Shown in pieces: positions 1 through 64,000 of a stretch of 64,000 bases of DNA. Source of the DNA: Clostridia bacterium (lineage in GTDB: Bacteria > Bacillota > Clostridia > Oscillospirales > Acutalibacteraceae). The stretch spans positions 35,759 through 99,758 of the forward strand of contig JAFXAP010000013.1 in the NCBI GenBank assembly GCA_017516965.1, given 5' to 3'. The notes under the pieces were generated by a model. That model worked only from the letters and a program-made list of their open reading frames with translations, searched no databases and was not told the origin of the DNA. Positions within the stretch are counted from its first letter, which is position 1. The number at the start of each line of letters is the position of its first letter. The translations under genes and the position numbers were made by a program.

Positions 1-206
1 TGTTTTTCTATAAATAATGATATAAGCCAGTCGCTAAGTGCCATAAATAACAACAGCAATACATACACCGGCTCGCCCCAGGCATAAAACACGAGGGAAA
101 ATATGAGCATTACAATATTTCTTGCCTTTGTTGTCTTTGCAAAATAATAAACAACAAGGTTAAGCGGCAAAAACAAATACAAGAAAAAAAGGCTTGAAAA
201 TACCAT
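1..206 (-). CDS. MBOAT-family O-acyltransferase (AlgI/DltB-like), N-terminal part only
   Basis: The gene runs off the left edge, so only about 68 N-terminal residues are visible. They read MVFSSLFFLYLFLPLNLVV, then a second hydrophobic stretch containing LIFSLVFYAWGEPVY. This is the characteristic start of AlgI-type membrane-bound O-acyltransferases, which move acetyl groups across the membrane to cell-surface polysaccharides. The start is set by a strong AAAGGAGGG Shine-Dalgarno a few bases upstream. A promoter lies just before it at 246-275. The neighbouring lipoprotein has an SGNH-like domain, the usual class of partner enzyme for AlgI proteins, but it is a separate upstream gene with a terminator between them. 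The family call is firm; the substrate is unknown. Confidence 0.85.
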   Translation of the reverse strand, partial: MVFSSLFFLYLFLPLNLVVYYFAKTTKARNIVMLIFSLVFYAWGEPVYVLLLLFMALSDWLISLFIEK

Positions 207-245
207 AAAATCCCTCCTTTTGACAAAAAAATACATATCGTTTTG

Positions 246-275
246 ATTTTACTATTTACTAATGTATTTTGTCAA
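246..275 (-). promoter_or_regulatory. Promoter for the MBOAT gene
   Basis: On the minus strand a perfect TTGACA (-35, plus-strand 270-275) is followed 18 bases later by TAAAAT (-10, plus-strand 246-251). It lies upstream of the AAAGGAGGG-preceded ATG at 206. Confidence 0.6.
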
Positions 276-308
276 TATATAAAATATAATTAATATGAAA
301 AAATATGA

Positions 309-348
309 TAAAAAAACAAAGAATTCTACCTGACGGTAAAACTCTTTG
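309..348 (-). terminator. Rho-independent terminator after the SGNH-like lipoprotein gene
   Basis: A 14-base stem (317-330 with 335-348, some G-U pairs, 4-base loop) is followed on the minus strand by a run of T (plus-strand A at 309-316). It sits 14 bases past the stop of the lipoprotein gene. Confidence 0.75.
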
Positions 349-361
349 TTTATTTGTTATA

Positions 362-1624
362 TTAAAAGCTAGAATTTGTTATTTGATACGGATTTTTAAC
401 TGCGTTTTCAGCCGTTTCAATAAACATAGGAATATTTTTATTAATTGAAGGTGTCATTACGCTGTAATTAAAATCATACGGTGATTGACCGGTAAGATAC
501 CTATACCAAGTAATCGCGCCTACATAATAACCAACCTCTTCGCTAAGATGTGAGCCATCTTCTAAGTGAAGCTCTTTTTTCAAACTTGAGGTACGCGCAT
601 TCATAATGGCAGTACCCACCGGTACTATGCCTTTAATTTTGCTGTTTGGTACAATATATGTTTGCGCACATTCAGTTATATTTTTAAACATCAATGTATC
701 ATCACGATGATATTTATCATCAAGATACTGTGAATCTTTTGTAAAAGCCCAAGTCATATGCCATAAAAGCGTGGCAGCAGGGCACTTGTCGCTTACATAA
801 TTTACCATATTGTCAACATTTGAAAATTTGTCTTGTTCTGCCGCGTGTTCAGATTTGTTTTGTAAAGTTATAATGTCCCAATCTTTTTCTTGCAGAATTT
901 TTTCCAACGTATAATTTGGGGTTATTTTCCATTCCCCGTCATTGTTGCGATAAAGCTGATACTCATCAGAATTATTTTGAGCGTTTTCCCAATGTTTATC
1001 AAGTGAGCAACCACCAATATACATTATCGCGATGTCAATTTCTTTGACCCCTGCCGCTTTACAAATATCATACAAATTCCACATACTGTTAAGACTAAAA
1101 CTATTACCTATTGAAAGTATTTTTATTTTTTCAACAGGATATGTATTTGTGTAACTGTCGCCGCATTTTTTACAGGTGTATTTTTTAGTTCCCGGTGCAA
1201 AAAATTGGGCTGTTTTTTCAATTTTTCCGTCATCATAACTATGAAAACAACTTGCAGAATCCACCTGAGAAGACTCATTTTGCAAAGTATTATTTATAGA
1301 AGAATTACCTGTAGAAGAATCGTTTACAGAGGAATTATTTGTATTTGAGCTGACTACAGAAGAATTGTTTGTTGATGAGTTATTTGTAAAAGAATTGTTT
1401 GTAGAAACACTATTTATTGAAGAGTTATCTACCGTTGGCTCATCTGGCGTTTCAACGTTGCTTGACACTACATTGGAATCTGACGAAGTATTATCTATAA
1501 TAACTTCTTGTAAAATCACATCATCTGAAAAATCAGACTGTGTTGAAACGCTGTTATTGTTGCAACCTGCTAAAAAACTTACAAGCAAGGTTAATACTAA
1601 ACTCAAAGAAGCAATCTTTTTCAT
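362..1624 (-). CDS. Secreted lipoprotein with SGNH/DUF4886-like domain
   Basis: The 420-aa product begins with a lipoprotein signal peptide ending in the lipobox LAGC (lipidated Cys21). Residues of about 50-120 are low complexity, rich in Asn/Ser (NNSS-type repeats), and look like a flexible surface linker. A small CxxC-containing segment (YTCKKCG) follows. The C-terminal 250 residues start with ILSIGNSFS, a block-I-like motif of SGNH hydrolases in the DUF4886 family, and include an aromatic-rich region and DGSHLSEEVGY near the end that could supply the catalytic Asp/His. It is therefore probably an extracellular esterase or acyltransferase on surface or dietary glycans. It starts 20 bases after the ZIP gene and ends in a terminator. 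Confidence 0.75.
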   Translation of the reverse strand: MKKIASLSLVLTLLVSFLAGCNNNSVSTQSDFSDDVILQEVIIDNTSSDSNVVSSNVETPDEPTVDNSSINSVSTNNSFTNNSSTNNSSVVSSNTNNSSVNDSSTGNSSINNTLQNESSQVDSASCFHSYDDGKIEKTAQFFAPGTKKYTCKKCGDSYTNTYPVEKIKILSIGNSFSLNSMWNLYDICKAAGVKEIDIAIMYIGGCSLDKHWENAQNNSDEYQLYRNNDGEWKITPNYTLEKILQEKDWDIITLQNKSEHAAEQDKFSNVDNMVNYVSDKCPAATLLWHMTWAFTKDSQYLDDKYHRDDTLMFKNITECAQTYIVPNSKIKGIVPVGTAIMNARTSSLKKELHLEDGSHLSEEVGYYVGAITWYRYLTGQSPYDFNYSVMTPSINKNIPMFIETAENAVKNPYQITNSSF

Positions 1625-1644
1625 TTTCCACCCACTAACTTAAT

Positions 1645-2397
1645 TTACCCAAGCAAAACATCTAAAACAAGCATAACGCAAAATCCGATAATCATAGCGT
1701 ATGTTGCACCACGCTCATGACCGTGAGCGTGTGTTTCATTAAGCATTTCGTCACTTACAACGTATAACATTGTTCCGCCTGCAAAGCTTAGCGCTATTGG
1801 CAAAATAACCGTTGCGATATTTACTGCCAAATAACCTATAAGCGTACCTACAACCTCTACCAAACCGGTAGCAATTGCGCATACCAAAGTTTTGCGCGGA
1901 CTAATTCCGGCGGCTAACATTGGCGAAATAATAACCATTCCCTCCGGAATGTTTTGAAGCGCTATGCCACTTGCAATAAGAAGTGCTTGTCCACTGTCTC
2001 CCGTGCCAAAACCAACGCCTGCGGCAATGCCCTCAGGCAAATTGTGTATAGCGATAGCCAACACAAAAAGCAAAACTTTGTTAAGGTTTGAATTGTTATG
2101 AGTTTCATTATCAGCGCCTGCAAGTCTGTGTAGATGCGGTATTAATTTATCCATCAAGTTAAGGCAAAATGCGCCTGCAAAAATACCAACTATTGCATAA
2201 AGCAATCCCCATTTTCCACCCAACTCTACCGATGGTAAAATAAGACCTATTACCGATGCCGCAAGCATTATACCCGCCGCAAACGACATAACAATATCAG
2301 AAAATTTGTGGGTTATTCTTTTAAAAATAAAACCTATAACAGCACCAAAAATGGTTGCCATTCCCACGCCTAACGCTGTGATTAAAACAAGCTCCAC
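1645..2397 (-). CDS. ZIP-family divalent metal transporter
   Basis: The 250-aa integral membrane protein has about eight hydrophobic segments. It carries the ZIP signature HNLPEGIAAGVGFG in one helix and NIPEGM in the next; these His/Asn/Glu residues form the metal site. The length and the short His-containing loop match bacterial ZupT/GufA-type importers of zinc, iron or manganese. Translation starts at a GTG 8 bases after the stop of hisK, so the gene is probably read through from the histidine operon. There is no promoter-sized gap. Substrate specificity cannot be read from the sequence. Confidence 0.85.
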   Translation of the reverse strand: MELVLITALGVGMATIFGAVIGFIFKRITHKFSDIVMSFAAGIMLAASVIGLILPSVELGGKWGLLYAIVGIFAGAFCLNLMDKLIPHLHRLAGADNETHNNSNLNKVLLFVLAIAIHNLPEGIAAGVGFGTGDSGQALLIASGIALQNIPEGMVIISPMLAAGISPRKTLVCAIATGLVEVVGTLIGYLAVNIATVILPIALSFAGGTMLYVVSDEMLNETHAHGHERGATYAMIIGFCVMLVLDVLLG

Positions 2398-2405
2398 CTA
2401 ATCAC

Positions 2406-3155
2406 CTACTCCAAATATTTTTTTACATCTTCATATCCGCAAAGCAAAAAGTCTTTGTTATGACAGTCAGATGAGAAAATCATTTTTTTGCCATTTGCTT
2501 TAAAATAATCTATTATTTCTTTTGCGGGATAGGGCGACTTTACGTGCCCACGCGCTATTCCTCCCGTGTTAATTTCAACCACGGCAGGTGTTTTTATTAT
2601 TGCATCTGCCGCCCTTTGCCATGCCGCAATATAGCGAGGGTGGTTTGTATCAAAAAGACTGCCGTCGCTATTGTATTTTGTTATTAAATCAAAGTGACCG
2701 ATTATATCACATTTGGTCTTGCTATAAAGCTTAGCGACGGTGGCATAATAATCCTCAATATAACTGTAAAAATCACCGTTATAATACTTATTTACCGCCT
2801 CTATTTGCTTTTCACGACTATAGTCTATGCAAATATATTCACCGTTTTTATAAAGATAGTGTACCGAACCTAAAATATAATCATACCCTTCAAGCGAACA
2901 TTCGCTATAGTAATCATATTCTATGCCAAGCAGTATTTTAATTTTATCTTTGTACTTTTCTTTTAAAATGGTGATTTCTTTTTTGTACTCCTCAGTTCCC
3001 TCAAGCGTCATACAAGGCTCTAAGTCAAACGGAGTATATGAATGACCTGAAAATCCAATTTCAAAAAGCTTTAGTTCAATAGCCTTTTGCACCATCGCTT
3101 CTGCCGGTGTTTTTCCGTCGCAATAGGTAGTATGCGTATGATAATTATAAAGCAT
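2406..3155 (-). CDS. hisK: Histidinol-phosphatase, PHP family
   Basis: The 249-aa protein opens with the PHP metal-binding motif HTHTTYCDG (residues 6-14) and has later PHP motifs such as GHSYTPF, GSVHYLY and SSDCHNKDF. PHP-type HisK/HisJ removes phosphate from L-histidinol phosphate, the penultimate step of histidine synthesis, using a trinuclear metal centre. Its ATG overlaps the hisIE stop by one base (TAATG), so the two are translationally coupled. Position as the last his gene and absence of a HisB phosphatase domain in the operon support this assignment over other PHP phosphoesterases. Confidence 0.9.
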   Translation of the reverse strand: MLYNYHTHTTYCDGKTPAEAMVQKAIELKLFEIGFSGHSYTPFDLEPCMTLEGTEEYKKEITILKEKYKDKIKILLGIEYDYYSECSLEGYDYILGSVHYLYKNGEYICIDYSREKQIEAVNKYYNGDFYSYIEDYYATVAKLYSKTKCDIIGHFDLITKYNSDGSLFDTNHPRYIAAWQRAADAIIKTPAVVEINTGGIARGHVKSPYPAKEIIDYFKANGKKMIFSSDCHNKDFLLCGYEDVKKYLE

Positions 3156-3805
3156 TATTTTGTCATCTTTTCCTGTTTTACTTTGTGATCAATTATATGG
3201 CGACTGCTAAGTTCACGGTGAACATCTTCAACGCTGATACCCATTTCTACCATAAGCACCATTGCGTGATAAGCAAGGTCAGCAAGTTCATAAATTGTTT
3301 CAGCCTTGTCGTCAGCCTTACCGGCAATTATAACCTCGGTGCACTCTTCGCCCACTTTTTTAAGTATTTTATCAATACCCTTTTCAAAAAGATAGGTTGT
3401 GTATGAGCCTTCGGGTTTGTCTTGTTTTCTGCCTACAAGCATATTATAAAGATTTTGCAAAGAAAACTCGTGAAGTTCATCCGACTGCCAAACAGGGTTG
3501 GTAAAACAAGAATCGGTACCTTTATGACAGGCGGGACCGTCTTTTTCAACAACAACCACTAATGCGTCGTTATCACAATCGGCAGTGATGCTTACAATGT
3601 GCTGATAGTTACCGCTTGTCTCACCTTTAAGCCATAATTCATTACGTGATCGGCTGTAAAAACAGGTTAAGCCTTTATCAATAGAGATTTCAAGACTTTC
3701 TCGGTTCATATAGGCTACGGTTAAAACCTTTTTGGTGATTGAATCTACAACCACTGCAGGAATCAAACCTTTTTCATCAAACTTAAGTTCATCAATATTT
3801 ATCAT
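3155..3805 (-). CDS. hisIE: Bifunctional phosphoribosyl-AMP cyclohydrolase / phosphoribosyl-ATP pyrophosphatase
   Basis: The 216-aa fusion has an N-terminal HisI domain (about 1-110) with YMNRESLE and SRSRNELWLKGETSGN, plus the metal-binding Asp/Cys residues around DCDNDALV and GPACHKG. The C-terminal HisE helical domain (about 112-205) has the acidic EECTEVIIAGK motif. Together they hydrolyse PR-ATP to PR-AMP and open the adenine ring, steps 2 and 3 of histidine synthesis. The size is normal for the fused enzyme. The gene starts 2 bases after hisF and overlaps hisK by one base. Confidence 0.95.
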   Translation of the reverse strand: MINIDELKFDEKGLIPAVVVDSITKKVLTVAYMNRESLEISIDKGLTCFYSRSRNELWLKGETSGNYQHIVSITADCDNDALVVVVEKDGPACHKGTDSCFTNPVWQSDELHEFSLQNLYNMLVGRKQDKPEGSYTTYLFEKGIDKILKKVGEECTEVIIAGKADDKAETIYELADLAYHAMVLMVEMGISVEDVHRELSSRHIIDHKVKQEKMTK

Positions 3806-3807
3806 AA

Positions 3808-4566
3808 TTAAAGCCTCACAATAATATCATTTTTTCTTAGTTCCTGTTTCAAATCGGGAATTGCAACCTCTCCAAAATGGAAGATTGAAGCCGCAAGACC
3901 TGCATCAATATCTGGAATTTGTTTAAATAAATCTATAAAGTGTTGCGTATTTCCTGCGCCACCCGACGCAATAACAGGAACCTTTACCGCATCGCAGACA
4001 AGTTTTAAAAGTTCTATGTCAAAACCCTTTTTTACTCCGTCTGTATCAATAGAGTTTACGACTATTTCGCCGGCGCCGTTTGCCACACCCTGTTTTATCC
4101 AGTTTATAGCTTCAATACCTGTGTCTTCGCGGCCGCCCTTTGCAAATACGTGAAATTCACCATCAACACGTTTAATATCTACCGATAGCACTACGCATTG
4201 GTCACCGTATTTGTGTGCCGCCTCTTTTATTAAGTTAGGATTTTTAATAGCGCCCGAATTAACACTTACTTTATCTGCGCCGCACTTAAGTACGCGATCA
4301 AAGTCGTCGACAGTATTTATACCGCCACCTACAGTAAGTGGTATAAATATTTCACTTGCAACCTGTGTTAATATATCGGTAAAGAGTTGTCTACCCTCAA
4401 AAGAAGCCGTTATGTCATAAAAAACCAGTTCATCGGCTAAACTGTCAGAATAAAGACGAGCAAGTTCTATAGGTGAAGATACATCATTTAGCCCTTTAAA
4501 ATTTGTTCCCTTTACTACCCTACCGTTTTTTATATCAAGACAGGGTATAATTCTTTTTGTTATCAT
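3808..4566 (-). CDS. hisF: Imidazole glycerol phosphate synthase, cyclase subunit
   Basis: The 252-aa (beta/alpha)8 barrel has the catalytic Asp in RIIPCLDIKNGRVVKG (Asp11) and a second acidic residue in SVDIKRVDG. It also has the phosphate-binding loops GGGINTVDDF and ASGGAG. HisF uses ammonia delivered by HisH to convert PRFAR to imidazole glycerol phosphate plus AICAR. The gene overlaps hisA by 4 bases (ATGA), consistent with coupled translation, and hisH lies just upstream in the same operon. Confidence 0.96.
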   Translation of the reverse strand: MITKRIIPCLDIKNGRVVKGTNFKGLNDVSSPIELARLYSDSLADELVFYDITASFEGRQLFTDILTQVASEIFIPLTVGGGINTVDDFDRVLKCGADKVSVNSGAIKNPNLIKEAAHKYGDQCVVLSVDIKRVDGEFHVFAKGGREDTGIEAINWIKQGVANGAGEIVVNSIDTDGVKKGFDIELLKLVCDAVKVPVIASGGAGNTQHFIDLFKQIPDIDAGLAASIFHFGEVAIPDLKQELRKNDIIVRL

Positions 4567-5276
4567 AAAGCCGCCTCCAAAGCGTCTTTTAGGTTTATTG
4601 CGCCTATGTAGTACGCTTTACCGATTATGGCGCCGTAAATATTCATACTGCGAAGCTCTTTAACATCATCAAGTGTAGAAACACCACCCGATGCCGTAAT
4701 ATTCATTGAATATTTTTGTGACAATTCTTTATAAAGCTGAAGATTTGTACCACGCATTGCGCCGTCTTTTGAAATATCGGTACAAATTATATATTTAACG
4801 CCAATGCTTTGCATATTGCTTAAAAAGTCCTCAAGTGTTATATCGGATTTTTCGAGCCAACCTTTAATAGCGATAAATCCATCTTTTACATCGGCGCCAA
4901 CTGCGATTTTATCACCATATTTTGATACAGCAGTCTTTAAAAAATCACTGTCTGTAACAGCCGCAGTGCCCAATATAACGCGGTCTACCCCTGCTGATAA
5001 ATACTTATCAACGGTTGCCATATCACGAATACCACCGCCGATTTCTACAAACAAATCAGTCTCATTTGCAACCTGTTTTACTATATCAATATTGGGGGTT
5101 GTGCCGTCTTTTGCACCCTGCAAATCCACCATATGAATATATGTAGCGCCTGAATTTTCAAAATCTCGCGCTATCTCGATAGGGTTTTCGCTGTATACGG
5201 TCATATTTTGGTAGTCACCTTTATAAAGACGAACTGCCTTTTTTTGATACAAATCTATTGCGGGAAAAATTATCAT
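4563..5276 (-). CDS. hisA: ProFAR isomerase
   Basis: The 237-aa half-barrel-duplication TIM barrel has catalytic Asp8 in FPAIDLYQKKAVRLYKG and the second catalytic Asp in TDISKDGAMRGTN. The phosphate loops are GGGIRDM and ASGGVS. It carries out the Amadori isomerisation of ProFAR to PRFAR. Gene order hisH-hisA-hisF is the standard Firmicute arrangement. Eight bases separate it from hisH, and it overlaps hisF by 4. Confidence 0.96.
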   Translation of the reverse strand: MIIFPAIDLYQKKAVRLYKGDYQNMTVYSENPIEIARDFENSGATYIHMVDLQGAKDGTTPNIDIVKQVANETDLFVEIGGGIRDMATVDKYLSAGVDRVILGTAAVTDSDFLKTAVSKYGDKIAVGADVKDGFIAIKGWLEKSDITLEDFLSNMQSIGVKYIICTDISKDGAMRGTNLQLYKELSQKYSMNITASGGVSTLDDVKELRSMNIYGAIIGKAYYIGAINLKDALEAAL

Positions 5277-5284
5277 AAAAAATA

Positions 5285-5896
5285 TTACTCCATTTCACAA
5301 AAAGCGCGTAGAATACTCAGTCCTACTTCACCGCTTTTTTCGGGATGAAACTGACATCCCATAATATTATCTTTTTGCACTGCGGCGGTAAGTTCTTTGC
5401 CATATTCCGCAGTGGCAATTACGCTATCGTGGCAATCGGTAGCATAAAACGAATGAACAAAATACACACAGTCATCAGGTTTAATATATTTAAATAAATT
5501 GCTGTCTTTAGCAAAATGCAAGGCATTCCAGCCTATATGAGGAATTTTTAACTTGTCGGGAATTGTGCCCTTCATAGGTACAATACTACCTTTTAAAAGA
5601 CCAAGTCCCTTATGTTCACCGTATTCAAAGCTCTTTTCAAAAAGCATTTGCATACCAAGGCAAATGCCCATAAGCTTTTTGCCCGCTTTTGCCTGTGATA
5701 TTATTACTTTATCAAGACCGCTTTCTCGAAGTTTACGCGCGGCATCCTCGAAAGCGCCAACACCCGGCAATATTATTCCGTCGGCACTACTTATAACATT
5801 AGCATCTGATGTTACTTTTATATCAGCGCCGATTTTTTCAAAAGAAGATATAAGTGAAAATAAATTACCGACACCGTAATCAACTATTGCTATCAT
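5285..5896 (-). CDS. hisH: Imidazole glycerol phosphate synthase, glutamine amidotransferase subunit
   Basis: The 203-aa class I glutamine amidotransferase has the nucleophile Cys in GICLGMQMLFE and the His/Glu pair in CQFHPEKSGEVG. The N-terminus MIAIVDYGVGN and the LPGVGAF oxyanion strand are typical of HisH. It releases ammonia from glutamine and channels it into HisF. It overlaps hisB by 4 bases. Confidence 0.96.
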   Translation of the reverse strand: MIAIVDYGVGNLFSLISSFEKIGADIKVTSDANVISSADGIILPGVGAFEDAARKLRESGLDKVIISQAKAGKKLMGICLGMQMLFEKSFEYGEHKGLGLLKGSIVPMKGTIPDKLKIPHIGWNALHFAKDSNLFKYIKPDDCVYFVHSFYATDCHDSVIATAEYGKELTAAVQKDNIMGCQFHPEKSGEVGLSILRAFCEME

Positions 5897-6483
5897 GCTA
5901 TAACACCTTTCGTTGAAGGAATATCATCAGCAAAGGCTTTATCAATCGCTACAGCAGTACGAAGTGTACGGGCAATTGATTTAAAGCAACCCTCAATTAT
6001 GTGATGTGAATTCTCCCCTGCAAACTTTACCATATGGGTAGTAATCCCTGAATTGTATGCAAAGGCATTCCAAAACTCAAGATTAAGCTCGGTGTCAAAA
6101 TCACCTACCTTTTCGGTTGGCATTTCTACTTCGTAATAGCATCCGCCTCTACCCGAAATATCTACCGCGGTAAGGATTAAAGACTCGTCCATAGGAAGCG
6201 TTGTATCGCCATAACGGTTAATACCCTTTTTATCACCCAAAGCCTCTTTAAAAGCAGCGCCAAGAGCTATACCGATATCTTCGGTGGTGTGGTGGTAATC
6301 AACCTCAATGTCTCCTACACACTTAACAGTCATATCAAATCTGCCGTGACGGGCAAAAAGGGTTAACATATGATCTAAAAACGGACAACCGGTATCACAG
6401 TTTGATTCGCCCTTGCCGTCAAGATTAAGGGTAAGCTTTATATCGGTTTCGGCAGTTTTTCTTACTATTTCTGCAGTTCTCAT
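5893..6483 (-). CDS. hisB: Imidazoleglycerol-phosphate dehydratase
   Basis: The 196-aa monofunctional dehydratase has the duplicated metal-binding motifs FLDHMLTLFARHGRFD and DYHHTTEDIGIALG, then HMVKFAGENSHHIIEG. It converts imidazole glycerol phosphate to imidazole acetol phosphate using manganese. There is no HAD phosphatase domain, which fits the separate PHP phosphatase hisK at the operon end. It sits 1 base after hisC. Confidence 0.96.
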   Translation of the reverse strand: MRTAEIVRKTAETDIKLTLNLDGKGESNCDTGCPFLDHMLTLFARHGRFDMTVKCVGDIEVDYHHTTEDIGIALGAAFKEALGDKKGINRYGDTTLPMDESLILTAVDISGRGGCYYEVEMPTEKVGDFDTELNLEFWNAFAYNSGITTHMVKFAGENSHHIIEGCFKSIARTLRTAVAIDKAFADDIPSTKGVIA

Positions 6484-6484
6484 T

Positions 6485-7546
6485 TTAATTCTCCTCTAAT
6501 ATAAGGGTGATTTCATCAATCAATTTTTGCATTTGCTCAATTGCGCCTATTGTTATACGGTTATATTGGCAAATGCTATCTTTATTAAAGTGGCGTATCA
6601 ATATGCCACGGTTTTTAAGTTGTAAATATAGTTCTTCACCATCAATTTTATCACACTTTGCAAAAACAAAATTTGCTTTTGACGGTAAAACCTCAAAGCC
6701 TAATTTTTGAAGTTCATTTACTGTCCACTCGCGATTTTTTACAATTGTTTTGCAGTTTTCCATATAATAATTATTATCTTTAAGCGCCGCGGTACCTGCC
6801 GCATCGGTCATACGATTCACATTATATGGATTAGTGGAATATCTTATTGTATTAAGGTCGGCAATAAGTGATTCGCAACCTATAGCAAATCCAAGCCTTG
6901 CGCCCGCCATAGAGCGTGATTTTGAAAATGTTTGCACCACAAGCAGGTTTTCATATTTTTCTACAAGTGATACAGCGCTTTGCGCACCAAAATCTACATA
7001 GGCCTCATCAATAATCACAACATTATTGGGGTTAGATGCTACTATTTTTTCAATATCTCCAAGTGTAAGCGCTATACCTGTTGGCGCATTTGGATTTGCA
7101 ATAACCACCGTTTTGTTTATACCGATATAATCATTTATGTCAATGGTAAAATCGTCTTTTAGTGGAATTTCGGTATAAGGAATACCGTTAAGCTGAGCAA
7201 AGACGGGATAAAATCCGTATGTAATGTTTGGAAATACAAGCGGATTTTTTTGGTCGGCAAAAGCCATAAACGCAAAATTAAGCACCTCATCTGAACCGTT
7301 TGTAACTATTACCTTGTTAATATCAACGCCATAAACACGCGCGAGTTCACGGCGAACATTTACACACTCGGGGTCAGAATAAAGCTGTAATTTTTGGCTC
7401 TCGCTGAGCACCGCATCGCTTACCGATTTTGAAGGCGCAAAGGGTGACTCATTTGTGTTCAGTTTTATATACTGCATATCCTTAGGCTGTTCGCCCGGAG
7501 TGTATGGGGTAAGACTGCTTAATTTTTCTGTAAAATATCTACTCAT
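6485..7546 (-). CDS. hisC: Histidinol-phosphate aminotransferase
   Basis: The 353-aa fold-type I PLP aminotransferase has the substrate loop LNTNESPFAPS near the N-terminus, NGSDEVL, ANPNAPTG, and the PLP-binding Lys in TFSKSRSMAGARLG. It transaminates imidazole acetol phosphate to histidinol phosphate with glutamate. The start ATG is preceded by AAAGGAAT. A gap of 53 bases separates it from hisD, the largest internal gap in the operon; I see no promoter in it. Confidence 0.94.
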   Translation of the reverse strand: MSRYFTEKLSSLTPYTPGEQPKDMQYIKLNTNESPFAPSKSVSDAVLSESQKLQLYSDPECVNVRRELARVYGVDINKVIVTNGSDEVLNFAFMAFADQKNPLVFPNITYGFYPVFAQLNGIPYTEIPLKDDFTIDINDYIGINKTVVIANPNAPTGIALTLGDIEKIVASNPNNVVIIDEAYVDFGAQSAVSLVEKYENLLVVQTFSKSRSMAGARLGFAIGCESLIADLNTIRYSTNPYNVNRMTDAAGTAALKDNNYYMENCKTIVKNREWTVNELQKLGFEVLPSKANFVFAKCDKIDGEELYLQLKNRGILIRHFNKDSICQYNRITIGAIEQMQKLIDEITLILEEN

Positions 7547-7599
7547 AGTAATAATATTCCTTTAATAATCGGTTTGAAAGAAAATGGTTTACATCAAAT

Positions 7600-8874
7600 T
7601 TACTCAAACCTTATTGTTGCGCTGCGAGCGTGAGCGTCCAAGCCCTCTTTTTGAGCAAAATATGCTACCTTGTCTGCCACCTTTTCTAAAGCATCGGCAG
7701 TAAAATATGTGAATTGTGATTTCTTTACAAAATCATCTACCGAAAGCGGAGATGAAAATCTTGCCGTACCGCTTGTAGGTAAAGTATGATTAGGACCTGC
7801 AAAATAATCACCCAAAGCCTCGGGGCAATATTTACCCATAAAGATAGAACCTGCGTGTTTAATTTTGTCAAGGTAATCAAAGGGATTATCTACACAAAGT
7901 TCAAGGTGTTCGGGCGCTATTTCATTTGCAATATCAATTGCCAACATCAAATTATCTTGGGCAACAATTATCTTGCCGTTATTATCAATAGAAGCCCTTG
8001 CAATCTCAGCGCGAGGAAGCTCGGGTATTTGTATTTCAAGTTGGGCGCTTACCTTTTCGGCAAACTCACGACTGTCAGTCACAAGCACTGCACTTGCCAT
8101 TTTGTCGTGTTCTGCCTGACTAAGCAAGTCGGCTGCTACAAATCGAGAATTTGCAGTAGAATCGGCAACAACCAGAATTTCGCTTGGACCTGCTATCATA
8201 TCGATAGACACTTTACCAAAAACCTGCTTTTTAGCCTCGGCTACAAAAGCGTTACCTGGGCCTACAATCTTGTCAACCTTGGGAATACTTTCGGTGCCAT
8301 ACGCTAAAGCTGCAACAGCCTGTGCGCCGCCCACTTTAAATATGCGGTCAACACCTGCGATTTTAGCCGCAGCAAGTATTACAGGATTCACCTTACCGTC
8401 AGCTGTAGGAGGGGTTACCATAACAATCTCTTTACAACCTGCAATCTTAGCAGGAATGCTGTCCATAAGCACGGTTGATGGATATGCCGCGGTACCACCG
8501 GGTACATAAAGTCCCACCTTTTCTATGGGTGTCACTTTTTGCCCTGTAACCACGCCGTCCTGCTCATTTATAATGAAACTGTTTTTTACCTGTTTAGTGT
8601 GAAAAGCGCGAATGTTTACTGCGGCTTCTTCTATTATGCTTATAAACTTTTTATCAACCAAGCAAAAAGCCTCTTCAATTTCCTCGGCAGTTACTTCAAG
8701 GCTGGTTAAATCTGCCCTGTCAAACTTTAAAGCATATTCAAAAATAGCCTCGTCTCCGCGATTTATTACATTTGCAATAATATCGCTCACAATACCCTCG
8801 ACATTGGTCGCTATATTGTCACGGGCAAAGATTTGCGTCTTTGAAACCTCACCGTAATTATAAATTTTAATCAT
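7600..8874 (-). CDS. hisD: Histidinol dehydrogenase
   Basis: The 424-aa enzyme has [11 protein letters not shown], the [11 protein letters not shown] and [12 protein letters not shown] motifs, the zinc-ligand region [11 protein letters not shown], and [12 protein letters not shown] near the C-terminus. It performs two successive NAD+-dependent oxidations of histidinol to histidine. Length is normal. The start overlaps the hisG stop by 8 bases. Confidence 0.96.
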
Positions 8875-9496
8875 TTTCCTTCACCTGATTTTTAATGGAA
8901 TTTACTATTTTTTCTATGTCCGCGCCTTTAAATTTAAAGCTTGATTTATTTGAAATTAGACGTGCGCTTATTGGTACTATTGTAGATTTAACCTCAAGAT
9001 TATTTTCCTTTAAAGTAGTACCGGTTTCAACAATATCAACAATAACATCTGAAAGTTTAAGTATTGGCGCTATTTCAATTGAACCGTTAAGTTTTATAAT
9101 ATCAATCTCGCGCCCTAACGACGCATAGTAATTTGCCGCTATATTTGTAAACTTGGTTGCAACCTTTAATACCTTTTGCCCATCATCATTAAATTCGTTT
9201 GGAGCGGCAACAGCCATACGGCATTTACCCAAATTTAAGTCTAAGAGTTCATAAACGTCGGGGACATATTCAAGCAAAATATCTTTACCTGCAACGCCTA
9301 TATCTGCAGCCCCACGTTCAACGTAAATTGCAACGTCGGACGGTTTTACCCAGAAGTAACGAACCTGTTTTTCTTCATTTTCAAAAATTAGTTTACGGTT
9401 GTTTTCTTTTATAGAGGGACATTCGTAGCCTGCCGCTTCAAACATAGCATAAACCTTTTCGCCGAGTCTACCTTTCGGCAATGCAACATTAAGCAT
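8867..9496 (-). CDS. hisG: ATP phosphoribosyltransferase, short-form catalytic subunit
   Basis: The 209-aa protein is the short HisG form, starting MLNVALPKGRLGEKV and containing the PRPP-binding region DIVETGTTLKENNLEV. Short HisG lacks the C-terminal regulatory domain and needs HisZ, whose gene ends directly before this one. It condenses ATP with PRPP, the first and normally feedback-controlled step of the pathway. Confidence 0.95.
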   Translation of the reverse strand: MLNVALPKGRLGEKVYAMFEAAGYECPSIKENNRKLIFENEEKQVRYFWVKPSDVAIYVERGAADIGVAGKDILLEYVPDVYELLDLNLGKCRMAVAAPNEFNDDGQKVLKVATKFTNIAANYYASLGREIDIIKLNGSIEIAPILKLSDVIVDIVETGTTLKENNLEVKSTIVPISARLISNKSSFKFKGADIEKIVNSIKNQVKEND

Positions 9497-10591
9497 TTAT
9501 ACCCCTCCTCTTAAATCCATTAACTCTTTATATTTTATTTTACCTAAATCGCAATTTTGCGCCGAAACGGTATTGCCACTATCTATGATTTCAGCCATTT
9601 TACTGGTCAAAAGTTTGTTGTCGGTACAGTCATTATAAAGCAGTAAAACATCGACATCATATTTTTCTTTTTCGCTTGGTAAATCATGAAGCATATCAAG
9701 ATAAATGGCAAATCCTATGGCGCCTGAGCGTCTGCCCATTTTATGAAGCAGATTATCATACTGACCGCCCGAAAGCACACTTTGGGAAATTCCTGCCACA
9801 TAACCTTTAAACACTATTCCATTATAATAGTTCATATCGCTTACAGCAGAAAAATCAAACTTTATTTTACCACCTAAAGATAGATTGTCAAGCATATCTG
9901 ACAATGTTTTCAGCATATTTATGCTATCTTTATCTATGTACTCACCTATTGCCTCTAATTTTTGTAAAACGTCGTTTCTTTCGCCATAAATGCTAACAAA
10001 TTCTGCCAACATTTTCTTGCAGTTTTCTGACACACCGTTCTCATCGCAGATACGCGCAAGGTCGTGGGCATTTTTATCAGATATATATTTTATTGCATCT
10101 TGCTTAAAACCTGAATTTTTGCATATATTATCAAGCAATGATGAAAGCAGTCCAAGGTGTGACACTTCAAGCACAAAATCGTCTGATATCAGCGATAAAC
10201 TCTCTGCCGCCATAACAATGATTTCATAAATATCGTATAATCCGATATCGCCTATGCACTCGACTCCTGTTTGCATAATTTCTTTAAACTGATGTGTGTT
10301 TTCTGAAACGCGATAAACGTTTTCATTATAACAAACCTTTTGTTTAAAGCCGTTTATATCTTCACCTGTTTTGATAATAGAAAGTGTAACGTCAGGTTTA
10401 AGCGCCAAAAGTTTACCGCTTGTATCATTAAACGCTATAATACGATCACTTACCAAAAAATCTTTGTTTTGAATATAAAACTCATATTCTTCAAACTTGC
10501 TCATTTTAAAGTGTTTATAACCATATTTTCCATAAAGCTCTCTTAGGGCAAATATCGCTTTTTCTTCATTTTTTAAGATATTATCAATCAT
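9497..10591 (-). CDS. hisZ: ATP phosphoribosyltransferase regulatory subunit
   Basis: This is a class II aminoacyl-tRNA synthetase-like protein related to HisRS, about 364 aa. It shows class II-type segments such as LKPDVTLSIIK and a C-terminal glycine-containing FKGYVAGISQSVLSGGQYDNL. HisZ has no tRNA-charging role and acts as the histidine-sensing partner of short HisG. I place the start at the ATG at 10591 because GAAGGTG lies just before it. An in-frame upstream GTG at 10615 would overlap yerC by 32 bases without a ribosome site. The gene then overlaps yerC by 8 bases. Confidence 0.88.
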   Translation of the reverse strand: MIDNILKNEEKAIFALRELYGKYGYKHFKMSKFEEYEFYIQNKDFLVSDRIIAFNDTSGKLLALKPDVTLSIIKTGEDINGFKQKVCYNENVYRVSENTHQFKEIMQTGVECIGDIGLYDIYEIIVMAAESLSLISDDFVLEVSHLGLLSSLLDNICKNSGFKQDAIKYISDKNAHDLARICDENGVSENCKKMLAEFVSIYGERNDVLQKLEAIGEYIDKDSINMLKTLSDMLDNLSLGGKIKFDFSAVSDMNYYNGIVFKGYVAGISQSVLSGGQYDNLLHKMGRRSGAIGFAIYLDMLHDLPSEKEKYDVDVLLLYNDCTDNKLLTSKMAEIIDSGNTVSAQNCDLGKIKYKELMDLRGGV

Positions 10592-10880
10592 TTTTTTCAC
10601 CTTCGCATCTACCAATAACTATGTCGTAACCACCTGTGCCATATTCGCAACATTTGCTTACTCGGCTTATTGTTGCCGCGCTGGCGCCCGTTTCCTTGGT
10701 TATCTTGGTATAACTTACTCCTTTTTTAAGCATCTTTGCTACCGACAGTCTTTGTGAAATATCAAGCGCTTCTTTTATGGTGCAAATATCTTCCAAAAAA
10801 GCGTAACACTCCTCTTTTGTTTCCAATGATAATAAAGCCTCACAAAGCTCATCTGTACTTTTATTGTGCCAACTGCTCAT
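10584..10880 (-). CDS. YerC/YecD-family TrpR-like transcription regulator
   Basis: The 98-aa protein starts MSSWHNKSTDEL and has a TrpR-type helix-turn-helix, with VSYTKITKETGASAATISRVSKC as the recognition unit. Members of this family control amino acid biosynthesis genes in Firmicutes, and its place as first gene of the histidine operon makes it a likely histidine-responsive repressor of its own operon. The start was moved to 10880 from an upstream ATG because GAAGGAG lies 5-6 bases before this ATG. A near-palindrome just downstream of the -10 box (10910-10923) is a candidate operator. Confidence 0.85.
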   Translation of the reverse strand: MSSWHNKSTDELCEALLSLETKEECYAFLEDICTIKEALDISQRLSVAKMLKKGVSYTKITKETGASAATISRVSKCCEYGTGGYDIVIGRCEGEKND

Positions 10881-10909
10881 ATTTTTCTCCTTCAAAATCA
10901 CTTTAGCAT

Positions 10910-10923
10910 ACTAATGTATTAAT
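10910..10923 (-). promoter_or_regulatory. Candidate YerC operator in the his operon leader
   Basis: ACTAATGTATTAAT is an imperfect dyad (5 of 6 arm positions match) lying around the expected transcription start, directly downstream of the -10 box. The spacing resembles TrpR-type operators (CTAG...CTAG-like arms), but this is inference from one site. Confidence 0.35.
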
Positions 10924-10930
10924 GTGATGA

Positions 10931-10959
10931 ATTATACTACCCCTTCTTTACTTTGTCAA
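10931..10959 (-). promoter_or_regulatory. Histidine operon promoter
   Basis: On the minus strand, TTGACA (plus 10954-10959) and TATAAT (plus 10931-10936) are separated by exactly 17 bases, a perfect consensus housekeeping promoter. It is followed by the 5' leader of the yerC-like gene. No T-box or attenuator-like structure is evident in the short leader. Confidence 0.85.
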
Positions 10960-10987
10960 GTAAAAGATACAATTTTTTTGTTAATTG

Positions 10988-11016
10988 TTGATTTAATTTA
11001 CCAAACATTGTATAAT
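10988..11016 (+). promoter_or_regulatory. Promoter for the flavodiiron protein gene
   Basis: TTGATT (10988-10993) and TATAAT (11011-11016) are separated by 17 bases and lie 46 bases before the GTG start. Confidence 0.65.
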
Positions 11017-11062
11017 ATATTAAAAATTAATGCAAATACTCTAATAAAAAGGCAGTGATAAT

Positions 11063-12853
11063 GTGACTATTACAAACGACATTAAGTATGTTGGCGTTAA
11101 TGACCGAAAAATTGATTTGTTTGAAGGTCAGTATATTGTACCGAACGGCATATCGTACAATTCATACGCAATACTTGACAAAAAGATTGCCATTATGGAT
11201 ACAGTTGATGCCGCTTTCACACACGAATGGCTTGACAACATTCAAAACGTTTTGGGTAATAATAACCCTGACTACCTTATAATTCAACACATGGAACCCG
11301 ACCATTCAGCAAACATTGTGAATTTTATAAAACGTTACCCCGAGGCTACTATTGTGTCATCACAAAAGGCATTTGCTATGATGAACCAATTCTTTGGCAC
11401 CGATTTTACCGATAACCGCATTGTTGTCGGCGAGGGCGATACACTTGATTTAGGAAAACACAAGCTTAACTTTGTTACTGCACCTATGGTGCATTGGCCC
11501 GAAGTTATTGTAACTTATGACAGCACAGATAAAGTGTTATTTTCTGCTGATGGCTTTGGTAAATTCGGTACACCCGACACGCAAGAAGATTGGGCATGTG
11601 AAGCAAGACGCTATTATATAGGTATAGTAGGTAAATACGGCGCGCAGGTACAAAATCTTCTTAAAAAAGCGTCAGCACTCGATATTGAAAAAATATGTCC
11701 GCTACACGGACCTGTGCTAAGCGAAAATTTAGGCTACTATTTAAACCTTTATAATATTTGGTCAAGTTATCAGGTTGAAGAAGAAGGCATTGTGATAGCA
11801 TTCACCTCGGTTTATGGAAATACTAAAAAGGCTGTATATCAACTTGCCGATAAGTTACGAGCTAACGGTTGCCCTAAAGTAGTAATAAACGACCTTGCTC
11901 GTTGCGATATGGCAGAGGCCGTTGAGGACGCGTTTCGCTATAGCAAGTTAGTTCTTGCCACCACCACCTACAACGCTGAAATATTCCCGTTTATGCGTGA
12001 ATTTATAAACCACCTTACCGAGCGCAACTTCCAAAACCGCACAGTAGCATTTATAGAGAACGGTAGTTGGTCGCCACTTGCCGCTAAGGTTATGAAAGAG
12101 ATGCTTTCAAAAAGCAAAAATTTAACATTTGCTGAAAATACCGTCAAAATTTTATCTGCTTTAAATGAAGAAAGCAGCAATCAGCTTAATTTGCTTGCAA
12201 ATGAGCTTTGTATGGATTATCTCGCGCTTCAGGATTCAACAGCCAATAAAAACGACCTTACCGCACTTTTTAACATAGGTTATGGTCTTTATGTTGTTAC
12301 CTGTAATGATGGCAAAAAAGATAACGGACTTATAGTGAACACAGTAACCCAGGTTACCAATTCTCCTAACAAGGTTGCTGTAACCATAAACAAAGAAAAT
12401 TACTCTCACCATATCATAAAACAAACAGGCAAGATGAACGTTAACTGTTTAAGCACCGATGCGCCCTTTGCCGTATTTGAAAAATTCGGTTTTGAAAGTG
12501 GCAGAAACGTTGATAAATTTGCTGAATGTGAGCCCCTGCGTTCAGATAACGGTCTTGTCTTTTTGCCACGTCATATAAATTCTTTCTTATCGCTCAAAGT
12601 TCTACAATATGTTGATCTTGATACACACGGTATGTTTATTTGTGAAATAACCGAAGCTCGTGTTTTATCTGATAAAGACACTATGACATATAGTTATTAT
12701 TATGATAACGTAAAGCCAAAACCACAATTGGACGGTAAAAAAGGCTTTGTATGCAAAGTATGCGGATATGTTTATGAAGGTGATACATTACCCGAAGATT
12801 TTATCTGCCCACTTTGCAAACACGGCGCCGCCGATTTTGAGGAAATAAAATAA
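11063..12853 (+). CDS. Flavodiiron protein fused to flavin reductase and rubredoxin domains
   Basis: This 596-aa protein joins the whole electron chain in one polypeptide. The metallo-beta-lactamase-like diiron domain (1-240) has the ligand motif HMEPDH at residues 76-81, then VHWPEV, SADGFG and CPLHGP. A flavodoxin domain follows (about 243-390, [11 protein letters not shown]). Next is a flavin reductase-like domain (about 405-540, [15 protein letters not shown]) and a C-terminal rubredoxin (about 560-596, [10 protein letters not shown] and CPLC). Such proteins reduce O2 to water or NO to N2O in anaerobes; a fused reductase plus rubredoxin resembles FprA joined to an Hrb-type protein. Start is GTG; the ATG two bases earlier runs straight into TGA. 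A separate rubredoxin gene follows by 19 bases. Confidence 0.92.
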
Positions 12854-12872
12854 TTTTTTGGAGGAAAACAAA

Positions 12873-13031
12873 ATGAAAAAGTATGTATGCAACATTTGCG
12901 GTTGGGTTTATGACGAAGCTACCGGCGACCCCGATAACGGTATAGCGCCAGGCACAGCTTTTGAAGATTTGCCCGACGATTTCGTTTGCCCACTTTGCGG
13001 TGTTGGCAAAGACGATTTTAGCGAAGAATAA
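12873..13031 (+). CDS. Rubredoxin
   Basis: A 52-aa protein with the two iron-binding pairs CNICGW and CPLCGVG, plus the DPDNGI and [11 protein letters not shown] features of classic rubredoxins. It carries single electrons through an Fe(Cys)4 centre. A TTGGAGGAAAA ribosome site precedes the ATG. It follows the flavodiiron gene by 19 bases and is its likely co-transcribed electron donor, although that protein already carries its own rubredoxin domain. Confidence 0.95.
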
Positions 13032-13052
13032 TTTAACGTTAAAATTCTAAAA

Positions 13053-13099
13053 AATACCACATTCTATTTTTCTTGTAAATTGAAATGGAATGTGGTATT
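13053..13099 (+). terminator. Long hairpin after rubredoxin
   Basis: A 12-bp perfect arm pair (13053-13064 with 13088-13099) extends inwards through weaker pairs. It is followed only by TTATTCTATA, not a strong T run. It probably ends the flavodiiron-rubredoxin transcript but could instead be a leader structure for the next gene, which starts 32 bases on. Confidence 0.5.
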
Positions 13100-13131
13100 A
13101 TTCTATATAGAAAAAATAAGGAGTCCTAAAA

Positions 13132-14733
13132 TTGTCACAAGATCAAAAAATATCTATTAACACAAAAAAAATTATAACATACGTATTGTGCGCTGCTTTG
13201 GCCATCACAACAGCGTTAGTTTCCGTTATACTGGTCCTAACGTTACTTAAAAACCCACCCACATTTTTTAATGCAAATAATCCATCATATATTTCAGGCA
13301 GTTCGAGTGGTTCAAGCAGTTCTTTTAGCAGTTCTGATATTACAAATCCAAATTTACATAAATATCAAAACGGACTTTTTGTTCCCGGCGCGGCAACAAC
13401 CTTAACCGAAGAGGGAGCCAAACAAAACGTTGACAAAATTGTAGAAGCCGCAGAAGGCATTGAACCTGAAAGAAGCAACAAAATTATTGTAACAAATTAC
13501 AAAGTAGATAAAACAGTTCTTACAAAAAAACAGACCAAAATTCCTGTTAATTATCTTTCACAAAACCCTGAATTACCCTCGGGTTGTGAAATTACTGCGC
13601 TTACCACCGTTATGAATTATTACGGTTGTGATATCACAAAAACAGATATGGCTAAGCGTTTCCTCGAAACATCAGATAACAAAATCGGCAATTTTTGGGA
13701 GGTTTTTGTTGGCGAACCTACCAAAAAAGGATTTGGTTGTTATGCAAAACCAATTATGGACGCTGCAAATAAGTATTTTCAGGCAACAAACACCTCACTG
13801 ATTGCAAAAGATTATAGCGGCGCTCAATTTGAACAGCTGTTAAAATATGTTGAAAAAGATATTCCCGTAATTATTTGGAGCACAACATACAACCCCGAAA
13901 CCGATACCTTAAGCGACCCATATGCAACGGTTAAATGGAGCATTGATGGCAAGGAGCTTGAGTGGATAGACCCTGAACACTGTATGGTTCTTATAGGTTA
14001 TGATCTCGACCGTGATGTTGCAATAGTTTCTGACCCACAGCGCGGCATAGTTGAATATAGCCTTAATATTGTAAAAGCAAGATATCTGGCTTTACACTCA
14101 CAATGCGTTGTAATAGAAGAACTTCCTATTGTTTCAGGTGTAAAAAACGGTGAGACATATTATACGACACAGTGTGTTACTGTATCCCCCCGAAATCTTG
14201 CTAGCATTACCCTTAATGGCAGAAAAATGGATAGCAATGTATTTTTAATTGATGGTAACCGTGAAGAGACTTATAGAATTCTTGTTACCAACCTTAGTGG
14301 CAATACTACCGAAATAGAGGTTTACACAAAAGACATCACAACACTTATGGAACCGCTTCAAGGCATCACAGAAAAAAATGCGTCGGCAAATAACAAAGAC
14401 CTTATTAACTCTGTATTAAAAAAGATACAGGCATGCGATACCAGGTATAATTCAGCCAGTGAAACACAAACAATTAACGATATGGTAACTAATTGCAATT
14501 TAATGTTAGAAAAGATAGAAGAAGCCGCAAAAGAATTGTCACGACTAAAAAAAGAAATGACTAAATATGAAGGTAAAGAACTGACATACAAAGATTCTGA
14601 AGACCTCGTTAAACTTTTAGATGATATAATGGCGCACAGATCATCCGAAAACGTTACTACTGCCCAGAAAAACGAACTTATTAAAATGCAAACAAAGTGC
14701 GAGGGTTGGGTTAAAAAAATACAATCGAAATAA
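13132..14733 (+). CDS. Membrane-anchored C39-like cysteine peptidase
   Basis: The 533-aa product starts at TTG, 8 bases after AAGGAG. One N-terminal membrane segment (about 13-40) is followed by a Ser/Gly-rich linker (about 54-70). The peptidase_C39-like domain (about 130-330) has the nucleophile Cys152 in LPSGCEITAL and the His region DPEHCMVLIGYD, then VSDPQRG. The C-terminal 140 residues are mostly charged helices. This architecture is common for surface peptidases of unknown target in Clostridia. It stands alone between two terminator-like structures, so no operon partner suggests a substrate. Confidence 0.8.
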   Translation: MSQDQKISINTKKIITYVLCAALAITTALVSVILVLTLLKNPPTFFNANNPSYISGSSSGSSSSFSSSDITNPNLHKYQNGLFVPGAATTLTEEGAKQNVDKIVEAAEGIEPERSNKIIVTNYKVDKTVLTKKQTKIPVNYLSQNPELPSGCEITALTTVMNYYGCDITKTDMAKRFLETSDNKIGNFWEVFVGEPTKKGFGCYAKPIMDAANKYFQATNTSLIAKDYSGAQFEQLLKYVEKDIPVIIWSTTYNPETDTLSDPYATVKWSIDGKELEWIDPEHCMVLIGYDLDRDVAIVSDPQRGIVEYSLNIVKARYLALHSQCVVIEELPIVSGVKNGETYYTTQCVTVSPRNLASITLNGRKMDSNVFLIDGNREETYRILVTNLSGNTTEIEVYTKDITTLMEPLQGITEKNASANNKDLINSVLKKIQACDTRYNSASETQTINDMVTNCNLMLEKIEEAAKELSRLKKEMTKYEGKELTYKDSEDLVKLLDDIMAHRSSENVTTAQKNELIKMQTKCEGWVKKIQSK

Positions 14734-14780
14734 TATTTTTGTTTGGCGTAAATAAATTTTATAATTTATTAAAAAAATAC

Positions 14781-14809
14781 TTGCAATCTTAAAAGTTTTA
14801 TGTTAATAT
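14781..14809 (+). promoter_or_regulatory. rpmB promoter
   Basis: TTGCAA (14781-14786) and TAATAT (14804-14809) with a 17-base spacer. A small hairpin with arms GACCAA/TTGGTC (about 14824-14843) lies in the leader before the AAAGGAGGTG ribosome site. Confidence 0.6.
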
Positions 14810-14866
14810 TGTGTTTGCTATGTGACCAATTTGTGTTTTGGTCGATTCAAAAAGGAGGTGCAACCA

Positions 14867-15055
14867 ATGGCAAAATGTGAAATTTGCAGCAAAGAAATTG
14901 CTTTTGGTATTAAGGTTTCTCACTCACACAGACGTTCAAACAGAACTTGGAAGCCCAATGTTAAAAAGGTAAAGGCTATCGTTGATGGTTCACCCCGTCG
15001 CATTAATGTCTGCACTCGTTGCTTACGTTCGGGCAAGGTTACCAGAGCTATCTAA
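14867..15055 (+). CDS. rpmB: 50S ribosomal protein L28
   Basis: The 62-aa protein MAKCEICSKEIAFG... is L28 of the zinc-binding type, with CxxC at residues 4-7 and CTRC near residues 48-51. An AAAGGAGGTG site precedes the chosen ATG. A longer in-frame start 45 bases upstream would include the leader hairpin and is rejected. It is monocistronic, with a terminator 22 bases after the stop. Confidence 0.97.
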   Translation: MAKCEICSKEIAFGIKVSHSHRRSNRTWKPNVKKVKAIVDGSPRRINVCTRCLRSGKVTRAI

Positions 15056-15076
15056 TCAATTCTTTGACTTAAAAGT

Positions 15077-15108
15077 CCCGTGTAAGTTTTACACGGGCTT
15101 TTTTCTTT
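15077..15108 (+). terminator. rpmB terminator
   Basis: A 9-bp GC-rich stem (CCCGTGTAA with TTACACGGG, 3-base loop) is followed by CTTTTTTC. Confidence 0.9.
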
Positions 15109-15130
15109 ACATAACGAAAGGAACATTTTT

Positions 15131-15790
15131 ATGATAAAAGCAGTTTTATTTGATTTGGATGGCACTTTGGCTGATTCGCTTATCGATTTAGCCGACGGTG
15201 TAAATCGCGCCATTGCTCAAAAAGGTTTCCCCACCCACGAGGTTGAAGCATTTAAATATTTTGTTGGTGACGGAATACCAAAAATGATTGAACGCGCACT
15301 ACCGCAAGAGCATCGCGATAGTGATACCATAAATGAAATAAAAGATATTTTCTTACCGTATTACGCCCTTCACTATGCTGATAACACCTACGCATATGAG
15401 GGTATGCCTGAACTTGTTAACACCCTTAAATCAAAGGGATTTATCGTAGCTGTTGTAACAAACAAGGAACAGCATATGGCAAATGAGGTTGTAACCTCTC
15501 TTTACTCAGATGTGTTTGACCTTATTTTTGGAAAACGAGACGGAATACCCGCAAAGCCCGATCCTACAGCCGCCTTAATGGCGATGGAAGAATTGGGTGT
15601 AAAACCTGAGGAATGTGTGTTTATCGGCGACTCGGGAATGGATGTTGCAACTGCAGTCAACAGCGGCGCCGTACCCGTAGGAGAGCTTTGGGGCTTTAGA
15701 AAAGAAGATGAATTGCTTGCAAACGGAGCAAAATATATAATCCGTAAACCGCAAGAACTTTTAACTATTATAGAGGAACTTAACAAATGA
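15131..15790 (+). CDS. HAD-superfamily phosphatase, phosphoglycolate phosphatase-like
   Basis: The 219-aa protein has HAD motif I FDLDGTLADS (nucleophile Asp8), a helical C1 cap, a motif II region VVTNKE, motif III Lys around KPDPTAAL, and motif IV GDSGMDVATA. This subclass includes Gph/PpaX-type phosphatases acting on small phosphoesters or pyrophosphate. It overlaps the MFS transporter gene by 4 bases (ATGA), suggesting a joint function such as handling an imported or exported sugar or organic acid. The exact substrate is unknown. Confidence 0.88.
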   Translation: MIKAVLFDLDGTLADSLIDLADGVNRAIAQKGFPTHEVEAFKYFVGDGIPKMIERALPQEHRDSDTINEIKDIFLPYYALHYADNTYAYEGMPELVNTLKSKGFIVAVVTNKEQHMANEVVTSLYSDVFDLIFGKRDGIPAKPDPTAALMAMEELGVKPEECVFIGDSGMDVATAVNSGAVPVGELWGFRKEDELLANGAKYIIRKPQELLTIIEELNK

Positions 15791-16959
15791 GCGCATCTTA
15801 CAAAAGTACAAAGATTGCCTGTTTTATAGGCTTTGTGGTACAGGCAATTATAAACAACTTTTTACCCGTACTTTTTATAATTTTTAACACACAATACAGT
15901 CTTAACTACGAACAACTTGGCAGACTTTTGTTCATAAACTTTTTTGTTCAACTTATTGTTGATGCAATAACACCTGCCATTGTTAAAAAAACAGGTTATC
16001 GCGGAGCCGCCATTGCCTGTCACGGCCTTGCGTCGTTGGGACTTTGTATGCTTGGCATATTACCCTTGCTTTTCCCAAATCACATATATATCTGTCTTGT
16101 TGCCGCAATAGTTGTGTACGCTTCAGGCAGTGGTATAATCGAGGTTTGCATAAGCCCTATCGTAGAGCTTTTACCCGGAGACAAAAAGGGCGCAGATATG
16201 GCATTTTCACATTCCTTTTACTGTTGGGGTCAAGCATTTACGGTGCTTATATCTACATTACTTATTCATTTAATAGGTCAAAACTCCTGGCAGTTTATAC
16301 CTTTAATCTGGGCAGCTATTCCCCTGCTTAATATGCTTAACTTTATGCGTGTTCCGATTGTTGAAGAGCAAAACGAACCTATTGGCAAGACTGCAAACAC
16401 ACTTTTTAAAAACCGCGATTTTTGGCTTTTTGCAATTATTATGGTATGCGCGGGAGCTAGTGAAATTGCTATGGCAGAGTGGGCTTCACTCTTTGCGCAA
16501 AAGGCATTAGGTGTTGAAAAAACCGTTGGTGATCTTTTAGGACCTTGCGCCTTTGCAATTTGTATGGGTAGCGGCAGAGTTATATTTGGACTGCTCGACG
16601 GTAAATTTAACCCAAAAAAAGCGCTTATTATAAACAATATATTATGTATTGGTTGTTATATCGGTGTTGGTCTGTTCAGCATACCTGCGCTCTCACTTAT
16701 AGCCTGCGCGCTGTGTGGTTTTACCGTAAGTCTTTCGTGGCCGGGTACCTATTCAATGGCGGCGCGTCATTTTCCAAATGGTGGCACACTTATGTTCAGC
16801 ATATTAGCTCTAAGCGGTGACCTTGGTTGTTCTATGGGGCCTTGGCTTTTGGGTATTGTCGCAAATAAGACTACACTTGAGACAGGGTTTATAGTGCTTG
16901 CTGTCTTCCCCGCTATTATGGTTATAACAGCGTCTATGCTTCGTAAAGAAAAATGTTGA
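15787..16959 (+). CDS. MFS transporter
   Basis: The 390-aa protein is strongly hydrophobic throughout with about 12 predicted membrane segments, starting KIACFIGFVVQAIINNFLP, and a GRVIFGLLDGKFNPKKAL loop between halves that matches the MFS loop motif. Major facilitator proteins of this size carry sugars or small metabolites with protons. It is translationally coupled to the HAD phosphatase. Nothing in the sequence fixes the substrate. Confidence 0.85.
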   Translation: MSASYKSTKIACFIGFVVQAIINNFLPVLFIIFNTQYSLNYEQLGRLLFINFFVQLIVDAITPAIVKKTGYRGAAIACHGLASLGLCMLGILPLLFPNHIYICLVAAIVVYASGSGIIEVCISPIVELLPGDKKGADMAFSHSFYCWGQAFTVLISTLLIHLIGQNSWQFIPLIWAAIPLLNMLNFMRVPIVEEQNEPIGKTANTLFKNRDFWLFAIIMVCAGASEIAMAEWASLFAQKALGVEKTVGDLLGPCAFAICMGSGRVIFGLLDGKFNPKKALIINNILCIGCYIGVGLFSIPALSLIACALCGFTVSLSWPGTYSMAARHFPNGGTLMFSILALSGDLGCSMGPWLLGIVANKTTLETGFIVLAVFPAIMVITASMLRKEKC

Positions 16960-17018
16960 AAATATGGGCGCTATCAGTTACAATATAAATATACAAATAT
17001 TACCTATGAGGTGTAATT

Positions 17019-17495
17019 ATGAAAAGAGATGACTATTTAAGCTGGGACGAATACTTTATGGGCATTGCTTCCCTGTCGGCGCTTCGCAGTAAAGACCCTT
17101 CAACTCAGGTTGGCGCATGCATTGTAAATGATGACAAGCGTATACTTTCTATGGGCTACAACGGTATGCCACATCACTGTCACGACGACGAGTACCCTTG
17201 GGAGCGCGGTGAAGGTCTTGACTCTAAGTACCTTTACGTTTGTCACGCAGAACTTAACGCTATACTTAACTGCAACACCTCATCTGTAAGAGGCTGTACG
17301 GTTTATGTAACACTCTTCCCCTGTAATGAATGCGCTAAAGCAATTATTCAGTCAGGTATTAAAGAGATTGTTTATATGTGTGATAAATATGCCGAAACCG
17401 AAGGTGTCAAGGCATCAAAGCGTATGTTTGACAGCGCAGGTGTAATCTACCGACAATACACACCAACAAACAAAGAAATTAATATTAAACTTTAA
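17019..17495 (+). CDS. dCMP deaminase-type cytidine/deoxycytidylate deaminase
   Basis: The 158-aa enzyme has the zinc/catalytic motif CHAELNAIL and the paired-Cys motif [10 protein letters not shown]. The N-terminal [17 protein letters not shown] and the [13 protein letters not shown] segment are typical of dCMP deaminases, also called ComEB in Bacillus. It makes dUMP for thymidylate synthesis. GAGGTG precedes the start. A bidirectional terminator follows it. Confidence 0.92.
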
Positions 17496-17496
17496 A

Positions 17497-17535
17497 CTAA
17501 AAAATCACTAACCGGTCAGGTTAGTGATTTTTTAT
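17497..17535. terminator. Bidirectional terminator
   Basis: A 13-bp stem (17501-17513 with 17519-17531) is flanked by A and T runs on the two sides, so it can stop both the deaminase transcript and the convergent AraC gene. The AraC stop codon lies inside the loop. Confidence 0.85.
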
Positions 17536-18331
17536 ATTCAAGCGGAGATATGCCCAAGGTATTTTTAAACACATAGCCAAAATACTCTACCGAATTATAA
17601 CCACTGGCAAAAGCTATTTCCTTTACTGTAAGGTCGGTGCTGTCAAGCAGATTGCAGGCATATCTAAGTCGCACAGTGTTAAGATAATCCGAAAAAGAAA
17701 TTCCCATCTTTTTTGTAAATTGAACACCTAAATAATTAGGTGTAATATTACAGTGTTTCGCAAGGTTATTTAGTGACAGCGGTTCTCTGAAATTATTGTG
17801 TATATATGCCACCGCTTTTTGCAAAAGCGATGGTATAACTGTATTTTCATCCTGTGATGAATTTCTTATAACTGTGATAATAATTTCGGCAATCAAATTT
17901 TTAATTAATATTTCACTAAAAAGCCCGCCACGTTGTTCCTCTCGCTTTAAAATATTAAATAACTTAATGATATGCTGGATTTCACTTTCATCTAACGTAC
18001 AACAAAAACGATTATAACTTAAAAACAAAAAATCATTTAATTTTTTCGGCAAAACATTTTCATTAAATTGCAGTTTTAGCATCTTCATATCATCCTGTGC
18101 TTGTAACTCGTGAAAATCATAAAACGACATTAAATAAATACTTCCACGTGTTAACGTGTATTTTTTATTGTTATAAATATGCTCACCCGTACCATCAAGC
18201 ACAATTTCAAGTTCAAAATAATCGTGCCAATGCGGCGCAAAGTATTCACCGTTTTTTAAAAAGCGTTCTTCTATATAATAATCCTTGTTGTGCTGAAGCG
18301 AAGACTGAAACTTGTTTATCTGCTTTGACAT
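17516..18331 (-). CDS. AraC-family transcription regulator with cupin domain
   Basis: The 271-aa protein has an N-terminal cupin-like sensor (HWHDYFELEIVLDGTG, residues about 30-50) and a C-terminal pair of AraC helix-turn-helix motifs (LNNLAKHCNITPNYLGVQFTK and VKEIAFASGYNSVEYF). Start is set at MSKQINK, preceded by TTAGGAG, rather than an ATG 57 bases upstream. It is divergent from the ROK kinase/GH2/SIS operon and is its likely sugar-responsive activator. Confidence 0.88.
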   Translation of the reverse strand: MSKQINKFQSSLQHNKDYYIEERFLKNGEYFAPHWHDYFELEIVLDGTGEHIYNNKKYTLTRGSIYLMSFYDFHELQAQDDMKMLKLQFNENVLPKKLNDFLFLSYNRFCCTLDESEIQHIIKLFNILKREEQRGGLFSEILIKNLIAEIIITVIRNSSQDENTVIPSLLQKAVAYIHNNFREPLSLNNLAKHCNITPNYLGVQFTKKMGISFSDYLNTVRLRYACNLLDSTDLTVKEIAFASGYNSVEYFGYVFKNTLGISPLEYKKSLT

Positions 18332-18381
18332 AAAAACTCCTAAAACATTGATTTTCTTAATTTTATCATAGATTATCTTAT

Positions 18382-18409
18382 TTTTCAACAGTTCCTTTTG
18401 TTATATAAT
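18382..18409 (+). promoter_or_regulatory. Promoter of the ROK/GH2/SIS operon
   Basis: A consensus TATAAT (18404-18409) sits 22 bases before the ROK start with only a weak -35 (TTTTCA, 18382-18387). A weak -35 is expected for an AraC-activated promoter. Confidence 0.5.
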
Positions 18410-18430
18410 AAAGCCAAGGGAGTTGAAAAT

Positions 18431-19375
18431 ATGATTGGCTTTGATATTGGCGGCACAAAATGCGCAGTGAGTATCGGTGAAGAAAAAGACGGCGTTATGC
18501 GTATTTTTAATAAAAAGGTAATCCCCACCGACCACAACATTTCAGGTTATGATATGATAGATAAAATGTGCGCCCTTGCCGAAGAAATGACCGATGATTT
18601 CAGCAGTATTGGTATAAGTTGCGGCGGACCGCTTGACAATAAAAATGGTATTATAATTTCTCCGCCTAATCTACCGCGATTTAAAGATATAAAAGTAGTA
18701 AATTATCTTAAAGAAAGATATGGTGGTTTTGTAAGGCTCGAAAACGATGCTGATGCCTGCGCTTTTGCAGAATGGAAATATGGCGCAGGAAAAGGCTCAC
18801 AAAATATGATTTTTTTAACCTTTGGCACAGGTATGGGTGCAGGGCTAATACTCGGCGGAAAACTCTATTCAGGAACTAATGGCAACGCAGGTGAAATAGG
18901 TCATGTGCGCATGCGTGACACCGGTCCTATGGGTTATGGTAAATACGGTTCTTTTGAAGGTTTTGCAAGCGGTGGCGGTATAGCTCAAATGGCAAAATCT
19001 GCCGCAAGAGAAAAATTATCACAAGGCGTATCACCGTTATACTGTAAAAACCTTGACGAGTTAGATAATGTCACGGCACAAAAGACTGCCGAAGCCGCAT
19101 ATAAAGGCGACAAAACCGCAATAGACGTTTACCGTAAATGCGGCGAAATGTTAGGGTATGGGCTATCAATTTTAATTGATATTCTTAATCCCGAAAAAAT
19201 TGTTATTGGAAGCATATACGCAAGAAGTCGCGACTTGCTACAAGAAACAATGATGGACGCATTAAAAAAAGAAACGCTTGCTCCATCACTTTCGGTAGTA
19301 GAAATACTACCTGCCGAATTGGGCGAAAATCTTGGTGATTACGCCGCGTTATCTTTAGCAGCAGACAACCATTAA
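18431..19375 (+). CDS. ROK-family sugar kinase
   Basis: The 314-aa protein begins MIGFDIGGTKCAV, the ROK/hexokinase phosphate-1 motif, and has LTFGTGMGAGLILGG and NAGEIGHVRM. The usual ROK zinc motif (CxCGxxGC) is replaced here by GYGKYGSFEGFASG, so the structural zinc is absent. Start was moved from an upstream in-frame codon to the ATG preceded by AAGGGAG. It is first in an operon with a GH2 mannosidase and an SIS isomerase, so the likely substrate is mannose, an amino sugar or a related hexose. Confidence 0.85.
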   Translation: MIGFDIGGTKCAVSIGEEKDGVMRIFNKKVIPTDHNISGYDMIDKMCALAEEMTDDFSSIGISCGGPLDNKNGIIISPPNLPRFKDIKVVNYLKERYGGFVRLENDADACAFAEWKYGAGKGSQNMIFLTFGTGMGAGLILGGKLYSGTNGNAGEIGHVRMRDTGPMGYGKYGSFEGFASGGGIAQMAKSAAREKLSQGVSPLYCKNLDELDNVTAQKTAEAAYKGDKTAIDVYRKCGEMLGYGLSILIDILNPEKIVIGSIYARSRDLLQETMMDALKKETLAPSLSVVEILPAELGENLGDYAALSLAADNH

Positions 19376-19385
19376 GGAGAAAAAT

Positions 19386-21830
19386 ATGAAGCAGTTAATC
19401 GATTTAAACGGTAAATGGGAACTTTATATTGCACCGCATAATCAGGTAAAAGGAACCGACATTCACTATAGCGAGGTTTTAAACCCTCAAAAATTACCCC
19501 AAAATATTGATTTTATTAAAATTGATGCCGAGGTTCCCGGCAACTTTGAGCTTGATATGCAAAGAGCAGGATTGCTTCCCGACATATTTATGGGGACCAA
19601 CACCCTACTTTGCCAACAATACGAAAACCGCCACCTCTGGTACATAAAAGAATTTACACTTGATAGGTTATCAGATGGCGATGCATTTTTACGTTTTGAG
19701 GGTATTGACACTTTTGCCGACATATATCTTAACGGCGAATTTATAGACTACAACGATAATATGCTTGTTGAACACGAATATCTTGTGAATGATTATCTAA
19801 ATTTAGGTACAAATAAAATCGTTGTTCATATTCATCCTACTGTAATTGAAACTCGCGAGTACGAAGAAAACGCTCTGGCAGTGGGGCTTCCCTATAACGA
19901 AGATTCTTTACACGTGCGCAAGGCGCCATATATGTTCGGTTGGGACATTATGCCCCGCACAGTATCGGGCGGACTTTGGCGCGGTGTATCACTAATAGAA
20001 AAGCCCAAGCACCGTATAGACGATTTTTATCTTGGTACTGCCAATATGAATTTAAAGCATAAAACAGCGCAGCTTTCGGGGCAAATTCGCATACATACCG
20101 ATGATGATTTGCTTTCAGATTATGAAGCTGTTGTAACGGGTGTTTGCGGCGACTCACATTTTGAGCATAGCGTTCGTTTTTGGGGCGTTAACCGCAATTT
20201 TAGCATAAGCTTTAGCGGCGCTGAATTTTGGTGGCCGCGTGGCGAAGGTGAGCAAAACCTTTACGATATAGAGGTAAAGCTCTACCGCAAGGGCGAGCTT
20301 TGCGACACCTGCAAAACACGCATTGGCATACGTCTTATCGAGCTTGTTCGCACTTCGGTGGTAGACGAAAACGGTATTGGTAAGTTTGAATTTTTAATCA
20401 ACTGCAAAAAAGTATTTATTATGGGTACCAACTGGGTGCCGCTTGACGCATTCCCCTCTCAAAACGAAAAGCGCGTTATAAAGGCGCTCGAAATGGTAGA
20501 GGACATTGGTTGCAATATGATTCGACTTTGGGGCGGTAATATTTACGAAAGCGATACCTTTTATAATTGGTGTGACGAGCATGGTATTATGCTGTGGCAT
20601 GACTTCATAATGGGTTGTGGTTACTACCCGCAATATGAAGAGTTTTGCCAAAAATTACGCGAAGAAGCGATTGTTGCTGTAAAGCGACTCCGTTCACACG
20701 CTTCTATTGTTTTATGGGCGGGTGATAACGAATGTGATGCATTTTATACCTATGCTTATAAAAACGGAAATCGTCTTGATCCAAATCAAAACGTACTTAC
20801 CCGTAAGGTTTTGCCCGAAGTTTTACGCGCTTACGATGGTTTCAGACCATATTTGCCAAGCTCACCATACATAGATGAAACTGCATTTTCTTTAATTGAT
20901 AAACTCCGCCCTGCCGAAGATCATCTTTGGGGACCACGCAACTATTTTAAGAGTGATTATTATAAAAATGCAACAGCGCTTTTTGCATCCGAAACAGGCT
21001 TTCACGGATGTCCATCCGTTGAGTCTATAAAGAAATTTATTACCCCAGAAAAACTGTGGCCAATCATTTTACCAAACGGTCGCCCTAACGAAGATTACAT
21101 TGTTCACGCGGCAAGTATGGAAACTGAAAACATTGGTCATTATGAATACCGTATAGCATTAATGCTTCGTCAAGTGGCAGTACTCTTTAGCGATATGCCG
21201 GACGGCAACACAGGACGAGCTACCGCACAAGAATCTTGCGAATATTTTGAGCGAATGAAATCTCTGTTTGGTGATGGCGTAGAGGCACTTGACGGTATTG
21301 CAAAGGCAAGTCAGATTTTCCAGGCAGAAGCCTTTAAGTTTATGATAGAACGCTTCCGCATACGCAAAGCCACACACGGCGGTCTAATTTGGTGGAACCT
21401 TTTAGACGGTTGGCCACAAATTTCCGACGCGGTGGTCGATTACTACTTCACAAAAAAACTTGCCTACGACTATATTAAGAACTCACAGCAACCGCTTTGT
21501 CTTATGTTTGATGAGCCCGACGATAACAACACGCTAAACCTATTTGCCGCAAATGAAATTCCGCAAGATAAAACCTTTAGCTATAAGGTTACCCGTATTA
21601 ACGACAATGTGGTTGTTTGCAGTGGTGAAAGCACAGTTGAAGCCAGTGGAATTTTGCAGCTTGATGCCGTAACGGTCGACCCAGAGAAAAAAGAAATATT
21701 CCTTATAGAATGGGAATTCGACGGTAACACCTACCGCAATCATTTTATTAATAATATTCGCGGCATAGACTATAATAAATATATTGATTTCTTAAACAAA
21801 ACTAAAATTGGTCATTTCGAGGGATTTTAA
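19386..21830 (+). CDS. Glycoside hydrolase family 2, probable beta-mannosidase
   Basis: The 814-aa cytoplasmic enzyme (no signal peptide) has the GH2 order of sugar-binding domain (1-170), Ig-like domain (about 180-310) and TIM barrel. Visible motifs include NLWY-like RHLWYIKEF, the acid/base Glu in VLWAGDNECD and the nucleophile Glu in LFASETGFHG. The WGGNIYESDTFY motif is typical of the beta-mannosidase branch. It would release mannose from intracellular oligosaccharides for the adjacent ROK kinase. Confidence 0.85.
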   Translation: MKQLIDLNGKWELYIAPHNQVKGTDIHYSEVLNPQKLPQNIDFIKIDAEVPGNFELDMQRAGLLPDIFMGTNTLLCQQYENRHLWYIKEFTLDRLSDGDAFLRFEGIDTFADIYLNGEFIDYNDNMLVEHEYLVNDYLNLGTNKIVVHIHPTVIETREYEENALAVGLPYNEDSLHVRKAPYMFGWDIMPRTVSGGLWRGVSLIEKPKHRIDDFYLGTANMNLKHKTAQLSGQIRIHTDDDLLSDYEAVVTGVCGDSHFEHSVRFWGVNRNFSISFSGAEFWWPRGEGEQNLYDIEVKLYRKGELCDTCKTRIGIRLIELVRTSVVDENGIGKFEFLINCKKVFIMGTNWVPLDAFPSQNEKRVIKALEMVEDIGCNMIRLWGGNIYESDTFYNWCDEHGIMLWHDFIMGCGYYPQYEEFCQKLREEAIVAVKRLRSHASIVLWAGDNECDAFYTYAYKNGNRLDPNQNVLTRKVLPEVLRAYDGFRPYLPSSPYIDETAFSLIDKLRPAEDHLWGPRNYFKSDYYKNATALFASETGFHGCPSVESIKKFITPEKLWPIILPNGRPNEDYIVHAASMETENIGHYEYRIALMLRQVAVLFSDMPDGNTGRATAQESCEYFERMKSLFGDGVEALDGIAKASQIFQAEAFKFMIERFRIRKATHGGLIWWNLLDGWPQISDAVVDYYFTKKLAYDYIKNSQQPLCLMFDEPDDNNTLNLFAANEIPQDKTFSYKVTRINDNVVVCSGESTVEASGILQLDAVTVDPEKKEIFLIEWEFDGNTYRNHFINNIRGIDYNKYIDFLNKTKIGHFEGF

Positions 21831-21831
21831 T

Positions 21832-22446
21832 ATGGAAACTTTATCTGAACTTATAACAAGATACCCCCTGCTTTCTTCTTGTGAAAGCGAAATAAATCAG
21901 GCTGCCAACCTGATTATAAAGGCTTTTGAGAACGGCAATCGCCTTTATATGTGCGGCAATGGCGGCAGCGCGGCTGACGCCGACCATATTGTAGGTGAGC
22001 TTATGAAAGGTTTTCTTAAAAAAAGGCCTTTAACCGAAAAGCAAATTGCACAATTTGATGACAAGCAGTTAGCCCTTGGACTTATGCAAGGGCTCCCTGC
22101 AATATCGCTTCATTCGCAAACAGCCTTTTTAACTGCATTCTTAAATGACGAGGACCCATCACTACTATATGCGCAAGCGCTTTACGCTCTTGGCAAAAAG
22201 GACGATGTACTGCTTGCTATTAGCACCTCGGGTAATTCACAAAATGTAGTAAACGCGGCAAAGGTTGCTCGCGCCATTGGATGTAAAACAGTTTCTCTTG
22301 TTGGCGCTAAAAGTTGCAAGCTTGATACACTTTCAGATGTCGTTATTCACGCTGACCAAAGCGATACCTACCGCATACAAGAACTGCATCTGCCAATCTA
22401 TCACTATTTATGCGCAGCGGTCGAAGATTACTTTTTTAAAATTTGA
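21832..22446 (+). CDS. SIS-domain phosphosugar isomerase (GmhA-like)
   Basis: The 204-aa SIS protein has the GmhA-like segment CGNGGSAADADHIVGELMKGF and SGNSQNVVNAAKVARA. Sedoheptulose-7-phosphate isomerases share this layout, but in a sugar-catabolism operon it may act on another phosphosugar. I place the start at the ATG at 21832, one base after the GH2 stop, preceded by CGAGGGA. It is the last gene before the tRNA. Confidence 0.8.
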   Translation: METLSELITRYPLLSSCESEINQAANLIIKAFENGNRLYMCGNGGSAADADHIVGELMKGFLKKRPLTEKQIAQFDDKQLALGLMQGLPAISLHSQTAFLTAFLNDEDPSLLYAQALYALGKKDDVLLAISTSGNSQNVVNAAKVARAIGCKTVSLVGAKSCKLDTLSDVVIHADQSDTYRIQELHLPIYHYLCAAVEDYFFKI

Positions 22447-22467
22447 ATATAAATATCAAATTTACAC

Positions 22468-22496
22468 TTGATTATTTTGTCACGTTATGATATAAT
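22468..22496 (+). promoter_or_regulatory. tRNA-Arg promoter
   Basis: TTGATT (22468-22473) and TATAAT (22491-22496) with a 17-base spacer, 27 bases before the tRNA. Confidence 0.7.
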
Positions 22497-22523
22497 ACAG
22501 TGCGTTGTCGAGAGATAACTTAT

Positions 22524-22600
22524 GCGCTGATAGCTCAGTTGGATAGAGCATCTGCCTTCTAAGCAGAGGGTCGGGGGTTCGAATCCCTTTCAGCGTGCCA
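22524..22600 (+). tRNA. tRNA-Arg(TCT)
   Basis: A 77-base cloverleaf: acceptor GCGCTGA pairs with TCAGCGT (one G-U), D arm TAGCTCAGTTGGATAGAGCA, anticodon stem TCTGC/GCAGA with loop CTTCTAA (anticodon TCT at 22558-22560), T arm GGGTTCGAATCCC, and an encoded CCA end. Confidence 0.97.
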
Positions 22601-22605
22601 ATTCT

Positions 22606-22645
22606 AACGGAGTAGTACCCTTAGATACTACTCCGTTATGTTTTA
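22606..22645 (+). terminator. Terminator after tRNA-Arg
   Basis: A 12-bp perfect stem (22606-22617 with 22626-22637), 8-base loop, then ATGTTTTAT. Confidence 0.7.
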
Positions 22646-22668
22646 TATGAATAAAAGGATGTGATTAT

Positions 22669-23298
22669 ATGCAAACAAAATATATGACAATAGTTTTTGA
22701 TGATGGTCCGCTCCCCTTTATGTGCGAAATGGTGGATCTGTTTAACGAATTTGGCTTTAAAGCAGGTTTTGCCGTAATGGGCGCCAGAATCAATGACGAT
22801 ACCGAATATATGTTAAAATATGCTGTAGATAACGGTTTTCAGCTTGTTGGTCACTCACACGCGCATCCAAGGCTTGAAACTGTATCACACGAGCAGGTAA
22901 TCAAAGAAATGACCGAGCCTATAGCCGACATTAAAAATCGCATAGGTTATGATATAAAAAATTGGGCAAGATTGCCAAACTTGTGCCTTGATGAACAGGT
23001 ACTTAAAATATGCAAAGATTTAAATCTTATATTATTAGGTCACGGTATGAAGTGCGGTCACGACTGGACTCCTGACGCTAACGCTGATGAAATAGCGCAA
23101 GAAACACTTGATACTGCCTGTGACGGCGCGATTGCCTGCATGCACGTGCGTGAGCAGACCTACATAGCACTTAAAACAATTTTACCAGAACTTAAAAGAC
23201 AGGGTTATCAACTTGTAAACCCCGATGAATTATTTAAAATAAAAGGTAAGACAAAAATACCTTTTGGTGTGCATATACATAACGTAAATGATATATAA
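22669..23298 (+). CDS. Polysaccharide deacetylase (NodB-type)
   Basis: The 209-aa protein has NodB motif 1 IVFDDGP and motif 2 GHSHAHPRL, the metal-binding triad of carbohydrate esterase family 4. It lacks a signal peptide, so it acts in the cytoplasm or is exported by another route, unlike many peptidoglycan deacetylases. AAAGGATGTG precedes the start. The substrate is not evident. Confidence 0.85.
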   Translation: MQTKYMTIVFDDGPLPFMCEMVDLFNEFGFKAGFAVMGARINDDTEYMLKYAVDNGFQLVGHSHAHPRLETVSHEQVIKEMTEPIADIKNRIGYDIKNWARLPNLCLDEQVLKICKDLNLILLGHGMKCGHDWTPDANADEIAQETLDTACDGAIACMHVREQTYIALKTILPELKRQGYQLVNPDELFKIKGKTKIPFGVHIHNVNDI

Positions 23299-23302
23299 AC
23301 AT

Positions 23303-23336
23303 AAGCATCTACTGCAAATTTGCGGTAGATGCTTTT
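23303..23336 (+). terminator. Terminator after the deacetylase gene
   Basis: A 16-bp near-perfect stem with no more than a minimal loop (AAGCATCTACTGCAAA with its complement), ending in GCTTTT. Confidence 0.75.
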
Positions 23337-23462
23337 AAAATTTTAAAAATAAAGAAAAAAATGTAACAATGCACAAAAATTACCTATAATAAACCAACAA
23401 ATATTTCACAAGATAATACTGCAAACGCAAACAAAATTTGTGTATGTAAGGAGTGAAATACG

Positions 23463-23648
23463 ATGGCTAAAAACGTAGTACCAGAGGCTAAAGAAGCACT
23501 CAACCGTTTTAAGATGGAAGCTGCTAACGAAGTAGGCGTAAATCTTAAGCAGGGTTACAACGGCGACCTCACCTCTAAGCAGGCAGGTTCTATCGGCGGT
23601 CAGATGGTTAAAAAGATGATCGAATCTTATGAAAACAGCATGAAATAA
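23463..23648 (+). CDS. Alpha/beta-type small acid-soluble spore protein
   Basis: The 61-aa protein contains KMEAANEVGV, the GPR protease-type site in alpha/beta SASPs, and the conserved C-terminal block GDLTSKQAGSIGGQMVKKMIE. These proteins saturate spore DNA, protect it from UV and heat, and are degraded at germination. A strong AAGGAGTG site precedes the ATG. The upstream region should carry a sigma-G promoter, but I cannot point to convincing boxes. This gene is the best evidence that the organism sporulates. Confidence 0.97.
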   Translation: MAKNVVPEAKEALNRFKMEAANEVGVNLKQGYNGDLTSKQAGSIGGQMVKKMIESYENSMK

Positions 23649-23677
23649 GTTGTAGATAGATACAACTAACCGCATTG

Positions 23678-23709
23678 GCGTCGGCAGTTAATATCTGTCG
23701 GCGCTTTTT
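23678..23709 (+). terminator. SASP gene terminator
   Basis: A 10-bp stem (GCGTCGGCAG with CTGTCGGCGC, two G-U pairs) and a 7-base loop are followed by TTTTT. Confidence 0.85.
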
Positions 23710-23781
23710 CAAAAAAAGAGTATATTTTTTAAAAAACACACTCAAACTAACTATATAACTTTTTAAAAAGAGGTGAATTAA

Positions 23782-23994
23782 ATGTTTGATAAGATTTGTT
23801 TAGCGCTTTCAATCATAGGTTGTCTTAACTGGGGTCTTGTAGGTATTTTTAGTTTTGACCTTGTAGCGTGGATTTTTGGTGGCACTGGCGCAATTTTAAG
23901 CCGTATAGTTTACACCGTTATCGCACTGGCAGGTGTGTGGTGCATATCACTACTTTTCAGAAGCGAACACGCTCACCATCAGGTAGCCAACTAA
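23782..23994 (+). CDS. DUF378 small membrane protein
   Basis: The 70-aa protein has two membrane segments, starting LALSIIGCLNWGLVGIF and ending with IALAGVWCISLLFRSEH, matching the DUF378 family (YuzA-like). Its function is unknown. An AAGAGGTG site precedes the ATG. It is monocistronic. Confidence 0.9.
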   Translation: MFDKICLALSIIGCLNWGLVGIFSFDLVAWIFGGTGAILSRIVYTVIALAGVWCISLLFRSEHAHHQVAN

Positions 23995-23998
23995 ACTT

Positions 23999-24030
23999 AA
24001 AACCGCAAAGTTTTACTTTGCGGTTTTAAA
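23999..24030. terminator. Bidirectional terminator
   Basis: An 11-bp stem (24000-24010 with 24016-24026) with A and T runs on the two sides, between the DUF378 gene and the convergent PolC-like gene. Confidence 0.85.
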
Positions 24031-24045
24031 TTTTATACAAAAATA

Positions 24046-26247
24046 TCATTCAATCAAACTATCAGCTTTATAAAAATCGTCAAGATAATATTTTTTATAC
24101 CAAGCGCAATAGATGGCAACGGTAGCATATGAAACGGCATGTGCTTTTGGGAACATATAGCGAACTTTACTACAAAATTCAAAATACCATTCACCTAATG
24201 GCTTAGAAATTTCTTTAAAATGCGTAATAATTTCCTGACTTATTTTATTTTTTGCTATTATTCCCTTGCGCACAATTTCACCCATTTCAAATGCCTTTTG
24301 CCTATCAACCCCTATACTAATCAAATCATTTACAATATCATCTCTGGTTGTTGGCAATTTTGAAAGTGGAATGCCTTTTTTTATTAAATTTTCACCGTTG
24401 CTGCACCACACGTTTGTACCGTGAGCTAAGCCTATGAGTTTTACAAGGTCGCTAAACGTTTCGGGTTTTGTTTTAATTAGCAAATCACGCATGAAGTTGG
24501 TATCAAATTCAGGAATAGCCTTCGTGTCAGTTGTTTTAAAATATTCAAAAATTTTGGGATCATTAACATCTGTTTCAGCAATTTTTACTCCTGTTGTTTT
24601 TTGCAATAGTTCCAAAAAATCTACAAATCCGGGGCATAATATGTCGGTTTTTAAAATGGTATCATAAAGATTGTGAAAGTCTAAATGCGTCGCATCTATT
24701 GGCGCCCAATTTTTCTTAAGCGGTGTAAAATCCTCAAAATCCATTTTTTTTGGAATTATCATAATTCCGCCGGGATGAACACCATCATTTTTTTTAACAC
24801 CTTCAAGCAATGAAATGATTCTATCGCGCTGTGTTGTAGTAAAAGAAGCACCTTGTTCTATTTCATATTTATCAAGCATTTTTTGAGCAATGTACTCTAC
24901 CAAAGTGCATACTGTACCCGCCATAGCAATTTTAGATTTGTCAAAAAGTTCTTGCATATATTCTATCACAGACAATTTCATATCAGATGAAATGTTTATA
25001 TCAAAGTCAGGCATCCTGCTTCCGTCAAACCCCATAAACGTTTCATAAGGAATATTATGCCCATCTGTTTTAAGCACTGCTTTGCACCTTGGACATTCTT
25101 TTTTTGAAAGGTCAAATCCGTCTTGTGCTGAATCACTTGCCTCAAAATAATGGCATTCGGGGCAGTAATAATGCGGAGGTAAAGGATTTACGTTTGAAAT
25201 GCCAAGCAAAAACGTCACAAAAGACGACCCTGTCGCGCCTCGCACCCCTACATAACGCTCCCTGTCAGTCACATATTTTACTAACTTGTGAGCAATAAGA
25301 TAAAATGATGCAAAATCATTTTTATCTATAAGTGCGAGTTCATCGTTTATGCGCATTTGCACGGCTTCTGGCAATGGATTACCGTATATCTCATACGCGC
25401 GATTAAAAGCTAAATTTTTAATTTGTCCGTAGGCATTCGGAAACGCTACCATATAAAAGCCTTCTTTCAATGGTGAGGCAGGACAAATCAAATCAGAAAT
25501 TAGTCTTGGGGCATTTATGACAGCATCTTGTGCATCATTTTTTCCAAGATAATCAAATTCATCAAGCATTTGGCAGGTTGAACGCAGGTAAAGATGATTT
25601 TCCCTTTGAGGATCAAAACCATACGAAGCGCGAACAATATCGCGACAAATATAATCTTCTGGTAACAGATAATGTGCGTTATTTACTGCAACAACCGGCA
25701 CACCTAATTCTGTGCCTAAATCGAAGATTTTTTTGTTTATTTCTTTTTCAAGTTCATTTCTTGCAGGAAAAATTTCAAAATAATCATATAAAGCGGCAAT
25801 TTTTTCTATTTTTTTTATATTCCCGCCTGTTGCAATTTCATAAAATAGTTCACCATCATAACCGCAAGAACCTACGAGTAGATTTTTGCGGTTTCGCTTT
25901 AAAACGGACAAATCTATCAAATCACAGATGCCATCGTTTTCTATAGATGAAATCACTTTATACAACTCTTTTATTCCCACCTGATTTTTAGCAAGTAGAG
26001 TAAGTTTTTGCCCACATATTCCATTTTCATTTTTATAGAAAAGTTCGGCTCCGTAAATCGCTTTTACATTGCTTTTTTTTGCATATCTTGCTATTTCATA
26101 AAAATCTTGAACGTTACTAAGATTTGTAAATGCTACGGCTTCAATCCCCAAATTTTCAGCTTTTTCAAAAATCTCTTTAACGCTTATAACCGAAATATCA
26201 TCAGATAATTTTGTGTGCAAATGAAGTTCTGCTCTTTTATTTTCCAT
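24046..26247 (-). CDS. Shortened PolC-like DNA polymerase III alpha protein
   Basis: The 733-aa protein aligns by motif with PolC but is about half its length. It starts in the PHP domain (ELHLHTKLSDD). The second PHP half (VVAVNNAHYLLPEDY) follows directly, so the 3'-5' exonuclease normally inserted there is missing, as is the N-terminal OB region. VGVRGATGSSFV, a zinc-ribbon (CPECHYF...CPRC) and a palm segment MPDFDINISSDM correspond to PolC's VPDIDLN block, so two palm Asp residues remain. The chain ends just after MFPKAHAVSY, before the PolC C-terminal region. The PHP motif TDH is TNL here, so that metal site is probably lost. It follows the phosphoesterase gene by one base. Confidence 0.82.
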   Translation of the reverse strand: MENKRAELHLHTKLSDDISVISVKEIFEKAENLGIEAVAFTNLSNVQDFYEIARYAKKSNVKAIYGAELFYKNENGICGQKLTLLAKNQVGIKELYKVISSIENDGICDLIDLSVLKRNRKNLLVGSCGYDGELFYEIATGGNIKKIEKIAALYDYFEIFPARNELEKEINKKIFDLGTELGVPVVAVNNAHYLLPEDYICRDIVRASYGFDPQRENHLYLRSTCQMLDEFDYLGKNDAQDAVINAPRLISDLICPASPLKEGFYMVAFPNAYGQIKNLAFNRAYEIYGNPLPEAVQMRINDELALIDKNDFASFYLIAHKLVKYVTDRERYVGVRGATGSSFVTFLLGISNVNPLPPHYYCPECHYFEASDSAQDGFDLSKKECPRCKAVLKTDGHNIPYETFMGFDGSRMPDFDINISSDMKLSVIEYMQELFDKSKIAMAGTVCTLVEYIAQKMLDKYEIEQGASFTTTQRDRIISLLEGVKKNDGVHPGGIMIIPKKMDFEDFTPLKKNWAPIDATHLDFHNLYDTILKTDILCPGFVDFLELLQKTTGVKIAETDVNDPKIFEYFKTTDTKAIPEFDTNFMRDLLIKTKPETFSDLVKLIGLAHGTNVWCSNGENLIKKGIPLSKLPTTRDDIVNDLISIGVDRQKAFEMGEIVRKGIIAKNKISQEIITHFKEISKPLGEWYFEFCSKVRYMFPKAHAVSYATVAIYCAWYKKYYLDDFYKADSLIE

Positions 26248-26248
26248 A

Positions 26249-26938
26249 TTAGTTTCCCTCTACATAAAATTCTTCTAAAGTATCTAAACGAATGCACCCG
26301 AGCGGATTCCCAAAAACAGCTCCACAATCAATGGCTATATGATTGTTTTTCTTATATATTTTGCCTTTGCAATCTGGGTCTATAAAAGCCGTTGGCGTAT
26401 GCCCGGTAATGATGTATTTATTATCAAAATACTGCTTATCATATTCAGGCTCGCCGGCAATAAACTCTTGCCATAAAAGATTTTCAAAGTTTAACATTCT
26501 ATTTTTTTCCGGTACAGTATGCGACATAAAAAAAGTGTTATTGTTAACGATTATTTCATCATAAATCAAAAATGAATTCATATAGCTTAGTATCTTTTTT
26601 TGCTCCTCAAAACTAAGGGCAACAAATGAACGATAGGTTGGCTGTCCCCCATCAATGCTCCAAAAGGCATAATGCTCACGCGCTTTTTCATATTCGGCTT
26701 CATTTTCCGGCATACAAAGCATTTTAAGTAATCTACGGGCAGAAAAATCGTGATTGCCCTGTATTACAATAACATTTGGTCTTGTCATTATATCTTGTAA
26801 TATTTTTATTCCTCCGTCTCCACGGTCAACAATATCACCTAATATATACAGCGTATCACTATCTTTAAAATTTATCTTTTTAAGCATTTTAGCAAATTTT
26901 TCATAACAACCGTGCAAGTCACTCATAGCATAAACCAT
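26249..26938 (-). CDS. PP2A/PrpE-like metallophosphoesterase
   Basis: The 229-aa protein has the metallophosphoesterase motifs SDLHGCYEKF, GDIVDRGDGG, GNHDFSAR and GHTPTAF, the layout of bacterial serine/threonine phosphatases and ApaH-like dinucleotide hydrolases. Start is set at MVYAMSD, preceded by TTGGAGGG. It is the first gene of a unit with the PolC-like gene and is preceded by one of the island's palindromic operators. The substrate may be a phosphoprotein or a nucleotide. Confidence 0.85.
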   Translation of the reverse strand: MVYAMSDLHGCYEKFAKMLKKINFKDSDTLYILGDIVDRGDGGIKILQDIMTRPNVIVIQGNHDFSARRLLKMLCMPENEAEYEKAREHYAFWSIDGGQPTYRSFVALSFEEQKKILSYMNSFLIYDEIIVNNNTFFMSHTVPEKNRMLNFENLLWQEFIAGEPEYDKQYFDNKYIITGHTPTAFIDPDCKGKIYKKNNHIAIDCGAVFGNPLGCIRLDTLEEFYVEGN

Positions 26939-26965
26939 ATTTTTACCCTCCAAATCTCTCTATAT

Positions 26966-26999
26966 ATAATACCACAACCGCTATACCAAATTTGGTACA
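26966..26999 (-). promoter_or_regulatory. Island operator-promoter 1 (phosphoesterase/PolC-like unit)
   Basis: Palindrome TATACCAAATTTGGTACA (26982-26999) lies 16 bases upstream of the minus-strand -10 box TATTAT (plus 26966-26971). The core TACCAAATTTGGTA is perfect. The same palindrome lies about 60 bases upstream of the rightward dGTPase start, so it may serve both directions. Confidence 0.8.
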
Positions 27000-27015
27000 T
27001 AGAAATATTTTTTGT

Positions 27016-27044
27016 TTGAGAATATCTGCTATATGTGCTATAAT
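27016..27044 (+). promoter_or_regulatory. Promoter of the dGTPase/DUF2779/DUF262 operon
   Basis: TTGAGA (27016-27021) and TATAAT (27039-27044) with a 17-base spacer. The operator palindrome at 26982-26999 would be centred near -60. Confidence 0.7.
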
Positions 27045-27064
27045 GACTTAAAAGAGGTGATGTT

Positions 27065-28261
27065 ATGCTTAATTACGAAAGTTTATCTGAACAAATCGCT
27101 TTAAAAATAAAAAAAGACCGAGAAAATAATTCTCTGCCAAAGATTGCTTTTAATGAAGATAATATCATTCGCCGTGACAATGCCAAAGACAAGGCTAATA
27201 TTATACGTACCGCATTTATTAGAGATATCGATAAAATAATTCATTGTCCTTATTATAACCGATATGCTGATAAAACACAGGTGTTCTCTTTCTATAAAAA
27301 CGATGATATAACAAGACGCGGTTTACACGTTCAGTTAGTGTCACGTATTGCTCGTACAATTGGCAAAGCTTTGGGATTAAATCTTGATTTGATAGAAGCG
27401 ATAGCTTTAGGTCATGACATCGGGCACACACCATTCGGTCACGCAGGTGAAGATTTTTTGAATGAACTATTATTTTTGCATACCGGCAGACATTTCAGCC
27501 ATAACATTCATTCGGTGCGTGTGCTAGATAAAATATTTCCTTATAACATATCTCTTCAAACATTAAATGGTATTGCCGCTCACGATGGTGAAATGGAACT
27601 ATCAGAATATTATCCTCAAACACTTGATAGTTTTGAGGATTTTGATAAGCAAATTGAAAACTGTTATATTGATAAAAGAAATGTTCGCAAACTGACGCCC
27701 TCAACTCTCGAAGGCTGTGTAATGCGAATATCAGATATCATCGCATATTTAGGTAAAGACAGACAGGATGCTGAAAAGGCGGACATTCTCAAAACCAATG
27801 CTTATGAAGATTGCGCAATCGGCACATATAACGCTGAAATCATAAATAATCTTATCGTCAATATTGTCGAAAACAGTTACGGCAAGCCTTATATTAAAAT
27901 GGATATTGAACATTTCGACGCGCTAAAAAAAGCAAAATCCGATAACTACGATTTGATTTATAAAAACGATATAGTCAGAGCAGAAATGGAAACTACTGTT
28001 AAACCTATGATGAACAATATGTACGAAAAGTTACTTTCTGACTTAGTTAGTAAAAACAAATCATCGCCGATTTTTACCCATCATATTGACTACATAAACA
28101 AAGCGCACTATAAACGCGAAATGCCTTATAGCCAAACCGAACCTAATCAAATAGTCGTTGATTATATTGCAAGTATGACCGATGATTATTTTATTGATTT
28201 ATATGCGCATTTGTTTCCTGAAAGCGACCTGAAAATAATTTACAAGGGGTATTTCGACTAA
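27065..28261 (+). CDS. dGTPase-like HD-domain dNTP triphosphohydrolase
   Basis: The 398-aa protein has the HD superfamily signature ALGHDIGHTPFGHAGE and the upstream Asn-Arg-Gln segment YYNRYADKTQVF of dGTPases, then IAAHDGE and MRISDIIAYL. Such enzymes split dNTPs to deoxynucleoside plus triphosphate. In bacteria some act in phage defence by draining dNTPs. It is the first gene of a rightward operon with nuclease and DUF262 genes. AAAAGAGGTG precedes the ATG. Confidence 0.85.
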   Translation: MLNYESLSEQIALKIKKDRENNSLPKIAFNEDNIIRRDNAKDKANIIRTAFIRDIDKIIHCPYYNRYADKTQVFSFYKNDDITRRGLHVQLVSRIARTIGKALGLNLDLIEAIALGHDIGHTPFGHAGEDFLNELLFLHTGRHFSHNIHSVRVLDKIFPYNISLQTLNGIAAHDGEMELSEYYPQTLDSFEDFDKQIENCYIDKRNVRKLTPSTLEGCVMRISDIIAYLGKDRQDAEKADILKTNAYEDCAIGTYNAEIINNLIVNIVENSYGKPYIKMDIEHFDALKKAKSDNYDLIYKNDIVRAEMETTVKPMMNNMYEKLLSDLVSKNKSSPIFTHHIDYINKAHYKREMPYSQTEPNQIVVDYIASMTDDYFIDLYAHLFPESDLKIIYKGYFD

Positions 28262-28279
28262 TATTTTGGAGGTTTTGAG

Positions 28280-28486
28280 ATGCAAAAATATAAAATAACA
28301 ATGGATAATTTGGATGGTACATTCGAAGTCGTTTGGGAAAAGAAATCAACTGAAGAAACTATGACCGAAGAGTTTTATAAAGTTATAAAAGGGCAACAAA
28401 AAGTTAGAAAAGCAGACCCCACAATTAAATGGCGCATAATCAGAGTGTTTGACGAGTTAGGACACCAAATACGTCAAGAAAGTTAA
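28280..28486 (+). CDS. Small hypothetical protein
   Basis: A 68-aa charged protein, MQKYKITMDNLDG..., with no motif that I recognise. A strong TTTTGGAGG site precedes the ATG, and the gene lies 18 bases after the dGTPase-like gene, so it is probably real and co-transcribed. It contains a WKIIR-like basic C-terminal stretch (KWRIIRVF). Confidence 0.7.
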   Translation: MQKYKITMDNLDGTFEVVWEKKSTEETMTEEFYKVIKGQQKVRKADPTIKWRIIRVFDELGHQIRQES

Positions 28487-28522
28487 TTTATTTTCATTTT
28501 AAATTTGAAGCTGGTGATTTTA

Positions 28523-30019
28523 ATGTTCTATTTTTCAAAATCTAAATACTGTCTTGCGTGGCAGTGCCCAAAACTTTTGTGGCTTAATAAATACAAACCT
28601 GAACTAAAGCCTGAGGATCCATCATTGCAAGCACGTTTTGATGAGGGTAACGTTATTGGTGATATGGCAATGCAGCTTTTCGGAGATTTCACCGAAGTTA
28701 CCGCTCTTAAGGATGACGGCAAACTTGACCTTAATAAAATGCAGGATCTAACCAAAGAATGTCTTGCAAACGGCACCGAAAACATCTGCGAAGCATCCTT
28801 TAATTATAACGGTCTTTACTGCGCAGTTGATATTTTACATAAAGAAAACGGTGGCTATGCAATTTATGAAGTTAAAAGTTCAACCCACGCTTCACATATC
28901 TACTCAGTAGATATTTCTTATCAAAAATATGTTTTAGAGCATTGCGGTGTTAACGTCACAGGAACCTATGTAGTTTGTATTGATTCAAATTACGTGCGTG
29001 GCGAAACGCTTGATATACATAAGTTTTTCCAGATTGTTGACGTATCAGCTGAGGTGGCAGATGAAATTCAGAATGTACCCTCTCTGCTTAAAAAGGCTGA
29101 AAAAATCTACGCTATGAAGGACGAACCGCAAAAAGATATCGGTCTGCACTGTCGCGACCCATATGGCTGCGCTTTTTGGGATTACTGCACAAACAACTTA
29201 CCCACTCCAAATGTTTTTGACCTTTATAGAATACAATTTAAAGCTGCCCTCAAATACTATTATGAGGGCAAAATCTCTTATGAACAATTACTTTATGATA
29301 CCAAAATTAAAAGTGAAAAATGGATAATACAAATGCTTCATGCCACCGAAGAACGTGAACCGTATGTGTATAAAGAAGGCATTAAAGACTTTCTTGGTAC
29401 ACTTTCTTACCCGATTTACTTCCTCGATTTTGAAACAATGCAACCTGTGATACCCCAGTTTGAAGGGACAAGACCCTATGCACAAATACCATTTCAGTAT
29501 TCACTTCACTATATCGAATACGAAGGTGGACCACTACTTCATAAAGAGTTTTTGGCAGAATCCGGTGCAAATCCCTTACGCGCAATAGCCGAAAGACTTT
29601 GTGAAGATATACCAATGAATGTTTGTGTTACAGCTTACAATAAAGCCTTTGAATGCACAAGACTTAAGGAACTTGCCGGATATTTACCCGACCTTGCAGA
29701 ACATTTACTAAACATTGAAAGCAATATAAAAGATTTGTTAGTTCCATTCCAAAGCGGATATTATTATAACAAGGCTATGGGCGGTAGCTTTTCAATTAAA
29801 AGCGTACTCCCTGCCCTTTTCCCCGACGATCCTTCACTGGACTACCACAATCTTGAGCAGATTCATAATGGTGGCGAAGCAATGACCATATTCCCACAAA
29901 TTCAGTATATGAGTGCAGAAGAACAAGCCACCACCCGCCATAATCTGCTTAAATATTGCGAACTCGACACCTTTGCAATGGTTAAGGTATGGGAAAAATT
30001 AAAGGAAGTTATAGAATAA
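28523..30019 (+). CDS. DUF2779 protein: Cas4-like and DEDD nuclease domains
   Basis: The 498-aa protein has two nuclease-like halves. The N-terminal half has SKYCLAWQCPKLLW, a PD-(D/E)xK core (AVDILHK...YEVKSS) and a second Cys cluster HCRDPYGCAFWDYC. This is consistent with an Fe-S Cas4/AddB-type fold. The C-terminal half has the exonuclease-like YFLDFETMQPV, YNKAFECTRL and CELDTFAMVKVW Asp/Glu positions of DEDD enzymes. This matches DUF2779 proteins. Start is at MFYFSKSKY with GGTG upstream. It precedes two DUF262 genes by 12 bases in the same operon. Confidence 0.82.
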   Translation: MFYFSKSKYCLAWQCPKLLWLNKYKPELKPEDPSLQARFDEGNVIGDMAMQLFGDFTEVTALKDDGKLDLNKMQDLTKECLANGTENICEASFNYNGLYCAVDILHKENGGYAIYEVKSSTHASHIYSVDISYQKYVLEHCGVNVTGTYVVCIDSNYVRGETLDIHKFFQIVDVSAEVADEIQNVPSLLKKAEKIYAMKDEPQKDIGLHCRDPYGCAFWDYCTNNLPTPNVFDLYRIQFKAALKYYYEGKISYEQLLYDTKIKSEKWIIQMLHATEEREPYVYKEGIKDFLGTLSYPIYFLDFETMQPVIPQFEGTRPYAQIPFQYSLHYIEYEGGPLLHKEFLAESGANPLRAIAERLCEDIPMNVCVTAYNKAFECTRLKELAGYLPDLAEHLLNIESNIKDLLVPFQSGYYYNKAMGGSFSIKSVLPALFPDDPSLDYHNLEQIHNGGEAMTIFPQIQYMSAEEQATTRHNLLKYCELDTFAMVKVWEKLKEVIE

Positions 30020-30031
30020 AGGAGAAAAATT

Positions 30032-32008
30032 GTGGATATATCAGTCATATTACAGGGAGAAAACTTATCGTTATCTCAAGAGCAAAAAGAACTAATCAAA
30101 GAAATTGTAGATAGAGATTTTTATTTTGTCGAGAAAGATTTTACTGATATTTGTAAAAATTCCTTTTATATTAAAGCATATCAAAGAGGTTATCGTTGGA
30201 CCAGTGTTGAAATAACCGAATTATTAAATGATATAGAAGGAATTTCAAATGAAAAATATTGTTTGCAACCCTTAATAGTCAAAAAAGTGGGAAAATTAAC
30301 GGAAAAAGAAATTTCAAATGGCATTACCGAATCATATTATGAGGTTATTGATGGACAACAACGCCTTACAACTATGAATTTGATTTTAGATTGCTTACGT
30401 GATAAAGAATACCATCTTGATTTCAGCAAGTATAATATCAGGTATGAAACCGAACGAAAAATTGATAATCAATATATTGACGAAGCCAAAGAAACAATTA
30501 AAAATTGGTTGGATACCCCTACCATTGACAAGGGTTGCTTCGTTGAAAAAATAAAAAAATTGTTTTTTGTTTGGTATGAAATCATTGAAAAAACAAATTC
30601 CGAAGAGAAAAATTCTAATAAAATTTTTAAAACAATTAACGATAATCAAATTGCTTTAACTAATGCGGAATTATTTAAAGCTTTGCTTTTAAACCCTGAA
30701 AATATACATATTTATTCCACAGAAGAACAAGAAAAAATAAAGCACGATATTCATCAAATTGCATTTGAATGGGACAGGCTTGAACAGGATTTACGAGACA
30801 ATGATTTTTGGGCTTTTATTTGTAATACTTCTTGCGATGATAGGATGCATTTGGATTATTTATTTGAATTATTTGCTGCCTGTAAAATAGATATCATAAA
30901 AAGCCAAAAAAATATAAACAAGTTCAAAAACATAAAATCCAAAGCCAACGCACTAAATCGTGATATCAATAGATACTCTTTTACAGCGGTACAATTATAT
31001 TTAGAGTATTTGAATTTGACAAAAAGTGCAACGGTTTTTGCTAATATCAAATCTATTTGGGAAGAAATTAAAGAATGTTACAACAAACTATATACTTGGT
31101 ATTCTGATTACGATTTATATCATTATATTGGTTTTTTAGGTGCTGTTTCTGAAAAAAGACAGACTTCAAGTATAGTGCCAGACATTATTTTGGATTTTTA
31201 TAAAACCAACGCCGATAAAACTCTTGATAAAGTGCGCCAAAATGCAAAAAAAAGAATTTTTTATATTTTAAACTCTCATATTAAATATGAAGAAAAAATA
31301 AAAGACCCTATTTCAATATACATTGAGAAAAAAGATGAAAATAGACTTAATTATGAATATTATACAAATATGGGTTCCAAAAGGATCGGTGAATTCCTTT
31401 TGTTCTTCAATATTTGGACAACTATTAAACAAAGAGAGTTAAACATTCGTTTTCCCTTTTACAATCATAAGTTTTCATCAACTTATAATGATAAAGAAAT
31501 TTCATGGGATATTGAACATATAAATGCCCGTCAATTAAAAATTGATTTATCAAAAGAATCTGATTTTGATTACAAACAATTTGCAAAATGGGCATTAAAA
31601 GAAATTGATACCGAAAAACTAGAAAATGATTTTCGCGAGTTATTAAATATTGCTATTAAAGGAACATTAGACAATGAACAAAAGGTGAAATTTATTAATT
31701 TGTGGAAAGATTTTGCAAAAAACCGAAATCAAAACGAATCGGGAGATAATAGCATACAAAATCTTGCGCTTTTAGATAGTACTACAAACCGTAGCTATGG
31801 GAATAGCTTTTTTGGCGAAAAACGTGCCAAAATAATTGAAAATGATAAAACAGGAAAATACGTTCCAGTTGCTACAAAAAATGTATTTTTAAAATATTAC
31901 AATAACTCACCAAGGTTTGATAGCGCTTGGGATAGCAATGACAAAAAAGCTTATATGAAAGAAATAGATGCTTGTATTAAAGAGTTAATAGAATTTGAAG
32001 GAGTGTAA
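30032..32008 (+). CDS. DUF262/DUF1524-type (GmrSD-like) protein
   Basis: The 658-aa protein starts at GTG after AAAGGAG. The DUF262 part has the nucleotide-binding motif VIDGQQRLTTMNLI (residues about 107-120) and YQRGYRW near residue 50. The C-terminal part has a DUF1524/HNH-like set: WDIEHINARQ, then SIQNLALLDSTTNRSYGN and FGEKRAKI. GmrSD and BrxU-type proteins hydrolyse nucleotides and cut modified phage DNA. The coding strand is very AT-rich. It lies 8 bases before a second DUF262 gene, so the pair probably act together. Confidence 0.85.
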   Translation: MDISVILQGENLSLSQEQKELIKEIVDRDFYFVEKDFTDICKNSFYIKAYQRGYRWTSVEITELLNDIEGISNEKYCLQPLIVKKVGKLTEKEISNGITESYYEVIDGQQRLTTMNLILDCLRDKEYHLDFSKYNIRYETERKIDNQYIDEAKETIKNWLDTPTIDKGCFVEKIKKLFFVWYEIIEKTNSEEKNSNKIFKTINDNQIALTNAELFKALLLNPENIHIYSTEEQEKIKHDIHQIAFEWDRLEQDLRDNDFWAFICNTSCDDRMHLDYLFELFAACKIDIIKSQKNINKFKNIKSKANALNRDINRYSFTAVQLYLEYLNLTKSATVFANIKSIWEEIKECYNKLYTWYSDYDLYHYIGFLGAVSEKRQTSSIVPDIILDFYKTNADKTLDKVRQNAKKRIFYILNSHIKYEEKIKDPISIYIEKKDENRLNYEYYTNMGSKRIGEFLLFFNIWTTIKQRELNIRFPFYNHKFSSTYNDKEISWDIEHINARQLKIDLSKESDFDYKQFAKWALKEIDTEKLENDFRELLNIAIKGTLDNEQKVKFINLWKDFAKNRNQNESGDNSIQNLALLDSTTNRSYGNSFFGEKRAKIIENDKTGKYVPVATKNVFLKYYNNSPRFDSAWDSNDKKAYMKEIDACIKELIEFEGV

Positions 32009-32016
32009 TCATTTTT

Positions 32017-34230
32017 ATGAATCAAGGTCAAAAATATAATTTTATAAAAATCATCCAACAAAAATCCTTGTTAATTCCGCAAATTCAAAGAGATTATGTA
32101 CAACATAGAACAAGTTATAAAGTTAAAGAAAGCCGAAGCCAATTATTAAAATCACTTGTTGATGTTGCAAAAGGTGATAAGGAAAACATTAATCTTAATT
32201 TTGTATACGGATATTCTGATTTTATTTTCAGCGAATCTTCCAACAACGGACCACTTAAGCGATACGATTGTTTTGTTCCCATTGATGGACAGCAACGTCT
32301 CACAACCTTATATTTACTGCATCTGTTTGTTTATGCCAAATCAGAAAACGGCGATGTTAGCAAGTTTAAAAACAAGTTGTTTTATCAGACCCGTGAAACT
32401 ACCAAAAACTTTATTAATAAACTGACAGATGAAATATCAAATATCATAAATGATAATAACATTTGTAATGCCATAAAAAATTCAAGTTGGTATTCAAGTG
32501 TGTGGGAATTTGACGTATCTGTAAAATCTTGCTTAAAGGTGTTAGAGGAAATACAAGATAAATTTGAAGACTTTAATAAATGGGATGACGCCAAAGAAAA
32601 TTTAAACAAAATAAGTTTTATGTTGTTAAACATAACGGAACTTGGCAAGCCGAATGAACTATATATTAAAATGAACTCGCGTGGGCGCCAGTTAACGCCT
32701 TTTGAAAACTTTAAATCTGACCTATATGGTTATATAGATGAAGAATTTAAAAATGATCCAGATTTTATTTTGCATTTCAAACAAGGATTAGATAATGAGT
32801 GGCAAGAAAACATTTGGAGTTGGTTTGAAAACATTGAGTTTGCAAAACAATATACAGATGAATTAACAAAAGAAATTATACATTGGATTATTGTCAGTCG
32901 CAAAATCGTTGATCACAAATCGGATAAAGAAAGTGGTATAAACCTTCAAAACCTCAATCTTACTCTTGAACCACATGAAAAAGATTGTTATATGATTTAT
33001 CCTAAAACTGCAACACCTGAAAAATATTGGCTAGAAACATACAAAATTAAAGATAGCAAATGGGAAATAAAAGATATCTATAACACATTTTATCTCTTTT
33101 CTAAAATATCCGACGAATTACGTAAATATCTTTTCAATAGTCTCTTTGGAACTATAAGCGAAAAAAACAAATTTAACAAAAGCATAAATCAATATCCTGC
33201 GCGAATCCGATTGCTTGCAATTTCGCTTTATTCAAACAAGATAGAAGAGGATTTTGATGAAGACAATTTTAAAGAATGGTACAGGATAATTAACAACATC
33301 GCAAATCATTCAGAAATTGACACAATCGACCGTTTCTACATAGCAACTAAGACTATTCATAAATTATCGGAACAACATTCGCACACTATGTTGAAAGATT
33401 TGAGAAACTGTACAGACGATTTATACAATCTATTAAAGCATTTACCCAATATTAAAGACGAGCAAATTAAAGAAGAGTGTTATAAGGCGAAACTTATTGA
33501 AGACCCAGATTGGAATACGGCTATAGAAAAAGCGGAATCTCACGAATATTTCAAAGGAGAAATATATTTTGCTCTTTGTAATTGTAATGATTCTAATAGT
33601 TTCAAGGAACGTTGGGAAAAAATTTCCGAAATTTTTAATGATAATGGGAACGACATTCTTTTAAAGAAGTATTTCCTTAATAATCAAATTAAAGATGTAT
33701 TTCCATATTCTATATCAGATAAATATTGTATGTATTACTGGAATGACAAACATCATAATAACGACTGGCGCGGATTTTTAAGGAAAGAAGAAGGCAGAAA
33801 AGCATTTAATGAATTTTTAACAGCATATATTAACAGTGGAGAAAGACTTAAAGAATTTGTTGATAATGAAGATATGCAAACAATTTCTAACGTTGCGATG
33901 AGTGATGAGTTCAAATCATCTTTGCTTAAAAACGATGAAATGCTTTCATATATGGGATATGGACGTTACATGTTCGAAAACGGGAATTATTATCTTCTTA
34001 AATCTGACGATCGCAGCCGAGGTGTTGATTATAAACTGTTTGAAGCGTATATAAAATTAAAAAACAAATATCGTGATATTACATTACCGGAATTCACATC
34101 TAAAGATGATATTAGCAACACAAGTTTATTTGTTTCTGGTAAAAAAATATCTTTTGAAAATGATAGTTATTTAATCGATGGTAAATCTTTAAATAGCATA
34201 GATGTAGAGAGATTGAAGAAAGAAATATAA
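32017..34230 (+). CDS. DUF262 protein without an evident nuclease domain
   Basis: The 737-aa protein has LIPQIQRDYVQHR and PIDGQQRLTTLYLL of DUF262, and NELYIKMNSRGRQLTPFENFK, a conserved DUF262 segment. I see no DUF1524 His/Asn motif in the remaining 450 residues, so this looks like a sensing or regulatory partner for the preceding gene, a split-system arrangement. The last gene of the operon, followed by a strong terminator. Confidence 0.82.
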   Translation: MNQGQKYNFIKIIQQKSLLIPQIQRDYVQHRTSYKVKESRSQLLKSLVDVAKGDKENINLNFVYGYSDFIFSESSNNGPLKRYDCFVPIDGQQRLTTLYLLHLFVYAKSENGDVSKFKNKLFYQTRETTKNFINKLTDEISNIINDNNICNAIKNSSWYSSVWEFDVSVKSCLKVLEEIQDKFEDFNKWDDAKENLNKISFMLLNITELGKPNELYIKMNSRGRQLTPFENFKSDLYGYIDEEFKNDPDFILHFKQGLDNEWQENIWSWFENIEFAKQYTDELTKEIIHWIIVSRKIVDHKSDKESGINLQNLNLTLEPHEKDCYMIYPKTATPEKYWLETYKIKDSKWEIKDIYNTFYLFSKISDELRKYLFNSLFGTISEKNKFNKSINQYPARIRLLAISLYSNKIEEDFDEDNFKEWYRIINNIANHSEIDTIDRFYIATKTIHKLSEQHSHTMLKDLRNCTDDLYNLLKHLPNIKDEQIKEECYKAKLIEDPDWNTAIEKAESHEYFKGEIYFALCNCNDSNSFKERWEKISEIFNDNGNDILLKKYFLNNQIKDVFPYSISDKYCMYYWNDKHHNNDWRGFLRKEEGRKAFNEFLTAYINSGERLKEFVDNEDMQTISNVAMSDEFKSSLLKNDEMLSYMGYGRYMFENGNYYLLKSDDRSRGVDYKLFEAYIKLKNKYRDITLPEFTSKDDISNTSLFVSGKKISFENDSYLIDGKSLNSIDVERLKKEI

Positions 34231-34278
34231 AAAAACGTTGCCTTACCGCAAATTTGACAGTAAGGCAACGTTTTTTTA
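34231..34278 (+). terminator. Terminator of the dGTPase-DUF262 operon
   Basis: A 16-bp stem (34231-34246 with its complement at 34260-34275) is followed by a run of seven T. Confidence 0.9.
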
Positions 34279-34334
34279 TTTTAAAGTATTTATTTTACAT
34301 CATATTTTTTAATCCTTTATATGCTTCTGATATT

Positions 34335-34769
34335 TTACTCAAAATAATCAGCTACCAAAACATAAATTTTGTATTTTTCTTTTTGTTCGGTTATATATAC
34401 GTTCCAATAAAAATATTCCGCTTTTGATTTTTCTTTTATTAAATCATTACAGGCTTCTATTTCTTCAGGGTTGTCTGCAAGTTCATTAGTTGTAATCACA
34501 CAAATAACATGTGTGCCCGTGGGAATAAATTCGAGAATTTCAGTTGTTACGCTTGTAAGATTATCTCCGGCATGCACTCTAAAATCAACTGTATTACGCC
34601 CTACTATACAGGATTTAAAATCCTCAATATCTAATGCCGCTAACCCCACTTCCTTGTTTATAAGTGTTAAAAAATCCGCATAATTTATTATATCTTCTTC
34701 AAGTATATCAAAAAAAAGGGTCTCGTTTTTCAAAATAGAATTTATATTATACTTATCTTTTAAATTCAT
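34335..34769 (-). CDS. Unknown 144-aa island protein
   Basis: The product has no motif I can name with confidence. The alternating pattern VDFRVHAGD, HVICVITTNELAD and NVYITEQKEKYKIYVLVADYF suggests a mixed alpha/beta sheet domain, loosely like the C-terminal domain of FtsZ/tubulin-type proteins, but this is only an impression. Start was set at the ATG with AAAGGAT upstream. It follows the 339-aa gene by 5 bases and is under operator 2. Confidence 0.6.
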   Translation of the reverse strand: MNLKDKYNINSILKNETLFFDILEEDIINYADFLTLINKEVGLAALDIEDFKSCIVGRNTVDFRVHAGDNLTSVTTEILEFIPTGTHVICVITTNELADNPEEIEACNDLIKEKSKAEYFYWNVYITEQKEKYKIYVLVADYFE

Positions 34770-34774
34770 ATTTT

Positions 34775-35794
34775 TTATCCTTTCTTTTCCTGCTCTACCC
34801 ACACGCCGCTTTTATCTTGAAAAACGGCATACTGCGTTGAGTCGGTAAGATTATGAATTATTCGGCTGAGCGCCTTTCTTTCAAGTGAAATTTCATAAGG
34901 GTATTCACTTAACTTTTTCAAAATGTCATTTTGTCTTAAATGGGTTTTCGAGTTAGAATATTTAGACAAAATTTCAAACACAAAAAGAGGAGCCAGACTC
35001 TTACGGGTGTTTGCTTTTTGTGGACGATATAGTTCGTCTAATTCTTCCTCACTCATAAGTTCCATTTTTTCAAGTTGAAGGCGACGAGTGCTATCTACAC
35101 ATTCGCGAGAAATGCCATATTCATACAAAAGCATAGAAGTTGCCAACGCGCAGGCTTCATTACGAATGATAATTTCTGGCGCTTTTAAATTTATAAGACG
35201 GCAAAGGCGCATTGAATACAAAATAAAATCGTACGCGCAAAGTTTTTTGCCTAATCGTTTTTCAGCATCGCTATAAACCGTTTCAACGTGATTTCTGCGA
35301 TATTTTTTCTCTTCAGGCGTTACCGCTATATCAATATAATCGGTTAAGATTTGTCGTTCCTTTTCGTCAAGTTCCTTTCCTTTTGCGAAATTTTCAGCTA
35401 TACTACGCACCCATTCTATAGTTTCAAGGCGGTCGGTAATATCCAGAACTTTTTCAAAATCTATATCACCGATATCAAATGGACGAATATAAATATTCCA
35501 AAAGTCTGCTAACTCTTTGCCTAAAACTTTTTTAGAAGTATCATAAGTACCATCAAGTTTATTTTCAAGAGCGCCTATTTGTTTTATCGCATCAAAATGC
35601 TTTGTGAACTTATCCATTAAGCTTTCATATTTGCTTAAATTCCAATCCACATGGCAGCGATAATCCTCGCATTTTTCGCTAAAAGAAGGAACGTATAGCA
35701 CACCATCTTCGTCTGTGCGTTCAAACATAAGGGTTATTAAATCAAAGGGGGAAATTCTTTCATCATCCATACTATTTATTATTTTTTCATCCAT
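34775..35794 (-). CDS. Unknown 339-aa protein with a C-terminal winged-helix like that of WYL regulators
   Basis: Residues about 1-260 are helical and unrecognised (some AGN-poor acidic repeats, SRECVDSTRRLQLEKME). The last 70 residues, FVFEILSKYSN...DILKKLSEYPYEISLERKALSRIIHNL, resemble the helix-turn-helix of the island's WYL protein (ILQIFKKYSD...ERKAISRNISLL). So a DNA-binding C-terminus is likely, without a WYL domain. AAGGAG precedes the ATG. The gene is under operator 2. Confidence 0.65.
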   Translation of the reverse strand: MDEKIINSMDDERISPFDLITLMFERTDEDGVLYVPSFSEKCEDYRCHVDWNLSKYESLMDKFTKHFDAIKQIGALENKLDGTYDTSKKVLGKELADFWNIYIRPFDIGDIDFEKVLDITDRLETIEWVRSIAENFAKGKELDEKERQILTDYIDIAVTPEEKKYRRNHVETVYSDAEKRLGKKLCAYDFILYSMRLCRLINLKAPEIIIRNEACALATSMLLYEYGISRECVDSTRRLQLEKMELMSEEELDELYRPQKANTRKSLAPLFVFEILSKYSNSKTHLRQNDILKKLSEYPYEISLERKALSRIIHNLTDSTQYAVFQDKSGVWVEQEKKG

Positions 35795-35826
35795 AATTAA
35801 TTCTCCTTATCATTTATTGTAAGGTA

Positions 35827-35860
35827 ATTATATCAGACGTTATGTACCCTATTTGGTACA
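35827..35860 (-). promoter_or_regulatory. Island operator-promoter 2 (339-aa/144-aa unit)
   Basis: Palindrome TGTACCCTATTTGGTACA (35843-35860) lies 16 bases upstream of a minus-strand TATAAT (plus 35827-35832). Confidence 0.8.
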
Positions 35861-35896
35861 ATCATAATTACATTTAAAGTTTGCTAATTTCAATGC

Positions 35897-36280
35897 CTAT
35901 TTCCCAAAACACAACCTTGCTTCTTTAAGAATTTGATAAATATTTCCCAATCCAAAACTATTACCATAACAAAGAATTCCGCAAGCAGACGGAATAACCT
36001 TTATAAGTTCTCTGCGTTTTGCATTATCATCTGTAACCACATATATATAGTCACAATTTAAAGCAGCTTTTTTTGTAAGTGTTTTTAATTCTTCAAAAGA
36101 GCGTTCAACTTCGATTATAAAGGCATAAGTTTTATTATTCTTTTTAAATGTTATATCGCTACAAAACCAATAATCGTTATCATTTGTTATCTCATCAATA
36201 CCCTGCGAACCTGCCCAAAGCCATACGGCACCAAATAATAATTCTTTTTTGTTGGGTGTTTCAATCTTTCTTTCAGCCAA
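35897..36280 (-). CDS. Unknown 127-aa protein, possible PD-(D/E)xK-like fold
   Basis: WFCSDITFKKNNK...AFIIEVERSFEELK has an Asp then E-V-E spacing seen in small PD-(D/E)xK nucleases. CDYIYVVTDDNAKRREL follows as a Rossmann-like strand. No family can be named firmly. It overlaps the 311-aa gene by 8 bases and is the last gene of the ligase unit. Confidence 0.55.
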   Translation of the reverse strand: MAERKIETPNKKELLFGAVWLWAGSQGIDEITNDNDYWFCSDITFKKNNKTYAFIIEVERSFEELKTLTKKAALNCDYIYVVTDDNAKRRELIKVIPSACGILCYGNSFGLGNIYQILKEARLCFGK

Positions 36281-37208
36281 TTTGTATATCCTCCATAAAC
36301 TTTTGATATTCGTTATTTAGATGGGTGGTTGCTTCACTTAACCCACAAACCGAACATTCAAATTCTTTTTCCGCCAAAGATTTGCGACCACCGCCTTTAT
36401 ACCAAGGTTTTTCTAAAAACATAATAACCTGTCTATCTATTTTATTTGTACAGCATACTATTTCAGATAAATCAATGCTGTCATCTAAAAGTTCTAAAAA
36501 ATTAGATACAATAAGAGGTTTCTTCACTCGGTTTAGATTTCTTATTTTTTCAGCTCTGGACCAAAAATCCGCAATACTTATAAAACTCAAATAATGATAA
36601 ATCACCTTTTCGCTTTCGCTTAGAAAAACTTTTTCATCATTATTGAGATAACCGACTCTAAACTCTCCATCTTTTGAAAGTTTTAAAAAAAGATCTTTGT
36701 CTTCACGCAATCTTATGGGTTTAAAATGCTTAATATAATTTGTAATAAAACCCCTAAAACTGCGGGTAGTACCGTAGCCATTTGTAAGTGCAGCAAAATT
36801 ACCTTGTGGGTAGTACTCTAACAAATCTTTATATCTGAAAAGTTTGTGAGGATAGTCTTGCCTTTTAAAGCGGTGAAAGAAAAGAGATGAATCCATTTCA
36901 TCATTTTGACGCACTAGTTCAAAATATTCTTTTGTACATTCGATGTTATCTGCGCAAACACAAACATTAAACAGCAATTCACCCCTATGTTTGCTACCAC
37001 TGATACAATAGGTTTTATCAAGCTCTACAACCGCTAAAAATTCAACGTTATAAAAACTGCGGGCGGCTTCATGCTTTCCAAGAAGTAATTTTATAATATC
37101 GTAAAGTTCAATACTACCTTTGACCACCGAAAGCTTTTTATTAAATCCAAGTCTTTCGGTGGTTTTTCCGTTTTTTTTGATTACTATTTGCTTAATATAA
37201 AGTTTCAT
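36273..37208 (-). CDS. Degenerate SMC/RecF-like ATPase domain protein
   Basis: The 311-aa protein starts YIKQIVIKKNGK...LGFNKKLSVVKGS, like the first strands of SMC/RecF/SbcC ATPases, but where a Walker A (GxxGxGKS) should follow it has KGSIELYDII. Later LSESEKVIYHYLSFISIADFW resembles an ABC signature plus helix, and KPLIVSNFLELLDDSID resembles a Walker B region. It ends in a Cys pair (CSVCG). It therefore looks like an ATPase fold that lost nucleotide binding. It overlaps the ligase gene by 4 bases (ATGA) and probably works with it. Confidence 0.6.
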   Translation of the reverse strand: MKLYIKQIVIKKNGKTTERLGFNKKLSVVKGSIELYDIIKLLLGKHEAARSFYNVEFLAVVELDKTYCISGSKHRGELLFNVCVCADNIECTKEYFELVRQNDEMDSSLFFHRFKRQDYPHKLFRYKDLLEYYPQGNFAALTNGYGTTRSFRGFITNYIKHFKPIRLREDKDLFLKLSKDGEFRVGYLNNDEKVFLSESEKVIYHYLSFISIADFWSRAEKIRNLNRVKKPLIVSNFLELLDDSIDLSEIVCCTNKIDRQVIMFLEKPWYKGGGRKSLAEKEFECSVCGLSEATTHLNNEYQKFMEDIQIG

Positions 37209-39160
37209 CGGTTTTGTTCCAACATTTCGGCGAATTTTTGTTCACTTATCATTGTGACACCGTTTTCTATTGCAAGACCAACTTTCTTGCTACCTGGAAG
37301 ATTACCGTAAATTAAATAGTCTACAGATTTACTAACACTGCTATGCGTAACCGCGCCAAGTGATTCAAGCAAGGTAATAAGTGCAGGACGGTCGAAGTTT
37401 TCAAACGTTCCTGTAATCACAATTTGTTTATCAAAGAATGGATTTGAATTCCCCTCGTTTTGCTTTTGAACACCCGTAAATTCAAGTTCTGCCATAAGCG
37501 CGTGAAGGGTGTTTTGGTTAGTTGGTTTTTCATACCATTCATAAATTGCGCTGTTTAAAGTTTCGGATATACCCTCTATGTGAGAGAAATTAAAACCTGA
37601 TTTTATAGAATCTTCAAATTTTTCTATTGAACCGTAAAAGTATTGGTGAAGTTTCTTTGCGGCTTCAGGACCAAGCAAAGGAATTCCAATACCAACTAAA
37701 AATCTATGCATTAAGCATTTTCGGTTTTTTTCAATTTGTTCTATAAGTGCATTATATCTGTCTGGACCAAAGCCCGGCGTAGAAAGAATGCTATCTTGAT
37801 GAATTTGAAGATGATATAAATCCTTATAGTTCTTAACCCAACCATATGCCACCATTTTTTCAATAGTTGTAGCAGAAAGTCCGTCAATATTCATAGCATT
37901 CTTATCGCAAAAACGAGCAATTTTGTTAGCATTTCTTGCAATACACTCGGTATTGGGACAATAAAGTTCTTTTATGCCTCCGTTTGAAATTTGAATGGTT
38001 AATTTTTCACCACAACTGGGACAAAATTTTGGTAATTCATAGGTGCCGCTACGAGTCAGATTTTCGGAAATTTGCGGAATAATCATATTAGCTTTATAAA
38101 CGCTTATCATATCACCAATACCAAATTTAAATTTTTCAAAGTTACTCAAATTATGAAGACTGGCCCTATGAACTTTGGTGCCATCAATGGTGACCTCGTC
38201 AAATTCGCCAACAATACTTACTGTTCCATTTCGGGTTGTATTAAGTGATACACCACGAAACGTGGTCATTTTTACCTCGTCTTTCCATTTAAGAGCAAGC
38301 ATTCTTTTTTCGTGATGCGCAGTAGCACCCAATGATTTACCATACTCAATATCGTTATACTCGGCAACAATACCGTCAACAGGATATGCAAAACCTTCCG
38401 GAGTCCACCTTCTTATTGCGGTTTCAATCTCCTCTTCATTATCAGATTCCACCAAAATATGCTCAACAACAGTAAAATTATTTTCTTTTAAAAACTTCAG
38501 TTGCTCAATTTTTGTGTTCGGAGCTTCTTCTTTAATTAGTTCAAAAGCAAAGAAGTCAAGATGATATAACTTTCCCCTATCTGCAACAAAACTTCTCACC
38601 GCACCAGCTGCAACAGAACGCGGGTGGGAAGATTTTTCACCAAGCTTGTTAAGAGTGTTAAAATCTTCAAAAGATATTACGCCTTCACCACGAACTTCAA
38701 ACTTTTCTTTACAAGGAATGTGCATTGGCACATTACGCATTTCCTTTACAGTGTGTGTTACATCCTCACCAACAATACCATCATGTCCACGTGTAATTGC
38801 CTGTTTAAATTCTCCGTTTTCATAACGCAATACAAGTGTCAGACCGTCCATCTTCCACGATATCACTACATCATTTTCTTTTGAAAAATCTACCACTTCA
38901 CGAACATCCTTGGTTTTATTGCAAGAAAGCATTGGTTTTGTGTGGGTCACAATTTCAAGCCCCTTTTTTATATCGCCACCTACTTTACCAATGGGAGAGT
39001 TTTTAAAATGAATTCCTGTTTCCTTCTCGATTTTTGTTAATTCCTCTACCAATGCGTCATATTCTTTATCGGTCATAATAGGCTTGTCATCGCCAAAATA
39101 AGCTTTATCGGCATTGTTAATTAGTTCAATTAATTCTCTCATTCTAAATAAGTTATTCAT
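37205..39160 (-). CDS. ligA: NAD+-dependent DNA ligase
   Basis: The 651-aa ligase is full length. It has the Ia region DKEYDALVEEL, the adenylation motif WKMDGLT (Lys103), VRGEGVISFEDF, ALKWKDE, a four-Cys zinc finger (CPSCG and YCPNTECIAR), helix-hairpin-helix repeats and a C-terminal BRCT domain from about residue 578 (DKQIVITGTFENF). It seals nicks with NAD+. Its place inside the accessory island, under operator 3, and its coupling to unusual partners suggest it is an extra, inducible ligase rather than the housekeeping copy, but only a genome-wide count could show that. Confidence 0.93.
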   Translation of the reverse strand: MNNLFRMRELIELINNADKAYFGDDKPIMTDKEYDALVEELTKIEKETGIHFKNSPIGKVGGDIKKGLEIVTHTKPMLSCNKTKDVREVVDFSKENDVVISWKMDGLTLVLRYENGEFKQAITRGHDGIVGEDVTHTVKEMRNVPMHIPCKEKFEVRGEGVISFEDFNTLNKLGEKSSHPRSVAAGAVRSFVADRGKLYHLDFFAFELIKEEAPNTKIEQLKFLKENNFTVVEHILVESDNEEEIETAIRRWTPEGFAYPVDGIVAEYNDIEYGKSLGATAHHEKRMLALKWKDEVKMTTFRGVSLNTTRNGTVSIVGEFDEVTIDGTKVHRASLHNLSNFEKFKFGIGDMISVYKANMIIPQISENLTRSGTYELPKFCPSCGEKLTIQISNGGIKELYCPNTECIARNANKIARFCDKNAMNIDGLSATTIEKMVAYGWVKNYKDLYHLQIHQDSILSTPGFGPDRYNALIEQIEKNRKCLMHRFLVGIGIPLLGPEAAKKLHQYFYGSIEKFEDSIKSGFNFSHIEGISETLNSAIYEWYEKPTNQNTLHALMAELEFTGVQKQNEGNSNPFFDKQIVITGTFENFDRPALITLLESLGAVTHSSVSKSVDYLIYGNLPGSKKVGLAIENGVTMISEQKFAEMLEQNR

Positions 39161-39192
39161 TTTTGTCTTCTCCTTTATTATTTTCTAAAGAC

Positions 39193-39226
39193 ATTATACA
39201 AATTCTTATGCACCTATTTTGGTGCT
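39193..39226 (-). promoter_or_regulatory. Island operator-promoter 3 (ligase unit)
   Basis: Palindrome TGCACCTATTTTGGTGCT (39209-39226) lies 16 bases upstream of a minus-strand TATAAT (plus 39193-39198). The site overlaps the stop codon of the upstream VWA gene. Confidence 0.82.
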
Positions 39227-40809
39227 TTATCTAATATTCTTGCAATTTTACCCCAAGGCGGTGTCACTTCTCTATTATTTATGATCCAAAGGACCGGAAT
39301 CCCGTTTGCGCGAGCTTCGTTTGGAAAAGGAGCATAACCGTCGGTCAGGATAACAATGCTTACCGGTGGTTCATCTTCCATTTTCTCTTCAACATAATCG
39401 AAAATAATATCAAAAGAGGTGCCACCACCGCCTTTTGGTCGAATAATTTTAAATTCTTCTTCATCTTCAAACGGAATAGGTTCTACAACCACCGCATCGA
39501 AAAAACCAAGTTTGCCTTGCAGTTTGCCACCGAATTGCCCGATAGCTCCATAGATTTCACTATAGCATTCGGATATTTGTTTATTGCTCATAGAACCTGA
39601 TGTATCAATCATAAACAAGATATCTTTAACACTTTCATCCTTCTCGTTAAAGTCGGGAAGAAAAAACGGACTGTCTTCCATTCGCTTATCGGGCGGTGAA
39701 AAGGAATAATCGCAAATTTCTTCTTGAACGAAGTCATTAAGAATAGTTCTCCAATCAAGTGTGGGATTTTTGATTTCTTCGACCATTCGTTCAGCAGCAA
39801 GAGGTACAGTGCCGCGCCCTTTGCCGCCCTCGCTTTGAGCAATAATATCGGTTGCTTCAATCATACGATTAAGCCAAGTATCACGGCCGGTATTATCTTC
39901 TTCGTCTCCATTCCAAAACGAGTGATCATCAACTTCGCCTTGCTTTTCGCTGTCTTCTATTTTATCTTCGGCAACACTGGTGTTGATATCAACTTTGCCG
40001 TGAATCGCTCTGCCTTTAAGCAAATCAGCTATAAGGTCGTTTAAATCATCCTCAGTAATTTCACCGCCATCTCCTGAGCCTTTGCACCCACTTGATTTGC
40101 CTTCTCCCGATTTTTTGCTGCCTTTACCTTTTTTGTTTCCGCTACCTTTACCATCGCCATCATAGTTGGCATTTTCATTATTTTTGTTGCTGTTCTTATT
40201 TTGATTTGAAGAATTGTTTTCATCAGAATTATCTTCATCATTATTTTCATCAGAATCTTCCACCGAACTGCTGCCTTGACCCCTTCCTAAACCAGGAATG
40301 CCTCCGCCGGTACAGCCGTTTTTATTAGAATTATTTTGTGATTTGCCGGATGCTTTAAGTAATTCATTGTATACCTCTTCAACGGTAAATTTATAGCCTT
40401 CTTTACCGCTTGGAGTCATATGCATAGCAACACCAAAATTTTTAAGTGTAATACTCTTTATATCCATATCAAAGCTATAAAGAATATTAGAGTTCACAAC
40501 AATATCACAAGCTTTGTCATAACATTCAAGGTCATAATCCGATTGCTTTCTAAAAGGGTGACCCAGTGCCGCGTGCAAAACCTCGTGCATAAGAACAAAC
40601 TCAAGTTCTTTATCTGAAAGCATATCCATAAAATCGGGATTAAAAGCGATCCGTTGACCATCGGTATAGGCCGTTTCGCAAGAAACATCTAACGCAAATT
40701 TCATATGTATAAGTAAAAGTGCGTAAAAGGGTTGCTTTGAAAGTAAGGATAATCTTGCGTTTTGAAGTCGTTTTATGATTTCATACGTTCTTTTATCAAA
40801 CTTGTCCAT
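39214..40809 (-). CDS. VWA-domain protein with N-terminal metallopeptidase-like domain (DUF2201 type)
   Basis: The 531-aa protein has a zinc metallopeptidase-like HEVLHAALGH (His75, His79) in the N-terminal domain. A low-complexity linker rich in Asn, Lys, Gly and Ser spans about 150-240. A C-terminal VWA domain follows with the MIDAS motif MIDTSGSMS. DUF2201 proteins of this type pair with MoxR ATPases, and here the gene overlaps the MoxR gene by 14 bases. It would be the substrate-binding or adaptor partner of that ATPase. Confidence 0.85.
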   Translation of the reverse strand: MDKFDKRTYEIIKRLQNARLSLLSKQPFYALLLIHMKFALDVSCETAYTDGQRIAFNPDFMDMLSDKELEFVLMHEVLHAALGHPFRKQSDYDLECYDKACDIVVNSNILYSFDMDIKSITLKNFGVAMHMTPSGKEGYKFTVEEVYNELLKASGKSQNNSNKNGCTGGGIPGLGRGQGSSSVEDSDENNDEDNSDENNSSNQNKNSNKNNENANYDGDGKGSGNKKGKGSKKSGEGKSSGCKGSGDGGEITEDDLNDLIADLLKGRAIHGKVDINTSVAEDKIEDSEKQGEVDDHSFWNGDEEDNTGRDTWLNRMIEATDIIAQSEGGKGRGTVPLAAERMVEEIKNPTLDWRTILNDFVQEEICDYSFSPPDKRMEDSPFFLPDFNEKDESVKDILFMIDTSGSMSNKQISECYSEIYGAIGQFGGKLQGKLGFFDAVVVEPIPFEDEEEFKIIRPKGGGGTSFDIIFDYVEEKMEDEPPVSIVILTDGYAPFPNEARANGIPVLWIINNREVTPPWGKIARILDKAPK

Positions 40810-41908
40810 TGCGAACCCTTCCTCGTTTTTGGCTAAGCTCGTAATACTCGGGGATTTGCATCAAAAATTCCTTATAGTTTTCTTCGATGTTTTCATAATT
40901 TTCAATAAGTAATGAAACAAAATCCGCAGGAAAACCCGAGGCGTAAGAAAGCGAATTTCCTATTTGTTCTGCATCATCCTTGTGTTCTTTAGCATAGTTG
41001 GTCATAGAAGAAACTATGGCATAAAGTGTATCGGCTGATTTAGGAATTTCACACCTTTTACCCATAAAAATATCTTCGGTGTTAGGGAGTTTAAAGTGTA
41101 GTTTACACCACGAACGAAACTCAAGCGCCAATCCGCTTCCAATAAGTCCTGCAATAAGAGGATACATAGTCTTAACATCATCGCAAACATTGTTAAGCAG
41201 GTTGCTAACCATTTCCCAAGAACGTGGTGTTGCAAAGGCTAAATCATCGCTTTTGGGATCAAAGCCAAATAGTCTATCGGTTCTAAAAGAAAGAAAACCG
41301 ATTACCTTTGGGTTAACCCCTGCCCTTACCGCCCAGTTTTGCCAAGATTCAAAGCTTCCTTCAACCTCGATATGTAAAAGACGGTTGGCAAGAGCTTTGG
41401 GCATTTTAAATGATACAGACTTATCAGTTACACGGTTGCCCGCCGCAATTATAATGCAGTTATCTGGTAGTTTATGTTCTCCAACCACACGGTCAAGTGT
41501 GATTTGATAGGCTGCCGCTTGTACCGATTGGGGTGCTGCAGAAATCTCATCAAGAAATAAGATATTCACAATATCATCGCTCGGATCCATTTGGAATATT
41601 TGAGGCTTAAGCCATATAGCCAATGTTTTATCGGCATTGGATGTTGGTATTCCGCGAAGGTCAATAGGGTTAAAAAGAAGCAGTCTAACATCGGTAATAC
41701 GAGTTTCCTTGCCGGTGTTTCTCTTAATATCTTTTGCAATTTGACGTATTGCTTGCGATTTACCAACACCGGGAGGTCCCCAAAGCATTACCGATGGTAA
41801 TACTTTTGGGGAGATACCTTTTTTAACAATCTCACAATAAATATTTGATAAATGCTTTATAGTTTTTTCTACCGATAGAATCGGCATATTTACTCTTGTT
41901 TCACTCAT
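40796..41908 (-). CDS. MoxR-family AAA+ ATPase
   Basis: The 370-aa AAA+ protein has Walker A MLWGPPGVGKSQAI, Walker B ILFLDEISAAP, sensor 1 in IIAAGNRVTD and an arginine-finger region LANRLLHIEVEG. MoxR ATPases remodel protein complexes together with VWA proteins. The ATG overlaps the stop of the upstream SNF2 gene by one base and its own end overlaps the VWA gene, so all three are made together. Confidence 0.9.
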   Translation of the reverse strand: MSETRVNMPILSVEKTIKHLSNIYCEIVKKGISPKVLPSVMLWGPPGVGKSQAIRQIAKDIKRNTGKETRITDVRLLLFNPIDLRGIPTSNADKTLAIWLKPQIFQMDPSDDIVNILFLDEISAAPQSVQAAAYQITLDRVVGEHKLPDNCIIIAAGNRVTDKSVSFKMPKALANRLLHIEVEGSFESWQNWAVRAGVNPKVIGFLSFRTDRLFGFDPKSDDLAFATPRSWEMVSNLLNNVCDDVKTMYPLIAGLIGSGLALEFRSWCKLHFKLPNTEDIFMGKRCEIPKSADTLYAIVSSMTNYAKEHKDDAEQIGNSLSYASGFPADFVSLLIENYENIEENYKEFLMQIPEYYELSQKRGRVRNGQV

Positions 41909-44900
41909 TATGCTACTACTCCTAACTTTTTATCAATTTCTTCAAGTCTTAAAGCGAGTGCTGCAATTTCGGTAGCGTAAGATTCACCTTTTTTTGCAAG
42001 TTCTGCCTCTAACACTGCTTTTTTGTTAAGTAATGCATCAAGAACTTCCTCACGACGTATTTTTGCTTTGGGCAAATCCTCAAGCAGATTGTTAAGTCGC
42101 TTTGTAATTCCCGTATGGCTTTCTATTTCCATATAATACGAACCATTGCGTTTCACAAAAACATAAGGGATCGGTTCTTTATTTTTTTGTTCACCCTCAT
42201 TGTCACCATTTTTTCTTGTATTAACAGTTTTTGGTATCATATGCTGAGGAACAACAACATCAAACCCTTGATATGTAAGAACCTTTTTCTCAATCGGTTG
42301 ATTTCTATGAACCTTAACTGCGGCAAAAATTAAATCCCTGATTTCTTTTTGAGCTTCATATTCCATTTCCTTGTAATTTATCTTGTTATCACGATAATAC
42401 TCAATATCCTCCTGTGTTTGAGCAATGCGTTTTTTCTGAGCTTCAATTTTTTCCGGCAATTCCGATAACTCTTTTTCTGTTCTCTGACGTGACAGAATAT
42501 AGTCCCTCTGTAAAATACGAAGTTTATCGATTTCATTAGTTATTTCAACCTTTTCCTTAATTAAAGGGTTACCTACCGATAACGCTTTAACCTCAGCATA
42601 ATTTAGTACCGTTTCATCAACATCATCACCCTCTCGGTCACACGCTTCACCCGAAAGAATCTGACTTATAAATCGCTGTTTCTTTTCAAGCAACTGCCAG
42701 GAATAAGCATCAAAACTTCCTTTAGTAATATATCGATATATCTTAACCGACTCGCAAAGATTACCCTGTCGCAAAATTCGTCCTTCGCGCTGAACCATAT
42801 CCGCAGGTCGCCACGGTACATCCAAGTGATGCAACGCGCACAGCTTTTCTTGAACATTTACGCCAAGACCCATCTTAAAGGTAGAACCAATAACAACCGA
42901 AATATCACCTTTTCTTAAGTCATAGAAAAGCAAATTCTTTTTATCTTCGCTATCGGCTTCGTGAATAAAGGCAATCTGATGTTCGGGAATACCCATCGCT
43001 ACCAAAATGCTTTTAAGTTCATCATAGAGGTTAAAACTTTGCTTTGGTGTTGAACTATCGCAAAATACCATTTGTATCAGTTTTTTATCTCTAGTGTTTT
43101 CATAAATGTTCATAATGTTTTCGGCGCAACGATATACCTTTGAATCAATATCTAAACCATATACCATATCGATAAGACGCATATCTAAAGCGGCTTTTCT
43201 ACCGTCGGTTGTAATTTTCAGCAGATTATCTTCTTTTTTATCTACTCGTTTTTTTCTCACGTCGTCTGCTCGGTTAGAAATATCACGCAAATAATCTTTA
43301 AAATCATCACTACCCGGAGCAATAGAATCTGAATAGCCCTCAAATTCAGGGAGTCCCATTGAATTATCTACGTGATAAAAATCACTAACAGAAGATAATA
43401 TAGCCGTAAGTTCCGGAACATTGCAAAACTTGGCAAAACGTGTTGCAAGATGATAACTGTTGGTATCAACGTCTATTTCAAATTCACTAACCTTTTTACC
43501 AAACATTGCTACCCAGGAGTCAAAATTCTGAATACCTAAAAATTCAAGTTCGCCATCCTGTAAAAATTTTTGCATAATAAACAGGTCGGTTATAGAGTTT
43601 GTGATAGGCGTACCCGTAGCCATAACCACACGACCGCCACTATTTTGACGCTGAACACAATGAACCTTATCCATCATAGCGTCGCACTTGGCCGAACCTT
43701 TATTAGTTATACCACGCACACGCATAATGCCCGAATGAAGTGAAACGTTTTTATAATTATGGGCTTCATCAATAAATAAAGTGTTAATGCCAAGCTCATC
43801 AAAAGGAATTTCACAAACATTTTCGGTCATATCTTTCTCTAGTTTTTCAAGTGCCCTAAAAGCTGCTCTGCGTTTTGCGCTAATGGCTTTTTCAGAAGAA
43901 AATTTTTCTTTGGCTTTCGTGAGTTTTTCAAGCTGATTTTCATAAAACTCTATATAGTATTTTTTTGACAGTGAAAGCATATCAAAGCAACTGTATGTAA
44001 TCAAAATAGCGTCAAAATCTTCATTAATAATTTTGTTTAGCGTATCAGCTCTTTTCTTTGAATTGAAATTTCTGCGGTCAACAACCAAAAGATTGGCATT
44101 GGGGTACATATTAAGGAACATTTTACGCCATTGAGGCATTATATTATTGGGAATCACGTACATATTTTTTTGTGATTTGCCAAGTCTTTTAAGTTCCATA
44201 CCCGCAGCAATCATTGTATAGGTTTTGCCTGCGCCTACATCGTGAGCAAGTAGCGTATTATCTGAAAAAATAATACGCGCTACAGAATTTTTTTGGTGAG
44301 GACGAAGCTTTATCTCCGGATTCATATCAGGAAACTCAAAAAAGCTGCCGTCAAAGTTTCGTTTACGAATGTTTCCATATTTACGGTTATATGCGCCCTG
44401 CAATCTTTGAGCGCGGTCCTTGTCTTGCCATACCCAATTTTTAAATTCAGCTACCATTTTATCTTGTTTTTCAAGAACCTTAACCGTTTCCTTGCTATTT
44501 AATATTTTAGTTTTTTTATCAGGACCAACATAATCATAAACAGCAAGGGTTTTCATATTCATAATGTTCTCTAAAAGATAAAGCATATGCATTTTTTCGG
44601 TTCCCCAAACGTGATAATTAAGTTCTTCATATTTACCGTGAAGGGTAGATTTTCTAAATCTGGTTTTTTGAGGTATGTCCCAAAGACCTGTAACGTCATC
44701 GTGGTTAACAGCATATTCTTTTGACAAAAATGGTTCGGCATCGATTGGGTACTGACCTTTAGAATCTTTTTCGAGTCCGATAAGATGCAAAATAAAATCA
44801 TCTATAATATCTGTAGGAACCCAGGGTGAACCAAGAGTGATATAAATATCATTCGACGCAATATTGGGCTCAAGTAAGGCTTCGATGGCTTTAATATTAT

Positions 44901-45549
44901 CATCAAAATAGCCAAGGTACTGCTCATTTGCTTCTTTTGCCAAATGATATTTATGAAGCAGATTGCCCGATAGATATTCGTCGGCTGTTTCCCATCCTTT
45001 ATAAAAGCACTCATTCCAATGAAGCGGATTTTGATAAATAGAGCCTTTTAATGTTTCAATAACGGTTTTCATCTCTTCACCGGTAATTGATGAAATAAAC
45101 TCAATATCAACCATACCTAACGCATCGATAGAGAAAAGCAACCCATCAGGAATGCTGTCACAATGAATGTTTGCGCGGTAATCCTCTTTAAAAGAATTTT
45201 CATAATCAACCGGAAGGTCCATTGCCGTAACTTCTTCAACGTGTTTTTTATGTTTGGCAGCAGCGCGGGCAGCAGCGCGTTTTTCAGCGGCAACGCGACG
45301 TTTTTCATCTTCTGCAAGTTTCTTTTTAAGAAGTTCTGCTTCTTTTTCCTGAAGTCGTCTGCGCTCACGTTCTTTAATGTCCAACTGAGCGAGCTTCATA
45401 GATTCAATGGCAATATCTAAATCCTCTGCTGAAAAAATCTCAGTTCCGTTTTTAATATTTTCATAAAATTCAAACAACGCCTTGCGTTTTTGCTTAGCAA
45501 GTTCAACAGGGTCAAGGGTAGTATTTGCAATGTTTTTTGTATCGCTCAT
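41908..45549 (-). CDS. SNF2-type DNA helicase/translocase
   Basis: The 1213-aa protein has a lysine/arginine-rich N-terminus and a superfamily 2 SNF2 motor. Visible motor motifs are LLAHDVGAGKTYTMIAAG (Walker A), LFIDEAHNYKN, ATGTPITNS and REGRILRQGN (motif VI). A C-terminal coiled-coil rich region follows. Residues 25-51 (LFEFYENIKNG...) match the N-terminus of the adjacent LRR protein. Giant SNF2 proteins of this layout occur in mobile and defence loci. AAGGAG precedes the ATG. It heads an operon with the MoxR and VWA genes. Confidence 0.88.
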   Translation of the reverse strand: MSDTKNIANTTLDPVELAKQKRKALFEFYENIKNGTEIFSAEDLDIAIESMKLAQLDIKERERRRLQEKEAELLKKKLAEDEKRRVAAEKRAAARAAAKHKKHVEEVTAMDLPVDYENSFKEDYRANIHCDSIPDGLLFSIDALGMVDIEFISSITGEEMKTVIETLKGSIYQNPLHWNECFYKGWETADEYLSGNLLHKYHLAKEANEQYLGYFDDNIKAIEALLEPNIASNDIYITLGSPWVPTDIIDDFILHLIGLEKDSKGQYPIDAEPFLSKEYAVNHDDVTGLWDIPQKTRFRKSTLHGKYEELNYHVWGTEKMHMLYLLENIMNMKTLAVYDYVGPDKKTKILNSKETVKVLEKQDKMVAEFKNWVWQDKDRAQRLQGAYNRKYGNIRKRNFDGSFFEFPDMNPEIKLRPHQKNSVARIIFSDNTLLAHDVGAGKTYTMIAAGMELKRLGKSQKNMYVIPNNIMPQWRKMFLNMYPNANLLVVDRRNFNSKKRADTLNKIINEDFDAILITYSCFDMLSLSKKYYIEFYENQLEKLTKAKEKFSSEKAISAKRRAAFRALEKLEKDMTENVCEIPFDELGINTLFIDEAHNYKNVSLHSGIMRVRGITNKGSAKCDAMMDKVHCVQRQNSGGRVVMATGTPITNSITDLFIMQKFLQDGELEFLGIQNFDSWVAMFGKKVSEFEIDVDTNSYHLATRFAKFCNVPELTAILSSVSDFYHVDNSMGLPEFEGYSDSIAPGSDDFKDYLRDISNRADDVRKKRVDKKEDNLLKITTDGRKAALDMRLIDMVYGLDIDSKVYRCAENIMNIYENTRDKKLIQMVFCDSSTPKQSFNLYDELKSILVAMGIPEHQIAFIHEADSEDKKNLLFYDLRKGDISVVIGSTFKMGLGVNVQEKLCALHHLDVPWRPADMVQREGRILRQGNLCESVKIYRYITKGSFDAYSWQLLEKKQRFISQILSGEACDREGDDVDETVLNYAEVKALSVGNPLIKEKVEITNEIDKLRILQRDYILSRQRTEKELSELPEKIEAQKKRIAQTQEDIEYYRDNKINYKEMEYEAQKEIRDLIFAAVKVHRNQPIEKKVLTYQGFDVVVPQHMIPKTVNTRKNGDNEGEQKNKEPIPYVFVKRNGSYYMEIESHTGITKRLNNLLEDLPKAKIRREEVLDALLNKKAVLEAELAKKGESYATEIAALALRLEEIDKKLGVVA

Positions 45550-45579
45550 TTTAAACGCTCCTTATGATTTTCTAAAAAT

Positions 45580-45613
45580 ATTTTACAAAAACTTATGTAC
45601 CTGTTTTGGTGCG
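45580..45613 (-). promoter_or_regulatory. Island operator-promoter 4 (SNF2/MoxR/VWA unit)
   Basis: Palindrome TGTACCTGTTTTGGTGCG (45596-45613) lies 16 bases upstream of a minus-strand TAAAAT (plus 45580-45585). It abuts the stop of the LRR gene. The leader after the -10 box (TTTAGAAAATCATAAGGAG) closely resembles that of the ligase unit. Confidence 0.8.
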
Positions 45614-46396
45614 CTAAACACATATTACTTTGGCATCACATTTTTCAAATTTTATATTTTCTCCAAACCGATAATGGTTATAAATTTCTTTAAGATTTGC
45701 GCAATCAATAAAAGCCTTATTATCTAAATAACCTTTATATATTTCAAGTTTTTCGAGAGATATGCATTTTTCAAAAACACGTGGATAAATATGTAATGTA
45801 TTCCACCCATATTCACTCTTTGGGGCACAATCCACCTCTTGTAGAGAACGACAATTACTAAACGCTTTAGTATATATATTTGAGATAGTGTCCGGCAAAA
45901 ACACTTTTTCAAGTGAAATGCAATTTTCAAAAGCGCTGGGACATATATTAGATATATTTGGTATATCAATTTCTTTAAGTGACAAACAATTTTTAAAGCA
46001 ACCTCGCCTTAGAATAATCTTACTTCTAGGGAAAACAACCTCTCGTAAATTTGTGCACCCTTCAAAAGCGTGTTCACCTATAGAACTACACCCATAGTTT
46101 ATAACAACCTTGACAATTTCTTTATTACCTCTGTAAGCATTGGTATCAATATGATCAAGATTATAAGGAAGCTGCAAAACCTTACCCTTAAAATCAAGGC
46201 TTGATGCCCTGTTTTTTATGGCTTGTAATTGCGCTTGTTGTAATCTTTTTTGTTCCTTCTTTTTTAGTTCTTCCTTTGCATTTTCCATTGTTTTTATTGC
46301 AATCTCTAAATCCTCAACCGATAGTATTTCTTTACCGGTTTTTATGTTTTCATAAAAATCAAATAACAGTTTATTTTTTAATTGTGTATCTGACAT
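45614..46396 (-). CDS. BspA-type leucine-rich repeat protein with the SNF2-linked N-terminal module
   Basis: The 260-aa protein lacks a signal peptide. Residues 11-37 (LFDFYENIKTGKEI...) share 19 of 27 positions with residues 25-51 of the SNF2 protein. A charged helix follows, and then about six BspA/LRR_5 repeats of the type IGEHAFEGCTNLREVVFP, CFKNCLSLKEIDIP and AFENCISLEKVFLP. BspA repeats are usually on surface proteins, so a cytoplasmic one joined to this module suggests a protein-binding subunit. AAAAGGAG precedes the ATG. Confidence 0.85.
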   Translation of the reverse strand: MSDTQLKNKLLFDFYENIKTGKEILSVEDLEIAIKTMENAKEELKKKEQKRLQQAQLQAIKNRASSLDFKGKVLQLPYNLDHIDTNAYRGNKEIVKVVINYGCSSIGEHAFEGCTNLREVVFPRSKIILRRGCFKNCLSLKEIDIPNISNICPSAFENCISLEKVFLPDTISNIYTKAFSNCRSLQEVDCAPKSEYGWNTLHIYPRVFEKCISLEKLEIYKGYLDNKAFIDCANLKEIYNHYRFGENIKFEKCDAKVICV

Positions 46397-46426
46397 ATTA
46401 CAAATCTCCTTTTCTATTATGAAAAC

Positions 46427-46460
46427 ATTATAAAAAAATCAATGCACCAATTAAGGTGCA
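46427..46460 (-). promoter_or_regulatory. Island operator-promoter 5 (LRR gene)
   Basis: Palindrome TGCACCAATTAAGGTGCA (46443-46460) lies 16 bases upstream of a minus-strand TATAAT (plus 46427-46432). The dyad extends to 12-bp perfect arms (46437-46466), so in RNA it could also act as a hairpin ending the upstream SUFU transcript. Confidence 0.82.
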
Positions 46461-46474
46461 TTGATTAAATGGTT

Positions 46475-47239
46475 TTAACCGTTTTCTTTCATCCATTCAG
46501 ATATCATATCATAAGTTGTCTCTATTCCCTTTTGCTCTTGCTCGTCTAAATAATCACCTAGTTTTTGAAGTGTTGGTTTATCTACTCCTAAAATTGCCAT
46601 AACTTGATACTCGGAAAGTTCTTCATCATCTAAATTTTCAGGAATAAACATCTCTCGTTTAAAATCAACTCTTATCTCCTTTCCATCATACTTTTCGTGA
46701 AGTTTATCTAAAAACGCAAGGGTATTATTTTCAACACACCATTGACGTTCAGCTTCATAAATAGGAATAACTAATAAAAAGTTAACGGCTTCATCTATAC
46801 CGGTAAGACGTACCTTAATGGGTAATTTTAAAAAAGCAAAATAATCATAGCCGAATGCTTCTTTAAACTCTTTTGAAACATCCATTGTATGTCCCGTACC
46901 AAACCAGGTATCCTCACGGAATGGAAATTTGCTCATCTTTACAAGTTCTGATGCTAAAACCATTCCTTTTTTTGATGTTGAAACAAATTTTTTACTTGCC
47001 CACATTACCAATTCACATCTTTTTAAATTAGTTGGCGAATTCATTTCACATGCGCCCATTCCGCAAGTGACAAATACTTTTTCACCATCGGCTGTTTTAT
47101 GTAAAAGAGTGTCTGTGTGCACATATTCACTTTCGATTTCGTGAATTAAATAATCATAACTCGAACCAAAATTTTCTCTTGCAAACTTTTCAAGTTCCTC
47201 AAACTGTGTATCATTATATGTAAATGCTGCCTTATTCAT
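46475..47239 (-). CDS. SUFU (suppressor of fused)-domain protein
   Basis: The 254-aa protein matches bacterial SUFU-domain proteins: VFVTCGMGACEMNSP, CELVMWASKKF, WFGTGHTMDVS and FLLVIPIYEAERQW. These domains bind proteins and are common in toxin-immunity and defence loci; in bacteria the function is not established. AAAGGAAATATTT precedes the ATG. The gene follows the AAA ATPase gene by 13 bases in one unit. Confidence 0.85.
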   Translation of the reverse strand: MNKAAFTYNDTQFEELEKFARENFGSSYDYLIHEIESEYVHTDTLLHKTADGEKVFVTCGMGACEMNSPTNLKRCELVMWASKKFVSTSKKGMVLASELVKMSKFPFREDTWFGTGHTMDVSKEFKEAFGYDYFAFLKLPIKVRLTGIDEAVNFLLVIPIYEAERQWCVENNTLAFLDKLHEKYDGKEIRVDFKREMFIPENLDDEELSEYQVMAILGVDKPTLQKLGDYLDEQEQKGIETTYDMISEWMKENG

Positions 47240-47252
47240 AAATATTTCCTTT

Positions 47253-49265
47253 CTAAGCTGTAAAGCCTATTTGAATTTTTTTAATTTCAGGTTTGTCCTG
47301 TAAAATTTCAATATCCTCTGCTGTAATGGTTATCAGCTCTTCATTACTAATATTATCAACATCCGCTTTCATAAGGCGGTTTGCCTGCGCCATTTTTGCC
47401 TTTTCAATAATATTGCGCGCAAATCTGCCATTGCCAAAATCGTTTTGCCTTTGCGCCTTGTCAAATACATTTTTTAGTTTTTCTTTGGCGTCGCTTGATA
47501 AAACAAATTTCTTTTCAGCCGCAATAAGTTCAGCAATATCGCAAAGTTCTTGTGAATTATAATCATCAAAATGAATATTAAAAGCAATGCGCGAACGCAA
47601 TCCCGGATTTTTGTTTAAAAATCCTTCCATTTTATCGGGATAACCTGCAAAAATCACAATAGTATCTTTTCGATTGTTTTCCATTTCTTGAACAATAGTA
47701 TTTATAGCCTCATCGCCAAAAAGACCATCACGGTCATCTACCAAAGAATATGCCTCATCTATGAACAATACACCTCCTTTTGCGCGTTTGAAGGCTGATT
47801 TTACAAGCGGCGCTGTTGAACCCACATATTTGCCAACAATATCAGCTCTGCCGACTTCGTATATATCACCATTTGTAAGCAATCCGTTTTCTTTCATAAT
47901 TTGTGCAAAGAGTCTGGCAACGGTAGTTTTTGCTGTACCGGGATTACCGGTAAAAATCATATGCATTGATGGGCGTTCAGCTATCATACCTCTATCGGCA
48001 AAAAGTTTTTGCGCCTTAAAATAGTTAAGAGCGTTATTCATAACTTCTTTTGCAGAATCAAGACCTATAAGCTTATCAAGTTTTTCATAAGCAGTGCCTC
48101 GTGGTTCTTCTTGCCTTATTTTAATCTTTGCAGTCTTTGTCATCTTGTATTCGGGATAAATCTCGTTTCTAAGTTTTTTAGAATACCAGTCATCAAAGAT
48201 ATGGTTAAGTTCGGTCGCTGTATATCCTTTTCCGGCTTCGATTAAAGAGGTCAATTTTTTATCTGTACGCACTTTATTTTCTTTTGCCTTCACTTTGAGA
48301 TAATTTTCTGCGACTGCTCCAAATGCAACATCTTCATAAATTTCAATAAAGGCTGTACTGCCGAAATTAAGCAAGAAATCCTCTTTTACTTTATTTGCTG
48401 TTTTAGGCAGACAAATAATTGTAAGCACTGAATTTTTGTATTTTACCGCAATATCACAAATAGTAGCAATAATATCTGTTCCCCGTTTTGAAAACTGGTT
48501 ATCATCATTATCTGAGTCGATATATCTGATAACTACCGCTCCGCCTGCGCTCGAGCGATAAAGAGCCTCAAAGGTTGCGTCGGGAAATCTGCTTTCACTA
48601 TCATAATCAACAAAAGAGTATCGCTTGTTTTTTATTCTTCCTTTAGCATAAAGCGCCGACAACAAAGATTTATATATCGTGTTTCTTATATCGCGATTAT
48701 CTGCTCTTAATATGTAGTGAACGGGATGTCCGCTGTTTTTGACAACACTGGATTTTTGAATTCTGTCAAGCTCGGGGTGCATAGTATTTTCAAACAATAA
48801 TTTGCTTGCAATCATTTTGCAGTCGTTGATGGTTAAAGAATCATCAATTATTGCTTCACCAAACTCATAGCTTCCACGATGAGGTTGAAGCCTATCAAGT
48901 TCAAATCGCTCTAAAATTTCGTCATCATCAATGATATAGGAATTACGCTGTGCGCATAATAACAAAGACTCTAACGAAGCAAATGTGGTTTCTTCGATTT
49001 TAAATGAGGTAATTTGAAAGATGGGTTCTTTTATATACTTTTCAAATTGTGCCTTAACTGTATCGTGTGATTTTGAAATGACTGTAAAAACTGCTGAATC
49101 ATCTCTTATTAAAACTGTTGCAATAAAGCATTGCCCTGATGATTTATAAAAGAAATTCTCGCTCCTTTCAGCAAGGCAACTGCAAATACCTCTCTTTTCA
49201 CGAGAACTTAATTCATTTTCACCCTCAGGCATTTCTCGTTTGGCTTCAATCTTGTAAAACACCAT
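47253..49265 (-). CDS. CbxX/SpoVK-type AAA ATPase
   Basis: The 670-aa protein has a long N-terminal region (about 1-370) with no clear motif and a C-terminal AAA domain. Motifs are Walker A FTGNPGTAKTTVAR, Walker B GVLFIDEAYSL, VIFAGYPDKME and the arginine region NPGLRSRIAFNIHF. CbbX/CfxQ/SpoVK ATPases remodel partner proteins. Start is set at the ATG after GGAGGTAAA, 15 bases inside the first in-frame codon. Co-transcribed with the SUFU gene, under operator 6. Confidence 0.87.
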   Translation of the reverse strand: MVFYKIEAKREMPEGENELSSREKRGICSCLAERSENFFYKSSGQCFIATVLIRDDSAVFTVISKSHDTVKAQFEKYIKEPIFQITSFKIEETTFASLESLLLCAQRNSYIIDDDEILERFELDRLQPHRGSYEFGEAIIDDSLTINDCKMIASKLLFENTMHPELDRIQKSSVVKNSGHPVHYILRADNRDIRNTIYKSLLSALYAKGRIKNKRYSFVDYDSESRFPDATFEALYRSSAGGAVVIRYIDSDNDDNQFSKRGTDIIATICDIAVKYKNSVLTIICLPKTANKVKEDFLLNFGSTAFIEIYEDVAFGAVAENYLKVKAKENKVRTDKKLTSLIEAGKGYTATELNHIFDDWYSKKLRNEIYPEYKMTKTAKIKIRQEEPRGTAYEKLDKLIGLDSAKEVMNNALNYFKAQKLFADRGMIAERPSMHMIFTGNPGTAKTTVARLFAQIMKENGLLTNGDIYEVGRADIVGKYVGSTAPLVKSAFKRAKGGVLFIDEAYSLVDDRDGLFGDEAINTIVQEMENNRKDTIVIFAGYPDKMEGFLNKNPGLRSRIAFNIHFDDYNSQELCDIAELIAAEKKFVLSSDAKEKLKNVFDKAQRQNDFGNGRFARNIIEKAKMAQANRLMKADVDNISNEELITITAEDIEILQDKPEIKKIQIGFTA

Positions 49266-49297
49266 ACTTTTTACCTCCAACTTTTTATTACGATTAT

Positions 49298-49331
49298 ATT
49301 ATACGATTTGTTATGCACTAATTTTGGTGCA
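49298..49331 (-). promoter_or_regulatory. Island operator-promoter 6 (AAA/SUFU unit)
   Basis: Palindrome TGCACTAATTTTGGTGCA (49314-49331) lies 16 bases upstream of a minus-strand TATAAT (plus 49298-49303). Confidence 0.82.
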
Positions 49332-49341
49332 TAGAGAAACG

Positions 49342-49389
49342 AATAAAAAACACCCCATAACCTTTGATATACCAAAAGTTATGGGGTGT
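49342..49389 (-). terminator. Terminator of the DUF262/DUF1524 gene
   Basis: A 12-bp GC-containing stem (49350-49361 with 49378-49389) is followed on the minus strand by TTTTTT. Confidence 0.85.
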
Positions 49390-49406
49390 AAATATGCGAG
49401 TCGCTT

Positions 49407-51173
49407 CTATTTAGATAGTGGTTTGTTTGGATATTTCCACACTTGAGTTATCATAGTAACCATCTCTTTAGAACGATTAACTATTTCTTCTTCTGTAAAC
49501 TTTTCGAGTTTAGCTAATGATGAACTTAAATTGATAGGAGAAAACTTGTATCCATATCTTTTGCCGTTGATTTCATTTTCCATATCACGCTTAACTGAAA
49601 ATCGATAATTTTGATACGGACTATTATAACCCGTTAGCGTTAAATTCCCAATCGTGTGAACATATTTTTCTTGAATATCTTTCCAATTATCGCCTAAATC
49701 ATTCGCCCAATCCAATTCTTCTTTTGTTTGAATGGATATGTCATTTCGCGCATATAATTCCTCGTGCGAATAGATTGTTTGAGGCATAATATGTTCAATA
49801 CTATGGTCGCCTTTGCGATAGTCTTTATTTATATTTTGTTCCATTCTTTCTAACCAAATACCAATTTGCTTATGTTTGATTTTGAAGAGTGGTCTTGTTA
49901 ACAATTCGTTTTGTAATTCTTTATCAGTAGGCATTGATTGATTGTCAGTAAGACTATGTATGCAATTTATAAGATTATTAACTGAGTCTGTACTTCTCTG
50001 TATTTTAATATATGCTGCAGTCTTAGAATCTCTACCATACATTTCTCTCCTTACGACATATGATTCGATTATTTTTAGCATTTCGGAAGCATCTTCTTCA
50101 CTTATCGCATCAATAGATTTGTTATGTATTATTTGCAATATAGCGGGAGTAAGCTTGTATTGATTTGTAAGTTTAATTCTGTATAGAAGTTTTTTAAACC
50201 CTATAGAAGTTTCATTTACATCAATCCACAATTTATAATGTTTTGAAAATTCAAATATTTTCTTAACAGCTGTTAATGTGTTTTCGTAGTCCATATTATG
50301 GTGATAATCTTTGAATATATCATAATAGTCGTCAGGTAAATTGTCTTGTGTTAAAACACCTACATAATAATATATGAAATTTTTTAATTCCTTGACACCT
50401 GCTTTGTCTAATCCAAAACTTTTTTCCATTGGTAGCCAATATTCGTCATATATTTTTTTCTGCTGTTCATTATTTAACTTCATCAATATGTAGTTTCTGA
50501 TTTTATCCGCCGTATCAAGTTCTTTACCGGTAGTATTTACCGTTTCAAAAACTAATTGCGCATCATCACTTTCATCAATACTTACATTTGCTAAAGCAAA
50601 TTTTCCAATACCTTTGTAAACAATCAATGGGTCAATATCTTTCTTTTTTAATTCGGATAAAAGTATATTATAATTTGAAAAGACTGTATTTTCTTCTATG
50701 TCATTCGGCAAGCAACGTGTTTCTAATAAATTTTTGTAAACTTTAAAGTCCAAATCAGTCAATTTCAGTTTGTAATATTCGTCGGTATTCGCATACCATT
50801 CATTTACCAAAAAAGAGTTTTTTATTTCTCTAAAAGAAAGATGCTCTCTTATACATTCTTCCTCTGTTAATTTTTCTTTTGCATAATCCGCTAAAGCAAT
50901 AAGAAGAAGAGATAAAGTAGTTAATCGTTGTTGTCCGTCAATTATATGATATTTATTTAATATGCCCGCACCAGAGTCTCCAACCCCCATATAAATAATA
51001 GAACCTACAAAATGCTTTTCTCTTTTCTTGTCGTTAGACACATCTATAACATCCTGTAATAGTTTTATACATTGATTAGTTTCCCACGAATACTTCCTTT
51101 GATATACAGGTATTTGATATTGGACACTTCCTTCTTTTAGCATTTTGAAAACATTAGATTCTTGAATATGCAT
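49407..51173 (-). CDS. DUF262-DUF1524 fusion (GmrSD-type) nuclease
   Basis: The 588-aa protein has the DUF262 parts IPVYQRKYSWE and IIDGQQRLTTLSLLLIA, and a classic C-terminal DUF1524 HNH set: HSIEHIMPQ, TIGNLTLTGYNS and YRFSVKRDME. This is a complete single-chain GmrSD-type enzyme. In phage defence these use nucleotide hydrolysis to cut modified phage DNA. It has its own promoter with a different palindrome, so it seems not to belong to the main island regulon. AAGGAG precedes the ATG. Confidence 0.92.
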   Translation of the reverse strand: MHIQESNVFKMLKEGSVQYQIPVYQRKYSWETNQCIKLLQDVIDVSNDKKREKHFVGSIIYMGVGDSGAGILNKYHIIDGQQRLTTLSLLLIALADYAKEKLTEEECIREHLSFREIKNSFLVNEWYANTDEYYKLKLTDLDFKVYKNLLETRCLPNDIEENTVFSNYNILLSELKKKDIDPLIVYKGIGKFALANVSIDESDDAQLVFETVNTTGKELDTADKIRNYILMKLNNEQQKKIYDEYWLPMEKSFGLDKAGVKELKNFIYYYVGVLTQDNLPDDYYDIFKDYHHNMDYENTLTAVKKIFEFSKHYKLWIDVNETSIGFKKLLYRIKLTNQYKLTPAILQIIHNKSIDAISEEDASEMLKIIESYVVRREMYGRDSKTAAYIKIQRSTDSVNNLINCIHSLTDNQSMPTDKELQNELLTRPLFKIKHKQIGIWLERMEQNINKDYRKGDHSIEHIMPQTIYSHEELYARNDISIQTKEELDWANDLGDNWKDIQEKYVHTIGNLTLTGYNSPYQNYRFSVKRDMENEINGKRYGYKFSPINLSSSLAKLEKFTEEEIVNRSKEMVTMITQVWKYPNKPLSK

Positions 51174-51218
51174 ATTTAGATCTCCTTATATTTAAAACTG
51201 TAAATTTTATTTTCGACA

Positions 51219-51250
51219 ATTATAACATATTGCGACATTTTTCGCAATAT
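51219..51250 (-). promoter_or_regulatory. Promoter and distinct palindrome before the DUF262/DUF1524 gene
   Basis: Arms ATATTGCGA and TCGCAATAT (51227-51235 and 51242-51250) surround a 6-base centre, 2 bases upstream of a minus-strand TATAAT (plus 51219-51224). This covers the spacer and -35 region, a repressor-like position, and is unrelated in sequence to the TGCACC palindromes. Confidence 0.65.
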
Positions 51251-51265
51251 TATCAGTAACCTTTT

Positions 51266-52246
51266 TCACTGATACTTTTCTCCTGCCGCTTTCAGATTTC
51301 CTTTTATCTTTTCTCTAAGCGTTGTGGGCTTTATTATTTCTACATAGTTAATATACTGCATTGCCCAATGTTCCATTGCAAGTGGACTGGCTTTAACAGA
51401 AACTGTTATATTTTCATTATCAAGTTCAATTATTCTTATCTCATTACCAAACCAATCAACTATTTGGTCAATAATGCTTTTTTTGGCAATGAACTCAATA
51501 TTTTCTACCATATCGGTATACATATATGGCAGCGATGTAGCAAGAACCTTATAATTTATACCGCTCTCAAAACCTTTAATCGTTGTAATAGGAGTAGCGG
51601 CTATTTCAACCACTGTCATATTAGAAATATGATCGACACGATAATACACCAAATTTTTAAAATGCTCGTTATAAGACATCAAGTAATACCGCTGATTGTG
51701 AAGAATAAGTTGATATGGTGTTACCTTATTTGTACTGCTTTTATGTAGTTTTTTATCAAGTCCGTATTTATTATAATCAAATTTAAGCTGTACTCTGCGG
51801 TCAATAGCATCGTCTATGAGCTCAATGTTATAAAAAAGCGCCTGATTATCAGTTTTTGACCAATCATTTACCGAGTATATATTTTTAACATGTGAACGAA
51901 AATATTGGTTAGACATATTGCAAAGTTTGTTTATCAAATCTTTAGAGTGTCTGGCGGTTATATACTTACTTGAAAGCACGCCGTCAATTAACATACGAAG
52001 CTCGCTATCTTCAAACTCTCGTTCTTCAAGATAACTTCCCGCTTTCGTTGATTCAATTTCATAACCTGCTTCTTTAAGTAAAGATATATTACGGCTTATG
52101 GCTTTTCGCTCAAGTGTAATACCATAATCACTTTCAAGATACTCTGCAATATCTTCTTGTAAAAGAGGATGGTCATAGTCACTGTATTTTTTAAATATTT
52201 GCAAAATACGAATAAGTGCTAATTTTTTAGGTTCTAAACTTTCCAT
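51266..52246 (-). CDS. WYL-domain transcription regulator
   Basis: The 326-aa protein has an N-terminal helix-turn-helix (about 5-70; LQEDIAEYL...ERKAISRNISLLKEAGY), a WYL domain (about 150-235; QLILHNQRYYLMSYNEH, YYRVDHI) and a WCX extension (about 255-320; SPLAMEHWAMQY). WYL regulators bind palindromes as dimers and several sense single-stranded DNA or nucleotides (for example DriD, BrxR, CapW). Start is set by AGGAGG before the ATG at 52246, not an in-frame codon 117 bases upstream. It is preceded by operator 7 and is the obvious candidate to bind all nine sites. Confidence 0.92.
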   Translation of the reverse strand: MESLEPKKLALIRILQIFKKYSDYDHPLLQEDIAEYLESDYGITLERKAISRNISLLKEAGYEIESTKAGSYLEEREFEDSELRMLIDGVLSSKYITARHSKDLINKLCNMSNQYFRSHVKNIYSVNDWSKTDNQALFYNIELIDDAIDRRVQLKFDYNKYGLDKKLHKSSTNKVTPYQLILHNQRYYLMSYNEHFKNLVYYRVDHISNMTVVEIAATPITTIKGFESGINYKVLATSLPYMYTDMVENIEFIAKKSIIDQIVDWFGNEIRIIELDNENITVSVKASPLAMEHWAMQYINYVEIIKPTTLREKIKGNLKAAGEKYQ

Positions 52247-52274
52247 AAAGAAACCTCCTAAATATGATAATATT

Positions 52275-52328
52275 ATTTTATCATATTCTTTATTTAAACG
52301 CAATACCCAATGCACCAAATCAGGTGCA
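52275..52328 (-). promoter_or_regulatory. Island operator 7 and promoter of the WYL gene
   Basis: A minus-strand promoter TTGCGT (plus 52298-52303), 17-base spacer, TAAAAT (plus 52275-52280), with palindrome TGCACCAAATCAGGTGCA (52311-52328) just upstream of the -35. The dyad extends to 12-bp perfect arms (52305-52334). Unlike the other sites it has a recognisable -35 box, so the regulator gene can be transcribed at a basal level. The -10 box is also inside a small dyad (ATGATAA/TTATCAT). Confidence 0.75.
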
Positions 52329-53396
52329 TTGGGTGCTTTTAATTTCGTAGCAGAATCTATCATTTAGTTTTTCAGCTGCTTTTACAAACCAAGTATTATC
52401 AGGTTCTATTTGTAACACGTAAAAAATCTTGCCCTCAAGATGCGAAAAATAACTATGAATATTTGGCTTTCCATAATTTATATATTCAGACTTGTTACCT
52501 TTAACAATGCTGTCTGCAAGACCATATTTTATTGCGTAATAAACTTCCTGACGAAGTTGCCTTTTATATTCTTTAGGGATTGAAACCTTTTCGTTAACAG
52601 TCAAACCAGTAACCCTTTGACTTGATGAATTGGTTATGAATTTGGTTTTTTCTTCGTTTAGCTCAAATCCACGTTCTTCAAGCATGTTTTTTACCTTTAT
52701 ATAAGCATTATATAAAGGTGAATTAGCAGAAAAGGTAAGGTCATCACAATAGCGGGTATAAGTTATGTTTCTTTTTTTGCACCAAGCACCGATAATATCA
52801 TCAAAATTTTTCATCACAATATTTGAAAGTGCAGGAGAAGTGGGTGCACCTTGTGGTAAAACATCGTTAAGACAGCAAAGTGAAGACAGCATTGCACCGA
52901 TTTGAGTGGGAAATCTTTTTCTATTAAAAGCCGTAGATAATACCTGTAAATATGTAATGCTACCAAAGAAGTCGGTTATATCCATTTTTAGTAAATATTT
53001 ATGATTTGTGTGGGGTTTGGCATTATCTTTTAAATTCTTACCTTTTACATAAGCGGTGGCATAAGGAGAAATTTTAATATTATTTAAAATATTTTTAAGT
53101 ATTTGAAGTTGAGCGTGTTTTAAATTGGCGTCGGGTGAATAAATGTATCTAAGTCCGCCATTTTTCTTTCTAAGCATAATTAGTTTATAATGTTTTCGTA
53201 TGTTTTTAGATAATTCAAAAACGTCTTTGTGAAAAATACGAAGTTCATTGGCTAACTGATAGGTATCGTATATAAATGGGGTATTGTGTTGTTTATAATG
53301 TTTTTTCACCATACTTGAGGCTTTAAAAAAACCATGCTTTTTCAAAAAATGCATATCCTGCTGCTCAAATGAAACTGTGAATTTATTTAACTTCAT
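52320..53396 (-). CDS. Retron-type reverse transcriptase
   Basis: The 358-aa reverse transcriptase has the RT blocks GGLRYIYSPD, LLKMDITDFFGSI, PQGAPTSPALSNI and the catalytic YCDDLTFSA (216-219 is YCDD). The retron-specific region X motif NAKPH (125-129) and region Y motif VTG (262-264) are both present. This separates it from group II intron and DGR enzymes. GGAGG precedes the ATG, about 18 bases after the retron RNA. Its 3' end overlaps operator 7. Confidence 0.95.
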   Translation of the reverse strand: MKLNKFTVSFEQQDMHFLKKHGFFKASSMVKKHYKQHNTPFIYDTYQLANELRIFHKDVFELSKNIRKHYKLIMLRKKNGGLRYIYSPDANLKHAQLQILKNILNNIKISPYATAYVKGKNLKDNAKPHTNHKYLLKMDITDFFGSITYLQVLSTAFNRKRFPTQIGAMLSSLCCLNDVLPQGAPTSPALSNIVMKNFDDIIGAWCKKRNITYTRYCDDLTFSANSPLYNAYIKVKNMLEERGFELNEEKTKFITNSSSQRVTGLTVNEKVSIPKEYKRQLRQEVYYAIKYGLADSIVKGNKSEYINYGKPNIHSYFSHLEGKIFYVLQIEPDNTWFVKAAEKLNDRFCYEIKSTQCT

Positions 53397-53414
53397 AATT
53401 CGCCTCCAAAAATC

Positions 53415-53586
53415 CCCCCTACAGTACTAAATGACATGATAAATACGAAGATGGGTGTGGCGTTATGGAATAACGGATGACCCATTGAAGGATTTATCAG
53501 GTGAGAAACTCGGCTCGGAAATGTGCCTCAGACAGCGACTCGCTGCCCGCCTTGAATCGCTTCAAGCTGTACGCTACTGTAGGGGG
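53415..53586 (-). ncRNA. Retron msr-msd RNA
   Basis: A 12-bp perfect inverted repeat, TACTGTAGGGGG and its complement (plus 53575-53586 and 53415-53426), gives the a1/a2 stem. On the minus strand a1 ends in TAGC, with the candidate priming G at 53574. Two msr hairpins follow (53551-53566, CTTGAA/TTCAAG; 53531-53547, CAGCG/CGCTG). A nested msd hairpin lies at 53437-53499, with stems TGATAAAT/ATTTATCA, ATGGGT/ACCCAT and CGTTAT/ATAACG. The reverse transcriptase gene starts about 18 bases past a2. Confidence 0.9.
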
Positions 53587-53604
53587 ATGATTTATTATGT
53601 TGTA

Positions 53605-53638
53605 ATTATAATATATACCTTGCACCAAAAGTGGTACA
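53605..53638 (-). promoter_or_regulatory. Island operator-promoter 8 (retron)
   Basis: Palindrome TGCACCAAAAGTGGTACA (53621-53638) lies 16 bases upstream of a minus-strand TATAAT (plus 53605-53610). Transcription would start about 12 bases before the retron a1 repeat. Confidence 0.85.
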
Positions 53639-53641
53639 CAA

Positions 53642-54193
53642 TTATTTTAATTCAGCTTTTTTTAAATCAATATATAATTCTGCTGAATAGTCTTGTCCAA
53701 ACATATCATCAATGTAAAGAAAGTAATCTTTTTCTTCGTTCATAGAAAAGATATTTGTTTTGATAAGCGGATCAACGCCATTACAAGGACCGTCATCCTC
53801 ACCATGTATATGAATATTATTGAGATTGCTTTCTATTGCAATAAACCAATCGGTTATAAATTCACTTTCCATCTCAAATGCAAAATCTTTTCCAGTAAAA
53901 GCATTACGCAGAGATTCCATAACATTATAGAGACGATTTTTATCAAGACATTCAAAGTCATCAACAAATTCTTCGTCCATCATATCATCAGCATATTTTT
54001 TCATATGAATAATGTAACCCTCTCCATCAAACATAGCATTTTTTGAAAAAGCAAATTCTTTTATCAATTTTCTAAATTCTTTTTTTCCTTTTTCAAAACT
54101 TTCAAATACCGTATAGGCGCATTCGAGACCGCTTGAATTTATACATACCTCCGGTAGCGATGTTTTTATTGATAACACCCAAACTTCTTTCAT
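53642..54193 (-). CDS. Unknown 183-aa acidic island protein
   Basis: No known domain is recognised. The sequence is acidic (DDMMDEEFVDDFECLDKN) with aromatic strands near the C-terminus (YFLYIDDMFGQDYSAELYIDL). Start is set at MKEVWVL, preceded by TTTGGAG; a GTG 9 bases upstream has worse spacing. It has its own perfect operator and stops just before the retron operator, so it is next to, but not obviously in, the retron transcript. It is a candidate retron partner or a separate effector. Confidence 0.6.
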   Translation of the reverse strand: MKEVWVLSIKTSLPEVCINSSGLECAYTVFESFEKGKKEFRKLIKEFAFSKNAMFDGEGYIIHMKKYADDMMDEEFVDDFECLDKNRLYNVMESLRNAFTGKDFAFEMESEFITDWFIAIESNLNNIHIHGEDDGPCNGVDPLIKTNIFSMNEEKDYFLYIDDMFGQDYSAELYIDLKKAELK

Positions 54194-54238
54194 AATTAAC
54201 ACTCCAAAATATTATTTGCAACTTTATGTTACAGGTAC

Positions 54239-54272
54239 ATTATACTTGCCACTTTGCACCAAATTTGGTGCA
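54239..54272 (-). promoter_or_regulatory. Island operator-promoter 9 (183-aa protein)
   Basis: Perfect palindrome TGCACCAAATTTGGTGCA (54255-54272) lies 16 bases upstream of a minus-strand TATAAT (plus 54239-54244). This is the best match to the consensus and marks the right end of the regulon. Confidence 0.85.
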
Positions 54273-54302
54273 TATTTAAAATATATCTAATTACCTTATA
54301 TC

Positions 54303-54345
54303 AAAAAAAACAGTTGAGGCTGTCAAACTTCCCCAACTGTTTTTT
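54303..54345. terminator. Terminator after the GH38 gene
   Basis: Arms around CAGTTG (54311-54316) and CAACTG (54334-54339), extended by flanking A and T runs, with a long loop. It can act in both directions, at the boundary between the island and the mannosidase operon. Confidence 0.7.
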
Positions 54346-54359
54346 AAAAATTTTTAATA

Positions 54360-57300
54360 CTATATGAATTTTAGTGTAACAATTTCAAAGTTGCGAACTC
54401 TGACAGTAACAGAGTTGTCAGTAAAATCAAGTTCTTCTACGATGTTTTCCATCAAGTCGCAAAGATAAGCCTTGTTAAACCCGTCTGCTACCTTAACGGT
54501 TGCATTGGTTCTGCGGTTAAATGCATCATACATACGAACAATCATACCGTTATCATCTTCACATTTTTTAACCGTCTCGATAATAACATTATCTTTATCG
54601 CAAGATACAAGTGAAAACTCATCTGAAGCTGAACCGCTATTTTGAGACACCTTCATACATTCGAGTGGTTGATTAAGTGCGTAAGCCTCATTAATAATAC
54701 CCGCCGCACAAAAATCTCCGGCATAAGGCATAAGTGAATATGTTAGCTTGTGCTCGCCCTGATCGGCCTCGGCATTAGGATATTGACTGCACTTAAGCAC
54801 AGTAAGCTTCATTGTGCTGCCTTCGGTATTAAAGCCATATTTACAATCATTAAGAAGCGCCACGCCGTATCCGTTTTCGGCAACGGTCATCCATTTGTGA
54901 CCACACACCTCAAATTTAGCAGCATCCCAACTTGTGTTTGAGTGGGTTGGTCGCTCAATATGTCCAAACTGTGTTTCGTAGATTGCCGTATTGGTATGCA
55001 CGTCTACCGGAAACGCAACCTTAAGCACCTGATGATGCTCGTGCCAATCAAGTACGGTGTCAAAGTCAATACGATTGGTGTCTGAGTATAGCCAGATGTT
55101 TTGTGCAATTTCGGAATCAAGATATTTTTTAACTACCCTAAAGCCTGCGCGAGAGCCGTCGGTGACAGGCGTGATGGTTGCTTCGTCGTCAAGCACCCAT
55201 TTTTTCTCTTTATAGTAATCGGTGATTTCCCAGTTATCATAAAGTCGAGGGTAGTCTTCAAATGCCTGAAATTCATTTCCGTATTCGCCACTCTTTAACA
55301 CCTGACGATTTGCACTTTTATCAAACAGTTCAACTATGCGACCGGCTTTATCAAGTGTCATTTTATAGAACTTGTTTTCGGCTGTAAGACCGTTAAGTGT
55401 AACGTCGGTTTTATCGTTGTAACTGTTTACAACCCTCCAACCAAAAGCAGGAATGCTGTCGGTAAGTTCTACCGTTTTACCGTCAACAGTTGCAATACCC
55501 TTGCGATCAAAGCCCAATGGATTATAAATCAAAATGCCGCCGTCGGTAGTAATATTTTTTGCGATAACTTCCATTTTTTCGTTTATAACGTTGTCGGTGT
55601 ATTCAGCAATCTGTCTGTAGTCAACATCGGTGCCGTCATAAACCTCTTTTATAGAAGAACCCGGAATAATATCGTGGAACTGGTTGTGAAGAACAAGATT
55701 CCAATTGTGGTATAGACCTTGCGCATCGTATTTACTACCAAGCATAGAGCCTATATATGAAAGTCCCTCTGCCTTGCCAAGCGCCATTTCGCTCTTGCGG
55801 TTGCCACGCTTGTTTTTTGCCATAGAGGTGTATGTGCCTCGATGCAGTTCGAGATAAAGTTCGCCTACCCAGCGCGGTGTACGTTTTAGTTTTTTGCAAG
55901 CGGCGTCAAATTCCTCGCGTTTGGTGTCAAGATGCTCGAGCAAAGTCGGTAATTTTGTAACCGGCATACCGGGAATACCGCGAGCCATTCTGCGCTGTTT
56001 TTCGAGCATTTCTTTGGTAGGACCGCCGCCACCGTCACCAAAGCCGTAGGTTGTAAGTGCGTGGTTAGAATACTGTTTGTTTGCAAACTTGTTCCAAGTG
56101 CCTTTTATTTCATTTGGTTGGTTGTGAGCAACATAGGTTGTATATCTAACCGGGTCGGGCTGATGATAAGCCTGCGCTGTGATAAAATTTGTAAAAATTT
56201 CGGTGCCGTCAAGACCTTGCCACATAAACGTGTCAACAGGCATTGTATTGGTTTCGTTCCAAGAAATTTTAGAGGTTACGAAATGACGGATACCCGATTT
56301 TTTAAGTATTTGTGGAAGCGCTGCCGAATAACCAAAAACATCAGGTAAGAACAGTATTTTGTTATCAACGCCAAATTCGTCCCTAAAGAACTTCTTGCCC
56401 TGGAAAATTTGACGCACAAGGCTTTCACCACTTATAAGGTTACAGTCGGCCTCTACATACATAGCGCCTTCCGGCTCCCATCTGCCCTCTGCTACCAATT
56501 GTTTTAGTTCTTCGTACTTTTCGGGTGCTTCTTCCTTTAAATAGCGGTAAAGCTCAGGCTGTGAAAGCATAAACTTAAACTCGGGATATTTTTTCATAAG
56601 CGCTAATGCGTTTGTAAAGCTGCGCTGAATTTTTTCACGAGTTTGCGCACGAGTCCAAAGCCATTCTATATCAATATGCGTATGCGCTATACAATCAACA
56701 ATTGGCTTGCCTTCTTCGGTACAAACCTTGTCATAAAACTCGCGTCCTATAAATTCTATCGCTTTTTTAACACTCGCCTTATATTCGTCACTGCGAGGCT
56801 TGCGGAAATCTATAATATTACAGGTTTGTTCAAGAATAGGAACAATGATTTCGTGTGGGTCCTCATATTGCTTGTGCATCATAAACACTTCATAAGGTAC
56901 GCGAATATCGTAGTAAAGCTGTTCGCTTTTTTCGTCTAATTCAAACATAGACATATATAGTGGAACGTTGTTTTTTTCAAGCCCTAAATAGAAATAGTTA
57001 TACATAGTATATTCGGTATCGGCCTCGAGATAAATCTCGGTGTGATTGGTATCGATACCCTGTACCATTTCACCGTTTAAGAAAATAAGACCTTGCGGAT
57101 TTGTGCCGTCCCATTGACCCTCAAATCCCGTTGTACACTTAATATAATAGGATGTATTTTCCTTTGCGGGTGGGGTTTTAAAGCTTGCACGCAACCAATA
57201 ATGCGCATCACGGCCTGTCATTATTGTCCCTTTAGTAAATGGTTCCCAACCGTTTTTCGGAAAAGTATTATCGGTTTTATAATCACTTTTCACATACTCT

Positions 57301-57386
57301 ACGCCCTCAAGATCGTAAAGTTTTGTGTTTGCAATTTGATTTAATTTTTGCCAGGTTACTCTGATTTTTTCATCAATAAAAGCCAT
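54360..57386 (-). CDS. GH38 alpha-mannosidase
   Basis: The 1008-aa cytoplasmic enzyme has the GH38 zinc-binding motif AHTHIDIEWLW, and LPDVFGYSAALPQI, which carries the nucleophile Asp. SQPELYRYLK and EPEGAMYVEADCNL follow the family pattern, and HNQFHDIIPGSSIKEVY matches the central domain. It removes alpha-linked mannose, for example from N-glycan or mannan fragments. TTGGAGGAAATATT precedes the ATG. It lies 14 bases after the GH-like gene and is the second gene of that operon. Confidence 0.95.
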   Translation of the reverse strand: MAFIDEKIRVTWQKLNQIANTKLYDLEGVEYVKSDYKTDNTFPKNGWEPFTKGTIMTGRDAHYWLRASFKTPPAKENTSYYIKCTTGFEGQWDGTNPQGLIFLNGEMVQGIDTNHTEIYLEADTEYTMYNYFYLGLEKNNVPLYMSMFELDEKSEQLYYDIRVPYEVFMMHKQYEDPHEIIVPILEQTCNIIDFRKPRSDEYKASVKKAIEFIGREFYDKVCTEEGKPIVDCIAHTHIDIEWLWTRAQTREKIQRSFTNALALMKKYPEFKFMLSQPELYRYLKEEAPEKYEELKQLVAEGRWEPEGAMYVEADCNLISGESLVRQIFQGKKFFRDEFGVDNKILFLPDVFGYSAALPQILKKSGIRHFVTSKISWNETNTMPVDTFMWQGLDGTEIFTNFITAQAYHQPDPVRYTTYVAHNQPNEIKGTWNKFANKQYSNHALTTYGFGDGGGGPTKEMLEKQRRMARGIPGMPVTKLPTLLEHLDTKREEFDAACKKLKRTPRWVGELYLELHRGTYTSMAKNKRGNRKSEMALGKAEGLSYIGSMLGSKYDAQGLYHNWNLVLHNQFHDIIPGSSIKEVYDGTDVDYRQIAEYTDNVINEKMEVIAKNITTDGGILIYNPLGFDRKGIATVDGKTVELTDSIPAFGWRVVNSYNDKTDVTLNGLTAENKFYKMTLDKAGRIVELFDKSANRQVLKSGEYGNEFQAFEDYPRLYDNWEITDYYKEKKWVLDDEATITPVTDGSRAGFRVVKKYLDSEIAQNIWLYSDTNRIDFDTVLDWHEHHQVLKVAFPVDVHTNTAIYETQFGHIERPTHSNTSWDAAKFEVCGHKWMTVAENGYGVALLNDCKYGFNTEGSTMKLTVLKCSQYPNAEADQGEHKLTYSLMPYAGDFCAAGIINEAYALNQPLECMKVSQNSGSASDEFSLVSCDKDNVIIETVKKCEDDNGMIVRMYDAFNRRTNATVKVADGFNKAYLCDLMENIVEELDFTDNSVTVRVRNFEIVTLKFI

Positions 57387-57400
57387 AATATTTCCTCCAA

Positions 57401-59542
57401 TTATTTAAAAACAATCATACCTACACTGTTTGCCGAAATTTCAAGTTCGCAAACTGTGGAAACTAAACTGTCAATCACATTTCCTTTTTCATCAATCAAA
57501 TCAGCGCCATTTGTTTTGCTAAGGTCAATGGTAATATTTTGCGGTGTTTGACAATAGTTTGCAAAAAACTGCGCTTGTGTGCCATCACTTGCCTGCCAAG
57601 CGGTAGTGAGCACCGTTGGGTACTCGGTAAAGCGCTCGGCATTTGTCTTATACATTTTAACTGTGTCGCAAGTTACCTTACAGGGCTTTATCATATGACC
57701 AAATGTAAGATATTTTTTGCCAACACCACGCTTGTATGCAGTAGCCGATTTTATAAAAGACAATGTAGCCTCGCTATCAGGCAACTTTGAAAAATCGCGT
57801 TCACCCCAAGCCCAAGCAATCTCGCCATCTTGATTTATAACAAGTGTCATAAAATCACCCGCCAGGAAAGAATGAGCCGCGCGAAGCAAGTAACTGTCGG
57901 GTGAACGTTCAATATCGAAAATATCGAGTGAACAAACCGAATTACCCGAAAAATTTTGTAAATATTTGTGGTAGATATATGCGTAAAGGGGTATAAATTT
58001 TCCTGCATAACCGTTAAGGTTAAATCGGTTATCACTAAGATTCATATATGGTATATAACTTTCAGCCGCCGCCGATTCACACCCAAGAAGCACTTTGTCA
58101 CCAACAACTGCTTTTAATTTTTTAAGAAAATCGGTCATATGCTCGACCATCCATCCACCCGGTACTGCAGGGTGAGAGTGCTTGTCACTAAAGCAAAAAT
58201 AAGGAGTGCCTCCGTGATTTTGGTCAAGGATTTGTATGTAATCAAGTCCTGAGGCTGCCATTTTACGAGTCTCGTTTAAAAGCACGTTTTTGGTAAAATC
58301 TTGTGAAATGCACATATCATAACTTTTGCGCTGTGCCTGACAGGTTTTCGAGATTATTTCACCTGTGGGGGACGCGCACATATATTGCGACAAATTTTCA
58401 TCAAGATATTCTTTTTCCATATTATAGTCATTAATATTACTGCTTATTGTGTAACTTATACCACTGCAGTAAACACCTAAAATATGGTTTTTGTCGTGCA
58501 GTTGTCTGCCAAAATCGGCAAGCATATCCGCCCCGCCAATAGGTGGCCACACATAAGGCGGCGCCCAGGGGGCTGTACCCTCCCAATGCATTAGCACCGT
58601 AAGTATGCGGCTACCTGTTGCCGCGCTAATCTTATCAAGATATGGCAAAGCATTATTATATGGAAAAAGTCGGTTAGGACCTGAGGGGTCCATATCGTGA
58701 ATACCCTGTACCGGATAGGTTACAACAAGTGGTGAGTCGCTATACCACTCGGGCAAACTTTTGTTATCTTCAATCGGTAAAAGATTTTCGGGCAAATTGT
58801 TTTCAAACCATTTACGGTAAAGTTCGGCAGCCGAGTACCAGTCTCCGCTAAAGAAATCAATAACCAAATTATACGACAACTCAAAATGTTGACAGTTTAA
58901 ACTTACCCCAGGGTAAAGCCTAAACTGCAACTTAATTGCATCATCCATCGGGCCAAAATCAATTCCCTTTACACTGCGCTTACTGTCTTCCGCCGCGATA
59001 TAAATACCTGCAGTATCATCATAGTAAGATAAAAACTGACTTTGAACAACTGCCGGAAACATAGCATAAAGACCTTCACTTGGGTAATCAAGAGGTCGGT
59101 ACTTATAAGGGTAAAAGTTCTCCTTGAGTTTTATATCTTCAATGAGCAATCCCTCATTTGTGTCTATTGCAATACGACCGCTTCCCCCTGTGCTAACAAG
59201 GTCATTTGGCACTGCAAGTGAACAAAAATCAACCCATTCAACATAAAACCCGGTTCGGTTTTCAAATGAAAAAGTGGCTTCAATTCTACTATTAAAAGAT
59301 ATTGTTACATAAAAACATAAATTTTCAAATTCATACTTTAGTTTAAGTATATCATCATTTTGCTCAAGGTGAATTTTTTGGGCATTATCAGAAATAAGTT
59401 TTTTTACCTTTTCTCCCATTCTTAGCTGCAGAGTAAAAAGCGGTACCCTTTGTTTAATAAACTGTTTGTTGCCGCTTTCAAGTGAAATAGCGGCGCCTTT
59501 GGGGTCAAATTCTATAGCGTATTTTTCGTTTTTAAAAATCAT
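57401..59542 (-). CDS. Uncharacterised glycoside hydrolase-like protein (possibly DUF6259 type)
   Basis: The 713-aa protein has a beta-sandwich N-terminal half and a TIM-barrel-like centre. Segments such as VLMHWEGTAPWAPPYVWPP and DYIQILDQNHGGTPYFCFS, and LLGCESAAAESYIPY, place acidic residues at strand ends as in GH clan enzymes. I recall DUF6259 proteins with this shape, but cannot confirm it. No signal peptide. It heads the operon with GH38 and faces an AraC regulator, so it probably acts on a mannose-containing oligosaccharide. Confidence 0.65.
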   Translation of the reverse strand: MIFKNEKYAIEFDPKGAAISLESGNKQFIKQRVPLFTLQLRMGEKVKKLISDNAQKIHLEQNDDILKLKYEFENLCFYVTISFNSRIEATFSFENRTGFYVEWVDFCSLAVPNDLVSTGGSGRIAIDTNEGLLIEDIKLKENFYPYKYRPLDYPSEGLYAMFPAVVQSQFLSYYDDTAGIYIAAEDSKRSVKGIDFGPMDDAIKLQFRLYPGVSLNCQHFELSYNLVIDFFSGDWYSAAELYRKWFENNLPENLLPIEDNKSLPEWYSDSPLVVTYPVQGIHDMDPSGPNRLFPYNNALPYLDKISAATGSRILTVLMHWEGTAPWAPPYVWPPIGGADMLADFGRQLHDKNHILGVYCSGISYTISSNINDYNMEKEYLDENLSQYMCASPTGEIISKTCQAQRKSYDMCISQDFTKNVLLNETRKMAASGLDYIQILDQNHGGTPYFCFSDKHSHPAVPGGWMVEHMTDFLKKLKAVVGDKVLLGCESAAAESYIPYMNLSDNRFNLNGYAGKFIPLYAYIYHKYLQNFSGNSVCSLDIFDIERSPDSYLLRAAHSFLAGDFMTLVINQDGEIAWAWGERDFSKLPDSEATLSFIKSATAYKRGVGKKYLTFGHMIKPCKVTCDTVKMYKTNAERFTEYPTVLTTAWQASDGTQAQFFANYCQTPQNITIDLSKTNGADLIDEKGNVIDSLVSTVCELEISANSVGMIVFK

Positions 59543-59637
59543 AGCGCTACCACCTTTTGCAGTATTTTATACTTTAATTATATTTTTTTAAACAGTATTA
59601 TTAAAGTAAATAAAATTACACAAAAAAGTATTAGTTC

Positions 59638-59666
59638 TTTACTTTTTATGCAAAATGCATTATAGT
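59638..59666 (+). promoter_or_regulatory. Promoter of the second AraC gene
   Basis: TTTACT (59638-59643), 17-base spacer, TATAGT (59661-59666). A short dyad ATGCA-AAA-TGCAT lies in the spacer. Confidence 0.55.
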
Positions 59667-59674
59667 GTTGTTGG

Positions 59675-60523
59675 GTGATTATTTTGAGCAAGACACTTAT
59701 AAACGGTAAATATTTTATAACAAATGACTATTTAATAGAAATAAACAACATATCCGAAGAGTCCAGTCACACGCACGATTTTATTGAGTTTGTATATATG
59801 CTTAAGGGCAAAAGCGTCCACTCGCTTGATGATCACGAATATTTTTTAAAAAGCGGAGATTTACTTATTATAAACTATGGTCAAACACACCGCTTTAACG
59901 GTGAGCATAATGCTCGATTTTGCAATATACTCATAAAACCCGAAATTATCGACAACCGCCTTGGCGAGTGCCGTGACCTTTGGGCGCTTTTTGACACACC
60001 GCACTACAATCACTTTAAACAGTTGCTGACTACTAACTGCAATCTTATAAAATTTTCGTCCGAAGAAAAAGACTGCTTTGAAAATTTACTGTTGTTGCTT
60101 TATAAAGAGCAACACTCAGCCTCGGTAGGTTTTGATTTTACGATTAAGGCGGGTATAAACTTTATACTGACAATGATTTTTAAAAAGATGTGTGAGTCAT
60201 CTACCGAAGAGTTTGATAACTTTAAAAACATTTTAGACTATATCGAAAAGAATTATTATCAAAACATATCGGCAAAGGATTTGGCACGACTGTGCCACTA
60301 TAACCCATCATATTTTAGCAGAATATTTAAAAAATATACCGGCACAACCTTTAGCGAGCATATCAAAAGAACGCGTATTGCAAATGCCTGTCGCCTTATA
60401 AGAGAAAGTGATGGCAATATAAGTGATATTTATGATAAGGTAGGCTACACCAACAAAACAAATTTTTATAAACACTTTAAGCAGATTACCAATAAAACCC
60501 CACTTGAATATAAAAAACTTTAA
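59675..60523 (+). CDS. AraC-family transcription regulator
   Basis: The 282-aa protein has an N-terminal cupin-like sensor (HTHDFIEFVYMLKGKSVHSL) and two C-terminal helix-turn-helix motifs (ISAKDLARLCHYNPSYFSRIFKK and ISDIYDKVGYTNKTNFYKHFK). It is divergent from the GH-like/GH38 operon and is its likely glycan-responsive activator. The start is uncertain: GTG at 59675 or TTG at 59684. Confidence 0.85.
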   Translation: MIILSKTLINGKYFITNDYLIEINNISEESSHTHDFIEFVYMLKGKSVHSLDDHEYFLKSGDLLIINYGQTHRFNGEHNARFCNILIKPEIIDNRLGECRDLWALFDTPHYNHFKQLLTTNCNLIKFSSEEKDCFENLLLLLYKEQHSASVGFDFTIKAGINFILTMIFKKMCESSTEEFDNFKNILDYIEKNYYQNISAKDLARLCHYNPSYFSRIFKKYTGTTFSEHIKRTRIANACRLIRESDGNISDIYDKVGYTNKTNFYKHFKQITNKTPLEYKKL

Positions 60524-60552
60524 CCTGATTTACCAGTTAAGTGTATTTTGTT

Positions 60553-61017
60553 TTACAAAATAACTTCCATTCCAATCTTTTGTGGTTTTAAACCCATTTG
60601 TTCATAAAATCTCAACGCCGACTGGTTGCAACTCCATACGTTTAGCGTCAGGTTATAGCAACCATTTTCCTTTGCAAATTTAACTGCCGCTTCATAAAGC
60701 TGTTTACCAATATGCTTACCGCGCAAATTTTCATCAACGCATAGGTCGTCTATGTAAAGTGTCTTAATATCGGTCAAAACATTGTTGTCTTTGTGTTGCT
60801 GAAAAATGCAAAAGCAATAGCCTAAAACCGCGTCCTGCTCATCCACAGCAACAAGTATTGGACGCTGTTTGTCGGCTAAGAGTATCTTTAACTCATCTGC
60901 CGAATACTTTGTGCCTATTTTAAAAATATCGGGTCTGCCTTGGTGGTGAACCAGGTCAACTTGCGACAGTAAATCCAACATTTTTGGTATATCTTTTTCT
61001 ACTGCTAATCTAATCAT
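60553..61017 (-). CDS. GNAT-family N-acetyltransferase
   Basis: The 154-aa protein has the acetyl-CoA-binding motif A region LCVDENLRGKHIGKQLYEAA and motif B LNVWSCNQSALRFYEQMGL. GNAT enzymes acetylate proteins or small molecules; the acceptor cannot be told. It is monocistronic, convergent with the AraC gene. Confidence 0.9.
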   Translation of the reverse strand: MIRLAVEKDIPKMLDLLSQVDLVHHQGRPDIFKIGTKYSADELKILLADKQRPILVAVDEQDAVLGYCFCIFQQHKDNNVLTDIKTLYIDDLCVDENLRGKHIGKQLYEAAVKFAKENGCYNLTLNVWSCNQSALRFYEQMGLKPQKIGMEVIL

Positions 61018-61139
61018 ATTTTATTCCTCGTCGCGTGATATTTAGGTTTAATAAATTACTTTGCTGATTATATCACAAATAAAGGTATTTAGCAAATAAA
61101 ATAGGTAATATTAATGCTTTTTTGTTATGCAAAAACGAG

Positions 61140-61168
61140 TTGAAAATATAGATGCGATATGATAATAT
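61140..61168 (+). promoter_or_regulatory. Promoter of the DUF2752 gene
   Basis: TTGAAA (61140-61145), 17-base spacer, TAATAT (61163-61168). Confidence 0.6.
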
Positions 61169-61196
61169 TACTATATAAATTATGTGGTGGTGTGTA

Positions 61197-61532
61197 ATGG
61201 GTAGAATAAAAGAACTTAAAAACAGTCTTTTGCTTACAGCATTTTATATTGCTGTGTTGTTAATATTTTGGTATTTTAAGGTTCCCTGTTTGTTCAAGCA
61301 TTTTTTAGGCATAGAATGTCCTGGGTGCGGTATGTCAAGGGCCGTGTTATCAGTAATAAAATTTGATTTTGCCGCCGCATTTGGCTATCACCCAATGGTT
61401 TGGTCATTACCCATACTGTATCTATATTTTTTATTTGGCGGTAAGGTTTTTAATAAAAAGTTTTTAGATTACGGCATTCTGATATTTATTGCTCTTGGTT
61501 TTTTAATAAACTTTATAGCGAAACTGATATAA
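61197..61532 (+). CDS. DUF2752 membrane protein
   Basis: The 111-aa protein has about three membrane segments and the family signature GIECPGCGMSRAVLS followed by FGYHPM. Function unknown. Start is at MGRIKEL after TGGTGGTG, not an in-frame ATG 15 bases upstream. A TM2 protein with zinc ribbons follows, which is a common neighbourhood for DUF2752. Confidence 0.9.
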   Translation: MGRIKELKNSLLLTAFYIAVLLIFWYFKVPCLFKHFLGIECPGCGMSRAVLSVIKFDFAAAFGYHPMVWSLPILYLYFLFGGKVFNKKFLDYGILIFIALGFLINFIAKLI

Positions 61533-61557
61533 CTTTGTCTAAAAAACTCTTTTTTTG

Positions 61558-61587
61558 TTGACAGACAAATATTAAATATGTTATAAT
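61558..61587 (+). promoter_or_regulatory. Promoter of the TM2 gene
   Basis: Perfect TTGACA (61558-61563) and perfect TATAAT (61582-61587) with an 18-base spacer, before a GAAAGGAG ribosome site. Confidence 0.8.
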
Positions 61588-61629
61588 TTTTGTAGCAGAA
61601 AGCATATTTTTGAAAGGAGAAATTTTAAA

Positions 61630-62013
61630 ATGTTTTGTAAAAATTGCGGAGAACAAATGAACGACAATCAGGCTATATGCTTGAAATGTGGTGTAAAAAC
61701 AGGTGAAGGCAACGCTTATTGCGCTAATTGCGGTAAAGAGGTTGCTCCTGAAGCTGAAGTTTGCCTTAGCTGCGGTGTTGCTATTAAAAAGGCTGCGAAT
61801 TACGGTAACTATGACAAGGTTGTTATCGCTCTTGTTTGCTTCTTCTTGGGTTATCTTGGTGTTCACAACTTTATGTTGGGCGAAACCAAAAAAGGTATTG
61901 TTAAGATTGTTCTTACCGTCTTCTGCCTTGGTATAGGCACAATTCCTGCTTTGATTGATTTTATAAGAATCCTTATGGACAAATATGAAGTTAATCCTGA
62001 TAAAGCATTTTAA
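61630..62013 (+). CDS. TM2-domain protein with two zinc ribbons
   Basis: The 127-aa protein has two zinc-ribbon units at the N-terminus (C3/C6 with C18/C21; C31/C34 with C46/C49) and a TM2 domain with FFLGYLGVHNFMLGETKKG. TM2 proteins are short two-helix membrane proteins of unknown function. AAAGGAG precedes the ATG. Confidence 0.92.
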   Translation: MFCKNCGEQMNDNQAICLKCGVKTGEGNAYCANCGKEVAPEAEVCLSCGVAIKKAANYGNYDKVVIALVCFFLGYLGVHNFMLGETKKGIVKIVLTVFCLGIGTIPALIDFIRILMDKYEVNPDKAF

Positions 62014-62030
62014 TTAAATTTTTTAAAGAG

Positions 62031-62063
62031 TAAAATTCCTGCTGATGCAGGAATTTTATTTTT
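62031..62063 (+). terminator. Terminator after the TM2 gene
   Basis: A 12-bp stem (TAAAATTCCTGC and its complement, 4-base loop) followed by TTTTT. Confidence 0.9.
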
Positions 62064-62080
62064 AAAGTGAGGTAATAGAT

Positions 62081-62404
62081 ATGTTTTGTCCCTACTGTGG
62101 TAAAGAGATTGATAATATTGCCGATGTATGTTTAGGCTGCGGCCGTTCGGTAAAAAAGATTAAAAACAGCGCTCAACAAGACTCCTCAAGCGTGGGCTGG
62201 TGGTGGCTTGGATTTTTCTTTCCGCTAATAGGCTTTATACTTTGGTGCGTGTGGACCGATAACACTCCTATAAAGGCAAAACGCGCGGGTTGGGGCGCAC
62301 TTGTGGGAGCGATAACGTCGGTTGTAGTGCCCATCATCATTTACATTGCAATTTTGGCACTCACCATATTAGGCGGTTTTGCAATTCAATCTGTTTTCTT
62401 TTAA
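62081..62404 (+). CDS. Zinc-ribbon membrane protein
   Basis: The 107-aa protein has an N-terminal zinc ribbon (FCPYCGKEID...CLGCGRS) and two membrane segments (WWWLGFFFPLIGFILWCVW and a C-terminal hydrophobic helix). It resembles its TM2 neighbour in layout but not in the membrane part. GTGAGGTAATAG precedes the ATG. Function unknown. Confidence 0.8.
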   Translation: MFCPYCGKEIDNIADVCLGCGRSVKKIKNSAQQDSSSVGWWWLGFFFPLIGFILWCVWTDNTPIKAKRAGWGALVGAITSVVVPIIIYIAILALTILGGFAIQSVFF

Positions 62405-62482
62405 GAAAGCAAATGGAATGCAAGGGACAATTCTGTCTCTTTATAAAAATAAGAAAGAATAAAGAAAAAAAATAAAAATTGT

Positions 62483-62540
62483 GTTTCGCTTTGCGAAACG
62501 ATATAAATAATGCCGTGCTATGCACGGCACATTTTTTATT
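62483..62540 (+). repeat. Two palindromic elements, the second terminator-like
   Basis: GTTTCGC-TTT-GCGAAAC (62483-62499) and GCCGTGC-TAT-GCACGGC (62512-62528), the latter followed by CATTTTTTATT, so it can end the upstream transcript. A run of TTATTA repeats follows. This type of element looks like dispersed intergenic repeats. Confidence 0.6.
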
Positions 62541-62700
62541 ATTTATTATTTATTATTTCTTCTTTAATTTTGCACTGCATTCCGTCGTGCTTTATTTCGT
62601 AATTGTCTTTAAGTATCAAGTCGCTAATAAACACAAACTCATACCCCTCGTCTTTAAGACGCCAGTCAAGAGAGTCAATATACGATACAAAAGTAATATT
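62539..62700 (-). pseudogene. Decayed coding remnant
   Basis: On the minus strand an open stretch of 53 codons with no start reads like a protein C-terminus (VSYIDSLDWRLKDEGYEF, then VFISDLILKDNYEIK) and stops inside the TTATTA repeat. No ribosome site or N-terminus is present. I do not recognise the family. It is probably the tail of a gene lost by deletion. The surrounding 62405-62813 stretch otherwise holds only palindromes and a promoter. Confidence 0.45.
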
Positions 62701-62711
62701 TTAATAAGGGC

Positions 62712-62740
62712 TTGTGCAATTTATACTAACATGTTATAAT
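62712..62740 (+). promoter_or_regulatory. Promoter of the acyltransferase gene
   Basis: TTGTGC (62712-62717), 17-base spacer, TATAAT (62735-62740). Confidence 0.65.
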
Positions 62741-62813
62741 ATCGTTTAAAGTAGAACTAAATTCAGTATTTAAATTTACAATCTTGTTGCACATTTTTCG
62801 AAAGGAAAAACAA

Positions 62814-63827
62814 ATGAATAGTATACATTCAAAAAAACAACATATTTATTATATAGATTTTTTGAAATTTATAGGATTAGTTTTAATAATTTTTGCGCAT
62901 ATTAATGCTCCTGGTTGGGCTTTGGCAATCCGAACATTTGATGTTCCGCTAATGGTTATCGTATCATCCTTTTTAGCTTCTAAATCTTATGCTAAATATG
63001 AAAATCAAGGAAAATTTCCCATTCAATATCTGATTCATCGAATCAAGCGACTTGCCGTTCCAACATGGATATTTCTTTTACTCTATTTTTCATTACATTT
63101 TTTATTTACCAAAGAACTCTTCTCTTTAAAATATTATATTTCTTCGTTTTGTCTTACTAGATATGGAATAGGTTATGTTTGGGTTATTTTAATATATATT
63201 TATAGTGCAATCCTCATTCCTCTATTTAACAAATTCAAACTCTCATCAAAATTTATTATATCTATTTTGGCAATATACATCTTATATGAAACTACTTGTT
63301 TTCTCAAACTCGGAGAAAACAATATATTAATTGATACTATTTTCTATTATATAATCCCTTATGGTTGCCTAACTTTCTTGGGCTATAACTACGATTCATT
63401 TTCCAAAAAAGTTATACATATACTTTTAATCACTTCTTTTGCCTTATTTATTATACTCGCTTTTATAATGTGGTATATTCATGGTTCACCACAATCTCCA
63501 TCTATCGCAAAATACCCACCGCAACTATATTATTTATCATACGGAATTTTTGTTTCATTCCTACTTTTACAATTTTGCAAAAGATATAACCTTAAAATTT
63601 ATAAATCTAAACTTGTAAATTATATTTCTCGACACTCTTTATGGATATACCTTTGGCATATTATTACATTAAAATTATATAAAATTTTAAATCTTCCTCA
63701 AATATGGTATATTGAATTTGTTATTATTTTAGTTTCCTCTTTATTCATCACCTTTGTTGTTAATAAATTACTAGACCTTATAGAGAAAAAAAGAAAATAT
63801 ACCTTCCTATCTTATCTAAGAGGATAA
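62814..63827 (+). CDS. Acyltransferase family 3 membrane protein
   Basis: The 337-aa protein has about ten membrane segments and the acyltransferase-3 opening YIDFLKFIGLV followed by AH and a later VPLMVIVSSF segment. Such proteins acylate surface sugars or exported metabolites. The start is at MNSIHSK after GAAAGGAAA. It is markedly AT-rich compared with genes before it, a possible sign of transfer. A terminator follows. Confidence 0.85.
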   Translation: MNSIHSKKQHIYYIDFLKFIGLVLIIFAHINAPGWALAIRTFDVPLMVIVSSFLASKSYAKYENQGKFPIQYLIHRIKRLAVPTWIFLLLYFSLHFLFTKELFSLKYYISSFCLTRYGIGYVWVILIYIYSAILIPLFNKFKLSSKFIISILAIYILYETTCFLKLGENNILIDTIFYYIIPYGCLTFLGYNYDSFSKKVIHILLITSFALFIILAFIMWYIHGSPQSPSIAKYPPQLYYLSYGIFVSFLLLQFCKRYNLKIYKSKLVNYISRHSLWIYLWHIITLKLYKILNLPQIWYIEFVIILVSSLFITFVVNKLLDLIEKKRKYTFLSYLRG

Positions 63828-63830
63828 CAA

Positions 63831-63855
63831 AAAAGACGGCATCAGCCGTCTTTTG
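63831..63855 (+). terminator. Terminator after the acyltransferase gene
   Basis: A 10-bp stem (AAAAGACGGC with GCCGTCTTTT, 4-base loop). Confidence 0.85.
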
Positions 63856-63895
63856 GGGTAAGACAGGGGACGGCAACACAAGGTAAAGCCTTGCA

Positions 63896-63987
63896 AAGTA
63901 ATAGGTAAAAGTTAAGAAGTAAAAAGTTTTTATATCCGTGCCGAAGGCACACCATACTTCTTCACTATTACTTCTTACTTATTACTT
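63896..63987. repeat. MITE-like inverted repeat element
   Basis: Long imperfect terminal arms (AAGTAATAGGTAA...AAGAAGTAA against TTACTTCTTACTTATTACTT, with a 5-base interruption) enclose a central GTGCC-GAA-GGCAC hairpin (63938-63950). There is no coding capacity. It has the look of a dispersed non-coding repeat; a second copy is not in the window. Confidence 0.5.
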
Positions 63988-64000
63988 TAAATAAACGGTG

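What the first reader, a model, noticed from the sequence alone, without database searches (positions are those of the whole stretch)
26966..54272. A nine-site palindrome regulon spanning a 28-kb accessory island
Seen: nine copies of TGYACC-N6-GGTRCA (with 1-2 arm mismatches in some) lie at 26982, 35843, 39209, 45596, 46443, 49314, 52311, 53621 and 54255. Each lies directly before a leftward transcription unit. In eight the operator end is exactly 16 bases from a consensus -10 box, so every operator-plus-promoter block is 34 bases long. No canonical -35 is present in those eight: the operator replaces it, centred near -32. Family knowledge: WYL regulators bind palindromes and several govern phage-defence loci (BrxR, CapW) or respond to single-stranded DNA (DriD). 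Inference: one regulator, most likely the WYL protein encoded here, controls all units together. The lack of -35 boxes favours activation, but occlusion by a repressor is not excluded. I do not know of a described regulon with this gene set.
Basis: partly seen in the sequence, partly recalled or inferred. Interest (0 to 1): 0.92.

Follow-up and report, generated by a model that had tools for sequence, protein, structure and literature searches.

The report
WYL-linked promoter regulon across defence genes
Eight near-identical 34-base switches, probably bound by one WYL-type regulator protein, stand before a retron, a DNA ligase and other defence- or repair-like genes in a gut bacterium, and the same switch stands near the same regulator in many related species, which suggests a shared on-switch for a whole defence island.

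Summary
Operator + 10-bp gap + -10 box occurs 8 times in the window (0.01 expected) and nowhere else in the own genome at ≤2 mismatches. The ninth site (52311) precedes the WYL gene but lacks the fixed -10. A matrix from the eight window sites alone finds 62 places near WYL relatives, in 31 of 49 loci (26 of 39 protein clusters), against 1 in reversed sequence. Genes behind the operator differ between species: CbbX-like AAA+, SNF2 helicase, FtsH-like, PolC-like, LigA, retron, NADAR and others. Target promoters lack a -35 box; the palindrome is centred near -31.5 at a fixed distance from the -10. This is the layout reported for the WYL activator DriD, not for the repressors BrxR and CapW. In relatives, the operator before the WYL gene lies inside a TTGNNN-17-TACAAT promoter (13 of 18 sites; 0 of 100 others), which predicts autorepression plus target activation. 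Binding, sign and ligand are inferred. Structure prediction never ran. Verdict: a new variant of a known kind, a WYL activator serving many dispersed defence-like units.

The parts
26966..26999 (-). operator-N10-(-10) block before metallophosphoesterase (26249-26953) and PolC-like protein (24046-26247)
   Evidence: 2 mismatches; genes by Pfam and NCBIfam
35827..35860 (-). block before ORF 34775-35794 (C-terminal HTH like that of the WYL protein, no WYL domain) and ORF 34335-34802
   Evidence: 0 mismatches; HTH E 6e-13
39193..39226 (-). block before LigA-like DNA ligase (37205-39160) and two ORFs of unknown function (36273-37208, 35897-36280)
   Evidence: 1 mismatch; Pfam
45580..45613 (-). block before SNF2-type helicase (41908-45549), MoxR-type AAA (40796-41908) and DUF2201 metallopeptidase/VWA (39214-40809)
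   Evidence: 2 mismatches; Pfam
46427..46460 (-). block before LRR protein (45614-46396)
   Evidence: 0 mismatches; Pfam
49298..49331 (-). block before CbbX/SpoVK-like AAA+ protein (47253-49262) and SUFU protein (46475-47239)
   Evidence: 1 mismatch; Pfam and NCBIfam
53605..53638 (-). block before the retron RNA and reverse transcriptase
   Evidence: 0 mismatches
53402..53600 (-). retron msr-msd RNA (approximate bounds), closed by a long a1/a2 stem
   Evidence: fold z -4.28, 0 of 200 shuffles as stable; no Rfam match
52320..53396 (-). retron reverse transcriptase, Ec107-like
   Evidence: PADLOC RT_Ec107-like E 7.6e-116; Pfam RVT_1
54239..54272 (-). block before ORF 53642-54202, function unknown
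   Evidence: 0 mismatches; no family match
52311..52328 (-). ninth operator, before the WYL gene, without a -10 at gap 10
   Evidence: 0 mismatches; sequence
52275..52303 (-). likely WYL promoter TTGCGT-17-TAAAAT
   Evidence: read from the sequence; not tested
51266..52246 (-). WYL-domain regulator, 326 aa, proposed to bind the operators
   Evidence: Pfam WYL E 6e-10, WCX just under its cut-off; linkage to the motif

Best explanation
The WYL protein at 51266-52246 is a DNA-binding regulator, probably a dimer, that recognises ATGTACC-N6-GGTACAT-like palindromes and controls at least eight promoters of this island in trans. At target promoters the palindrome takes the place of the -35 element (centre about -31.5, 10 bp from the -10), so RNA polymerase binds poorly until the WYL dimer holds it there; it would be an activator of the DriD/SiwR kind, switched on by a nucleic-acid ligand such as ssDNA made in phage attack or DNA damage. 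At its own gene, in most relatives with a site there, the operator lies inside an ordinary promoter, so binding would shut that promoter off: autorepression with target activation. Shown here: sites, spacing, lack of -35, restriction to the island, linkage to the WYL clade, co-divergence with the recognition helix, overlap with the WYL promoter in relatives. Inferred: binding, sign, ligand, purpose.
For: 8 blocks against 0.01 expected, none elsewhere in the own genome at ≤2 mismatches. Window-only matrix: 62 places in 31 of 49 WYL loci, reversed control 1. Gap 10 gives 36 pattern sites, gaps 5-9 and 11-15 give 1-8 each; operator-only selection gives 94 of 218 at gap 10, at most 22 elsewhere. 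-35 match ≤3 of 6 in 108 of 109 sites of the loci. Operator overlaps TTGNNN-17-TACAAT in 13 of 18 WYL-upstream sites and 0 of 100 others, p 1.2e-13 (related loci, so the p-value is too small). Sister-clade half-site change with the same spacing. DriD promoters: site over the -35, constant distance to the -10, 1-2 of 6 -35 matches (PMC12340889). Ten distant SNF2 homologues have no site, five of eight close ones do.
Against: No binding or expression data. 10 of 49 WYL loci have no site. Among 300 family genomes 93 have a pattern match at ≤2 mismatches, with reversed-pattern matches in many genomes too, and the profile hits 49 of 295 genomes without a close WYL; G161 has a good site before its CbbX-like gene but no WYL found (85% complete). 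In the window itself the WYL promoter does not overlap its operator. One of the two arginines needed for ssDNA in PafBC and SiwR is His here. No HTH family was recognised by Pfam in the N-terminus. The 92 of 100 non-WYL sites with a -10 at gap 10 were chosen by a matrix that includes the -10.
Confidence: 0.7

Rival explanations
1. The WYL protein is a repressor of all units, like BrxR and CapW: it sits between -40 and -23 and blocks polymerase, and a ligand releases it. The -10 with a weak TG extension suffices for transcription.
For: Known WYL regulators of defence loci repress (BrxR PMC9122601, CapW PMC9122588; passages read). The aligned sites show a weak TG before the -10. In relatives the WYL promoter itself is overlapped.
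Against: BrxR's site lies just downstream of a -10 and CapW's overlap the -10; here it replaces the -35. A blocked promoter needs neither a missing -35 nor an exact gap; both hold across species.
Confidence: 0.2
2. Another regulator binds the operators, for example ORF 34775-35794 or a protein elsewhere, and the WYL gene is only a neighbour or a target.
For: ORF 34775 has the same kind of HTH. Some genomes without a close WYL have sites.
Against: The HTH-only protein was found in 3 of 50 sequences scanned, window included, the motif in 31 of 49 WYL loci. The half-site changes with the WYL recognition helix.
Confidence: 0.07
3. The blocks are copies of a mobile or duplicated promoter cassette without common regulation.
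For: All eight are 34-base blocks on one strand.
Against: The gap and flanking sequences differ from copy to copy; across species only operator, -10, their distance and a few weakly preferred bases are conserved.
Confidence: 0.02

Closest known systems
DriD of Caulobacter (WYL activator; PMC12340889: passages and section 11 read)
   Same: Palindrome over the -35 region, constant distance to the -10 in all promoters, poor -35 matches, several promoters under one WYL protein
   Different: Other operator (ATACGAC-N7-GTCGTAT), a handful of DNA-damage genes, no defence island; DriD is said not to be placed to control its own gene, whereas here relatives have an operator in the WYL promoter
SiwR of mycobacteria (WYL activator; PMC10693628: passages read)
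   Same: 19-bp imperfect palindrome reaching from the -10 to the -35 region; activates; WYL arginines needed
   Different: One adjacent operon; other lineage and sequence
PafBC (PMC11804915: passages read)
   Same: WYL activator that replaces the need for a proper -35 contact; ssDNA ligand
   Different: Heterodimer with a large regulon; sigma adaptation was not testable here
BrxR and CapW (WYL repressors of BREX and CBASS; PMC9122601 and PMC9122588: passages read)
   Same: WYL regulator within a defence locus, palindromic operator, autoregulatory site
   Different: They repress, with operators on or just below the -10, at one or two sites
RptR (defence-island repressor; PMC12255303: outline and abstract only)
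   Same: One regulator for a defence island
   Different: Not described as a WYL protein; represses the island promoter through direct repeats of TAGCTA

Membership tests
WYL-domain transcription factor | WYL domain followed by WCX | tested here: met
   Pfam WYL E 6e-10 above cut-off; WCX 22.4 bits, just under its cut-off of 23.9; profile of the clade finds WYL/PafBC chains in the PDB
WYL-domain transcription factor | N-terminal HTH | tested here: inconclusive
   No Pfam HTH match; weak NCBIfam BirA-type match E 0.028 and MarR-type PDB match E 0.056; structure prediction not run
DriD-type activator | Operator over the -35 region at constant distance from the -10, poor -35 | tested here: met
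   definition from PMC12340889 section 11
DriD-type activator | ssDNA binding by the WYL domain | tested here: inconclusive
   R203 present in 37 of 38 clade members; position 206 is R in 24, H in 13 (H here), K in 1
DriD-type activator | Activates transcription by contacting RNA polymerase | not testable with these tools
   needs purified protein
BrxR/CapW-type repressor | Operator on or just below the -10 of the target promoter | tested here: not met
   Target operators lie at about -40 to -23; met only at the WYL gene's own promoter in relatives, 13 of 18
Retron (Ec107-like RT) | RT of the retron clade | tested here: met
   PADLOC RT_Ec107-like E 7.6e-116
Retron (Ec107-like RT) | msr-msd RNA upstream of the RT, closed by an a1/a2 stem | tested here: met
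   Predicted fold with long closing stem, z -4.28; no Rfam match; prediction only
Retron (Ec107-like RT) | msDNA made | not testable with these tools
   needs an experiment

The most novel reading that the evidence does not exclude
A dual-mode WYL master switch of gut Clostridia: it represses its own promoter and, on meeting a nucleic-acid alarm, activates a mix-and-match set of defence and repair units (retron, LigA, PolC-like, SNF2-MoxR-VWA, CbbX-like AAA+), while a WYL-less HTH protein from the same regulon (34775-35794) competes for the same operators as an off-switch.
Probability: 0.3. Interest if true: 0.82.

Novelty: new variant of a known kind. Interest (0 to 1): 0.7.

Why it matters
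Defence islands hold many unrelated systems, and how they are switched on together is an open question. Here one identifiable regulator and one short DNA code appear to couple a retron, DNA-repair-like enzymes and several uncharacterised AAA+/helicase units, with counterparts in at least 26 WYL clusters. The code is a practical handle: a gene behind this 34-base block in these bacteria becomes a candidate defence or repair gene, including many of unknown function. It would also carry the activating WYL layout, reported in Caulobacter and similar in mycobacteria, into a third lineage with many natural promoters to compare.

Tried and rejected
Structure prediction of the WYL protein (alignment A2) was asked for twelve times and the machine was busy each time, so no fold comparison was made. 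Rfam gave nothing for the retron RNA and only a tRNA in the window. The tRNA at 22524-22597 was considered as an integration site; no exact repeat of 14 bases or more of its 3' part was found elsewhere in the window. A scan of viral contigs found no relative of the WYL protein; seven viral contigs hold the exact 34-base pattern and were not followed up. An empty-site comparison was inconclusive: in G066 homologues of two flanking genes lie close together, at 37-52% identity and in another orientation; G180 and G254 gave no match to either. Operators 41520 and 58707 were rejected (inside genes, no -10), and so was the profile hit at 63699 (inside a gene). Phages and plasmids collections were not searched. 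Papers: retron + WYL as whole words gave 2 papers, listing only; retron + WYL + DNA ligase gave 2 unrelated papers; some searches were seen as listings with abstract starts; none of the titles or abstract starts shown describes a WYL regulon with this gene set.
Full report
Observation. Operator alone at ≤1 mismatch occurs 11 times, 0.22 expected; operator, 10 bases and TATAAT at ≤2 mismatches occurs 8 times, 0.01 expected. In the whole own genome the 5 exact operators and all 8 full blocks at ≤2 mismatches lie in this island. At 2 mismatches the bare operator is common (157 places, reversed control 61), so specificity rests on operator plus -10. A profile built from 57 sites of other species (A1, R1) has five island sites as its best hits in the own genome; the other three blocks follow at E 0.0088, 0.0091 and 0.071, mixed with a hit inside a gene of the window (E 0.0068) and two outside (0.036, 0.068).

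Gene units. All eight blocks read leftward, into: metallophosphoesterase and PolC-like protein; ORFs 34775 and 34335; LigA and two unknown ORFs; SNF2, MoxR and DUF2201; an LRR protein; CbbX/SpoVK-like AAA+ and SUFU; the retron RNA and RT; ORF 53642. The retron RNA starts about 10 nt below the expected start point, is closed by a long stem and folds with z -4.28. In L099 and L105 an RT also follows the operator, with a 239- or 338-nt gap that folds with z -1.94 and -4.52. The RNAs of the window, L099 and L087 share CAGCGAGTCGCTG, and L105 has GGCGAGTCGCC. In L087 the only site found is before the WYL gene, so its retron is not behind one: 3 of 4 retrons seen are. The + strand genes HD, DUF2779, GmrSD1 and GmrSD2, and GmrSD3, have no block of their own; HD starts 66 bp from the operator at 26982 on the other side.

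Link to the WYL protein. A search of genome contigs with the WYL protein gave 49 loci, mostly Clostridia MAGs, many from animal guts by their titles. They are not all independent: 39 clusters at 90% WYL identity. A matrix from the eight window sites alone finds, above 14 bits, 62 places in 31 loci (26 clusters) against 1 in reversed sequence. After refinement on these loci there are 109 places in 39 loci (34 clusters); 10 loci have none: L091, L094, L111, L113, L115, L116, L118, L119, the partial L128 and the distant L129. With the plain pattern gap 10 gives 36 sites in 24 loci, gaps 5-9 and 11-15 give 1-8 each, reversed pattern none at ≤2 mismatches. With operators chosen by operator columns alone, TANNNT stands at gap 10 in 94 of 218 readings (each palindrome read both ways), at most 22 at other gaps. 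Consensus: ATGTACC-RAAWTT-GGTACAT-N9-TATAAT, with a purine preference 7 bases below the -10.

Genes behind the operator (first gene downstream by a simple script, clustered by BLAST): WYL itself in 17 loci plus the window; CbbX-like AAA+ in 14 loci plus the window (L133 with a doubtful distance of over 600 nt); an AAA+ family in 7 loci, one of which (L123) was scanned and is AAA plus peptidase M41; SNF2 in 5 plus the window (L120 at 435 nt); an LRR-type cluster in 4 (three of them one WYL cluster; L095 scanned), with the window's LRR protein falling in a separate cluster; PolC-like in 3; RT in 2 plus the window; HD in 2 (one WYL cluster); and others once or twice, among them LigA, NADAR and a YpsA/SLOG protein. 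Long gaps make some first-gene calls unsure.

Sign of regulation. Of 18 sites before a WYL gene 13 lie over a TTGNNN-17-TACAAT-like promoter; of 100 other sites none do (loci are related, so p = 1.2e-13 overstates it). The best TTGACA match at the usual distance is at most 3 of 6 in 108 of 109 sites of the loci and in all 8 of the window. 92 of the 100 other sites have a -10 at gap 10, but the matrix that chose them includes the -10. DriD promoters show the same layout (PMC12340889, section 11). SiwR's palindrome spans the -10 to -35 region and SiwR activates (PMC10693628 passages). BrxR's repeat lies just downstream of a -10 and CapW's overlap the -10; both repress (passages). Activation of targets with repression of the WYL promoter is therefore the preferred reading. 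In the window the WYL promoter (52275-52303) lies below its operator, so the role of the ninth site here is open.

Specificity. Sister WYL proteins (33-43% identity) have another recognition helix (such as DRKAVKRNLMNL) and in 6 of 18 upstream regions CCCAT-N9-TANNNT (L013 and L014 nearly identical), control 16 of 3600, window clade 0 of 43; L025 and L027 of that group keep the window-type site. A more distant group (27-32%) gave 0 of 7, yet G241 and G160, whose WYL relatives have about 30% identity, have a profile hit 30-50 bp before the WYL gene. Six loci (two clusters) with helix ERKTIGRN(L/I)ALL (L111, L112, L115, L116, L118, L119) have one weak site between them; L091, L094 and L113 lack sites without that helix. 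Among 300 family genomes the profile hits 54 at E ≤0.05: all 5 with a WYL at ≥55% identity (two of which, G057 and G146, appear to share contigs with training loci L098 and L132, by equal contig length) and 49 of the other 295. The pattern at ≤2 mismatches hits 93 of 300, with reversed-pattern hits in many genomes as well (not summed). In G057 and G069 good hits also lie on a second contig, so the regulon may reach beyond the island there. Of 8 close SNF2 orthologues 5, counting the window and a weak one in G015, have a site on the gene strand upstream, 1 only on the other strand, 2 none; 10 distant homologues have none (18 of the 30 numbered SNF2 loci examined). For CbbX-like genes I examined 9 of 28 loci: G000, G057, G161, G258 and G223 (two overlapping loci) have a site upstream, G015 one far upstream, G050 and G280 none.

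Ligand. The clade profile's PDB relatives are WYL proteins, among them PafBC and chains that I take from memory to be DriD. The arginine pair needed for ssDNA in PafBC and SiwR (passages) corresponds, by my reading of the motif, to R203 and H206 here; 206 is R in 24, H in 13 and K in 1 of 38 clade members. ssDNA is plausible, not shown.

A second HTH protein. ORF 34775-35794, itself behind the operator, ends in an HTH that matches the WYL profile's HTH (E 6e-13) with helix LERKALSRIIHNL. Relatives without a WYL domain occur in L095 and L126 (49 loci and the window scanned). Competition for the same operators is a guess from sequence.

Verdict. Real, regulon-like and tied to a WYL clade; activation in the DriD layout is the best reading (0.7 for the whole). 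New is the combination: one WYL regulator with many dispersed defence-like units including a retron, and two promoter layouts for self and targets. The paper searches showed no such regulon in the held library, which lacks most subscription papers.

Noticed in passing
window 51219-51250: Before the GmrSD3 gene (49407-51173) lies another palindrome, ATATTGCGA-N6-TCGCAATAT, 2 bp above a TATAAT, a CapW-like position; it is unrelated in sequence to the island operator.
   Followed up: no
window 34775-35794; L095 11955-13052; L126 18002-18388: Proteins with an HTH like that of the WYL regulator but no WYL domain.
   Followed up: partly
L132 10001-11032 (and L008): A WYL protein that looks chimeric: HTH of the sister clade, WYL domain of the window clade.
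   Followed up: no
window 24046-26247: A short PolC-like protein (PHP plus polymerase parts) that matches only positions 615-1299 of 1445 of the PolC model.
   Followed up: no
L090 16043-16516; L105 8530-9009; L123 5190-6470: In other species a NADAR protein, a YpsA/SLOG protein and an AAA plus peptidase M41 protein stand behind the same operator.
   Followed up: partly
L127 2417-3661: A second, different WYL-domain protein (414 aa) behind an operator.
   Followed up: no
L087 7026-7255: A retron RNA and RT near a WYL gene, with no operator above threshold before it.
   Followed up: partly
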